Source of the DNA: Prevotella sp.
Lineage (GTDB): Bacteria > Bacteroidota > Bacteroidia > Bacteroidales > Bacteroidaceae
Direction: 5' to 3'
Assembly: GCA_017477435.1 (NCBI GenBank)
Contig: JAFUVV010000032.1
Span: 1-37,593 of the forward strand
Length of the DNA stretch: 37,593 nucleotides
Numbering within the stretch: the stretch's first letter is position 1; the number at the start of each line of letters is the position of its first letter. This document shows, piece by piece, positions 1 through 37,593 of the stretch. The notes beneath the pieces are model-generated. The model was not told the DNA's origin and ran no database searches. It worked only from the letters and a program-made list of their open reading frames with translations. Position numbers and translations under genes: made by a program.

Positions 1-384
1 CGATGACGATAACGTTAACGATGACGTTAACGATGACGATAACGATGACCTTTAACTACGGAACTCACAGAAGAGGACGTAAAATTCAGTTTTATTCGTT
101 CTTTACTTTCCCTTTCGGGCATGCCCTCAAACAGTGACCTTCGGTTCCGTAATAAAAAATAAAATCTGTGAGATCTGCGAGATCTGCATGAAACAACGAA
201 AACGATGACGTTTAACTACGGAAAGCGCGGAAGAAACAGAATTATTTTCGTTGATTTCGAAATTTTAGTATTCTTTCGGAATGAATATTTAGATTCCGAA
301 AACTGGCGAAAAAACGAAAAACAACGAAAACGAAGGACGATGACGAGTTATCACCTCCCTTCGATTAGTGGATGGTAATAAACT
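1..384. repeat. non-coding left edge with degenerate short repeats
   Basis: I see no convincing gene here. Bases 1-50 are a run of ACGATGACG/TTAACG-like units. The string AACGATGAC followed by C or G and TTTAACTACGGAA occurs twice (about 41-63 and 200-222). Bases 163-188 hold a small tandem repeat of GAGATCTGC. One copy of a dispersed hairpin repeat lies at 101-138. The stretch is downstream of the MATE gene and may continue beyond the window. Confidence 0.6.
101..138. repeat. dispersed hairpin repeat, copy 1
   Basis: The sequence has a conserved left flank CTTTACTTTCCCTTTCGG, a short palindrome GGGCATGCCC, and a conserved right flank CTCAAACAGTGACC. A second copy with the same flanks but a different, still self-complementary centre is at 31242-31282. 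Both copies lie downstream of a minus-strand gene. Confidence 0.7.
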
Positions 385-1692
385 TCAGTTATGAATTAAT
401 TTACCGAAAAGCATCTTCTGGAGTACGCCACGCGCGACGAGATAGACGATCAGTGCCAGCCACAACGCGTGATTTCCAATAGATGGGAACAGCAGGAAAA
501 AGAGCAGGAAGAATAGTCCTGTGGCAACGGCCGACGAGAGGAGCATCTCACGCGAGGCGGTCAGTCCGACATAGATACCATCATAGACAAATGCCGCCAT
601 TCCCGCAGCGGGAATAGCAAGTGCCCACGGCATATAGACCATCGCAACCGTACGAGCCGACGAATCGTTGGTGAGCATGTTGACAAGGGCATGTCCGCCA
701 AGGAGATAAGCAATCGTGAAACAGGCTGCCACGCCCCACCCCCATACGAACAGCCGACGACACGTAGACAACAGTGCATCGCTATTGGCCGCACCAAAAT
801 ACTTGCCCGACAATGCCTCACCGGCAAAGGCGAAACCGTCCATCACATAGGAGAAGAGCGTGAAGAATATCATCAGAATGGTGTTGGCCGACAGTATCAA
901 CTCTCCCTGACGGGCACCGGCAGAGGTGAAAAAGAGATTTACCCCCACAATGCATACCGTGCGAAGGAAGATGTCGCGATTCACTGCAAGATATCCTCGT
1001 AGCATCCCCTTGCATCGGATTGCAAGACGAGAGAAACTGTCAAGATAGCGATGAAGACGACCGTAGTATATCAACAGCAACGCCGACGACAATGCAAAGC
1101 CCACCCATTGAGCGACGAGTGTCCCCCAGGCGACGCCCTCCACCTTCATGCCAAAGCCAAACACCAGCAGTGCACTCAGGGAGATATTCACCACATTCTG
1201 CACAATGGCCACAATCATGGGGCTGTGTGTGTCCTGCATGCCAATGAACCATCCGCTCAACGCATTCACGCCAAGCACAGCAGGTGCGCCCCATATACAT
1301 ATATCAAAATAGACGGAGGCCAAACGAGTGACTTCGTCCGTGGGCGACATGAGAAGCATCAGCCCGCGGAAAAGAGGAACATTGAAAAGCATTATCAGTA
1401 ACGATATCGACAATGCTATCGACGAGGAGCAGGCAAGAGAATCGATCACTCCCCGCATGTCGCGACCGCCAAGCTTCTGAGATGTCTTACCACTCGCCGA
1501 CATGCGAATGAAGCCAAGCAACCAGTACATCACATTGAATGACATTGTGCCGACAGATATCGCAGCGATGTATTCCACGCCACCCATGTGACCGACGATG
1601 GCGATATCGACAAGCCCAAGAAGAGGTACCGTGATGTTGGACACTATCGACGGTACGGCAAGACGGAGTATTTTGCTATCCAACTGATTCAT
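385..1692 (-). CDS. MATE family efflux transporter, DinF type
   Basis: A 435-residue inner-membrane protein of the multidrug and toxin extrusion (MATE) family, which exports compounds in exchange for Na+ or H+. The N-terminus reads LAVPSIVSNITVPLLGLVD followed by IAIVGHMG, which closely resembles E. coli DinF, so I place it in that subfamily rather than NorM. Hydrophobic segments run through the whole chain, as expected for about 12 helices, and the length is normal. The ATG at 1692 lies 12 nt downstream of a -7-like TAATTTCG (complement of 1705-1712). It is divergent from fmt across about 165 bp. The substrate cannot be read from the sequence. Confidence 0.9.
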   Translation of the reverse strand: MNQLDSKILRLAVPSIVSNITVPLLGLVDIAIVGHMGGVEYIAAISVGTMSFNVMYWLLGFIRMSASGKTSQKLGGRDMRGVIDSLACSSSIALSISLLIMLFNVPLFRGLMLLMSPTDEVTRLASVYFDICIWGAPAVLGVNALSGWFIGMQDTHSPMIVAIVQNVVNISLSALLVFGFGMKVEGVAWGTLVAQWVGFALSSALLLIYYGRLHRYLDSFSRLAIRCKGMLRGYLAVNRDIFLRTVCIVGVNLFFTSAGARQGELILSANTILMIFFTLFSYVMDGFAFAGEALSGKYFGAANSDALLSTCRRLFVWGWGVAACFTIAYLLGGHALVNMLTNDSSARTVAMVYMPWALAIPAAGMAAFVYDGIYVGLTASREMLLSSAVATGLFFLLFFLLFPSIGNHALWLALIVYLVARGVLQKMLFGKLIHN

Positions 1693-1704
1693 AAAATGAT
1701 GCCG

Positions 1705-1712
1705 CGAAATTA
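1705..1712 (-). promoter_or_regulatory. probable -7 element of MATE promoter
   Basis: The minus strand reads TAATTTCG, matching TAnnTTTG at seven of eight positions. I could not find a good -33 TTTG at the right spacing, so this is weaker than the other promoters in the window. Confidence 0.4.
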
Positions 1713-1819
1713 CAAAAATAAATCAAGAACATAAAAAGAAGTGAGATATTTTTATTGCAGGAAGACTCGGATAATTCGGAATAATCGGAGTACTCCGAAA
1801 AACTTTTATCCTTATTTAT

Positions 1820-1850
1820 TTTGCATTCCGCCAAAGTATGAGTAACTTCG
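1820..1850 (+). promoter_or_regulatory. sigma-ABfr promoter of fmt operon
   Basis: TTTG at 1820-1823, a 19-nt spacer, then TAACTTCG at 1843-1850. The -7 element lies inside the longest possible fmt reading frame. This argues for the ATG at 1859 as the real start and implies a near-leaderless message. Confidence 0.75.
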
Positions 1851-1858
1851 CAGCCACG

Positions 1859-2833
1859 ATGAAGAAAGAAGACCTGAGAATTGTGTTTATGGGAACGCCC
1901 GAGTTTGCCGTAGGTTCGCTGAAGGCTCTCGTCGAAGGCGGATACAATGTCGTTGGCGTAGTCACCCAACCCGACCGTCCTGTGGGGCGTCACGGTTCAG
2001 TACTACAACCACCCGCAGTGAAGCAATATGCCTTGGAAATGGGACTGCCCGTACTGCAACCGGAAAAGATGAAGGACGAGAACTTCATTGCCGAACTGAG
2101 GGCGCTGAAGGCAGACCTGCAGGTGGTCGTAGCTTTCAGGATGCTACCAGAGATAGTATGGGCGATGCCACAATTCGGGACTTTCAACGTACACGCATCG
2201 CTCCTGCCGCAATACAGAGGCGCAGCTCCAATAAACTGGGCCATCATAAACGGAGAGACGGCAACAGGAGTGACAACGTTCTTCCTCGACCACGAAATTG
2301 ACACTGGCAGGATTATAATGCAGAAGACATTCGACATTCCCGACGATGCCAACGTAGAATATGTTTACGATGGACTGATGAAGCTTGGTGCAGAAACATG
2401 TCTGAAGACAGTCGATGCCATCATCGGCTCTGAAGGTAAGCTGAACACAACACCGCAAAGCGAATGCTGCAATGTGGAACTGAAGCCAGCACCGAAGATA
2501 TTCAAAGAGACATGTCGGATTGACTTTACAAAAACTGCGAAGGAAGTGCACGATTTCGTAAGAGGGCTTAGTCCGATACCCGGAGCATGGGCAGATTATT
2601 CTCCACAACGCACCACCTTCAACGTAGAGTCGACAGAAGCGGCTCTTCCCGTGAAGATATATGAAACCCGAAAGACAGGCATAACGACAGAGAAACATCC
2701 GGGAGAGATAAAAATAGAGAAGAAGCAAATGTTTGTAGCTACGGCCGATGAATGGATAGAAATACTCATTCTCCAGATGCCAGGAAAGAAACGAATGGCT
2801 GCAAGCGACTATATAAACGGAATGAAACACTAA
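1859..2833 (+). CDS. fmt: methionyl-tRNA formyltransferase
   Basis: Formylates initiator Met-tRNA using 10-formyl-tetrahydrofolate, in the cytoplasm. The N-terminus reads LRIVFMGTPEFAVGSL, typical of Fmt. The catalytic region contains FNVHASLLPQYRGAAPINWA and, further on, FFLDHEIDTGRI, which supply the catalytic His and Asp. The C-terminal part fits the Fmt tRNA-binding domain. From the ATG at 1859 the protein is 324 residues, normal for the family. An upstream in-frame ATG at 1838 would add seven residues, but it overlaps the -7 promoter element, so I reject it. It leads an apparent operon with the tsaC gene (12-nt gap) and the ClC gene. Confidence 0.95.
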   Translation: MKKEDLRIVFMGTPEFAVGSLKALVEGGYNVVGVVTQPDRPVGRHGSVLQPPAVKQYALEMGLPVLQPEKMKDENFIAELRALKADLQVVVAFRMLPEIVWAMPQFGTFNVHASLLPQYRGAAPINWAIINGETATGVTTFFLDHEIDTGRIIMQKTFDIPDDANVEYVYDGLMKLGAETCLKTVDAIIGSEGKLNTTPQSECCNVELKPAPKIFKETCRIDFTKTAKEVHDFVRGLSPIPGAWADYSPQRTTFNVESTEAALPVKIYETRKTGITTEKHPGEIKIEKKQMFVATADEWIEILILQMPGKKRMAASDYINGMKH

Positions 2834-2845
2834 CACGACAGAAAG

Positions 2846-3415
2846 ATGAAATTTGAAGACGACATACGACAAGCAGTGGAAGTGATGCGACGCGGAGGAG
2901 TGATCCTCTACCCTACCGACACAGTGTGGGGAATAGGTTGCGATGCCACCAACGCTGAAGCGGTGAAGAGAATCTACGAAATAAAACACCGTGACGACAG
3001 CAAGGCCATGATCTGCCTTGTAGATTCCGACGGACGGCTGAGCCGATACGTAAGAAACGTACCGAGCGTGGCATGGGACATCCTCGAACTTGCAGTGAAA
3101 CCAACGACCGTGATACTCGATGGCGCCGTGAACCTTGCACCAAACCTTATCGCCGACGACGGAAGCATTGCAATGAGAATAACACAAGAGAAATTCTCAA
3201 AAGAGCTATGCTACCGCATGCAAAAGCCCATCGTCAGTACGAGTGCCAATATCAGCGGCGAACCCGCTGCGCAAAACTTCCGAGACATATCAGAAGAGAT
3301 TCTGAAGGCCGTGGACTACGTATGCTGGACACGTCGACAGGAGCATCAGCCACACACTCCAAGCAGCATTATCAGGCTGAAAGGCAACGGAGAAGTGAAA
3401 ATAATTAGAAGCTGA
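2846..3415 (+). CDS. tsaC: threonylcarbamoyl-AMP synthase (TsaC/Sua5 family)
   Basis: Makes threonylcarbamoyl-AMP from threonine, bicarbonate and ATP, the first step of the t6A37 modification of ANN-decoding tRNAs. The sequence opens with GGVILYPTDTVWGIGCDAT and continues with IYEIKHRDDSKAM, the conserved YrdC-fold substrate-binding segments. It then has STSANISGEPA. At 189 residues it is the short TsaC form without the extra Sua5 C-terminal domain. It lies 12 nt after fmt and 18 nt before the ClC gene, so co-transcription is likely. With fmt this gives two adjacent genes affecting tRNA quality and initiation. Confidence 0.92.
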   Translation: MKFEDDIRQAVEVMRRGGVILYPTDTVWGIGCDATNAEAVKRIYEIKHRDDSKAMICLVDSDGRLSRYVRNVPSVAWDILELAVKPTTVILDGAVNLAPNLIADDGSIAMRITQEKFSKELCYRMQKPIVSTSANISGEPAAQNFRDISEEILKAVDYVCWTRRQEHQPHTPSSIIRLKGNGEVKIIRS

Positions 3416-3433
3416 CGAACGGATGAATACCAA

Positions 3434-5224
3434 ATGAAAGGCGACAAAGAACATACCGACAAGATTGCGTTGTGGCTTTCGGAGCACCTCTCCGAACGCC
3501 ACCTGACGATCCTGCTTGCCTTCGCTATAGGAGTCCTGGCATCGGTTGCAACAATCGTGCTCCACTTCCTCATACGCCAGATACAACAACTGCTCACCGA
3601 CGGCTTCTATGAGAAAAGCTACAACTGGCTGTACCTCGTATTTCCTATTGTAGGTATCTATATTACATCTCTCTTCGTGAGATATGTCGTCAAGGACAAT
3701 ATTTCGCATGGTATTACGCGTGTCCTCTATGCCATATCCACAAAGCGTTCGCGACTGAAAAGGCACAACTGCTGGACATCGGTCGTGGCATCGGCCATCA
3801 CAATTGGCTTCGGAGGATCGGTCGGTGCAGAGGCACCTATCGTGCTTACAGGCTCTGCTATAGGCTCAAACCTCGGACAAAGACTTAATCTCGACAACAA
3901 GACACTCATGCTTCTTGTGGGATGTGGCGCTGCAGCAGCAATAGCAGGCATCTTCAAAGCGCCCATTGCAGGACTCGTCTTTACGCTCGAAGTGCTGATG
4001 GTGGATCTGACCATGGCATCACTAATGCCAATACTCATATCGAGCGTCACAGCAACATGCTTCACATATCTCTTCCTCGGCGAAAAGTCGCTTTTCAACT
4101 TCACTCTCAGCGATGCCTGGAGAATTGACACCATTCCCGCAGATATACTGCTTGGGGTGTCGTGTGCAGTGATAAGCCTCTACTTCATTCGGATGATGAA
4201 TTTCACGGAAGGAATCTACTCACGAATGAAGGACAAGCCATACGCCAAGCTTGCCCTCGGAGGTATCACCCTGAGCTTGCTCATCTTCCTATTTCCATCA
4301 CTCTATGGAGAAGGATATAACTCTATAAACATTCTATTGAATGGGAAAAACATAAGCGACTGGCAATCAATAATGAACAATTCGATGTTCTATGGCAGTG
4401 AAAAGATGCTAATTGTTTACATTGCCCTTGTCTTGCTTACGAAAGTTTTTGCCACTTCAGCGACAAACGGTGGCGGCGGTGTAGGAGGAACATTCGCTCC
4501 ATCACTTTTCATTGGAGCCTATGGAGGATTCCTTTTTGCCCGACTTTGGAACACGGCTGGTTTTGGGGTGTCGGTATCAGAAAGCAACTTCACCATGCTC
4601 GGTATGGCAGGGGTGATTGCCGGAGTGATGCATGCGCCACTGACAGGCATATTCCTCATCGCAGAGATTACCGGAGGCTATGACCTTTTCATGCCACTGA
4701 TAATAGTGAGCATCGTGTCGGTCATGGCAACGGGCATATTCGAGCATCATAGCATCTATGCCACCCGACTTGCCCGACAAGGACGTCTCGTGACACACCA
4801 TACAGACAGCGCTGTGCTCACGTTGATGAACCTCAACAGCGTGATAGAAAAGCAATACAATGCCGTCGGTGAGGATATGCCGCTCGGAAAACTTGTGAAG
4901 ACGATAAGCAGAAGCGATTCGGGATTTATCCCTGTGACAGACACGGGAGGCACACTGCTTGGAGAAGTGGATATAACGAAGATTCGTCACATAATGTTTA
5001 GGACCGAACTTTATCAACGATTCACCGTCAGCCAGGTAATGACTCCCCCGCCGGCAGTACTGACGGAGAATGATCCGATGCAAGACGTGATGCGGGCTTT
5101 TGAAGAGACGAATGCCATCTATCTACCCGTGACAGACATGGAGAAACATCTCATAGGATATATCTCAAGGGTAAGACTGTTCGATACGTATCGGAAGATG
5201 GTTGCCGACATGTCGTCGGAATAG
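3434..5224 (+). CDS. ClC-family chloride channel/transporter with CBS pair
   Basis: A 596-residue inner-membrane ClC protein with a cytoplasmic CBS-domain pair at about residues 455-590. Family motifs are present: GSVGAEAP at about 129-135 supplies the external gating glutamate (E133), and GGTFAPSLF matches the GxFxP selectivity motif. Around residues 177-189 the sequence is APIAGLVFTLEVLMV. The residue aligning with the inner proton glutamate of E. coli ClcA (E203) appears to be valine 187, as in eukaryotic ClC channels. This hints at channel-like rather than H+-coupled transport, but some bacterial exchangers also lack that Glu. Last gene of the fmt operon; convergent with the histidine kinase gene. 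Confidence 0.9.
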   Translation: MKGDKEHTDKIALWLSEHLSERHLTILLAFAIGVLASVATIVLHFLIRQIQQLLTDGFYEKSYNWLYLVFPIVGIYITSLFVRYVVKDNISHGITRVLYAISTKRSRLKRHNCWTSVVASAITIGFGGSVGAEAPIVLTGSAIGSNLGQRLNLDNKTLMLLVGCGAAAAIAGIFKAPIAGLVFTLEVLMVDLTMASLMPILISSVTATCFTYLFLGEKSLFNFTLSDAWRIDTIPADILLGVSCAVISLYFIRMMNFTEGIYSRMKDKPYAKLALGGITLSLLIFLFPSLYGEGYNSINILLNGKNISDWQSIMNNSMFYGSEKMLIVYIALVLLTKVFATSATNGGGGVGGTFAPSLFIGAYGGFLFARLWNTAGFGVSVSESNFTMLGMAGVIAGVMHAPLTGIFLIAEITGGYDLFMPLIIVSIVSVMATGIFEHHSIYATRLARQGRLVTHHTDSAVLTLMNLNSVIEKQYNAVGEDMPLGKLVKTISRSDSGFIPVTDTGGTLLGEVDITKIRHIMFRTELYQRFTVSQVMTPPPAVLTENDPMQDVMRAFEETNAIYLPVTDMEKHLIGYISRVRLFDTYRKMVADMSSE

Positions 5225-5337
5225 GAAATAATTGACAATGGATAATGCTTTGAAGGAGTTAACGTACTGCCAGAGCATTCGGCGGAAAACGGGAGTTAAC
5301 TCCAGAAGTTGAGCACATGCAACTGTCTTGCTTTAGC

Positions 5338-6270
5338 TTAATGTTTTTTCTTCAGCGAGAAGTTGACAACTAATCCGCGGGGTTCTGCGTTTTGAGCAGA
5401 GATAGTACCGCCGTGCATCAGCACTGCGTTTTTCACTATTGCAAGTCCCAACCCTGTACCACCGAGCTGACGGCTGCGACCTTTGTCAACGCGATAGAAG
5501 CGTTCAAAGACACGACCGAGATGCTCATCGGCAATGCCTTGACCATTGTCGGCGAAAGTAAAAAGCCAATGCGAGGATGTCTCCTCCGCAGTAAGTTCGA
5601 TCGTTGTTCCCTCGCCGGCATAGTTGATAGCATTATCAATCAGATTTCTGAATATGCTATATAGGAGTGAGGCATTTCCTATCACCCAAATATCCTCCGG
5701 CAGACAGTTGTGGAGCTTCATCTTCTTGGCAGCCAACGCGAGAGCCACCTCCTGAGAAATATCGGCCACAAGCTGCGACACATCCTGCCTCTCCATTCCA
5801 AGCACATCGGGAGCATAGTCCATACGATTGAGTATGGATATATCCTGCAACAGGGCGCTGAGCCTTTGTGCCTGGCTGTGAGCACGTTCGACAAACTGCA
5901 GCCGGGTGGTTTCGTCTATGTTGGGATGATTGAGAATAGTCTCTGTATACCCAAGAATACTTGAGACAGGCGTTTTCAGTTCATGGGCGATATTGTGAGT
6001 CAGCTGTCTGCGCATCCGTCCCTCCTTTTCTGCCTGCTCACGACTTATGCGCTCATCCATCCTATGGGCATATCGATTGAGAAGAAATCCCAATCCCACC
6101 ATTACCACAACCGAGAAGACAAGCAGATGCCAGTCGCTTGCTTCTGTGAATGGAGAGAGGAACACACGGTCGTAATCCTCAAAAAGAATGAAAATGACAG
6201 CATAGACAAGAAATATCAGCATTACGCTGAAAAACATCTTCCGTCCTTCTGTGAATCGTTTCTTTTTCAT
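5338..6270 (-). CDS. sensor histidine kinase, PhoR-like
   Basis: A 310-residue membrane histidine kinase. Two transmembrane segments (about residues 12-30 and 48-65) enclose a very short external loop, so there is little room for a periplasmic sensor domain; PhoR kinases share this. The H-box is HNIAHELKTPVSSILGYTE with phosphoacceptor H96. The ATPase domain shows NLIDNAINYAG (N), DNGQGI (G1), ERFYRVDKGRSR (F) and GGTGLGLAIVKN (G2). A longer frame begins at a TTG at 6282. I chose the ATG at 6270 because it overlaps the stop of the response-regulator gene in an ATGA, indicating translational coupling. Assignment to phosphate sensing is inferred from the neighbouring Na/Pi transporter and its PHO-box-like repeats. 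Confidence 0.92.
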   Translation of the reverse strand: MKKKRFTEGRKMFFSVMLIFLVYAVIFILFEDYDRVFLSPFTEASDWHLLVFSVVVMVGLGFLLNRYAHRMDERISREQAEKEGRMRRQLTHNIAHELKTPVSSILGYTETILNHPNIDETTRLQFVERAHSQAQRLSALLQDISILNRMDYAPDVLGMERQDVSQLVADISQEVALALAAKKMKLHNCLPEDIWVIGNASLLYSIFRNLIDNAINYAGEGTTIELTAEETSSHWLFTFADNGQGIADEHLGRVFERFYRVDKGRSRQLGGTGLGLAIVKNAVLMHGGTISAQNAEPRGLVVNFSLKKKH

Positions 6271-6917
6271 GGCTGAAAGCAATATCCATATCCCTGACGG
6301 GTGACAATATTTGCGGCATACGAGCCAAGTTTCTTTCTCAATCGGGTGATGTTGACATCTACGGTTCTGTCGGTGACTATAACGTCATTTGGCCACACCT
6401 TGCTAAGCAGTTCTTGCCGTGAGAACACTTGCCCCTGATGAGTGAGGAACAGGCGAAGAAGTTCATATTCCGTCTTTGTCAGAGATATCACCTCGCCATC
6501 AACCCTTGCAGTCTTCCCTCCTTCGTCAACTTCAAGTCCGTTAAAGTTTACGACATCCCTTGCAGCAGATCGTAGCAGTACGGCTTTCACCCTCGCTATC
6601 ACCTCGCGCACCGAGAAAGGCTTCACCACATAGTCGTCGGCACCAAGGCTGAATCCTTCGAGCACATCTTCTTCGCTGTCCTTTGCTGTGATGAAAATAA
6701 CAGGCACAACCCCATTCAGCTGCCGTGCAAGCTCGAATCCGGACATGCCCTCCATCATCACATCGAGAAGGATGAGGTCATATCTCCCATGCCCCAGCCG
6801 CTGGAGCGCCTCTTCTGCAGAGTAAGCCACATCGGCCGTGAATCCTTCGGCAGCGATATTAAAGCGAAGTATCTCGCATAAGTCGCGCTCATCGTCTACT
6901 ATCAAAATGTGCTTCAT
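6267..6917 (-). CDS. OmpR/PhoB family response regulator
   Basis: A 216-residue response regulator. The receiver domain starts MKHILIVDDE, giving the acidic pair D8/D9, with phosphoacceptor D52 in LILLDVMMEGMSG. ITAKD and DDYVVKPFS supply the conserved Thr and Lys. The C-terminal winged-helix DNA-binding domain contains LTKTEYELLRLFL and DRTVDVNITRLRKKLG, as in PhoB. The open frame extends upstream to 6953, but the ATG at 6917 starts exactly at the conserved domain and lies downstream of a promoter, so the longer form is rejected. It is the first gene of a two-gene unit with the kinase. It may act on the Na/Pi gene just upstream. Confidence 0.93.
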   Translation of the reverse strand: MKHILIVDDERDLCEILRFNIAAEGFTADVAYSAEEALQRLGHGRYDLILLDVMMEGMSGFELARQLNGVVPVIFITAKDSEEDVLEGFSLGADDYVVKPFSVREVIARVKAVLLRSAARDVVNFNGLEVDEGGKTARVDGEVISLTKTEYELLRLFLTHQGQVFSRQELLSKVWPNDVIVTDRTVDVNITRLRKKLGSYAANIVTRQGYGYCFQP

Positions 6918-6922
6918 CAGTG

Positions 6923-6954
6923 CAAAGGTAATAACAAATTGACAAATTAACAAA
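6923..6954 (-). promoter_or_regulatory. sigma-ABfr promoter of the two-component operon
   Basis: On the minus strand TTTG (complement of 6951-6954), a 20-nt spacer and a perfect TACCTTTG -7 element (complement of 6923-6930). The ATG follows after five bases, so the message is predicted to be leaderless or nearly so. Confidence 0.75.
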
Positions 6955-7086
6955 TTTAGGTTTTCAGTTTACAGTTTTAGGTTTTCAATTTTAGGTTTTC
7001 AACTTTCAATTTTCAACTTTCACCTTTCAACTCATATCACCTCACGACCTCAAAACTGAAAACTTAAAACTAAAAACTAAAGAAAA
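6955..7086. repeat. low-complexity repeats of AAAACTGAAAAC type
   Basis: The gap between the regulator promoter and the end of the Na/Pi gene is filled with degenerate units such as AGGTTTTCAATTTT, CAACTTTCAATTTT and AAAACTGAAAACTT. No gene or hairpin terminator is evident. Similar text occurs at 11018-11092 and 30600-30635. Confidence 0.6.
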
Positions 7087-8802
7087 TTACTTCAGCCTTG
7101 CCTCAACGACATTAACCACATAGTCGCCAAGCTTTTCAAACTCATTCACCATGTCTACGTACATCGTACCCACAGCATAACCATACTCATGCTCGTTCAC
7201 CTTACGGATATTATCGTCCTTCAACTGAGTACGCAGGGCATTAATCTCGTTTTCCAAACGGAACGTCTCGTTGAGTGAGAAATCGCCACGACGGCCAGAG
7301 AGGACATTGTTCATACGAGTAAGCGACTCATCCACAAGTGCCATCAAATCGCGAAGATGACCATTCTGAGCATCGGTGAAGCTCATCGTCGACTCCATGC
7401 GGCGGTTCAAGATGCGAGCAAGATTGTAACACGCATCGCCAATACTCTCCAGCTCACTTATCTCGCGCATCATACGACGTATCTTCTCCTTCGTCTCGTC
7501 GGAAAGATGAGCATCGCCCACCTGTTCAAGATAGCGGGCAATCTCTATCTCCATATTGTCGCTGATACCCTCATACTTCTCAATACGACTATAAAGCTTT
7601 ACGAAATTGCCTCCATCCTTCTCTTCGGTTAGATCCCTCACCATGCCGAACATCCTCTGCATCCTCATCCCGAAAAGACCTATCTCCTTCTGGGCCTGAA
7701 GGACAGATATCTCCGGTGTCTTCATCAGTCCACCTTGTATATATATCAGACGGCTATCCTCCTCATCATCGGCACGCTTGCCACGAATGACGCGACACAC
7801 AATCTTCTCTATCTGGGGGATGAACCATATCAGTATGCCCGTGTTTATCAAGTTGAAACACGTGTGGAACGTGGCGAGCACAAAGCTCAGCTTGGCAGCA
7901 TTAGCCAAGAACGCCTCGCGACCCACACTGTCTACCGTCATCGTCACATCATAGCCCACCAGGCCACACACCATATTCACAAACGGACGGAAGAATATCA
8001 ACACCCACATCACACCAAACAGATTGAAGAACAAGTGGGCAAAAGCCGCCCGGCGCGCCTGGGTACCAGCGGAATAGGCAACGATATTCGACGTGATCGT
8101 CGTACCGATATTCTCACCCATCACAAGTGCAATACCCTGATAAATGGGCAACACACCGCTCGAACACAATATCATCGTGATAGCCATCACCGCTGCCGAC
8201 GACTGCACACACATCGTCAGCACCCCGCCGATGAGGAGAAACAATATCGTCGTCGTGAAACTATGAGGATCGAAGCGCGAGAAGAAGTCGAGCACCACCT
8301 GCTGCTCGCCAAGATTCATGTCTACACCCGTCTGCCGGAGAGTGCCAAGACCAAGGAGCATAAACGCCACACCATAGACGAAATCACCCACCACATGGCG
8401 GCGCTTGCTATATATAAGGACAATGGCAACGATGAACGCCGGATAGACAAAATCGGTAATATTGAACGAAAAGCCCGCCGACATTATCCACGCCGTCAGC
8501 GTAGTACCGATATTAGCCCCCATAATCACCGATATCGCCTGGGCAAGCGTCAGCAGCCCCGCACTGACAAAGGACACCGTCATCACCGTCGTCGCCGTCG
8601 ACGACTGCACAGCCGCCGTGACAAACACACCCGTCAGCATACCCGTAAAACGGTTCGTCGTCATACGCCCAAGCACATGGCGCAACTGCGGACCAGCCAG
8701 CTTCTGGAGAGCATCGCTCATCATCTTCATACCATACATCAACAGCGCAAGCGAGCCAAGCATGCGGAAGAACAAAAACGTATAACTGTCGGAACTTAAC
8801 AT
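7087..8802 (-). CDS. Na+/phosphate cotransporter with PhoU-like tail
   Basis: A 571-residue NptA/YjbB-type Na+/Pi cotransporter in the inner membrane. Two inverted transport repeats carry the QSS signature: AAVQSSTATTVM at about residue 63 and MCVQSSAAVMAI in the second half. Each is followed by a GxNIGTT motif (GANIGTTLTAW and GENIGTTITSN). After about residue 340 the chain becomes soluble and helical, as in the PhoU-like domains fused to many members. A promoter and three 11-bp-period GTAACAT repeats sit 40-100 nt upstream. With the PhoR/PhoB-like pair just downstream on the same strand, this reads as a phosphate-starvation uptake unit. That regulatory link is inference. Confidence 0.92.
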   Translation of the reverse strand: MLSSDSYTFLFFRMLGSLALLMYGMKMMSDALQKLAGPQLRHVLGRMTTNRFTGMLTGVFVTAAVQSSTATTVMTVSFVSAGLLTLAQAISVIMGANIGTTLTAWIMSAGFSFNITDFVYPAFIVAIVLIYSKRRHVVGDFVYGVAFMLLGLGTLRQTGVDMNLGEQQVVLDFFSRFDPHSFTTTILFLLIGGVLTMCVQSSAAVMAITMILCSSGVLPIYQGIALVMGENIGTTITSNIVAYSAGTQARRAAFAHLFFNLFGVMWVLIFFRPFVNMVCGLVGYDVTMTVDSVGREAFLANAAKLSFVLATFHTCFNLINTGILIWFIPQIEKIVCRVIRGKRADDEEDSRLIYIQGGLMKTPEISVLQAQKEIGLFGMRMQRMFGMVRDLTEEKDGGNFVKLYSRIEKYEGISDNMEIEIARYLEQVGDAHLSDETKEKIRRMMREISELESIGDACYNLARILNRRMESTMSFTDAQNGHLRDLMALVDESLTRMNNVLSGRRGDFSLNETFRLENEINALRTQLKDDNIRKVNEHEYGYAVGTMYVDMVNEFEKLGDYVVNVVEARLK

Positions 8803-8846
8803 GTTTTTATTTTACTATTTTACTATTTACCTTTCAACTTCCACTG

Positions 8847-8876
8847 CAAAGGTACACATATAGCGACATTCCCAAT
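8847..8876 (-). promoter_or_regulatory. promoter of Na/Pi cotransporter gene
   Basis: A perfect -7 TACCTTTG (complement of 8847-8854) with an imperfect -33 ATTG (complement of 8873-8876) at an 18-nt spacing. The weak -33 overlaps the first of three direct repeats, as expected for an activator-dependent promoter. Confidence 0.7.
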
Positions 8877-8903
8877 GTTACATTCATGTTACGATTATGT
8901 TAC
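8875..8903 (-). promoter_or_regulatory. candidate PHO box: three GTAACAT direct repeats
   Basis: On the minus strand, GTAACAT occurs exactly three times (complement of 8875-8881, 8886-8892 and 8897-8903), each copy offset by 11 bp. PHO boxes bound by PhoB/PhoP proteins have 6-7 bp direct repeats with the same 11-bp period, and the sequence is close to the B. subtilis TTAACA half-site. The array abuts the -33 region of the Na/Pi gene. Confidence 0.65.
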
Positions 8904-9002
8904 AAAACATTTTCCCCCGTCACCACTTCCTCACATAGCAAACTATTGCAGTCAATGCATAACGCCCCGCCGTTGAAACATCCGATAATCATATCGCTAC
9001 TA

Positions 9003-9090
9003 AGAAGCCTTTTAGCTGCAATAAAGTGCCCTATAAGCTGAGTTTATGAGGCTCTTAAGCTCAGCTTATAGGGCACTTAACCCAAACATG
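9003..9090. repeat. 22-nt-period intergenic array A (four units)
   Basis: Four consecutive units begin at 9003, 9025, 9047 and 9069. Most carry a GCC- or GGC-centred core followed by TTAA-like text. Units two and four form a perfect 19-bp inverted repeat: AAGTGCCCTATAAGCTGAG at 9024-9042 against its complement at 9060-9078, with a 17-nt loop. It lies between the divergent Na/Pi and glnS promoters. The rest of this 483-bp gap, apart from the promoters, shows nothing I recognise. Confidence 0.75.
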
Positions 9091-9145
9091 CGCGTGCACT
9101 TTTATCAATAAAATATATTTTTAACGCTGAAATCGACTCTGAAAT

Positions 9146-9176
9146 TTTGAAATACACACAATTTTATGTATCTTCG
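9146..9176 (+). promoter_or_regulatory. sigma-ABfr promoter of glnS
   Basis: TTTG at 9146-9149, a 19-nt spacer, then TATCTTCG at 9169-9176. It predicts a leader of about 100 nt whose ends can pair (ATGCAG at 9185-9190 with CTGCAT at 9247-9252). Confidence 0.75.
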
Positions 9177-9285
9177 CAGATTAAATGCAGGACTTGCAAA
9201 GTATGGGGGCAGTGGGCCGGCGCTCGACTGACAAAAGTAAAAGGCGCTGCATGGAAAATTTGTATATTCAAAATAACACATAAAA

Positions 9286-11004
9286 ATGACAGATTCAAGC
9301 ATTAATCAGGAAGAGAGGAGAAGCATCAGCTTCGTAGAGCAAATGGTGGAGAACGATCTCGCTGAGGGAAAGAACGGGGGGAGAATACAGACGCGCTTCC
9401 CGCCGGAGCCAAACGGGTATCTGCATATCGGGCATGCAAAGGCCATATGCATGGACTTCGGTGTGGCTGAGAAGTATGGCGGAGTGTGCAACCTGCGTTT
9501 CGACGACACTAATCCGAGCAAGGAGAATAACGAGTATGTGGAGAATATTCTTAACGACATTAGCTGGCTCGGGTTTAAATGGGGCAATGTCTACTACGCC
9601 TCCGACTACTTCGAGCAGCTGTGGGACTTCGCCATCTGGATGATTGAGAACGGCCATGCCTACGTCGACGAGCAGACGTCGGAGCAGATTGCGGAGCAGA
9701 AGGGCTCTCCCACTGTGCCAGGCACACCGTCGCCATATCGCGACAGGCCAAAGGAGGAAAGCCTCAGACTATTCAAGCAAATGAACACCGCCGAGGCGGT
9801 GGAGGGCAGCATGGTGCTCAGGGCAAAGCTCGACATGGCAAACCCGAACATGCACTTCCGCGACCCAATCATCTACCGCATCATCCATACGCCTCATCAC
9901 CGCACGGGGACAAAGTGGCACGCTTATCCGATGTACGACTTCGCTCACGGACAGAGTGATTACTTCGAAGGGGTCACTCACTCCATCTGCACCCTGGAGT
10001 TCGTGCCTCACCGGCCGCTATATGATAAGTTCATCGATTTCCTGAAGGAGAAAAATGGTGAAACGGAAAACATTTCCGACAACCGTCCGCGACAGATTGA
10101 GTTCAACCGTCTGAACCTGACGTATACGGTCATGTCGAAACGTAAGTTGCTGGCTCTTGTCAACGAGAAGAAGGTGACGGGATGGGACGACCCGCGCATG
10201 CCGACGGTGTGTGGCATGCGACGCAGAGGCTATTCGCCAGAGAGCATAAGGGGGTTCATCGACTCAATAGGATACACAAAGTTTGATGCTCTCAACGATG
10301 TAGCTCTGCTCGAATCGGCAGTGCGCGACGATCTGAACAAACGGGCAATAAGGGTATCGGCCGTGATGAACCCCGTGAAACTTGTCATCACCAACTATCC
10401 CGACGGGATGAGTGAGGAGATGGTGGCCGTGAACAACCCGGAGAACGAAGCCGACGGCACCCACACCATCACATTCTCTAAGAACCTGTGGATCGAACGC
10501 GACGACTTCATGGAGGATGCACCGAAGAAATTCTTCCGTATGTCGCCTGGAAAGGAGGTGAGACTGAAAAACGCCTACATCGTGAAATGCACGGGGTGTA
10601 CGAAGGATGCCGACGGAAATATCGTGGAGATTCAGGCTGAATACGACCCGCAAAGCAAAAGCGGGATGGAAGGGGCCAACCGTAAGGTGAAGGGAACGCT
10701 TCACTGGGTGTCGGCCGACCACTGCAGAAAAGCTGAGGTAAGAATCTACGACAGGCTATTCTTCGTGGAGAACCCGTCGGCCGACGATCGCGACTTCCGC
10801 GAACTACTCAACCCAGACAGTCTCAAGACGGTAGACAACTGCTACATAGAAGAATATGCAGCAGAGAAAAAGCCAGGCGATTATCTGCAATTCCAACGCA
10901 TAGGATACTTCATGGCCGACCTCGACTCGACCGAAGAGCATCTGGTGTTCAACAAGACAGTGGGGCTCAAAGACTCATGGGCAAAAGCAGTTCAGAATGC
11001 ATAA
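9286..11004 (+). CDS. glnS: glutaminyl-tRNA synthetase
   Basis: Charges tRNA-Gln with glutamine. A 572-residue class I synthetase. The first substrate-binding segment reads RFPPEPNGYLHIGHAKAI, containing the HIGH motif, and the GlnRS-type KMSKS loop is VMSKRK near residue 285. The residues FDDTNP and the GlnRS/GluRS-type anticodon beta-barrels at the C-terminus fit GlnRS rather than GluRS. Length is normal (E. coli about 554). Having GlnRS means the cell need not rely on the Glu-tRNA-Gln amidotransferase route. It has its own promoter and is followed by the TPR and DedA genes on the same strand. Confidence 0.96.
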   Translation: MTDSSINQEERRSISFVEQMVENDLAEGKNGGRIQTRFPPEPNGYLHIGHAKAICMDFGVAEKYGGVCNLRFDDTNPSKENNEYVENILNDISWLGFKWGNVYYASDYFEQLWDFAIWMIENGHAYVDEQTSEQIAEQKGSPTVPGTPSPYRDRPKEESLRLFKQMNTAEAVEGSMVLRAKLDMANPNMHFRDPIIYRIIHTPHHRTGTKWHAYPMYDFAHGQSDYFEGVTHSICTLEFVPHRPLYDKFIDFLKEKNGETENISDNRPRQIEFNRLNLTYTVMSKRKLLALVNEKKVTGWDDPRMPTVCGMRRRGYSPESIRGFIDSIGYTKFDALNDVALLESAVRDDLNKRAIRVSAVMNPVKLVITNYPDGMSEEMVAVNNPENEADGTHTITFSKNLWIERDDFMEDAPKKFFRMSPGKEVRLKNAYIVKCTGCTKDADGNIVEIQAEYDPQSKSGMEGANRKVKGTLHWVSADHCRKAEVRIYDRLFFVENPSADDRDFRELLNPDSLKTVDNCYIEEYAAEKKPGDYLQFQRIGYFMADLDSTEEHLVFNKTVGLKDSWAKAVQNA

Positions 11005-11017
11005 TTCCAGTTTTGGA

Positions 11018-11092
11018 GTTTTGAAATTTGAGGTGATATAACCTGAAAACTCAAAACTCAAAACTGAAAACCCTAAAACTGAAAACTCAAAA
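11018..11092. repeat. heptamer-like low-complexity repeat
   Basis: Degenerate copies of AAAACTC/AAAACTG run up to the first possible start codon of the TPR gene. The frame leading into that start is open from about 11042 but has no ATG, so translation through the repeat is unlikely. Confidence 0.6.
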
Positions 11093-12493
11093 TTGAACAG
11101 CGACTTTGAATATTTCAACAGCGACGACTTCAAGATGTGCCTGAAGGAATATGAAAGTGCACAGAAGAAAGGCACGGCCATGTTCCTCGACGTGAACGAC
11201 TTCGCAGATATTGCCGACTATTACAACCAGATGGGAAATAGCCGGGATGCCATGGTGGCCATAAGAAAAGGACTCGACATCTTCCCTGGCGAGGCTGTTC
11301 TCTTGTCGTACGTCATAAGAAACGATCTCCACACAAGCAAAAGACTGGACGAGGCGAAGAAGCATCTGGAGATGATTGATGACACAAGCGACCCGGAATA
11401 CTTCTATTGCATGATAGAAATAATGCTCACCGAGGAAAAAGACGAAGAGGCCGACAACGCCATAAGGCAAAAATATGAAGAGATAGACGACGAAGAGCAC
11501 GACAACTTCGTCGTCGACATTGCCGAAATATACACCGACTATTGCCTCTTAGACAAAGCCGACGAATGGCTCGAAAAAACATGCGACAAGGAATCTCTCG
11601 ACTATAAAGAAATCGTCGGACGCATCGCAATGGCAGAAGGCAACGACGCGAAAGCAATAGAAATATATCAACAGCTGCTCGACGAGAATCCTTTCTCGTG
11701 CGAATACTGGGACAGTCTGGCTACATTGCAGATACAGACACAGAGATTTAACGATGCAATTGCCTCGTGCGAGTATTCTCTCGCAATATCGCCTAACAAC
11801 CACATCGCTCTCCGCAACAAAGCCAACGCCCTATACACTACGGGGCTGTACGAAGAAGCTATCGAGACATACAACCAACTTGCAAAGATCGCTCCCGACG
11901 ATGCAGCCGTATTCCTTTCCATCGGCGCTGCGATGATGAACCTAGGGAGATATGCTGAAGCTGTCGAACAACTGAAGACTGCATACAAGAAAGACAACAG
12001 CCTCCTGAAAGCAGATATCGTAAGAGAACTTGTCATCGGCCTGTCGAGACTGAGAAGAACGGAAGAAGCACTGAAGTATATTGAAGAATACAGTAAGGTC
12101 GCAGACAACACTTCCGAGACAAATGTACTGAAAGGGCATGTGTATCTTGAAGCAGGAAACATTGACAAAGCCATTGCATACTTCGGAAAAGCCGTCAACG
12201 ATCCTGATTCAGATAGTGGAACGACGATGAGAATAGCCATTTCTTTCTACGACACCGGAGAAACAGAAATGGCATATAACCTCTTCAAAGAGATTTACTA
12301 TAATATCAACGAGGATAAAGCCCTCCCCTATATCGCCCTATGTGCAAAAGATTTAGGAAAGCACGACGTATACCTCGCCTGCCTGAAAGAAGCATGCGAA
12401 AAAGTTCCCGACGAAACACGGCTCGTACTGGGAGATATGTTTCCAGTAGAGTTGAGCGTGGATGAATACTACGATTACGAAAAGAACAAGTGA
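11093..12493 (+). CDS. tetratricopeptide repeat protein
   Basis: A soluble, acidic protein of up to 466 residues with no signal peptide. Helical TPR pairs are visible along the chain. Clear examples are a segment around residues 200-235 containing NPFSCEYWDSLATLQIQTQ and another around 240-310 containing ALRNKANALYTTGLYEEAIE and AVFLSIGAAMMNLGRYAEA. TPR proteins scaffold protein-protein contacts; no catalytic motif is seen. The first usable start is a TTG at 11093 directly after a low-complexity repeat. The first ATG is at 11135 (giving 452 residues), and I cannot decide between them. It lies between glnS and dedA, probably in one transcription unit. Confidence 0.85.
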   Translation: MNSDFEYFNSDDFKMCLKEYESAQKKGTAMFLDVNDFADIADYYNQMGNSRDAMVAIRKGLDIFPGEAVLLSYVIRNDLHTSKRLDEAKKHLEMIDDTSDPEYFYCMIEIMLTEEKDEEADNAIRQKYEEIDDEEHDNFVVDIAEIYTDYCLLDKADEWLEKTCDKESLDYKEIVGRIAMAEGNDAKAIEIYQQLLDENPFSCEYWDSLATLQIQTQRFNDAIASCEYSLAISPNNHIALRNKANALYTTGLYEEAIETYNQLAKIAPDDAAVFLSIGAAMMNLGRYAEAVEQLKTAYKKDNSLLKADIVRELVIGLSRLRRTEEALKYIEEYSKVADNTSETNVLKGHVYLEAGNIDKAIAYFGKAVNDPDSDSGTTMRIAISFYDTGETEMAYNLFKEIYYNINEDKALPYIALCAKDLGKHDVYLACLKEACEKVPDETRLVLGDMFPVELSVDEYYDYEKNK

Positions 12494-12525
12494 AACCAGT
12501 ATCAAATAAAGTATAAAGATAACAA

Positions 12526-13161
12526 ATGGCAACTTGGATATCAGCACTTCTCGGAAGCCTAAGCTATGGCATGATATTCTTCCTGATGCTCCTTGAGAGC
12601 ACCGTGGTTCCCGTACCGTCGGAATTGGTGGTGGCACCAGCCGCCTACCACTCGGTAAGCGGAGAATTGAATCTGTGGCTGGTCATATTATTTGCAACCC
12701 TGGGAGCTGATTGCGGAGCAACAATCAACTATATAGCAGGAAAGTATCTCGGACGCCCCGTCATCTATCGATTCGCAGAAAGCAAATGGGGCCACATGTG
12801 CCTGCTCAACAAAGAAAAACTTGAGAAGAGCGAGCGGTATTTCACTGATCACGGCGCCGTGGCTACAATCACGGGACGGCTACTCATCGGCATACGCCAC
12901 CTCATATCCATTCCTGCCGGCATGGCACGGATGAACTATCTGAAGTTTCTGTTCTATACCACGATAGGTGCAGGACTATGGAACATTATCCTCGCTGTGC
13001 TCGGATTGTACCTTCACAAGTTTGTACCCGAGGATGAACTCATTGCCACCGTCACAGAGTACGGACACTACATATCCTACACATTGCTCGCATTAGTAGC
13101 AATGCTTATCGTCTATTTCGTAGTAAGGAGTAGAATAAAAAAGCAAAAGAAGGAAAGCTAA
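12526..13161 (+). CDS. DedA family membrane protein
   Basis: A 211-residue DedA/VTT-domain inner-membrane protein. Members of this superfamily move lipid headgroups across the membrane (undecaprenyl phosphate or phosphatidylethanolamine recycling has been shown for some) and affect membrane homeostasis. Diagnostic segments are LLESTVVPVPSELVVAPAAY, with the acidic residues and Pro, and GRLLIGIRHLISIPAGMARM, with the conserved Arg residues and Pro. Four to five hydrophobic helices and a basic C-terminus (RSRIKKQKKES) are visible. Its stop codon overlaps that of manC, so the two genes converge with no gap. The substrate is not deducible. Confidence 0.9.
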   Translation: MATWISALLGSLSYGMIFFLMLLESTVVPVPSELVVAPAAYHSVSGELNLWLVILFATLGADCGATINYIAGKYLGRPVIYRFAESKWGHMCLLNKEKLEKSERYFTDHGAVATITGRLLIGIRHLISIPAGMARMNYLKFLFYTTIGAGLWNIILAVLGLYLHKFVPEDELIATVTEYGHYISYTLLALVAMLIVYFVVRSRIKKQKKES

Positions 13162-14219
13162 TCGCAGAATTGCTTAATCCGTTGCTCTTCAGAGAGTTTA
13201 CATATCAGCAGGTTGCCGTCTTTTTGCGCGACTATATACCCGTCAAGACCTTGCACGACCACCTTCTTCGCCTGTGTCGCATGGACGATACAGTTGTGTG
13301 AATCGTATATTGCGATGCCATCACCTATGCAACTGTTACCATAAGCATCATGACGTGTATTGCTGAGCAGCGAGCCCCATGTGCCAAGGTCGCTCCAACC
13401 GAAATCAGCAGGACAGACAAATATCTCCTCGGCTTTTTCCATAATGGCATAGTCGACAGAAATGCTCTCACATTCGGGATAGCGTTCATCTATTCTCACC
13501 TGCTCTTCAGCTGTGCCATACAACGAAAGCATGCTTTCGAACACCTTGCTCATTGCAGGCTGATATATCCTAAAGGCATTTACTATAGTACTTACTTTCC
13601 ATATGAAAATACCGGCATTCCAGAAGTAATTGTTCTGACGGATATATTTTTGTGCGGTTTCAAGATCTGGTTTCTCACGGAAAGAATCTACACGGAATAT
13701 TTCCTTATTACGCTCCGAACCGGTACTCAGTTCTGCCTGAATATAACCATATCCTGTCTCTGGACGATTTGGTTTCATGCCGAGGGTGACAATAGCATCG
13801 GTCTCTGATGTAAACTTGAGACAAGACTTAATTACCCGACGGAACTCTGTTTCGTTCGTCACAATATGATCGCTGGGTGCTACCACTACATTAGCATTGG
13901 GGCATTGCGATTTAATTCGCCAACTGACATAAGCTATACATGGAGCAGTATTTCTCCGACATGGCTCCTTCAATATGTTACCCTCAGGTATCTCTGGCAA
14001 TTGTTCATGAACCAATGCATCATAACGCTTATTGGTTACAATCCAGATGTTTTCTTTTGGAAACAAATCGCCAAAACGATCTACCGTCAACTGCAACAAT
14101 GAGCGACCGACTCCAAGCACATCGATGAACTGCTTAGGCATGTCGCCAGTACTCATAGGCCAGAAGCGGCTACCAATGCCACCGGCCATTATAACCAAAT
14201 GATTATTTGTGTTTGACAT
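13158..14219 (-). CDS. manC: mannose-1-phosphate guanylyltransferase
   Basis: Converts mannose-1-phosphate and GTP to GDP-mannose for surface glycans and GDP-fucose. The nucleotide-binding signature is GGIGSRFWPMSTGDMPKQF at about residues 13-31, and VVVAPSDHIV, FREKPDLETA and NYFWNAGIFIWK follow in the expected order. At 353 residues it is the single-function form without the phosphomannose isomerase domain of longer AlgA/ManC proteins. No glycan gene cluster surrounds it, so it probably serves as a housekeeping gene. It has its own promoter and its end overlaps the dedA end by four bases. Confidence 0.93.
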   Translation of the reverse strand: MSNTNNHLVIMAGGIGSRFWPMSTGDMPKQFIDVLGVGRSLLQLTVDRFGDLFPKENIWIVTNKRYDALVHEQLPEIPEGNILKEPCRRNTAPCIAYVSWRIKSQCPNANVVVAPSDHIVTNETEFRRVIKSCLKFTSETDAIVTLGMKPNRPETGYGYIQAELSTGSERNKEIFRVDSFREKPDLETAQKYIRQNNYFWNAGIFIWKVSTIVNAFRIYQPAMSKVFESMLSLYGTAEEQVRIDERYPECESISVDYAIMEKAEEIFVCPADFGWSDLGTWGSLLSNTRHDAYGNSCIGDGIAIYDSHNCIVHATQAKKVVVQGLDGYIVAQKDGNLLICKLSEEQRIKQFCD

Positions 14220-14239
14220 CTTTCTCGGTATTTACGTTG

Positions 14240-14270
14240 CGAAGATAATGAAAAAGATGGATAATACAAA
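14240..14270 (-). promoter_or_regulatory. sigma-ABfr promoter of manC
   Basis: On the minus strand TTTG (complement of 14267-14270), a 19-nt spacer and TATCTTCG (complement of 14240-14247), ending 20 nt before the ATG. Confidence 0.75.
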
Positions 14271-14319
14271 AAAACAAAGCGTTTTTTTATAAACTATGGC
14301 GCAACAAGCAATATCGTAC

Positions 14320-14592
14320 TTAAAAATTCAACTTAAGTTGCACATCTATCCTGCATTTATCGTCAACACGATAGACACCACGCTTTGCAGTATGGATAAT
14401 TGGTGAATGTTTCGATTTGGAAGAGCTCAACAGAAATCGTGCGACATATGCATGTACGGTATCATACGTTAGTTCATCGAACATAGTATGCCGCAGATTG
14501 AAGACATGCCGCGACAACTTCCTCACCGACAATCCTTCGTTGCCGGCTTCTAAAAGAATCTGTATTATATCTTCATCGAAGCGATACTTCAT
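14320..14592 (-). CDS. small winged-helix-like protein
   Basis: A 90-residue protein. Its pattern, a helix DEDIIQILLEAGNEGLSVRK, a second helical stretch around VRKLSRHVFN, a region with YDTVHAYVARFLL, and a closing strand HTAKRGVYRV, resembles the winged-helix fold, perhaps of the HARE-HTH type. I do not recognise a named family with confidence. It is rich in basic residues, as expected for DNA binding, and has no signal peptide. A strong terminator separates it from the upstream H1-like gene, so it is probably transcribed on its own. Gene status is supported by the fold-like hydrophobic pattern; function is unknown. Confidence 0.65.
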   Translation of the reverse strand: MKYRFDEDIIQILLEAGNEGLSVRKLSRHVFNLRHTMFDELTYDTVHAYVARFLLSSSKSKHSPIIHTAKRGVYRVDDKCRIDVQLKLNF

Positions 14593-14634
14593 ATATGAAT
14601 AACGTTAAACTCAAAACAATAGTATTTGTCAGAG

Positions 14635-14683
14635 CAAAAAAGAAACAAAAAGAGAACTGCTTTCTATCTGAAAACAGCTCTCT
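14635..14683 (-). terminator. rho-independent terminator after the H1-like gene
   Basis: On the minus strand a 14-bp stem (AGAGAGCTGTTTTC pairing with GAAAGCAGTTCTCT, including G-U pairs) with a 5-nt loop, followed by a T-rich tract. It lies just past the stop of the gene at 14710-15024. Confidence 0.8.
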
Positions 14684-14709
14684 TTAATATTTCTCCAAAT
14701 CGGCATGTC

Positions 14710-15024
14710 TTATGCCAATGCGATAAGATTGGAACGTCCTTCCACCTTGCCCTCTTTGAAGAGCCAGCCAATACCGAGATATGCTTCTTCAATTGTGATC
14801 TTTGCTGCCTTTGCAATCTCTGCAACAGGAAGAGCCTTATCAGCTGCGGCAAGAGCCTGATAAACATCGCCTGCACGGAAGCCAACGCTCTCAACATTAA
14901 TCACTACTTCAGCTTTCTTAGCTGGTGCCTTCTTTGCTGGAGCCTTTTTCGTTGTTTCTGCCTTCTTAGGAGCTGCTGCCTTCTTAGGAGCTGCTGCCTT
15001 TGTTGTAGCTTTCTTTTCTGCCAT
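14710..15024 (-). CDS. histone H1-like winged-helix protein
   Basis: A 104-residue protein with two parts. Residues 1-38 form a Lys/Ala/Pro-rich tail built from AAPKKA and APAKKA units, like the tails of histone H1 and of chlamydial or Bdellovibrio H1-like proteins. Residues 39-104 form a compact domain that looks like the DUF2582 winged helix of Bacteroidetes: GDVYQALAAADKALPVAEIA, KITIEEAYLGIGWLFKEGKV. This suggests a nucleoid-associated DNA-binding protein, but binding is inferred. It has a promoter with a hairpin-containing leader of about 60 nt and a strong terminator, so it is monocistronic, as expected for an abundant small protein. Confidence 0.85.
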   Translation of the reverse strand: MAEKKATTKAAAPKKAAAPKKAETTKKAPAKKAPAKKAEVVINVESVGFRAGDVYQALAAADKALPVAEIAKAAKITIEEAYLGIGWLFKEGKVEGRSNLIALA

Positions 15025-15088
15025 AATTCTTTTAAATTAATTATCCCAAAAAGTTGCATCATATGTGCAACGTTATCTTTTCACTCTG

Positions 15089-15121
15089 CAAAGTTAGGAT
15101 AAAAACTTATTATATAGCAAA
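15089..15121 (-). promoter_or_regulatory. sigma-ABfr promoter of the H1-like gene
   Basis: On the minus strand TTTG (complement of 15118-15121), a 21-nt spacer and a perfect TAACTTTG (complement of 15089-15096). The leader contains GTTGCA and TGCAAC as the arms of a small hairpin followed by five T residues. Confidence 0.7.
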
Positions 15122-15167
15122 TTACAACAGCAAAAAGTTGCATGTAAACTAACAAGCTACAGCCCTT

Positions 15168-16937
15168 TTATTCGTTTTCTTGACTTACATCAACCTTCAG
15201 GCACAATTCATCCAACTGCTTCTGATCGATAGTTGATGGCGCATCGAGCATAACGTCACGACCTGAGTTGTTCTTTGGGAATGCAATGCAGTCACGAATT
15301 GAATCGAGACCAGCCATAATCGACACAAACCTATCAAGACCGAATGCAAGTCCTGCATGTGGCGGTGCACCATACTTAAAGGCATTAATCAGGAAGCCGA
15401 ACTGAGCCATTGCGCGCTCCTCTGTGAAGCCGAGTATGCCGAACATCTTCTCTTGCAAACGACTATCGTGAATACGCAGACTTCCGCCACCAAGCTCTAC
15501 GCCGTTGCAAACGAAGTCGTATGCTTTAGCACGAACAAGTTCGGGATTCGTATCGAGCAAAGGAATGTCATCGGGATTAGGCATTGTGAACGGATGGTGT
15601 GTTGCCATGAGTCGCTGCTCTTCGTCACTCCATTCAAACAACGGGAAGTCGATAATCCACAGACACTCAAACTTATCTTTCGGACGAAGTCCAAGTCTGT
15701 CTCCCATCTCAAGACGGAGAGTACAAAGCTGGGTGCGGGTTTTATTCGCATTGTCACCACTGAGGATGAGAACCAGATCGCCATCGTTTGCACCCATCTT
15801 TTCCTTCAATGTCTGGAGGACCTCAGGCGAGTAGAACTTGTCGACAGAACTCTTCACCGTGCCGTCGGTATTATACTTGACATATACCAAGCCCTTAGCA
15901 CCAACTTGAGGACGCTTCACGAAATCAGTAAGTGCATCGAGCTGCTTGCGAGTATATTCTGCACATCCGGGAACACATATTCCACCAATGTACTCAGCAT
16001 TGTCAAATACACTGAACGAGCCCGTACCTTTCAGCACATCCATCAACTCTACAAACTCCATTCCGAACCTGATGTCAGGCTTGTCGGAACCGAACCGACG
16101 CATTGCTTCGTGCCATGTCAGCTGCTGAAGCTTGGCAGGAAGTTGTATACCTCTCACCTCTTTGAAAAGATGGCGAGCTAAGTCTTCAAACAAATCAATC
16201 ACGTCGTCTTGCTCAACAAACGACATCTCGCAGTCGATCTGAGTAAACTCCGGCTGTCTGTCAGCACGAAGATCTTCATCGCGGAAGCACTTCGCAATCT
16301 GGAAATATCTGTCGAATCCGCTCACCATTAGCAACTGCTTCAAGGTTTGCGGGCTTTGAGGCAATGCATAGAACTGCCCAGGATTCATGCGTGACGGAAC
16401 GACAAAGTCGCGAGCACCTTCTGGAGTAGAACCAATCAAAATCGGAGTCTCAACCTCGATGAAGTCTTTTGAATCAAGGAAGTTCCTGATTAATATTGTC
16501 ATACGGTGACGAAGTTCAAGGTTTTTGCGCACTGCATTCCTGCGCAAATCGAGATATCTGAACTTCATTCTAAGGTCATCACCGCCGTCGGTATTATCTT
16601 CGATTGTGAACGGCGGAGTCTTACTTTCAGAGAGGATGACGAGCTCCTTAGCGATTATCTCAACATCACCCGTAGGAAGATTTGCATTCTTACTCTGACG
16701 CTCACTGACATCACCCTTCACTTGAATGCAAAACTCACGGCCAAGCCTGTTGGCTCTTTCACACAATTCGCTGTCTGCTGACTCGTCAAAGACAAGCTGA
16801 GTGATACCATATCGATCGCGCAGGTCGACAAAAGTCATACCACCCATTTTTCTAAGTCGCTGTACCCATCCGGCAAGAGTAACGTGCTTGCCGGCATCTG
16901 CGAGCCGAAGCTCTCCACAAGTATTTGTCCTGTACAT
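15168..16937 (-). CDS. aspS: aspartyl-tRNA synthetase
   Basis: Charges tRNA-Asp with aspartate. A 589-residue class II synthetase of the bacterial type. The N-terminal OB fold binds the anticodon ([20 protein letters not shown]). Class II motif 2 appears as [24 protein letters not shown] insertion domain occupies about residues 290-420, and the C-terminal motif 3 region reads [15 protein letters not shown]. The length matches E. coli AspS (590). It starts at an ATG 28 nt after a perfect -7 element and is divergent from the DUF1573 gene. Confidence 0.97.
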
Positions 16938-16965
16938 TTTTCTATATCTGTTTATTTTTAACGCA

Positions 16966-16997
16966 CAAAGTTACAAAGAAACATGTGAAATGCCAAA
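16966..16997 (-). promoter_or_regulatory. sigma-ABfr promoter of aspS
   Basis: On the minus strand TTTG (complement of 16994-16997), a 20-nt spacer and TAACTTTG (complement of 16966-16973). Confidence 0.78.
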
Positions 16998-17074
16998 TCT
17001 TTTTTTGCATTTTCTAGGATTGCCGACACCAAATCAGTGCATTGTAATGCATATATTTTTGGGTTGAACAGTAA

Positions 17075-17162
17075 AGAGGCTCTTAATCGCAACATAAGAG
17101 GCTTTCTTCCAGCAGAAAAAAGCCTCTTAAGCTGTACATAAAGACTACTTTAGCAAGGCTGA
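17075..17162. repeat. 22-nt-period intergenic array B (four units)
   Basis: Units start at 17075, 17097, 17119 and 17141. The first three carry AGAGGCTCTT, AGAGGCTTTC and AAAGCCTCTT cores at the same offset; the fourth is degenerate. Units two and three form a hairpin with 10-bp arms, AAGAGGCTTT and AAAGCCTCTT. It lies between the divergent aspS and DUF1573 genes. Confidence 0.7.
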
Positions 17163-17204
17163 CAAATAAAAAACGAGAAACAAACTGCGAATTTCCGAAC
17201 AAAT

Positions 17205-17287
17205 AAATTTGCTAGCAAATTTTCAGGTGAAAAGGCTCTTTATTGCCATTAAGAAAGCTCTTTAACAAGAAATTTGCTAGCAAATTT
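17205..17287. repeat. 22-nt-period array C flanked by identical palindromes
   Basis: The perfect 18-bp palindrome AAATTTGCTAGCAAATTT occurs at 17205-17222 and again at 17270-17287. Between them, two 22-nt-spaced units start at 17231 and 17253 with AAAGGCTCTTT and GAAAGCTCTTT. Bases 17288-17518 hold a spurious-looking open frame and nothing else that I recognise. Confidence 0.65.
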
Positions 17288-17518
17288 TTCTTCAGACAAT
17301 ACAAAGAAATAAAAAAACACATCCATAAATTCTCATCGAGAAAGTGTTTTTCTCATTATACGCACCTGAATATTAACTCTTTACATAACCTACCTAAATC
17401 GTTGTTTTTCGAAGATAAATCGCCAAATAAGCTTTATACAAAGCCCGATATCAATCAAGAAAGATCCACATTATTATTAAATAGAGTTAAAAAAAGATGA
17501 TGTTAAATCAACTTTCGC

Positions 17519-17526
17519 TAACTTTG
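17519..17526 (+). promoter_or_regulatory. -7 element of DUF1573 promoter
   Basis: A perfect TAACTTTG 30 nt before the ATG at 17557. The -33 position reads GATG, so the promoter may need an activator or be weak. Confidence 0.55.
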
Positions 17527-17556
17527 TGACGTCATAAGAATAAAATCATTTGAATT

Positions 17557-17952
17557 ATGAAGAAAATATTTTTTGTAGCATTAATGCTCGTAGCAGGTGT
17601 AAACATGTCTTTTGCCCAGAAACCAGAAGCAAAGATTAAGTTCGACAAAGAGCTTCACGACTTCGGTAAGTTCACTGAAGCTGAAGGCGAGCAACATTGT
17701 GTATTCACATTCGTAAACGAAGGCGATGCCCCACTGATAATCAATCAAGCAGTTGCCAGCTGCGGATGTACGGTGCCATCATATACAAAGACTCCAATTG
17801 CCCCAGGTGAGAAGGGAGAGATTAAGGTGACCTATAACGGCAAGAACCGCTTCCCGGGACATTTCAAGAAATCGATAACTGTTCGCACAAACGGTAAACC
17901 AGAGATGACCCGCCTCTATATCGAAGGCGTCATGGAGACTGAGGAGCAATGA
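17557..17952 (+). CDS. DUF1573 secreted protein
   Basis: A 131-residue exported protein. Residues 1-20 form a signal peptide ending in SFAQ. The rest is an immunoglobulin-like DUF1573 domain with the family signature ASCGCTVPSYTKTPIAPGEKG, starting near residue 68, and the late strand motif KKSITVRTNG. Such proteins are common in Bacteroidetes periplasm or on the surface, and their role is not established. Its stop overlaps the start of the next gene in an ATGA, so the two are translationally coupled. That coupling to a cytosolic iron-sulfur protein is an odd pairing I cannot explain. Confidence 0.88.
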   Translation: MKKIFFVALMLVAGVNMSFAQKPEAKIKFDKELHDFGKFTEAEGEQHCVFTFVNEGDAPLIINQAVASCGCTVPSYTKTPIAPGEKGEIKVTYNGKNRFPGHFKKSITVRTNGKPEMTRLYIEGVMETEEQ

Positions 17953-18743
17953 TTTTCTACTTCTCCTGCACAGGCAACACAAGGTGGGCCGCACGCGTTG
18001 TGGCTGATATAACTGGCGATCGGCTGTTAGATATAGCCGAGCTGATGCACAATGATGGGAAGACTTTTCAATGCATTCTTGCCGAAAACGAGGCGATAGG
18101 ATTCTGTTTTCCTGTGCATGGCTGGCGGCCACCGATAATTGTAAGGCAATTCATCAAACGGCTGGAAGTCAAATATACATCAGAGCCCTACTGCTGGGCG
18201 TTATGCACGGCAGGCGATGATATCGGGCAGACAATGGAAATACTGAATCGCGATCTTAGCCGAATAGGGCTCAAGACCGACAGCACATTCTCACTGATTA
18301 TGCCTGAAAGCTATGTGGGATTGCCTTTTATGGATGTCGATACGGCTAAAAAGGAGAAGCAAAAGAAAGAGAAGGCCGCCACATATGTCAGACTGTTCGG
18401 AAACACGATTGCACATAGGGAAAAAGACATTAACGACACATACAAAGGACATTGGCCGAAGACCAACAGCTGGTTTCTCGGCTCATTGTTTAAAGGACTG
18501 CTCATAAGCGACAAGCCTTTCCATATCGACGAAGACAAATGCACCCAGTGTGGACTTTGTTCGAAGGTTTGTCCCGTAGATAACATTGTGAGTGGAAACG
18601 GAAAGACGACGGAATGGTTACATAATGGCAAATGCCTGACGTGTTTCGCATGCTATCATCACTGTCCTGCGAAGGCGATTGAATTTGGCAATCGCACAAA
18701 AAAGAAGGGACAGTATTATTTTGAAAGGAATAAACACCAATAA
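17949..18743 (+). CDS. EFR1-type flavodoxin/ferredoxin protein
   Basis: A 264-residue cytoplasmic redox protein. The N-terminus MIFYFSCTGNTRWAARVVAD is a flavodoxin-like FMN phosphate-binding loop. The C-terminus has two 4Fe-4S clusters: CTQCGLCSKVCPVDNI and CLTCFACYHHCPAKAIEF, near residues 198-245. This order is that of EFR1-family ferrodoxins, proposed to pass electrons between flavin and iron-sulfur centres. The physiological partner is unknown. The start ATG overlaps the DUF1573 stop by four bases, and the M6 protease gene follows after 15 nt. Confidence 0.88.
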   Translation: MIFYFSCTGNTRWAARVVADITGDRLLDIAELMHNDGKTFQCILAENEAIGFCFPVHGWRPPIIVRQFIKRLEVKYTSEPYCWALCTAGDDIGQTMEILNRDLSRIGLKTDSTFSLIMPESYVGLPFMDVDTAKKEKQKKEKAATYVRLFGNTIAHREKDINDTYKGHWPKTNSWFLGSLFKGLLISDKPFHIDEDKCTQCGLCSKVCPVDNIVSGNGKTTEWLHNGKCLTCFACYHHCPAKAIEFGNRTKKKGQYYFERNKHQ

Positions 18744-18758
18744 GATAATAAGAATATA

Positions 18759-20570
18759 ATGATAAAGCGCATACTTTTTCTCTTGACACTTGCTTTAATG
18801 TCAGTAAGCGGTTGGGGTGCAAAAGCCATTCCCATACCTATAGACATGACTCAGCCCGACGGAACAGTGCTGACAGTGATGCTCTATGGCGATGAGCATT
18901 TCCATTACTACACCACTTCCGATGGCATATTGCTGACGACTATCGACGACGCATTCTATATTGCCAAAGTGAATGACAACGGAACGCTTTCCCCCACTCC
19001 ATTTCTAGCACACCAGCAGATGGCAAGAGGCAGCGAGGAACAAACAGCAATAGACAAGCAAGATAAGACTCTTTTCTACAACAATGTGGAGAAGATTGCA
19101 AAAGCCAATCGTGCACGACGCGAGCCATTATCAACTTCTTTGAATTATTTCCCACATAGTGGAAGCCCGAAAGCCATGGTTATCTTATGTGAATTCGATG
19201 ACGTCAAGTTCACTCTCCCCGACCCTAAGAAATCGTTCGACAAGTTTTTCAACAGCACTGAGCCGCTTGAGAACTATGGCAACAATGAAAACGAAAACCA
19301 TGCAAGTGTCGGCATGTACTTCAAAGACATGAGCTTCGGAGCATTTACTCCGCAGTTTGAAGTAATTGGCCCCATTGCGGTTCCCTACTCCTTAACGACA
19401 TTTGGCGGAGTGAATGCTGCTCATAATGACGAAGATGTGAAGGGACTTGTAAGATATGCTGTTTCTACTATAAAAGACATTGTCGATTATTCTGATTTCG
19501 ACTATGACGGTGACGGAAAAGTAGATCTCGTTTATATCGTGCATGCAGGATATGGTCAAAACACTGGAGGCCCTGCTACATCTATTTGGGCAAAGACCGG
19601 ACATTTTGACACATCAGAAGAGGGCGAAGAGCTTAACTGGTATTCTATCGCTTCGGAGCTTAACATGAAAGAGGGTTACTACGCTTCTCCACAGATAAAC
19701 GGCGTGGGAGTGTTCTGCCATGAGTTCTCACATGCAATGGGCCTGCCCGACATGTATCCTTACACGGCATCGGCAAAAGTACACAACCAGGAGATGGAAC
19801 TCTGGGACCTGATGGACGGCGGAGAATACACTAAAGACGGCTACCGCCCGACGTCGTACACAGCCTGGGAACGCGAAGTGATGGGATGGATGGATATCGA
19901 CACTCTCAGCAGAAATGAGAAGGGAATAGAGATAATACCCGTCAACGATGGCGGAAAGGCTTATCGCATCCTCAACGACCAGGACCCCACGGAATATATG
20001 ATGGTGGAGAATATTCAGAAAACAGGTTGGAACACGAGCCTCTTAGGACACGGACTAATGGTCTATCATGTGAAATGGCCATACGATGTGGTTTCATACG
20101 ACAACCATCCCAACGACACCGCCGGCGAGCCAGGCATGGCTATAGTACCGGCCGACAGCCTGCTGGTAAGTGCATATCTCTCGGGGTCGGGAAAAGAATA
20201 TACAAAACTGGAATACTATTATCACCACAGTGGCGACCTCTTCCCTGGGACAAGCAACGTGACGGAACTCAGATATGAAATGAAATTGCCCAACTACACA
20301 TGGTATACGGGCGGTCCCCAGGTCAATAAGGCTCTGACAGAAATAAGCGAAGACGTAGAAACAGGGATAATAACATTCAACTTTATCGCCAATACAAATA
20401 ACTCTTTCGACTTGAATGGTGACGGCAAAGTATCAACGGCCGACATCCAAGTCATCATCAATGAAATGAAGAAGGCTACTACAGAACAGGACATAACATA
20501 CGACCTGAATAACGACGGCAAGATCTCAACTGCCGATATTCAGGAAATAATCAACGAAATGAAGAGGTAA
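18759..20570 (+). CDS. secreted M6-family metalloprotease with dockerin domain
   Basis: A 603-residue exported peptidase. A signal peptide occupies about residues 1-22. The zinc site is HEFSHAMGLPD, with H321, E322, H325 and probable third ligand D331, matching the HExxH of the immune-inhibitor-A/M6 family. The C-terminus (551-603) is a type I dockerin with two calcium-loop repeats, DLNGDGKVSTADIQVIINEM and DLNNDGKISTADIQEIINEM. Dockerins bind cohesin modules on scaffold proteins, so the enzyme may dock at the cell surface; no cohesin gene is in this window. No T9SS C-terminal sorting domain is evident. The 15-nt gap suggests it shares a transcript with the upstream genes. Confidence 0.92.
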   Translation: MIKRILFLLTLALMSVSGWGAKAIPIPIDMTQPDGTVLTVMLYGDEHFHYYTTSDGILLTTIDDAFYIAKVNDNGTLSPTPFLAHQQMARGSEEQTAIDKQDKTLFYNNVEKIAKANRARREPLSTSLNYFPHSGSPKAMVILCEFDDVKFTLPDPKKSFDKFFNSTEPLENYGNNENENHASVGMYFKDMSFGAFTPQFEVIGPIAVPYSLTTFGGVNAAHNDEDVKGLVRYAVSTIKDIVDYSDFDYDGDGKVDLVYIVHAGYGQNTGGPATSIWAKTGHFDTSEEGEELNWYSIASELNMKEGYYASPQINGVGVFCHEFSHAMGLPDMYPYTASAKVHNQEMELWDLMDGGEYTKDGYRPTSYTAWEREVMGWMDIDTLSRNEKGIEIIPVNDGGKAYRILNDQDPTEYMMVENIQKTGWNTSLLGHGLMVYHVKWPYDVVSYDNHPNDTAGEPGMAIVPADSLLVSAYLSGSGKEYTKLEYYYHHSGDLFPGTSNVTELRYEMKLPNYTWYTGGPQVNKALTEISEDVETGIITFNFIANTNNSFDLNGDGKVSTADIQVIINEMKKATTEQDITYDLNNDGKISTADIQEIINEMKR

Positions 20571-20644
20571 GCAGGATTTCTTTATTCTATTTCTATTCTT
20601 CTCTCCCCAATCGTTCATTGCATATTACGATGAATATTTTGGGG

Positions 20645-21310
20645 CTATTGTCGTGTTCCGAATATTTTTGTTCCGATCCTTACCATATTCGACTTACACT
20701 GCAATGCAATCTCATAGTCGTCGCTCATGCCCCATGAGCGACGATTGAAGTATTCTGCATCGGCGAAGTAACGGGCTTTCACCTCGTCGAAGAAGTCGGC
20801 AGCAGACGTCATTTCACGGCGTATCTGCTCCTTGTCGTCGGTGAGCGATGCCATCATCATGAGTCCGCATATGCGCACTCCCTCCATTTCCTTCCACTCT
20901 CCTCCATCGAGCAAGGCGCGACATTCGTCGAGGGTGAGGCCCGACTTTGTCTCCTCCGAGGCGAGATGAAGCTCGAGGAGAACGTCGATCCGACGGTCGC
21001 ATTTCAGTGCCTGGCGGTTTATCTCCCGCAGGAGTTTGAGTGAGTCGACGGCCTCGATGAGCGAGATGTACGGAGCAATGTATTTCACCTTGTTCGTCTG
21101 CAGGTGTCCGATGAAATGCCATCTAATGTCCTTCGGCAGCACGGCCTGCTTCCGCGACAGCTCCTGCTCGCGGCTTTCGCCGAACACACGCTGCCCCTGA
21201 CGATACGCCCGGAGGATATCTTCCTCGGGATGGAACTTGCTCACAGCCACCAGTTCCACACCTTCTGGCAACGTCGCCAGAACTTCCTTCAGTCTCTCTT
21301 CAATCTCCAT
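20645..21310 (-). CDS. YggS/PROSC family PLP-binding protein
   Basis: A 221-residue protein that binds pyridoxal 5'-phosphate and maintains its homeostasis; no catalytic reaction is established for the family. The PLP lysine is in ELVAVSKFHPEEDI, FGESREQEL and WHFIGHLQTNKVKYI follow, and the phosphate site RIGTKIFG ends the chain. The family is single-domain and this length is typical. A TTG start at 21316 is possible, but the ATG at 21310 gives the usual MEIEERL beginning. It lies downstream of the DUF4494 gene on the same strand, separated by a dispersed repeat. Confidence 0.93.
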   Translation of the reverse strand: MEIEERLKEVLATLPEGVELVAVSKFHPEEDILRAYRQGQRVFGESREQELSRKQAVLPKDIRWHFIGHLQTNKVKYIAPYISLIEAVDSLKLLREINRQALKCDRRIDVLLELHLASEETKSGLTLDECRALLDGGEWKEMEGVRICGLMMMASLTDDKEQIRREMTSAADFFDEVKARYFADAEYFNRRSWGMSDDYEIALQCKSNMVRIGTKIFGTRQ

Positions 21311-21330
21311 GCCCAACTATTTTATGCTTT

Positions 21331-21385
21331 ATGAATTATGTGATTTGTCGAACATAAGTGAGTCCCACTGACCATAAGGGTGGTA
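21331..21385. repeat. dispersed repeat pair, copy 1
   Basis: ATGAATTATGTGATTTGTCG followed by a C-rich centre with TCCCACTGACCATAAGGG. The related second copy is at 21847-21905. It sits immediately downstream of the DUF4494 gene. Confidence 0.6.
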
Positions 21386-21386
21386 A

Positions 21387-21830
21387 TCATGCCTTCTCAT
21401 ATACATCCATCACCTGCGTCTCGGCAATACTGACGATTGCGTAGTCACCCATGTAGGTGCTCATTGCTTCCACAATGTGCTTCACAGCGTCGCTCAACGT
21501 GGCTGCCTGAACGAGGAAGTACTGAGTGGTGCGCTTCTCTTTTTCCGTCTTTTCGTCGAACATGATATACTGCAGTTTTGCCTTATACCACTTATCGTCG
21601 GCAGCAGCATCGCTGAAGAATATCTCTCCGTAGGATGCCTGTTTGATGTCGGTCACTTTGAACTCGCCGCTGATGAACGAGCTCATCTCTTCTGTGATGC
21701 GTGTCTCTGCCTCCGTAAAGCTAAGGGCATCAACCACATACAGTTCTGTAATCTTTTTATCGAGACCGTCTTCCATCGTCTTTTCGTAGCGGATCTTGGT
21801 CTCAAACCATGTTGCTGTTCTTGCTCTCAC
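21387..21830 (-). CDS. DUF4494 family protein
   Basis: A 147-residue cytoplasmic protein recognised as DUF4494, a Bacteroidetes-restricted family. The hallmark N-terminal WFETKIRYEKTMEDG is followed by repeated strand-helix units such as YVVDALSFTEAETRITEEM and FLVQAATLSDAVKHIVEAM, suggesting an internally duplicated fold. Function is unknown. The start is a GTG at 21830; no in-frame ATG lies upstream, and the family normally begins just before this Trp-Phe-Glu. It is bracketed by the two copies of a dispersed repeat. Confidence 0.85.
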   Translation of the reverse strand: MRARTATWFETKIRYEKTMEDGLDKKITELYVVDALSFTEAETRITEEMSSFISGEFKVTDIKQASYGEIFFSDAAADDKWYKAKLQYIMFDEKTEKEKRTTQYFLVQAATLSDAVKHIVEAMSTYMGDYAIVSIAETQVMDVYEKA

Positions 21831-21846
21831 TGATTTATGATTAATT

Positions 21847-21905
21847 ATGAATTATGCGACTTGTCGAGCCAGTGGCAAGACCCACCGACCGCAAGGGAAG
21901 TAACT
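21847..21905. repeat. dispersed repeat pair, copy 2
   Basis: ATGAATTATGCGACTTGTCG, then ACCCACCGACCGCAAGGG, matching copy 1 at 21331-21385 with substitutions. It lies immediately downstream of the hemerythrin-LuxR gene. Confidence 0.6.
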
Positions 21906-21922
21906 ATAAACCATGAACTATA

Positions 21923-22879
21923 CTAAAGTTTCAGGCTCGAGATGTCGACGAGCTTATTTACGATAGCATAGATTGTCAGTCCTGCTGCTGAGCGTATCTG
22001 CAGCTTGCGTGCGATGTTGCGGCGATGGGTTATCACCGTGTTGAGTGCGATGCACAGATGGTCGGCTATCTCTTTGTTGGTCATGCCCTGTACGACACAG
22101 ACAACCACGTCTTTCTCTCTATCGGAGAGTGTCTCCTGACTGGCTAAGTCGGAGTTGATCATGCTGCTTATCTTCATCGACACATCGTTTTGTCGCAGTC
22201 TGTTCTCGAGCCGGCGGATGGCGGGAATGAATATTTCCTCCTCGACGAGCACGTGCTGCTGGAGCCACTCTTCGTTGTTGTAGATGTCGTAGATCGTGGC
22301 AGAGAGCTGATTGTTGTGCAGTCCGTCGCTCGGCAGATACTTGATGATAATGTTCTTCAGTTCTTTCAACTTCGTGTCCGTCTGCCCGTGATGCTTCGAG
22401 AACGTGTCGATGTCGTAGTTGTCGCGCGGTTCTCCTCCGAGCAGCGACTCCACGTATGGGAACACGGTCTTCTCCTCGAACTTCATGTGCGACTTCACCT
22501 GATGGGCATACTCGTCGTACAGCCTCATGATGAGCCCTGCCAGACTGTCATTCTCGTCGAGGGCAGCCGCGAGCTCCTTGCGGATGAAGGGCAGCTGGAA
22601 GTCGATGTAATACTCGTGACTCGCCTTCAGATATTTCAAGAGCGTGTCAACAGAGAGACGATCGATGTCATCCGTACCGCGGAAACCGTTGATTGTGAAG
22701 TTGACGACAGCAAGAAACGTATACGTATCCACGCCCTGGTCTTCGCACACCTCCCTCACCGTCTTGTCGCCAAAGCCGAGACTGATGCCAAACGACCCAA
22801 GGCTCTGGAGAATATTGTAGTTGTCGCGAATGATGGATATCATCCTATCATCGGCCTCATACATCTTCTGGTTTTTCAT
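21923..22879 (-). CDS. hemerythrin-domain LuxR-type transcriptional regulator
   Basis: A 318-residue cytoplasmic regulator with three parts. Residues 1-65 resemble the N-terminal domain of di-iron RIC/YtfE/ScdA proteins but lack its paired cysteines. Residues 80-230 form a hemerythrin HHE domain with the RIC-like ligand order H88, H131-xxx-E135, H163/H164 and H209-xxx-E213. Residues 250-318 are a LuxR-type helix-turn-helix (LSDREKDVVVCVVQGMTNKE). A di-iron site coupled to DNA binding suggests sensing of oxygen, nitric oxide or peroxide; this is inference. The open frame extends upstream to a TTG at 22948, but the promoter lies within that extension, so I chose the ATG at 22879. Confidence 0.88.
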   Translation of the reverse strand: MKNQKMYEADDRMISIIRDNYNILQSLGSFGISLGFGDKTVREVCEDQGVDTYTFLAVVNFTINGFRGTDDIDRLSVDTLLKYLKASHEYYIDFQLPFIRKELAAALDENDSLAGLIMRLYDEYAHQVKSHMKFEEKTVFPYVESLLGGEPRDNYDIDTFSKHHGQTDTKLKELKNIIIKYLPSDGLHNNQLSATIYDIYNNEEWLQQHVLVEEEIFIPAIRRLENRLRQNDVSMKISSMINSDLASQETLSDREKDVVVCVVQGMTNKEIADHLCIALNTVITHRRNIARKLQIRSAAGLTIYAIVNKLVDISSLKL

Positions 22880-22921
22880 ATCTTCGCTTCGAATTAGTAA
22901 AACACAGTAGTATCTTGACTG

Positions 22922-22953
22922 CAAAATTATCAAATTCTGAGGAAACAACCAAT
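22922..22953 (-). promoter_or_regulatory. sigma-ABfr promoter of the hemerythrin regulator
   Basis: On the minus strand ATTG (complement of 22950-22953), a 20-nt spacer and a perfect TAATTTTG (complement of 22922-22929). Confidence 0.65.
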
Positions 22954-23125
22954 AGCAGAAAGTAAGTATTTCATCGCCTACCGACGATGTTTTAGTATTT
23001 TTTATACTTAAAAATAATTACGCGTAATAAATATAACAATGTGTATTCAAGTGCATCATGTCAATACGTAAGAATATACAAGAAAATATACAATTAGAGA
23101 CAACCAATTCTTCTTCTTTCAACAA

Positions 23126-23214
23126 AAAGCCTTTTAAGTCGCATTAAAGAGCCTTTTAAGTCGCGGTTAAAGGCCTCTTTAACAGCATTAAAGAGGCCTT
23201 TTAATAACGGCTTA
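23126..23214. repeat. 22-nt-period intergenic array D (four units)
   Basis: Units start at 23126, 23148, 23170 and 23192 and are the clearest of the family. Units one and two share GCCTTTTAAGTCGC. Units three and four form a perfect hairpin, GGCCTCTTTAA with TTAAAGAGGCC across a 5-nt loop, followed by TTTT. It lies between the divergent hemerythrin-regulator and porin genes. Confidence 0.8.
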
Positions 23215-23311
23215 ATATTCAGGTGGTTATAACGGTATATTTAAGTACTGCAATATACAGACGTTTTGTATAAAAATTCAAAGCACAGGAGCAAGGAATG
23301 AGCACATCAAG

Positions 23312-23389
23312 TTGCCGCCGATGGGCTTTATGCTGGCTGCGCATGATTGTTTTTCAGCCGCTCGACGAAAAGCCGAAATCCTGCGGCAA
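23312..23389. other. nested inverted repeats, candidate structured element
   Basis: Three stems nest within one another: TTGCCGC (23312-23318) with GCGGCAA (23383-23389), GGCTTT (23324-23329) with AAAGCC (23369-23374), and GGCTG (23335-23339) with CAGCC (23355-23359). It ends about 50 bp before the porin promoter, so it is not part of the porin leader. No promoter for it was found and it matches no RNA family I know. The remaining parts of this 650-bp gap show nothing further. Confidence 0.4.
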
Positions 23390-23438
23390 TACCTATAAAT
23401 AGGGAAAAGGAAGAATGAAAAATACAATTTATTAGGTA

Positions 23439-23469
23439 TTGCGCGACGAGGAGATAAGGCATAATTTTG
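23439..23469 (+). promoter_or_regulatory. sigma-ABfr promoter of the porin operon
   Basis: TTG at 23439-23441, a 20-nt spacer, then a perfect TAATTTTG at 23462-23469. The predicted leader is about 55 nt. Confidence 0.7.
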
Positions 23470-23532
23470 CAAACAAATTGAATAAACCACCTTTGGTGGG
23501 GCAAAAGAGAAACAAAATCGACAATTCGAAAT

Positions 23533-24852
23533 ATGAACAGAAAAAGTAAAATTATTCTATTGAGCACGGCACTTCTGGCTTGCGTTTCCACAAATATCGC
23601 AGCGCAGGAAGTGGCCGGCGACTCTGTTATGCAACACGTTACTGGCAAGCGGCTGAGCATCGGCGGATATGGCGAAGTGGCCATGTCGAGAATGTTCTAT
23701 AGCGACCATGTCAACCGTTATGGCACAAATCCCGAGAGCTACAAGAACGATCCTTCCCACGGAAGATTCGACATTCCCCATGCTGTCATCTACATCGGCT
23801 ACGACTTCGGCCGCGGCTGGACGATGGGCACGGAGGTGGAATTTGAGCATACGGGCACAGGCAGCACCATCGAAAACGAGGCCGACGAGGCTGCCGAGTG
23901 GGAGTTTGAACAGGAGAAAGGCGGCGAAGTGGAGCTCGAGCAGTTCTGGATCCAGAAGTCGTTCGCCCGCTGGGCAAACGTGAGAGCCGGACATATCGTC
24001 GTCCCCGTGGGACTTAACAATGCCTATCACGAGCCTCTTAACTATTTCACCGTCTATCGTCCCGAGGGCGAGAACACCATTCTGCCAAGCACTTGGCACG
24101 ACACTGGCATCAGCTTCTGGGGCAATGCCGGCAAGTTCCGCTACGAAGTGCAGGCTGTGGCCGGGCTTAATGCGATGCTCTTCAATCGCGACAGATGGAT
24201 TCACTCGGGCGCAGGATCGCCGTTTGAGTTTAAGCCAGCCAACAAATATGGCTTTGCTGCCCGCGGCGACTACTACGTCGTGCCAGGAGTGAGAGTGGGA
24301 ATAAGCGGCTACGTGGGCAACTCCGTGCACAACACCTACCCCAACGATATCGAGGGCGACGGCAAGCCATACGACAAAGTGAAGGGCACCGTCACGATCG
24401 GATCGGTTGACTTCACGATCAACAGATGGAACTGGATCGTGCGTGGACAGGCCGACTACGGAAACATCACCGATGTCGACAAGATTAACACCATAAAGGA
24501 TGCCAAGGCCCACGCAAGCAACTCGCCGGTGAAGAGCGCTGCAATAGGAAAGAATGCCGTGAGCATTGGAGTGGAAGCTGGCTATGACATCTTCTCGCAG
24601 ATAGAAAAACTGAGCGGAAAGCAGAAACTCTACATCTTCGGAAGATACGAGTATTACGACAGCTATATTCCCGAAAAGAACAAGGATCAGTACGACTACA
24701 CCAACGTCAACCGCATCGCCTTCGGCGTGAACTATCATCCTATCCCGCAGATTGCCATCAAGGCCGACTATAGCAACCGTCTGCTGAAGACTCCCTACAA
24801 CAACGAGCCTTCGATAAACATCGGCATCGCCTACGAGGGATGGTTCCTGTAG
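23533..24852 (+). CDS. outer-membrane porin, phosphate-selective OprO/P-like
   Basis: A 439-residue protein with a signal peptide (about 1-24, ending IAAQ). The rest is a sequence of alternating amphipathic strands, e.g. RLSIGGYGEVAMSRMF, WTMGTEVEFEHTG, KFRYEVQAVAG, VRVGISGYVGN and IAFGVNYHPIPQIAIKADY. It ends in an aromatic-hydrophobic terminus, YEGWFL, as expected for an outer-membrane beta-barrel. It fits the porin O/P superfamily broadly; the name does not prove phosphate as substrate, and no PHO-box-like repeats precede it. It heads a plus-strand run with the imelysin and di-haem cytochrome genes, so an iron- or electron-related role is possible. Confidence 0.82.
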   Translation: MNRKSKIILLSTALLACVSTNIAAQEVAGDSVMQHVTGKRLSIGGYGEVAMSRMFYSDHVNRYGTNPESYKNDPSHGRFDIPHAVIYIGYDFGRGWTMGTEVEFEHTGTGSTIENEADEAAEWEFEQEKGGEVELEQFWIQKSFARWANVRAGHIVVPVGLNNAYHEPLNYFTVYRPEGENTILPSTWHDTGISFWGNAGKFRYEVQAVAGLNAMLFNRDRWIHSGAGSPFEFKPANKYGFAARGDYYVVPGVRVGISGYVGNSVHNTYPNDIEGDGKPYDKVKGTVTIGSVDFTINRWNWIVRGQADYGNITDVDKINTIKDAKAHASNSPVKSAAIGKNAVSIGVEAGYDIFSQIEKLSGKQKLYIFGRYEYYDSYIPEKNKDQYDYTNVNRIAFGVNYHPIPQIAIKADYSNRLLKTPYNNEPSINIGIAYEGWFL

Positions 24853-24965
24853 AGAGGCAATAGATGAAAGGTGATAGATGATGGACGGGAGTCATCAACC
24901 AAACCGACGAAGTATCAAAATATTAAGAATAAAAAAGTTAAACCATAAAATAGTCAAATTGTAAA

Positions 24966-26198
24966 ATGAAAAAGTATTTCTATCTAATCTCAATCCTCTT
25001 CCTTGGATTGACATTTGCTGCATGCAGTGACAGCGACGACGATGGCGACGAGCAGCAGGCAGAGAAAGAAGCTGCCATGCAAGCCATCACAAATCAGTAC
25101 GTCAACAACGTGATCTTCCCTATCTACAAGGAACTTGCCACAGAATCCAACAATCTGTTCGACAAACTCGTCGACGCCAAGGCGAAGCTCCGTGCAACCA
25201 CCCTCACCCAGACCGACATCAACAGCATCTGCGAGACTTTCCTCAAGGCACGCTCGGCATGGGAGCGCAGCGAGGCTTTCCTCTATGGTGCTGCCACCGA
25301 CTGGGGTATCGACCCACACATCGACACATGGCCCCTCGACCTCACCGCACTGGCCAAGGCGCTGAGCAATTCCGAGATTATTGAAGACCTCGACGACCTC
25401 GACGATGGCGGCATCGACAACGTCCGTGCCAACGTAGGCGAGTCGCAGCTCGGTTTCCACGGCATCGAATTCATCCTCTTCCGCGATGGCAAGGAGCGTC
25501 AGCTCGCAAAGCTTCAGGGAGTGGAAGACAATGCTAACTTCGCCGGCCGCAACATCACCGGCGAGCAGGAGCTCATCTTTGCTGCAGCTGTGGCAGGCGA
25601 CCTGCGCGACAAGTGCTATCAGCTCGAAGTGAGCTGGCTCGGCGATGCCGCTCCTAAGTCGCACGTCGACAGAGTCGAAAAATGTGAGTTCAACACCACA
25701 GTGGGCGGAGGAGCTCTCTACTACGGCGAGAACATGATCAAAGCCACACAAGCTGGATCGACCTACTCCACTTGGCGCGGGGTGATGAGCACTATCCTCG
25801 TTGCAGGATGCTCGAATATCTGCGCTGAGGTGTCGGGACAGAAAATCGGACAGGCATACCTCGGCACCGACGTCAACTACATCGAGTCGCCATACTCCAA
25901 GAAGTCCTACTTCGACTTCTTCGACAACATCACCAGCGTGGAATACACTCTCAACGGCCAGATGTCGAAGAACGCTAACGGCAATTCGATAATGGCTTAC
26001 CTCCAGAGATACAACAACACTCTGGCCGGCAAGCTTCAGACGAAGCTGAATGCCGCTCTCTCTGCCCTCGAGACAGCAAAGGCCGGCACGCCGTTCGTCG
26101 ACGACTATCACAGCACCAACGCAAAGAACGCAATGGATGCCATCAACGAGCTCGACGACGTCATCAACGAGGCATCAAGCTGGATAGCAGCAAACTAA
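24966..26198 (+). CDS. imelysin-family surface lipoprotein (M75)
   Basis: A 410-residue lipoprotein. The lipobox LTFAAC is followed by SDSDDDGDE, an acidic stretch resembling Bacteroidetes lipoprotein export signals, so a surface location is likely. The mature part is an imelysin (peptidase M75/IrpA/EfeO-like) four-helix fold with the family motif GxHxxE at 163-168 (GFHGIE). Imelysins are linked to iron or haem uptake, and peptidase activity is doubtful for most. It lies 12 nt before the di-haem cytochrome gene, a pairing also known from proteobacterial COG3487-COG3488 loci. The first 110 nt upstream show no clear promoter, so it probably reads through from the porin gene. Confidence 0.9.
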   Translation: MKKYFYLISILFLGLTFAACSDSDDDGDEQQAEKEAAMQAITNQYVNNVIFPIYKELATESNNLFDKLVDAKAKLRATTLTQTDINSICETFLKARSAWERSEAFLYGAATDWGIDPHIDTWPLDLTALAKALSNSEIIEDLDDLDDGGIDNVRANVGESQLGFHGIEFILFRDGKERQLAKLQGVEDNANFAGRNITGEQELIFAAAVAGDLRDKCYQLEVSWLGDAAPKSHVDRVEKCEFNTTVGGGALYYGENMIKATQAGSTYSTWRGVMSTILVAGCSNICAEVSGQKIGQAYLGTDVNYIESPYSKKSYFDFFDNITSVEYTLNGQMSKNANGNSIMAYLQRYNNTLAGKLQTKLNAALSALETAKAGTPFVDDYHSTNAKNAMDAINELDDVINEASSWIAAN

Positions 26199-26210
26199 TC
26201 TAATATACAA

Positions 26211-27917
26211 ATGAAGATGAACATCAGAAACAGTTTTAAAACCATTGCTCCCATAGCACTCGCAATGCTCACCTTTGCATCTTGCAGCGACGACAACAAC
26301 GAAAGCAGCAAGCTGCCTGAGGTGGAAGAGAACTATGTCGGAGCGGCCGTGGGAAACTTCTCTGCCGAGGAGTGGTATGTGGGTGGCGAACTTGGCACTA
26401 CCATGAACGTCACCGCAGGCTGCTACGAAGACGAGACTCCTGCCGTGACCGAGATGGGACTATCAGAAGCATTCAACCGCGGAGAGCAGTTCTTTGAGCG
26501 CAATGTGACAGAGTTTCAGGCTCCGTTCAACGGCCTGGGACCTGCATACGTGAGGAAATCGTGTCTCGACTGCCATCCGGGCTACGGACATGGCAAACGC
26601 GTGACACAGTATACGGCAGAATGGGGCAACGGCTACCTGCTCGTGGTATATCACCCCGCCGACGGCGACAACAGAGACGACGGTCCATATATCGCCGAGG
26701 TGACGGGAATGCCACAGACAAGAGCCACATATCCGTTCCTGCCTCCTATCGACGAGAAGGGCATCCATCTCTCGTGGCCCACACTGACAGCAATGGGCGA
26801 AGGCAGCGAGATATCGGCCACTCACTTCCCCGACGGCGAGACCTACTCGCTCATCTATCCCGAACTGAGCATCGACGTCGACGCTTTCAACACCGACCCG
26901 AAGCCCGAGAACCTGGCTTTCCGCCTGGAGTCGACAATAGGTATCATCGGATCGGGACTGCTCGATGCCATCCCCGACGACTCTCTGAAGAAGCAATACC
27001 AGCGCGAGGCACCATACACTGAGCTGAACCCCGCCATCTGGGACAAGGCCAACAACACCTGGGCCGATGGCGCAATGTATAAGACCATACAAAGTGGCAA
27101 GGAGCCTGTGAACCGTATAAAGAAGTTCACCTATGCCTGCACGCGTGGTTCGCTGCAGGACGGTGCCGGTGCAAACGCCATTTGGAACATCACCAACGTG
27201 AGCCGTTCCGACCGTCCGTTCCTCTACACCACCGCAGCATGGGCCAACGCCATGTCGAAGAACCCCGACGTGATTGCAAAGATAAAGCAAGACCCGACGT
27301 CGCCCTACTATGCCGACGGCACCGACGAGGGCATCGCTGCAGCCGTGAAGGGACTGCTCTCGCCATCGACAAACCAGTTCGACAACGAGTGGCACAACTT
27401 CACTCCTGAGATGACCGACAACAACTTCTGGTCGTTTATGGTATGGCATCGTGGGCTTGCAATCCCAAGAGCAAGAAACTTGCAGGATAAAGATGTACAG
27501 CGTGGAAAAGAACTTTTCTATCAGATTGGATGCACGGCGTGCCATCGCCCGTCGTGGAACACCGGCAACGACGACTACTGGGCTCCGGCTCTCATCACAA
27601 GCAAGAACCTGAACCTGCCGAGATATAAGAACCAGACCATATGGCCTTACACCGACATGGTGCAGCATCGGCTCTATATGAAGAACGGCATTCACGGCAG
27701 CTGGTGCCGCACGACCCCGCTGTGGGGACGCGGACTGAGCCAGGTGAACACCGGAGCAGAGGACCGTCTGCATGATTGTCGTGCACGAAACGAGATAGAG
27801 GCTATACTCTGGCACGGATACTCGAGCAAGTCGGACGCCTACGACAGCACGCTGAAGTTCTACAAACTGCCGAAGAGCGACAGAGATGCTATCGTGAAAT
27901 TCCTCAGAAGCATTTAA
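26211..27917 (+). CDS. di-haem oxidoreductase lipoprotein (COG3488-like)
   Basis: A 568-residue lipoprotein of the di-haem oxidoreductase family. The lipobox LTFASC and following SDDNNE suggest export to the surface. Two c-type haem sites are present: CLDCH at 118-122 and CTACH at 441-445. The second lies in a C-terminal cytochrome-like region with ALITSKNLNLPRYK and GRGLSQVNTG. The biochemical reaction of the family is not settled; some members are called thiol oxidoreductases. It lies 12 nt after the imelysin gene and is followed by a terminator. The haem-attachment enzyme CcsBA is encoded about 200 bp downstream, which fits its need for covalent haem. Confidence 0.9.
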   Translation: MKMNIRNSFKTIAPIALAMLTFASCSDDNNESSKLPEVEENYVGAAVGNFSAEEWYVGGELGTTMNVTAGCYEDETPAVTEMGLSEAFNRGEQFFERNVTEFQAPFNGLGPAYVRKSCLDCHPGYGHGKRVTQYTAEWGNGYLLVVYHPADGDNRDDGPYIAEVTGMPQTRATYPFLPPIDEKGIHLSWPTLTAMGEGSEISATHFPDGETYSLIYPELSIDVDAFNTDPKPENLAFRLESTIGIIGSGLLDAIPDDSLKKQYQREAPYTELNPAIWDKANNTWADGAMYKTIQSGKEPVNRIKKFTYACTRGSLQDGAGANAIWNITNVSRSDRPFLYTTAAWANAMSKNPDVIAKIKQDPTSPYYADGTDEGIAAAVKGLLSPSTNQFDNEWHNFTPEMTDNNFWSFMVWHRGLAIPRARNLQDKDVQRGKELFYQIGCTACHRPSWNTGNDDYWAPALITSKNLNLPRYKNQTIWPYTDMVQHRLYMKNGIHGSWCRTTPLWGRGLSQVNTGAEDRLHDCRARNEIEAILWHGYSSKSDAYDSTLKFYKLPKSDRDAIVKFLRSI

Positions 27918-27924
27918 TAATAAT

Positions 27925-27972
27925 AGCAAGGAGAGAAGCCAACAAGGTTTCTCTCTTTGCTATATTTTTTTT
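27925..27972 (+). terminator. rho-independent terminator after di-haem cytochrome gene
   Basis: AGCAAGGAGAGAAG pairs with TTTCTCTCTTTGCT (stem of 14 with one mismatch and a G-U) across a 9-nt loop, followed by a run of eight T residues. Confidence 0.8.
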
Positions 27973-27981
27973 AACGAAGAC

Positions 27982-28069
27982 AGTACAAAGGCCATGTACT
28001 CGGAGTACAAAGGCCATGTACTGGGAGTACAAGTGTCATGTACTGGGAGTACAAGACTTTTGTACTTGT
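27982..28069. repeat. 22-nt-period array F with GTAC arms
   Basis: Four units start at 27982, 28004, 28026 and 28048. The first two read AGTACAAAGGCCATGTACT with a GG junction; the third and fourth diverge in the centre but keep the GTAC arms. Each unit can fold on itself, and the junctions give GTACTSGGAGTAC palindromes. It lies between the terminator and ccsBA. Confidence 0.85.
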
Positions 28070-28129
28070 CCAACAACAAAAACTAAGAAACGCCGTTATA
28101 TATAAAAGACACACTAAAAAGACCAGAAT

Positions 28130-30388
28130 ATGGCAAAGAAGAGCTTAATTTTTTTCTACGTCGTGCTCATCGTGTGCATGGCAGCAGCGACAATAGTTGA
28201 GAAATACAACGGCACCGACTTCGTCCACGAGAACATCTACGGCGCGTGGTGGTTTTCATTCCTGTGGGCCAGCGGAGTGGCCGTCGCCATTTTCTATTTC
28301 CTCAAGATGAACGTACGGCGACCGTCGGTTGTGGCTCTCCACCTGTCGTTCGTCGTCATCCTCGCAGGGGCGTTCCTGACAAAGGCAACAGCCAGAAAAG
28401 GCTTCATACATCTGCGAGAGGGGGAGACAACCGAGAAGTATGTCGTCTTCAAAAAGGACATGCAGGCAGAGATAGCCCTGCCCTTCTCCATCAGGCTTGA
28501 GAAGTTTGAAACGTCGTTCCACGACGGCACGAGCGCCGCAGCCGACTATATATCGCATGTGGAAATATCAGATAGCAAAAAATCTCTCCGCACCGACATC
28601 TCTATGAACAACATCTTCTCGCGGAAGGGAATACGACTATACCAAAGCGGATACGACAACGACGGAAAGGGCACGACCATCATCGTGAGCAACGACCGCT
28701 GGGGCATCCCCGTCACATACGCTGGCTATGCTCTGCTCTTCTTCTCGCTCTTCTGGATGCTCGTCGATCCGAAGGGTGCCTACAGAAATATCCTGCGCCG
28801 ACTGAAATCGCTGCCGGCAACGGCCATCGTGGTCGCGCTCATGCTCATGCCTTCCTACGCCCACGCCGCAAAGGTGCTGCCAAAGACCACTGCCGACAGA
28901 GTGAGCCGACTCTACGTGGTCTACAACAACCGCGTGTGCCCGATGCAGACGCTGGCGCTTGACTTCACAAAGAAAATCTACGGCCATCGACATTACAAGG
29001 ACTACACACCCGAGCAGGTGCTCACGGGATTTATGTTCTACCCCGAGGAGTGGGCCGCGGAGCCGATAATAAAAGTGAAGAACGCAGACATGCGACGTGC
29101 CTTCGGCCTGAACAAGTACACTTCGCTCAACTCGTTCTTCAACTCAGAGACAGGCAACTACATCCTCGGCCCGGCAGTAGAAGAATATCAGCAAGGCAAC
29201 AACGACAAGATGCACAAAGCAGCAGCCGACATCGACGACAAGCTCATGCTGATGCTCGTACAGGTAGGACGGGCCCACATCATGAAGATTTACCCCGCAC
29301 CGCTTGTCGATTCAGTCAGTTCTTCCATAATGACACAGTGGCTGTCGCCTATCGACAGGATACCGGCAGCGGTAGAGCCACAGCGAAAGGAATACATCGA
29401 AAACAGTTTCCAGCTACTCATCGACGATGCACAGGCCGGAAACTACGAACGCATGGACAAAGCGCTCGACAAAATACTGCTCTATCAGACGAACTACGGT
29501 GGAAAATCGATCCCGTCGGCACTGCGCACAAAGGCTGAGAGGATATACAACGCCGTGCCATTCGCCACGATACTATTCATGTTCAACCTGACGATGGGCT
29601 TCGTCACCCTCTTCTATTTCATCTACCGCCTCTATCGCAAGGATGAGACGACAGAAGCCGAAAGGACGAAGAAAGCAGGCGTCCCGCTTCGCGTGGCATG
29701 GACACTACTGCTCCTCTCATTCATTGCCCTCACCGTTTGCCTCGTCCTGCGATGGATCATATCGGGCACAGTGCCAATGGCCAACGGCTACGAGACGATG
29801 CTGCTCATGGCGTGGCTCATAATGCTCGTGTCGCTGCCGATATACCGAAAGTTCAACATCATCCTCACCTTCAGCTTCCTCCTCTCGGGATTCTTCCTCC
29901 TCGTGAGCCACATATCGCAGATGGACCCGAAGATATCCCACGTCATGCCCGTGCTCTCTTCACCACTGCTCACCATCCACGTCAGCATAATCATGATGGC
30001 CTACGCACTCCTCGCGCTCACATTCATCTGCGGACTAATGGCCATCATTGTCAACATCATAAAGGCCAACAGCCGCCAAACAATCGAGAGCTACCGACTG
30101 CTCTCCGAACTATTCCTCTACCCCGCCCTCACCTGTCTCGGACTCGGGATATTCATCGGAGCAATATGGGCAAACATTTCTTGGGGAACCTACTGGAGCT
30201 GGGACCCGAAGGAGACGTGGGCCCTCATCACGTTCATGGTATATGCCGTAGCCGTACACAACCGTTCGCTCCCATGGCTGCGAAACCCAATGGCATATCA
30301 CGTCTATATGACACTGGCGTTCATGACCATACTGATGACATACTTCGGAGTGAACTACTTCCTCGGCGGCATGCACAGCTACGCATAA
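28130..30388 (+). CDS. fused cytochrome c synthase CcsBA
   Basis: A 752-residue inner-membrane protein of system II cytochrome c biogenesis, which carries haem across the membrane and attaches it to CxxCH motifs. The N-terminal ResB/CcsB part has membrane helices around residues 5-85 and 205-225. Residues 245-470 form a soluble extracytoplasmic region. The C-terminal CcsA part has several helices and the tryptophan-rich haem motif WGTYWSWDPKETWALI from residue 685. Conserved His residues lie in SPLLTIHVS, AVAVHNR and near the end (GMHSYA). It is about the usual size for Bacteroidales fusions, perhaps slightly short. No perfect promoter was found between array F and the ATG. Its likely local client is the di-haem lipoprotein upstream. 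Confidence 0.92.
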   Translation: MAKKSLIFFYVVLIVCMAAATIVEKYNGTDFVHENIYGAWWFSFLWASGVAVAIFYFLKMNVRRPSVVALHLSFVVILAGAFLTKATARKGFIHLREGETTEKYVVFKKDMQAEIALPFSIRLEKFETSFHDGTSAAADYISHVEISDSKKSLRTDISMNNIFSRKGIRLYQSGYDNDGKGTTIIVSNDRWGIPVTYAGYALLFFSLFWMLVDPKGAYRNILRRLKSLPATAIVVALMLMPSYAHAAKVLPKTTADRVSRLYVVYNNRVCPMQTLALDFTKKIYGHRHYKDYTPEQVLTGFMFYPEEWAAEPIIKVKNADMRRAFGLNKYTSLNSFFNSETGNYILGPAVEEYQQGNNDKMHKAAADIDDKLMLMLVQVGRAHIMKIYPAPLVDSVSSSIMTQWLSPIDRIPAAVEPQRKEYIENSFQLLIDDAQAGNYERMDKALDKILLYQTNYGGKSIPSALRTKAERIYNAVPFATILFMFNLTMGFVTLFYFIYRLYRKDETTEAERTKKAGVPLRVAWTLLLLSFIALTVCLVLRWIISGTVPMANGYETMLLMAWLIMLVSLPIYRKFNIILTFSFLLSGFFLLVSHISQMDPKISHVMPVLSSPLLTIHVSIIMMAYALLALTFICGLMAIIVNIIKANSRQTIESYRLLSELFLYPALTCLGLGIFIGAIWANISWGTYWSWDPKETWALITFMVYAVAVHNRSLPWLRNPMAYHVYMTLAFMTILMTYFGVNYFLGGMHSYA

Positions 30389-30390
30389 AT

Positions 30391-30600
30391 AAAGCCCCCC
30401 CTTACCCTCCCTGGGAAGAATGCCGCACCACACCTATCCCCTCCTCGGTAAGGAGAGGAAATCCACAGCAATGTTCTTTCTCAAACAAGAAGCAAGAAGA
30501 AATTTCCCCTCCTTACCGAGGAGGGATCAGGGGTGGTGTTTATACACTATACACTATACATTCTACACTCCCCTCCTCAGGGAGAGGCTGGGGTGTTCAG
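30391..30600. repeat. REP-like palindromic repeat cluster
   Basis: Four related GC-rich units fill the convergent gap after ccsBA: about 30391-30418, 30426-30462, 30502-30538 and 30569-30598. The two central units are inverted copies of 37 bp with about five mismatches. Each contains the small palindrome CTCCTCGGTAAGGAG. The layout resembles bacterial interspersed mosaic elements. No RAYT transposase gene is in the window. Confidence 0.75.
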
Positions 30601-30664
30601 AGATTTTTCACTTTTCACTTTTAGTTTTTCACTTGTCAAGAAAATCTTACATTTTCTTATTTTT

Positions 30665-31150
30665 CTACATTGAGAGCAGTTGTTCGTCGTCGACGTCGCA
30701 ATGCGTGAATCCCATCTCGCGCGACACGTCTTCTGGCATTGCACGGTAGACGGCCTCGCCTTCCACGCATACCTGTTCGTGGCTGTCGGCTATGGTGACG
30801 GTGATGAACACGAAGCCGTGGCTCTGCTTGGTGATATGGGCACGTATTGTGAGCTGTGAGTCGGATGTCTTCACGGGATGGAGATAGCTGACGTTGAGCC
30901 GCGAGGTGACTCCTGCTGTCTGCAGCTTGCGTGTCACCACCCACCCTGCCGTCTCGTCGACGAGAGTGGAGAGTATTCCGCCGTGCATCACTTCGTGCCA
31001 GCCCTGGTAGTAGTCTTGCGGACGCCAATAGGATACTATGTCGTCGCCGTCTTCGAAGAACTCCATGTGAAGTCCTACGGGATTGTCGGGACAGCACCCA
31101 AAGCAGTTGTAGCCCTCGAGGTGGAGATATGGATTTATTATTCTACGCAT
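30665..31150 (-). CDS. hotdog-fold thioesterase, PaaI-like
   Basis: A 161-residue cytoplasmic acyl-CoA thioesterase-like protein. The N-terminal NCFGCCPDNPVGLHMEFF and the active-site helix HEVMHGGILSTLVDETAGW are typical of the PaaI/4HBT family; the Asp or Glu in LVDETAG is the probable catalytic acid. A strand region RLNVSYLHPVKTSDSQLTI follows. It hydrolyses an acyl-CoA of unknown type. It faces ccsBA across the REP-like cluster and has a repeat-rich 165-bp gap upstream. Confidence 0.88.
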   Translation of the reverse strand: MRRIINPYLHLEGYNCFGCCPDNPVGLHMEFFEDGDDIVSYWRPQDYYQGWHEVMHGGILSTLVDETAGWVVTRKLQTAGVTSRLNVSYLHPVKTSDSQLTIRAHITKQSHGFVFITVTIADSHEQVCVEGEAVYRAMPEDVSREMGFTHCDVDDEQLLSM

Positions 31151-31197
31151 AACTTTACAAATTAACGGATTAACAAATTAACAGATTAACGGATTAT
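31149..31197. repeat. small tandem repeat of ATTAACGG/ACAAATTAAC units
   Basis: Degenerate units AAATTAACGG, ATTAAC, AAATTAACAG and ATTAACGG run directly upstream of the thioesterase start codon. Confidence 0.6.
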
Positions 31198-31241
31198 GCA
31201 AGAGACAAGGAAATTGTCGAGCAACTTCTCTACTTTTCAAA

Positions 31242-31282
31242 CTTTACTTTCCCTTTCGGACATTTGTCCTCAAACAGTGACC
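31242..31282. repeat. dispersed hairpin repeat, copy 2
   Basis: CTTTACTTTCCCTTTCGG, a changed but still self-complementary centre (GGACA-TT-TGTCC), then CTCAAACAGTGACC. It matches the copy at 101-138 and lies just downstream of the DUF5686 gene. Confidence 0.7.
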
Positions 31283-31315
31283 GTTTTCAACTTTAGACTT
31301 TCAACTGAAACGCTC

Positions 31316-33853
31316 TTAGAAGCTTATCATGAATCCAAAGCGCACGCCGTTTTTCTTTGTCTCCTCGTTGCCGTTGTAGTTGAAACGGTGAACGAAGTCG
31401 ATTGAGAAGAACTTGAATATGTTGTGCACTCCTGCTACGATCTCCATATACGGTGTCCGGCTGTCCATCACGTGGGCACCGAAGGGGAACTCGAAGAGCA
31501 TGTCGTCGCCGGCGTTCTTTTCGAGGAAGGGGTTGTTCTTATCGGTTAGTTTTCCGAACATTCCTTTGAATGCAATGTATTCGCGCCACTTCAGGTGCTT
31601 GATGAGCGGCAGGCGATTGAGCAGCTTCCCGTTCATGTCCCATGCTATCGACCAGAAGGCGTAGCGGTCGTTGAGGAACTCCATGTTGCGCATGAGGCTG
31701 AAGGTGTTCTCGTGCTCAAAGTAAGAGAGGTTGACGGGTGGCATGATGAGTAGCGGGAACGGCACTTTCTCCCACTGAGCCCCGGCGTTTGCGTGCACGT
31801 CGATGTATCCCCACGAGCCGAGCCACTGGCGCTTATAGAAGCCCACCTCTGTGAAATTCAGCTTATATCGCCCTCCGAGGAGGTGGTTGAATCCCATCGT
31901 ATGGGCGAGTGTGAACTCGGGGCTGTCGAGGTTGACGGGCAGTCGGTGCTGCTTGGTGTTGACGAATGTCTGTCCGGGGCAGTAGCGCACGCCCACCTTA
32001 GCCTCCGTTGTGCGTATCTTGCCTACATCGGTTCCGTCGCTCACGCGAATGAAGTGAAGGTCGCCGGCAGTCTCATTGCTCTCGGTCTTGAGCGAGGCAT
32101 TGAAGCTCAGCCCCCAGTCGCTCTCGTAGATGAACGACAGTTTCTGGCGGTTGTAGAAATACATCTGCTCCACCTTTTGCGTGCGGAAGGCCATGAAGGC
32201 GTTGTCTTTGTTGTGAATGAGGAACTTGTCGGCAGGAGTCATCACGTCGTAGGAACTCTCGAAGACGATATTGCGCTGAGGAAATTCGAACGAGGAATTC
32301 TTCTTCTTGTTGAGAGAATAGGTCAGCTCGCTGCCGTAGTATGTCTTCTTCGAATCCAATCCGCGGGCAATGTACCCGTTCCAGAACAGGTGAGGATTGA
32401 GTGCGGCAGTGGTTCTGCCACTAAGACGAAAGCGGAACCCGTCGACGAAATTCTTGGATATCAGTGTGTTGATGGGGCCGATATCGAATTTGCTCTTTGT
32501 TGTCGACGACCCTGTCTCGACATAGTTCTCCACGAGTGCACGCACTCCCAGGATGACCCATTTATAGTTCTTCGACTGCTCCATGCGGTGGATGAATGCG
32601 TCCATAGACGACTCGCTCTTCGTCAGTTCTACGGCGCGGTACTGGTTCCAGAATGCCTCGTCGCGCAGCATGGCGTCGCTTTCGTGTCGTGTCTTTGCCC
32701 GTCCTTTGAAGAGTTTCTTTGGCAGTTCGTCGAAGGCATAGTCGCTCAGTCGGGTGTTTCTCACCACCAGCACTTCGGAGAGGAATCCGGTGACGCTCAG
32801 CTCAGCCCACATATCGTCCATCGTGAGCACCCACTCGCCGTTGTCGAGCTTGGAGAACTCCTGGTCGATGTGCATCTGCCGCACGAAGTTGACGTCGGAC
32901 TTATGAGGTATCGTGAGCGAGCATTTCTTCACGTGGAGCGTGGAATCGGCAAGCACATAGAGGTGCCCGCGGAACCCGAAGTCCTGCTGGTTGTTGGGCA
33001 TGAACTCGAGGTGATAGCACAGATCGCGGTCAACGTATACAGTGTCTTCGATGTAGTAGCGATAGAAGGAGATGGCCGTCTCGCCGATGGGGCTCGTGAA
33101 GGGATACTGGAGGAGTCGGACGAAATTGTCGTAGATGTCCACGTCGGTGAACACTTCCTTTAGCATGGTGTTGAGCAGTTCGCCCGTCTGCAGCACGTTG
33201 TTCACGCCGCTGCTCTGCCGACCCTTTACGATGTCTTTCTCCGAGCGCGGGTCCTTGCGGTAGATGTGCTGGGTGACTGTCTCGTCGACGGAGAGCGGCA
33301 GGATGAGCTTGTTGGTGTAAGAGCTCGTCTCCACCTGATCGAGGAGCCACTTAGAGTTCTTGAACATGCCCGACTGCAGGTCGTCGGCACGCAGGTCGCT
33401 GATGGCGAAGGAGATTTTCTGGTATTTGTTGTACTGATAATAGTCGTGGTTTGCAAGGTCGTTTTTCTCCTTTGCGGCAATGACGCGCCTCATGAGCTCG
33501 ACGGCCGGATTGTCCTTGCGCCGATACTTTCCCCGCTTCGAGCTGACGGTCACTTCGCCAAGGTTGGTCGCATCTTCCTTAAGAGTGATTTTCAGAGTGT
33601 TAGGTGTCTTTGCATCAACCTTTACTGTCTGCGTTTTATATCCCACCGAACTGAACGTGAGAGTCCACCCCTCGTGGCGTGGGATGGAGAAGCGGCCCTC
33701 GCCATCGCTGGCAACGGCAACGTGGTGACCCTTGTACATCACACTGGCGTAGGGAATGCCGTAGCCGTCGTCGGCCAAGACTTCACCTGTGATCTGCGCC
33801 TTGAGAATCAAGACGAAAAAGGAAAATATGATTATACTTAGAAATCTTTTCAC
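31316..33853 (-). CDS. DUF5686 outer-membrane protein with carboxypeptidase-regulatory-like domain
   Basis: An 845-residue outer-membrane protein. A signal peptide (about 1-19, ending LKAQ) precedes a carboxypeptidase-regulatory-like beta domain at 21-95. This contains PYASVMYKGHHVAVASDGEG and FSSVGYKTQTVKV, the same domain that starts SusC/TonB-dependent transporters. No TonB plug follows. The rest has many amphipathic strands and fits DUF5686, a Bacteroidetes family predicted to form a barrel, ending in GFMISF. Function is unknown. A good promoter gives a leader of about 70 nt. It is divergent from the inositol-lipid cluster. Confidence 0.88.
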   Translation of the reverse strand: MKRFLSIIIFSFFVLILKAQITGEVLADDGYGIPYASVMYKGHHVAVASDGEGRFSIPRHEGWTLTFSSVGYKTQTVKVDAKTPNTLKITLKEDATNLGEVTVSSKRGKYRRKDNPAVELMRRVIAAKEKNDLANHDYYQYNKYQKISFAISDLRADDLQSGMFKNSKWLLDQVETSSYTNKLILPLSVDETVTQHIYRKDPRSEKDIVKGRQSSGVNNVLQTGELLNTMLKEVFTDVDIYDNFVRLLQYPFTSPIGETAISFYRYYIEDTVYVDRDLCYHLEFMPNNQQDFGFRGHLYVLADSTLHVKKCSLTIPHKSDVNFVRQMHIDQEFSKLDNGEWVLTMDDMWAELSVTGFLSEVLVVRNTRLSDYAFDELPKKLFKGRAKTRHESDAMLRDEAFWNQYRAVELTKSESSMDAFIHRMEQSKNYKWVILGVRALVENYVETGSSTTKSKFDIGPINTLISKNFVDGFRFRLSGRTTAALNPHLFWNGYIARGLDSKKTYYGSELTYSLNKKKNSSFEFPQRNIVFESSYDVMTPADKFLIHNKDNAFMAFRTQKVEQMYFYNRQKLSFIYESDWGLSFNASLKTESNETAGDLHFIRVSDGTDVGKIRTTEAKVGVRYCPGQTFVNTKQHRLPVNLDSPEFTLAHTMGFNHLLGGRYKLNFTEVGFYKRQWLGSWGYIDVHANAGAQWEKVPFPLLIMPPVNLSYFEHENTFSLMRNMEFLNDRYAFWSIAWDMNGKLLNRLPLIKHLKWREYIAFKGMFGKLTDKNNPFLEKNAGDDMLFEFPFGAHVMDSRTPYMEIVAGVHNIFKFFSIDFVHRFNYNGNEETKKNGVRFGFMISF

Positions 33854-33925
33854 CCTGTCTTAGAGATATGTAAACGTCGGGGGCCAACGGCACCACACAA
33901 CGGATGTTTTACTGAAATCGACATG

Positions 33926-33956
33926 CAAAGTTACATCAAGACTGCCGCATTTCAAA
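33926..33956 (-). promoter_or_regulatory. sigma-ABfr promoter of the DUF5686 gene
   Basis: On the minus strand TTTG (complement of 33953-33956), a 19-nt spacer and a perfect TAACTTTG (complement of 33926-33933). Confidence 0.78.
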
Positions 33957-34289
33957 ATAAAACACATTATTTTAAAATAAATTAGGAGTTATTAGGCTAT
34001 GGGCAGACCATCGAGTCGGACAAGCATGGGCTGGAAGCACGCGATTGTTTCACGGAAAAGTGCAAACTATGCATTTACACAGAAAAAGTAACCGTCGCTA
34101 CAAAAACCGGCGCGAGAATCGAAGAATTTCGAACAGAAAAAATCTTGGTCGAAAATACGCGAGTTTTGAGCACTTTTCACAATTCGTTGTATCACAGAAA
34201 GTTAACCTTACACAAGCAAACAAGAAGGTCTCAAAAGCACGAAAACAGAACTGTTTTTCGGACATAAAGAACACTTTTTTGACCATCAA
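33957..34289. other. intergenic stretch without a recognised gene
   Basis: AT-rich DNA between two divergent promoters. The open frames here are short and lysine/arginine-rich without family resemblance, so I treat them as spurious. The 15-mer TGTTTCACGGAAAAG occurs at 34046-34060 and again at 34482-34496, on either side of array E. Confidence 0.5.
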
Positions 34290-34377
34290 AGAGCCCATTT
34301 GATGCCATTAAAGGGCCTCTTTAATGCCGTCAACCCATTGGGTTGATCAAGTCAAACGGGCTCTTTAATGAAAACAA
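34290..34377. repeat. 22-nt-period intergenic array E (four units)
   Basis: Units start at 34290, 34312, 34334 and 34356. Units one, two and four carry AGAGCCCATTTGA, AGGGCCTCTTTAA and ACGGGCTCTTTAA at the same offset. Unit three is a different palindrome, CAACCCATTGGGTTG. It lies between the divergent DUF5686 and PgpA-like genes. From 34378 to 34654 I see no gene. Confidence 0.75.
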
Positions 34378-34654
34378 CATGTCTTTTCAACAAAAAAGAG
34401 ACACTTTCCCGCTCTAGATTTCAAATTTGAAAAGTAAACATTTTGCGCATTAGTGACAACCGCAAGACGACACTTCAAAAATGTTTCACGGAAAAGGAAA
34501 ACAGCACAAGAGCATGCCCCCGAGCAAAAGAAGAAATCATCAGGAAACGAAAAGCCATTATCGGCCGACGGCTGGAAAAACGCCGCCAAAGCCGTAATTT
34601 CAACAAGAAAAAGGTAAGAAGAAGCGCATAGACTGAAAAATTATAAGCAACTTT

Positions 34655-34685
34655 TTTGAGATTTTTAATTTTTCTTATAATTTTG
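34655..34685 (+). promoter_or_regulatory. sigma-ABfr promoter of the inositol-lipid cluster
   Basis: TTTG at 34655-34658, a 19-nt spacer, then TAATTTTG at 34678-34685. The chosen ATG at 34695 begins nine bases later, so the transcript is probably leaderless or nearly so. Confidence 0.75.
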
Positions 34686-34694
34686 CAGAATTGG

Positions 34695-35162
34695 ATGAGA
34701 CAACCTTCGCTCATATCAGTGATATTCGCAACAGGGTTCGGAAGCGGCTATTGGCCCTGGGGCCCCGGTACGGCAGGCGCATTACTTGCCACAGCAATGT
34801 GGTGGGCGACGGGGCTATTTGTCTCGCCGTGCACCCTTACCGCCATCACTGCCGTCGCCATTGTGGTGTTCACCATCATCGGCATACGCGCCACAGACGC
34901 CGTGGAACCATTCTGGGGCCCCGACCCCCACAAGGTCGTGATCGACGAGATGGTGGGCGTGTGGATCCCGCTGCTTGCCGCCTACGACGACTGGCGACTG
35001 GCAGTGGCAGCATTCCTGCTGTTCCGGCTGTTCGACATCGTCAAACCACTGGGCATCAGGAGTCTCGACAAGAAAGAAGGAGGGCTTTGGGTGATGGCCG
35101 ACGACATACTCGCCGGCATATACAGTCTAATCATCATTTGCGCCTTAAGATGGGTAATATAA
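34695..35162 (+). CDS. PgpA-like phosphatase, probable phosphatidylinositol-phosphate phosphatase
   Basis: A 155-residue membrane protein of the PgpA family, which removes phosphate from phosphatidylglycerophosphate-type lipids. Family segments are GFGSGYWPWGPGTAGALLA, DPHKVVIDEMVGVWIPL (metal/phosphate site, residues 77-93) and FRLFDIVKPLGIRSLD, then MADDILAGIYS. The gene order (this, GtrA, CDP-alcohol transferase, Aur1-like) matches the Bacteroides thetaiotaomicron inositol-lipid locus as I remember it. There the PgpA homologue dephosphorylates phosphatidylinositol phosphate. A frame beginning with TTG at 34656 overlaps the promoter and is rejected. It overlaps gtrA by 13 nt. Confidence 0.85.
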   Translation: MRQPSLISVIFATGFGSGYWPWGPGTAGALLATAMWWATGLFVSPCTLTAITAVAIVVFTIIGIRATDAVEPFWGPDPHKVVIDEMVGVWIPLLAAYDDWRLAVAAFLLFRLFDIVKPLGIRSLDKKEGGLWVMADDILAGIYSLIIICALRWVI

Positions 35163-35575
35163 AAGACATCGTCCTCACATTCAGCAAGGCGCAGTTCTCC
35201 GCATGGATAGCAAGCGCCGTCGACTTCGCCGTCACGCTGGTGCTGGGAAAATTCCTCGGAGTGTGGTACACGACGGCAACATTCATCGGAGCACTCAGCG
35301 GAGGAATAATAAACTGCATAATAAACTACCGCTGGGTATTCCACACCAAAGGACGGAAGAAGAAATACGTCGCCGTGAGATACTTCATCGTGTGGGCCGT
35401 GAGCATCGCGCTCAACACCTACGGCACATACATCGTCACCGAGACCGCAGGCATCGACTTCATCATCTCCAAAGCCATCGTTGCCATCATCGTCGCAATA
35501 CTATGGAACTACCAGATGCAGCGCATGTTCGTATTCAAAAGCAAAGAAACAGAAGAACAAGAAATTGAACAATAA
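35150..35575 (+). CDS. GtrA-like membrane protein
   Basis: A 141-residue GtrA-family protein with four hydrophobic helices. It begins KAQFSAWIASAVDFAVTLVL and has the typical internal NCIINYRWVFHTKGRKKKY and the closing WNYQMQRMFVFKSK. GtrA proteins are thought to flip or help flip polyprenyl-linked sugars, and in this setting perhaps a lipid intermediate. Its start ATG lies within the end of the PgpA-like gene, so the two are translationally coupled. A much longer frame running through the PgpA gene in this register is an artefact of overlapping reading frames. Its role in inositol-lipid synthesis is not known. Confidence 0.85.
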   Translation: MGNIKDIVLTFSKAQFSAWIASAVDFAVTLVLGKFLGVWYTTATFIGALSGGIINCIINYRWVFHTKGRKKKYVAVRYFIVWAVSIALNTYGTYIVTETAGIDFIISKAIVAIIVAILWNYQMQRMFVFKSKETEEQEIEQ

Positions 35576-35608
35576 TCTTTAAGCCAAAGGCAGAAAACCA
35601 TAATAATT

Positions 35609-36286
35609 ATGAACTACAGAGATTTCATCCAGAAAATAATCTACGTCATTATCAATCCCCTCATCAAGGGAATGATAAAAATCGGCATCACCCCCAACAT
35701 AGTGACCACCATCGGATTCATCATCAACGTAGCCGCAGCAGGACTCTTCGTATGGACAGCGAAAGAATACGGCCACGGTCTGCATACAGGCATGGAGCCG
35801 ACAAGCGACTCATACTACGCCCTTGTCGGATGGAGCGGAGCAATCATACTCTTCGCAGGACTGTTCGACATGATGGACGGCCGCCTGGCACGCATGGGAG
35901 GAATGTCGTCGAAGTTCGGAGCACTATGGGACTCCACCCTCGACCGATACAGCGAGCTAATCACGCTCTTCGGCATATGCATCCTCTTCATCTATGCCAA
36001 CTGGTTCTGGATGGGCATCGTCACCTTCCTGGCCATGATCGGATCGGTGATGGTGAGCTACGTCAGGGCACGCGCCGAAGGACTCGGGATAGAATGCAAG
36101 GTGGGACTCATGCAACGCCCCGAGCGAGTAGTCGTCACAGCAGTGATGGCAATCATCACCGGACTGACAAGCAACCTCGGATGGCTCGCAGCAGGAATGA
36201 CACTCATTGCCATTCTCGCCAACATCACAGCATTCTGGAGAGTAGCCCACTGCTATAAAGTGCTCAAAAAGACCGAAGAAAACTAA
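35609..36286 (+). CDS. CDP-alcohol phosphotransferase, probable phosphatidylinositol-phosphate synthase
   Basis: A 225-residue membrane enzyme that joins CDP-diacylglycerol to an alcohol. The family signature D-xx-DG-xx-AR-x8-G-xxx-D-xxx-D is intact: D87, D90, G91, A94, R95, G104, D108 and D112 in [12 protein letters not shown] and [11 protein letters not shown]. Six hydrophobic segments are visible. In this gene context the acceptor is most likely inositol-1-phosphate, giving phosphatidylinositol phosphate, rather than glycerophosphate or serine. That specificity is inferred from neighbours and cannot be read from the motif. It follows gtrA by 33 nt. Confidence 0.87.
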
Positions 36287-36309
36287 TCCCGCTACCACCA
36301 CACTCACTG

Positions 36310-37143
36310 ATGTTCAGCTTCTACATCATTGCCCTCTACGCCGCGATGGTCGCAATAAAACCAACGCGGAAACTCGCTTTGGCCCTCACCCCATGGCTTC
36401 TCTTCGCATGCTCCTACGACTGGATGCGACTGCTGCCAAACTATGAGGTAAATCCCATCGACGTAGGAGGACTCTACAACGCCGAGAAATCACTCTTCGG
36501 AGTAACGATAGCAGGAGGACAGACGATTATCCCAGGCCAATGGCTCGACATGCACCACAACACACTGGCCGACATACTCGCAGGAATATTCTACCTCTGC
36601 TGGGTGCCTGTACCCATAGCATTCGGACTGTGGCTATACATGAAGAAAGACTTCAACACTTATCTCCACTTCTCCATCGCCTTCCTCTTTGTTAACCTCA
36701 TAGGCTTCTGCGGCTACTACATCCACCCCGCCGCACCACCCTGGTACGCCGTCGGCTACGGATTCGAAGCCATCAAAGGCACTCCAGGCAACGTAGCCGG
36801 GCTCGGACGATTCGACGAACTCATCGGAGTGGGCATCTTCCACTCACTATATGGCAAGAATGCCAACGTCTTCGCAGCCGTCCCATCACTCCACGCAGCC
36901 TACATGCTCATCGCAACCGTCTACGCCGTCATAAGCCGGCAGAAGAAAATAGTCGTCATCGCTTTTGCAACAATATGCGCAGGCATCTGGTGGACAGCTG
37001 TCTACTCGCTCCACCACTACATCATCGACGTGCTCCTCGGAATAGCAACAGCAATCGTCGGAATAGTCATACTCGAGAAATGCCTGCTCAACGGAAAACG
37101 CGGCAAGAAATTCATCGACAAATACACACAGCTGATTAGCTAA
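36310..37143 (+). CDS. Aur1/PAP2-like, probable inositol phosphosphingolipid synthase
   Basis: A 277-residue inner-membrane protein of the PAP2 superfamily with the fungal Aur1-type signatures. These are [12 protein letters not shown] at about 135-146, PSLH with H195, and [10 protein letters not shown] with H235/H236 and D240, forming the His-His-Asp phosphotransfer centre. Such enzymes move the inositol-phosphate head from phosphatidylinositol to ceramide (or dihydroceramide) and release diacylglycerol. The gene context supports this role. A PAP2 phosphatase acting on another lipid is the main alternative. It starts 23 nt after the CDP-alcohol transferase gene and ends the cluster. Confidence 0.87.
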
Positions 37144-37207
37144 TGGAGAAAAAACTGAGCAAAACAGACACAAATAAACTCGCAAAAAGAAAAAATACGT
37201 TGCAAAA

Positions 37208-37239
37208 TTTGGAAGAATAAAAACTTTAGCGTAATTTTG
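37208..37239 (+). promoter_or_regulatory. sigma-ABfr promoter of tRNA-Ser
   Basis: TTTG at 37208-37211, a 20-nt spacer, then TAATTTTG at 37232-37239, about 63 nt before the mature 5' end of the tRNA. Confidence 0.75.
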
Positions 37240-37302
37240 CACCGCTTTTGAGCAAGTCCCGAAAAGGACATTCGACCAAGAGTCAGGGCGAAAGCTACTG
37301 AA

Positions 37303-37387
37303 GGAGAGATGGTAGAGTGGTCGATTACAACGGTCTTGAAAACCGTCGTGCTGAGAGGCACCGGGGGTTCGAATCCCTCTCTCTCCG
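37303..37387 (+). tRNA. tRNA-Ser (anticodon UGA)
   Basis: An 85-nt class II tRNA. The acceptor arms GGAGAGA (37303-37309) and TCTCTCC (37380-37386) pair, with discriminator G at 37387. The anticodon stem ACGGT/ACCGT encloses the loop CTTGAAA with TGA at 37337-37339. A long variable arm follows (GTGCTGAGAGGCAC), as expected for serine, then the T arm GGGGGTTCGAATCCC. CCA is not encoded. Confidence 0.96.
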
Positions 37388-37468
37388 CGAAGAGCAAATT
37401 TGATGACTTTTAGGGTAGTCAATCAAAGTTCAACCCAAACAGGTCATTAAGTTGCCAAAAAACAGAAT

Positions 37469-37500
37469 AGCGTTGTAAGTCTTTGATTTACAACGCTTTT
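37469..37500 (+). terminator. terminator downstream of tRNA-Ser
   Basis: AGCGTTGTAA (37469-37478) pairs perfectly with TTACAACGCT (37488-37497) across a 9-nt loop, followed by TTTTATTTT. On the opposite strand the stem is also followed by T-rich DNA, so it may serve both directions. From here to the window end I see no gene I can support. Confidence 0.75.
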
Positions 37501-37593
37501 ATTTTGCCTTAAAAGTCCCCTTCTCTACTCTTGAATGATGGCGTGACCATCTTCTGACTACCTGACATGGGGTCAAATAGTCATCTGTTAGTC

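Follow-up and report, generated by a model that had tools for sequence, protein, structure and literature searches.

Rows of palindromic units at an exact 22-nt pitch in Prevotella intergenic DNA: several sequence dialects of one geometry and a possible module of PINSR/REP-like repeats

Dispersed intergenic repeats are usually classed by their letters, and a search by pitch and symmetry finds elements that sequence comparison misses. The closest described element is PINSR, a 188-bp intergenic non-coding repeat of P. intermedia relatives that is present in ~180 copies per genome (Naito 2015, PMC4755523). In the text consulted, PINSR is lineage-restricted and without known function, its leader and tail sequences are conserved, and one copy lies downstream of tnaA in P. 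intermedia (PMC4755523). The BrickBuilt MITE of Porphyromonas gingivalis is built from 23-nt direct repeats whose copy number ranges from 1 to 22.8, with 19 elements in ATCC 33277 (Klein et al. 2015, PMC4596501); the parts of that source consulted describe leader and tail sequences whose terminal inverted repeats resemble those of the IS5 family, and they mention 22-nt tandem repeats in W83 without detailed placement. Supercoiling, termination and mRNA stability are among the roles proposed for REP/BIME elements in the text consulted (PMC3733652). No description of palindrome rows with a period of 22 nt was found in the open-access literature searched.

Such rows occur in a 37,593-nt stretch of a Prevotella genome (the window; the genome is referred to as the host). 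The repeat unit is a 19-nt imperfect palindrome followed by a 3-nt spacer. A preliminary description counted a central GCC among the conserved features of these units; the shared element is instead a 9+1+9+3 geometry. The arrays of the window are as follows.

9000..9087, no strand assigned: degenerate period-22 array, the weakest of the set, flanked by a Na/Pi-cotransporter gene (-) and glnS (+)
17070..17154, no strand assigned: A-dialect array with units at 17070-17088, 17092-17110, 17114-17132 and 17136-17154
17204..17288, no strand assigned: composite array P-A-A-P, with a AAATTTGCTAGCAAATTT palindrome at each end and two A units inside, pitch 22 (from sequence and centre scan)
23121..23205, no strand assigned: A-dialect array of four units, flanked by a LuxR/hemerythrin gene (-) and, on the other side, a gene (+) that matches no Pfam family
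27982..28066, minus strand: B-dialect array of four AGTACA-N7-TGTACT units, at 27982, 28004, 28026 and 28048
34285..34369, no strand assigned: A-dialect array of four units, one of them the fully palindromic GTCAACCCATTGGGTTGAT, flanked by a DUF5686 gene (-) and a PgpA gene (+)

The neighbouring genes were identified by Pfam matches. The one taken to be glnS (+) matches a glutamine/glutamate-type tRNA synthetase; the 17070 array has a class II (D/K/N) tRNA synthetase gene (-), interpreted as aspS, on one side and a DUF1573 gene (+) on the other; and the 27982 array separates two plus-strand genes, one for a di-haem oxidoreductase and one for cytochrome c assembly. The core direction of the 27982 array, TGG..CTT, corresponds to the minus strand, and 48/48 arm positions are matched. 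Direct self-similarity at period 22 peaks in the window at 27981 (56/66), 23117 (43) and 8995 (41), and TRF calls this period at 9034, 23124, 27982 and 34283. Four-unit palindrome sums are 29 for the array at 27982, 28 for that at 34290 and 24 for that at 23126, which is the weakest of the three; 20 dinucleotide shuffles of the window reached maxima of 20-23 when period 22 was scored and of 22-25 when every period of 19-44 was. The array reported at 9003 keeps its direct self-similarity (41/66 at period 22; TRF 9034-9080) as sole support, and its palindromes fall within the shuffle range, with the intergenic best sum matched or beaten in 109/500 shuffles. The palindromes reported at 17075, taken alone, are likewise not above chance (best sum reached in 292/500 shuffles), and this array is accepted on the strength of four clear units that occupy the same place in the sister genome (L167:3190). 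The site reported at 17231 does hold period-22 units, which belong to the P-A-A-P composite, all at 22 nt.

The family extends far beyond the window. A letter-blind tandem-palindrome search of 756,046 host bases (756 kb) at periods 15-44 found 71 arrays at period 22; the remaining periods gave 0-9, except for 33 (63) and 44 (34), which are harmonics. Six block shuffles gave 0, 1, 1, 0, 0 and 2 period-22 arrays, so neither the shuffled control nor the genome scan refutes the family proposed from a handful of sites, which is real and larger than was claimed; the host count of 71 and the sister count of 47 given below may include some chance matches, and three chance-like matches were dropped from the gene-context list. 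The proposal that pitch and self-complementarity are conserved rather than letters also holds. The intergenic arrays spread through the host sample use several dialects of one geometry, as they do in the sister genome and some other Prevotella. The sequence TTAAAGAGNCNYTTTAA, with at most 1 mismatch, has 43 strand-wise matches in the host genome, a figure that includes some sites twice, once per strand; the reversed control has 2. The array at 27982, set apart at first as an outlier, belongs to the commonest dialect in the host, AGTACA-N7-TGTACT, with 46 arrays.

AGTACA units are built to a rigid plan. When 1 arm mismatch is allowed, 170 units of the host sample have a 7-nt core, against 0-4 at any other core length of 2-15; for perfect arms the counts are 142 and 0. 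Neighbour distances of up to 90 nt (n=121) are 22 (114 cases), 44 (6) or 66 (1), with no others, as would be convenient for proteins bound next to one another. The 49 host clusters contain four units (35), three (6), two (4) or one (4), and none exceeds four; two six-unit AGTACA arrays occur in another genome, G042 (L056, L069). A or C arrays of up to 9 units come from a run finder that also absorbs chance neighbours. Arms are retained and cores and spacers variable: 23/46 AGTACA arrays are perfect at all 48 arm positions, and the arms are conserved as letters, not merely as pairs. Half-site statistics cover 43 of the 46 arrays, after exclusion of two with fewer than 42/48 arm positions and one near a stretch end. 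Units 2-4 are co-oriented, with like halves similar (best pairs z 3.4-4.5) and left and right halves dissimilar (z down to -5.4), which suits head-to-tail assembly; unit 1 follows the orientation weakly. The 42 oriented arrays used for flanks and consensus (one further array without direction was dropped) share short complementary flanks, GGCGGC / GCWGCC. No stem covariation of these flanks was seen, and no conserved flank beyond ~6 nt was found in this dialect.

Arrays turn over fast between the sister genomes. In 643 kb the sister has 47 period-22 arrays, whereas the two other periods tried gave 3 and 5, and AGTACA pattern counts are 370+379 in the host and 28+26 in the sister. At the 23121..23205 locus the sister retains four units in place with different letters. 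The 17204..17288 composite is absent at the corresponding place, and P-A-A-P composites occur elsewhere in the sister genome. The sister has no array at the 27982 locus, and the ~645 nt that hold the 34285..34369 array shrink to ~82 nt there. The sister sequence examined upstream of glnS, which has a different gene as neighbour, likewise yielded no array. At L041:17199 the host has 5 units and the sister 4, with unit-wise size differences of 22 and 66 nt in almost identical flanks. The sequence compared contained no target-site duplication and no insertion of an AGTACA array within near-identical flanks. In-place dialect switching was considered for 2/17 loci with different dialects in the two sisters and was set aside; separate arrays may by chance have come to occupy one gap.

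The 9+1+9+3 geometry recurs with other letters in stretches of five further genomes (G527, G388, G017, G406, G331), which hints at a common mode of action; in the majority of the congeners sampled there was no trace of arrays. A pattern search of 249 genomes matched 16, against 8 for the reversed control, so single matches there mean little; in G477 the reversed control matched 141 times, yet 63 kb contained no period-22 arrays, and something local may be responsible. In G388 and G017 four 22-nt palindromic units lie inside a repeat of 187-188 nt from leader to tail in 9/10 copies (the tail was unmatched in one). A query built from the G017 repeat gave 286 and 324 first-look candidates in G388 and G017, of which 40 of each were scored, and 0 matches in both the host and the sister. 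In G388 an array from L258:1029 lies downstream of tnaA (tryptophanase gene 1390-2766, minus strand); neither leader motif nor array follows the homologous gene in G017 (L259). By its length, its high copy number and its place after tnaA in G388 this repeat is probably PINSR, and PINSR is probably the one family member already named. The earlier statement that no described repeat class has these properties is thus weakened, since PINSR (PMC4755523) very probably holds the same four-unit module, although the text consulted describes no inner palindromes for it.

The arrays are not promoter-specific. With a crude gene finder, 11/57 host A/B/C arrays outside ORFs lie between convergent genes, where 17% of the space is found, and 11/41 in the sister, against 15%. 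Several candidate associations were rejected. Among 37 AGTACA arrays (the rest have no usable neighbours), genes that end within 200 nt of an array meet it in one orientation 19 times against 5 (p 0.007), co-directional neighbours numbered 15 vs 4 (p 0.02) and array direction against contig gene balance 13 vs 29 (p 0.02), but replication gave 3 vs 1 in the host and 5 vs 5 in the sister, duplicates included. No orientation to genes is claimed, and no replication-strand bias is accepted from 22 vs 20 with contig GC skew and 15 vs 27 with local skew. Viral contigs contain the AGTACA pattern in 0 stretches and the A pattern in 3, and the 27982 array has no match in phage records.

Our preferred reading, held tentatively and with slightly less than even confidence, is that the arrays are the working part of dispersed PINSR/REP-like intergenic elements, in which phased dimer sites would be read by a lineage-specific putative protein. 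Each unit would be a candidate dimer site, made of a pair of half-sites opposed about a single central base. Four such sites at exact 22-bp pitch could seat four dimers side by side and cooperatively on nearly the same helix face, and each lineage would have a variant of the protein matched to its own half-site letters, its dialect. The protein may manage the nucleoid or supercoiling, or it may be the recombinase that spreads the element; its binding, dimer state, cooperativity and role are inferred. B-DNA has 10.5 bp per turn, so two turns make 21 bp. The initial suggestion that units face one side of the helix is therefore close, with a drift of ~34 degrees per unit at a pitch of 22. This one extra base tells against a row of proteins, as does the unit number, which is not universally four (six in G042; 5 vs 4 at L041:17199).

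The units could instead act as single-stranded DNA or RNA hairpins with a 6-bp stem and a 7-nt loop, or as cruciforms, whose stems drift while keeping their pairing as REP hairpins do. Several observations lend this rather doubtful reading some force. Outer arms of the A dialect covary (pairs 2-5, z 3.9-7.5, exceeding all 1000 shuffles), which also suits palindrome-correcting template switching and in either case counts against the protein row. Pair 7-13 of AGTACA is Watson-Crick in just 26/168 units, as if the loop were left open, and the AGTACA and TATC dialects have loop words in common, such as AAGCCCA/TGGGCTT, beneath different stems. TATC units show strand coherence in 55/61 pairs, although they are near-copies of each other; this coherence and an asymmetric core, which a homodimer does not need, are further points against protein binding. 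On the oriented strand, pair 1-19 of AGTACA has 14 G.T against 2 A.C. A strand-specific RNA or ssDNA structure is nevertheless not claimed: oriented arms gave 23 G.T vs 11 A.C, but the excess does not recur in a second small sample (1 vs 2, outer pair), and the orientation had been chosen from the core. The A dialect lacks strand coherence of G.T over A.C mismatches (unit pairs: sister 77/153, host 25/52), as expected of duplex DNA, not RNA. Exact 3-nt linkers are unnecessary for free hairpins, which would tolerate 2 or 4 nt and are thereby disfavoured. At gathering scores Rfam matched a tRNA alone in the window and nothing in three other stretches (L257, L238, L190).

It is unlikely, though well worth weighing, that the arrays are selfish non-autonomous mobile elements whose palindrome row is a recognition end for a putative transposase or recombinase, with no host role. 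High copy number with lineage-specific bursts, presence or absence between sisters, the common AGTACA flanks and the leader and tail of the PINSR-like form would all fit. The lack of target-site duplications and clean insertions in the sequence compared does not, and intact arms with varying cores suggest selection after insertion or a varied source. A RAYT mobiliser was rejected: PF01797 (Y1_Tnp) genes are not tied to the arrays, with 4 matches in the host, 2 in the sister, 5 in G044 and 1 in G047, and none in the other five of the nine array-bearing genomes searched (G041, G042, G043, G045, G017), several of which are drafts. It is quite improbable that the arrays serve as operators for a conventional transcription regulator that controls a large regulon; palindromic half-sites, a mostly intergenic placement and several arrays between divergent genes would suit this, but the share of arrays between convergent genes is no lower than the space there would give, and the sister genomes differ in the dialect and place of their arrays. 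Neutral slippage of tandem repeats can hardly be the explanation, despite the unit-wise differences at L041:17199 and the six-unit G042 arrays, because host AGTACA clusters never exceed four units or show off-phase spacings and because identical geometry appears with unrelated letters.

Letters vary between and within genomes while pitch and symmetry stay constant, so the constraint looks physical; a physical constraint predicts that function fails when one base is added per spacer. A more far-reaching version of the dimer-site reading, which we consider doubtful, is a phase-locked nucleoprotein system with ~200 four-dimer stations per chromosome and a fast-evolving putative protein, its letters rewritten between sister species and its 22-bp geometry fixed. 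If this were true, sites and protein would co-evolve as lock and key, and the system would organise the chromosome in a novel way or keep out foreign DNA across the whole genome.

Several known systems share parts of this architecture. REP/BIME elements are also short, high-copy intergenic palindromes that are often grouped, although in the text consulted their spacing is variable (PMC3733652), whereas the arrays have an exact pitch and no steady link to a RAYT gene; the GTAG or CGTC tag that marks one foot of the REP/BIME palindrome is absent from the consensus of the 42 oriented AGTACA arrays and their flanks. BrickBuilt, as far as the source consulted describes it, is likewise an intergenic, dispersed, stem-loop-forming element of short tandem units in Bacteroidales, and it differs in its 23-nt variable-number repeats, where the host arrays keep to pitch 22, at most four units and, in the AGTACA dialect, short flanks. 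A CRISPR array has near-identical repeats and unique spacers, in contrast to the 3-nt spacers, palindromic units and 71 dispersed arrays found here. In plasmid iterons, such as the 22-bp iterons of R6K, direct repeats spaced by about two turns of the helix align protein units on a single face. The arrays have a similar repeat spacing, whereas iterons are found next to a rep gene at a replication origin and do not form palindromic units scattered over a chromosome. PINSR and the window arrays are both intergenic and dispersed, although the host and sister arrays have no sequence match to the PINSR-like repeat and neither inner palindromes nor a 22-nt pitch is mentioned in the PINSR text consulted (PMC4755523). 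For this ~180-copy repeat of an oral pathogen, whose function that text leaves open, the arrays would explain the inner build.

The window is contig C62 of a 2.32-Mb draft in 62 contigs, and reading of its sequence found the arrays of the preliminary description present as claimed. Most of their units consist of an imperfect, odd-length palindrome 19 nt long (9 + 1 + 9) plus 3 further nt, and are set in fours; rows of palindromes at a fixed period were therefore sought whatever their bases (letter-blind scan). The arrays, by refined start, are:

9003: array with direct self-similarity at period 22; palindrome sum reached by 109 of 500 intergenic shuffles
17070 (formerly 17075): array; palindrome sum reached by 292 of 500 shuffles
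17204-17288: composite array
23121 (formerly 23126): array; palindrome sum 24
27982: array of dialect B; palindrome sum 29
34285 (formerly 34290): array; palindrome sum 28

The last three exceed the period-22 maxima (20-23) of 20 window shuffles, in which maxima over all periods 19-44 were 22-25. The palindrome sums of the first two do not stand apart from shuffled sequence; the array at 17070 is accepted as real because the sister genome, G040, carries four clear units at the same position, and for 9003 the evidence is its self-similarity. In the sister, no array was found upstream of glnS, the gene that neighbours 9003 in the host, in the part of that region examined, and the upstream neighbourhood differs from that of the host. 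Positions 34043-34494, which enclose the 34285 array, are 66-69% similar to several sister places (C26, C103, C71), and the array may belong to a larger dispersed repeat. A C-terminal protein segment at 20402-20571 also has many sister matches (74-83%); our guess is a shared sorting or dockerin-like domain.

Period 22 is enriched in the host well beyond these sites. The letter-blind scan found 71 period-22 arrays in 756,046 bases, a non-random sample comprising the window and 40 stretches taken mostly from contigs with a pattern match, against 0-9 at other periods from 15 to 44, except the harmonics 33 (63) and 44 (34), and 0-2 in block shuffles. Even-centred palindromes gave no comparable period peak in the first 377 kb. 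Extrapolation by density yields about 200 arrays for the whole genome, a figure that is rough because of how the stretches were picked.

The same geometry is written in several dialects. B (AGTACA-N7-TGTACT) is the commonest in the host sample, with 46 arrays, 27982 among them. Also present are a TTAAAG type (A), which takes in CATAAGAG forms, a TATC/GATA type (C), and composites made of two A units flanked on both sides by AAATTTTGCTAGCAAAATTT palindromes at unchanged pitch. Such a AAATTTTGCTAGCAAAATTT pair, 66 nt apart, occurs at window 17204-17288, in stretch L215 near 2538 and at several sister places; the palindrome is also found alone. In the host sample the B core measures 7 nt in 170 units and any other length from 2 to 15 in 0-4, while B units are spaced by 22 (114), 44 (6) or 66 nt (1) and by no other distance up to 90 nt, multiples that fit a decayed intervening unit. 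None of 49 B clusters exceeds four units; two arrays in another genome, G042 (L056:616-744 and L069:3431-3559), have six AGTACA-like units, more than any host-sample array. The 7-nt core is not symmetric, reading TGG-N-CTT or the reverse complement of this, and in units 2-4 like halves are similar and left is unlike right, so B units are mostly co-oriented; unit 1 conforms weakly.

Spacing, symmetry and mostly the number four persist across dialects, as the preliminary description had proposed for spacing and self-complementarity, and they are what dimers lined up on duplex DNA would require. The geometry, the dialects, the turnover and the copy numbers in the samples are direct observations; for binding, cooperativity, role and mobility, we infer as the most likely reading that each palindrome would be the site of a protein dimer, that these sites would lie in phase along the DNA, where a lineage-specific protein would bind them cooperatively, and that the carrier would be a dispersed element of the PINSR/REP type. 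The arrays could possibly act instead as single-strand hairpins, because the A arms covary: among 119 distinct host and sister units, arm pairs 2-5 match above all 1000 shuffles (z 3.9, 7.5, 4.6 and 5.8, values somewhat overstated since related units are non-independent), the signal is weaker at pair 1 (z 2.3), pair 6 is near-invariant and pair 7 gives none. The oriented B flanks, GGCGGC and GCWGCC, lack base-pair covariation.

Comparison with G040 (uncultured Prevotellaceae bacterium RUG12886), the nearest genome found, reveals turnover. The two align over 212,852 bases at a mean identity of 86%; of these, 36.6 kb fall in the 96-99% bin, and almost everything else is distributed between 66 and 96%. 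Segments of 96-98% identity lie amid lower ones (e.g., L190/L046, L271/L058, L192/L053), a mosaic suggesting recent exchange. G040 has 47 arrays, mainly A and composite, in 643 kb partly chosen for repeat matches. Both flanks of 17 of 82 host arrays lie in the G040 sequence examined; classed by reading, eight have a same-dialect array in both genomes (L026, L191, L192, L024, L041, L189, window 17070 and 23121), two differ in dialect (L180:9991, L180:15229) and seven have no visible G040 array (L033:2723, L187:3176, L187:7424, L032:18246, window 27982, 34285 and 17204). At 23121 four units are retained in place, three with new letters on both arms. Between near-identical flanks, unit counts differ by one (22 nt) at L041:17199 and by exactly three (66 nt) in the adjoining composite. 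Six AGTACA arrays are common to both genomes (L026, L191, L192, L190, two in L271), with flanks 96-98% identical except one L026 side (89%), probably recently exchanged DNA; five unshared ones have flanks 71-92% identical. Hence the B set expanded in the host lineage, or disappeared from G040, after their divergence. A 254-nt G040 segment (L046:5743-5996) is missing from host L190:8598-8603, with a 6-nt junction overlap; it is insertion-like, and no array was seen inside.

Arrays lie between gene pairs of every orientation, convergent pairs being at or above the expectation from available space by a crude gene finder. Predicted ORFs of at least 450 nt, which may be false, contain five of 40 B arrays. 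B direction shows no association with contig GC skew (22 vs 20); its orientation behind genes was first 19 vs 5, a preference unclear in a second small sample.

Occurrence elsewhere is patchy. The B pattern AGTACA N7 TGTACT N3 AGTACA has 370 + 379 matches in the host, and none in 39 relatives (23 same-genus) or 294 other genomes of an order-level draw. A longer B form occurs in at least 28 stretches in a scan of named genomes; among the matches listed, all titles are Prevotella, Prevotellaceae, Bacteroidaceae or Bacteroidales, and 10 of the 12 genomes behind them, selected as already B-positive, gave 1 to 28 forward matches each when searched whole. In 221 kb from 20 same-genus genomes, the letter-blind scan found one period-22 hit, within background (0-4). 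The A-core pattern occurs in 16 of 249 same-genus genomes, most strongly in G527 (214), G406 (52), G388 (23) and the host (19), and its reversed control in eight. Letter-blind scans of stretches chosen around A-core or control matches gave period-22 arrays in G527 (5), G406 (5), G388 (8), G017 (4) and G331 (2), one each in G406, G388 and G331 being chance-like on visual check, against 0-1 at other periods from 18 to 29; G477 (63 kb), G003 (40 kb) and G330 (20 kb) gave none. G477 has 141 matches to the reversed control TTCTCSGAGAA at 22-nt distance, and viral contigs L266, L267 and L268 each carry an exact A-core pair 22 nt apart.

The G388 and G017 arrays are embedded in a longer repeat whose leader, TTGTAAAGATAATTCT, and tail, GAAAAATATTTACA, are both conserved; the repeat measures 187-188 nt end to end in nine of ten copies, the tenth tail being unmatched. 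First-look candidates number 286 and 324, of which 40 each were scored. One G388 copy lies downstream of a TnaA-type gene (943 bits against the tryptophanase TnaA equivalog model, whose cut-off is 750); none was seen behind the G017 homologue in the piece examined. PINSR is a 188-bp intergenic repeat that numbers 177 copies in one P. intermedia strain and 184 in another, lies downstream of tnaA in ATCC 25611 also, and is most likely non-coding with its function open (Naito et al. 2015, PMC4755523). The G388/G017 repeat is probably PINSR. High-copy intergenic repeats are a known kind with one member already named, and the preliminary description, which knew of no described class with these properties, is only partly right on this point; for the 22-nt palindromic build itself no description was found in the open-access literature searched. 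What is new is one such build over unrelated letters, with several dialects in a single genome, and probably including PINSR. A PINSR-like query had no match in host or sister, and the kinship of the window arrays with PINSR is therefore one of architecture: their build is alike, but their letters are not.
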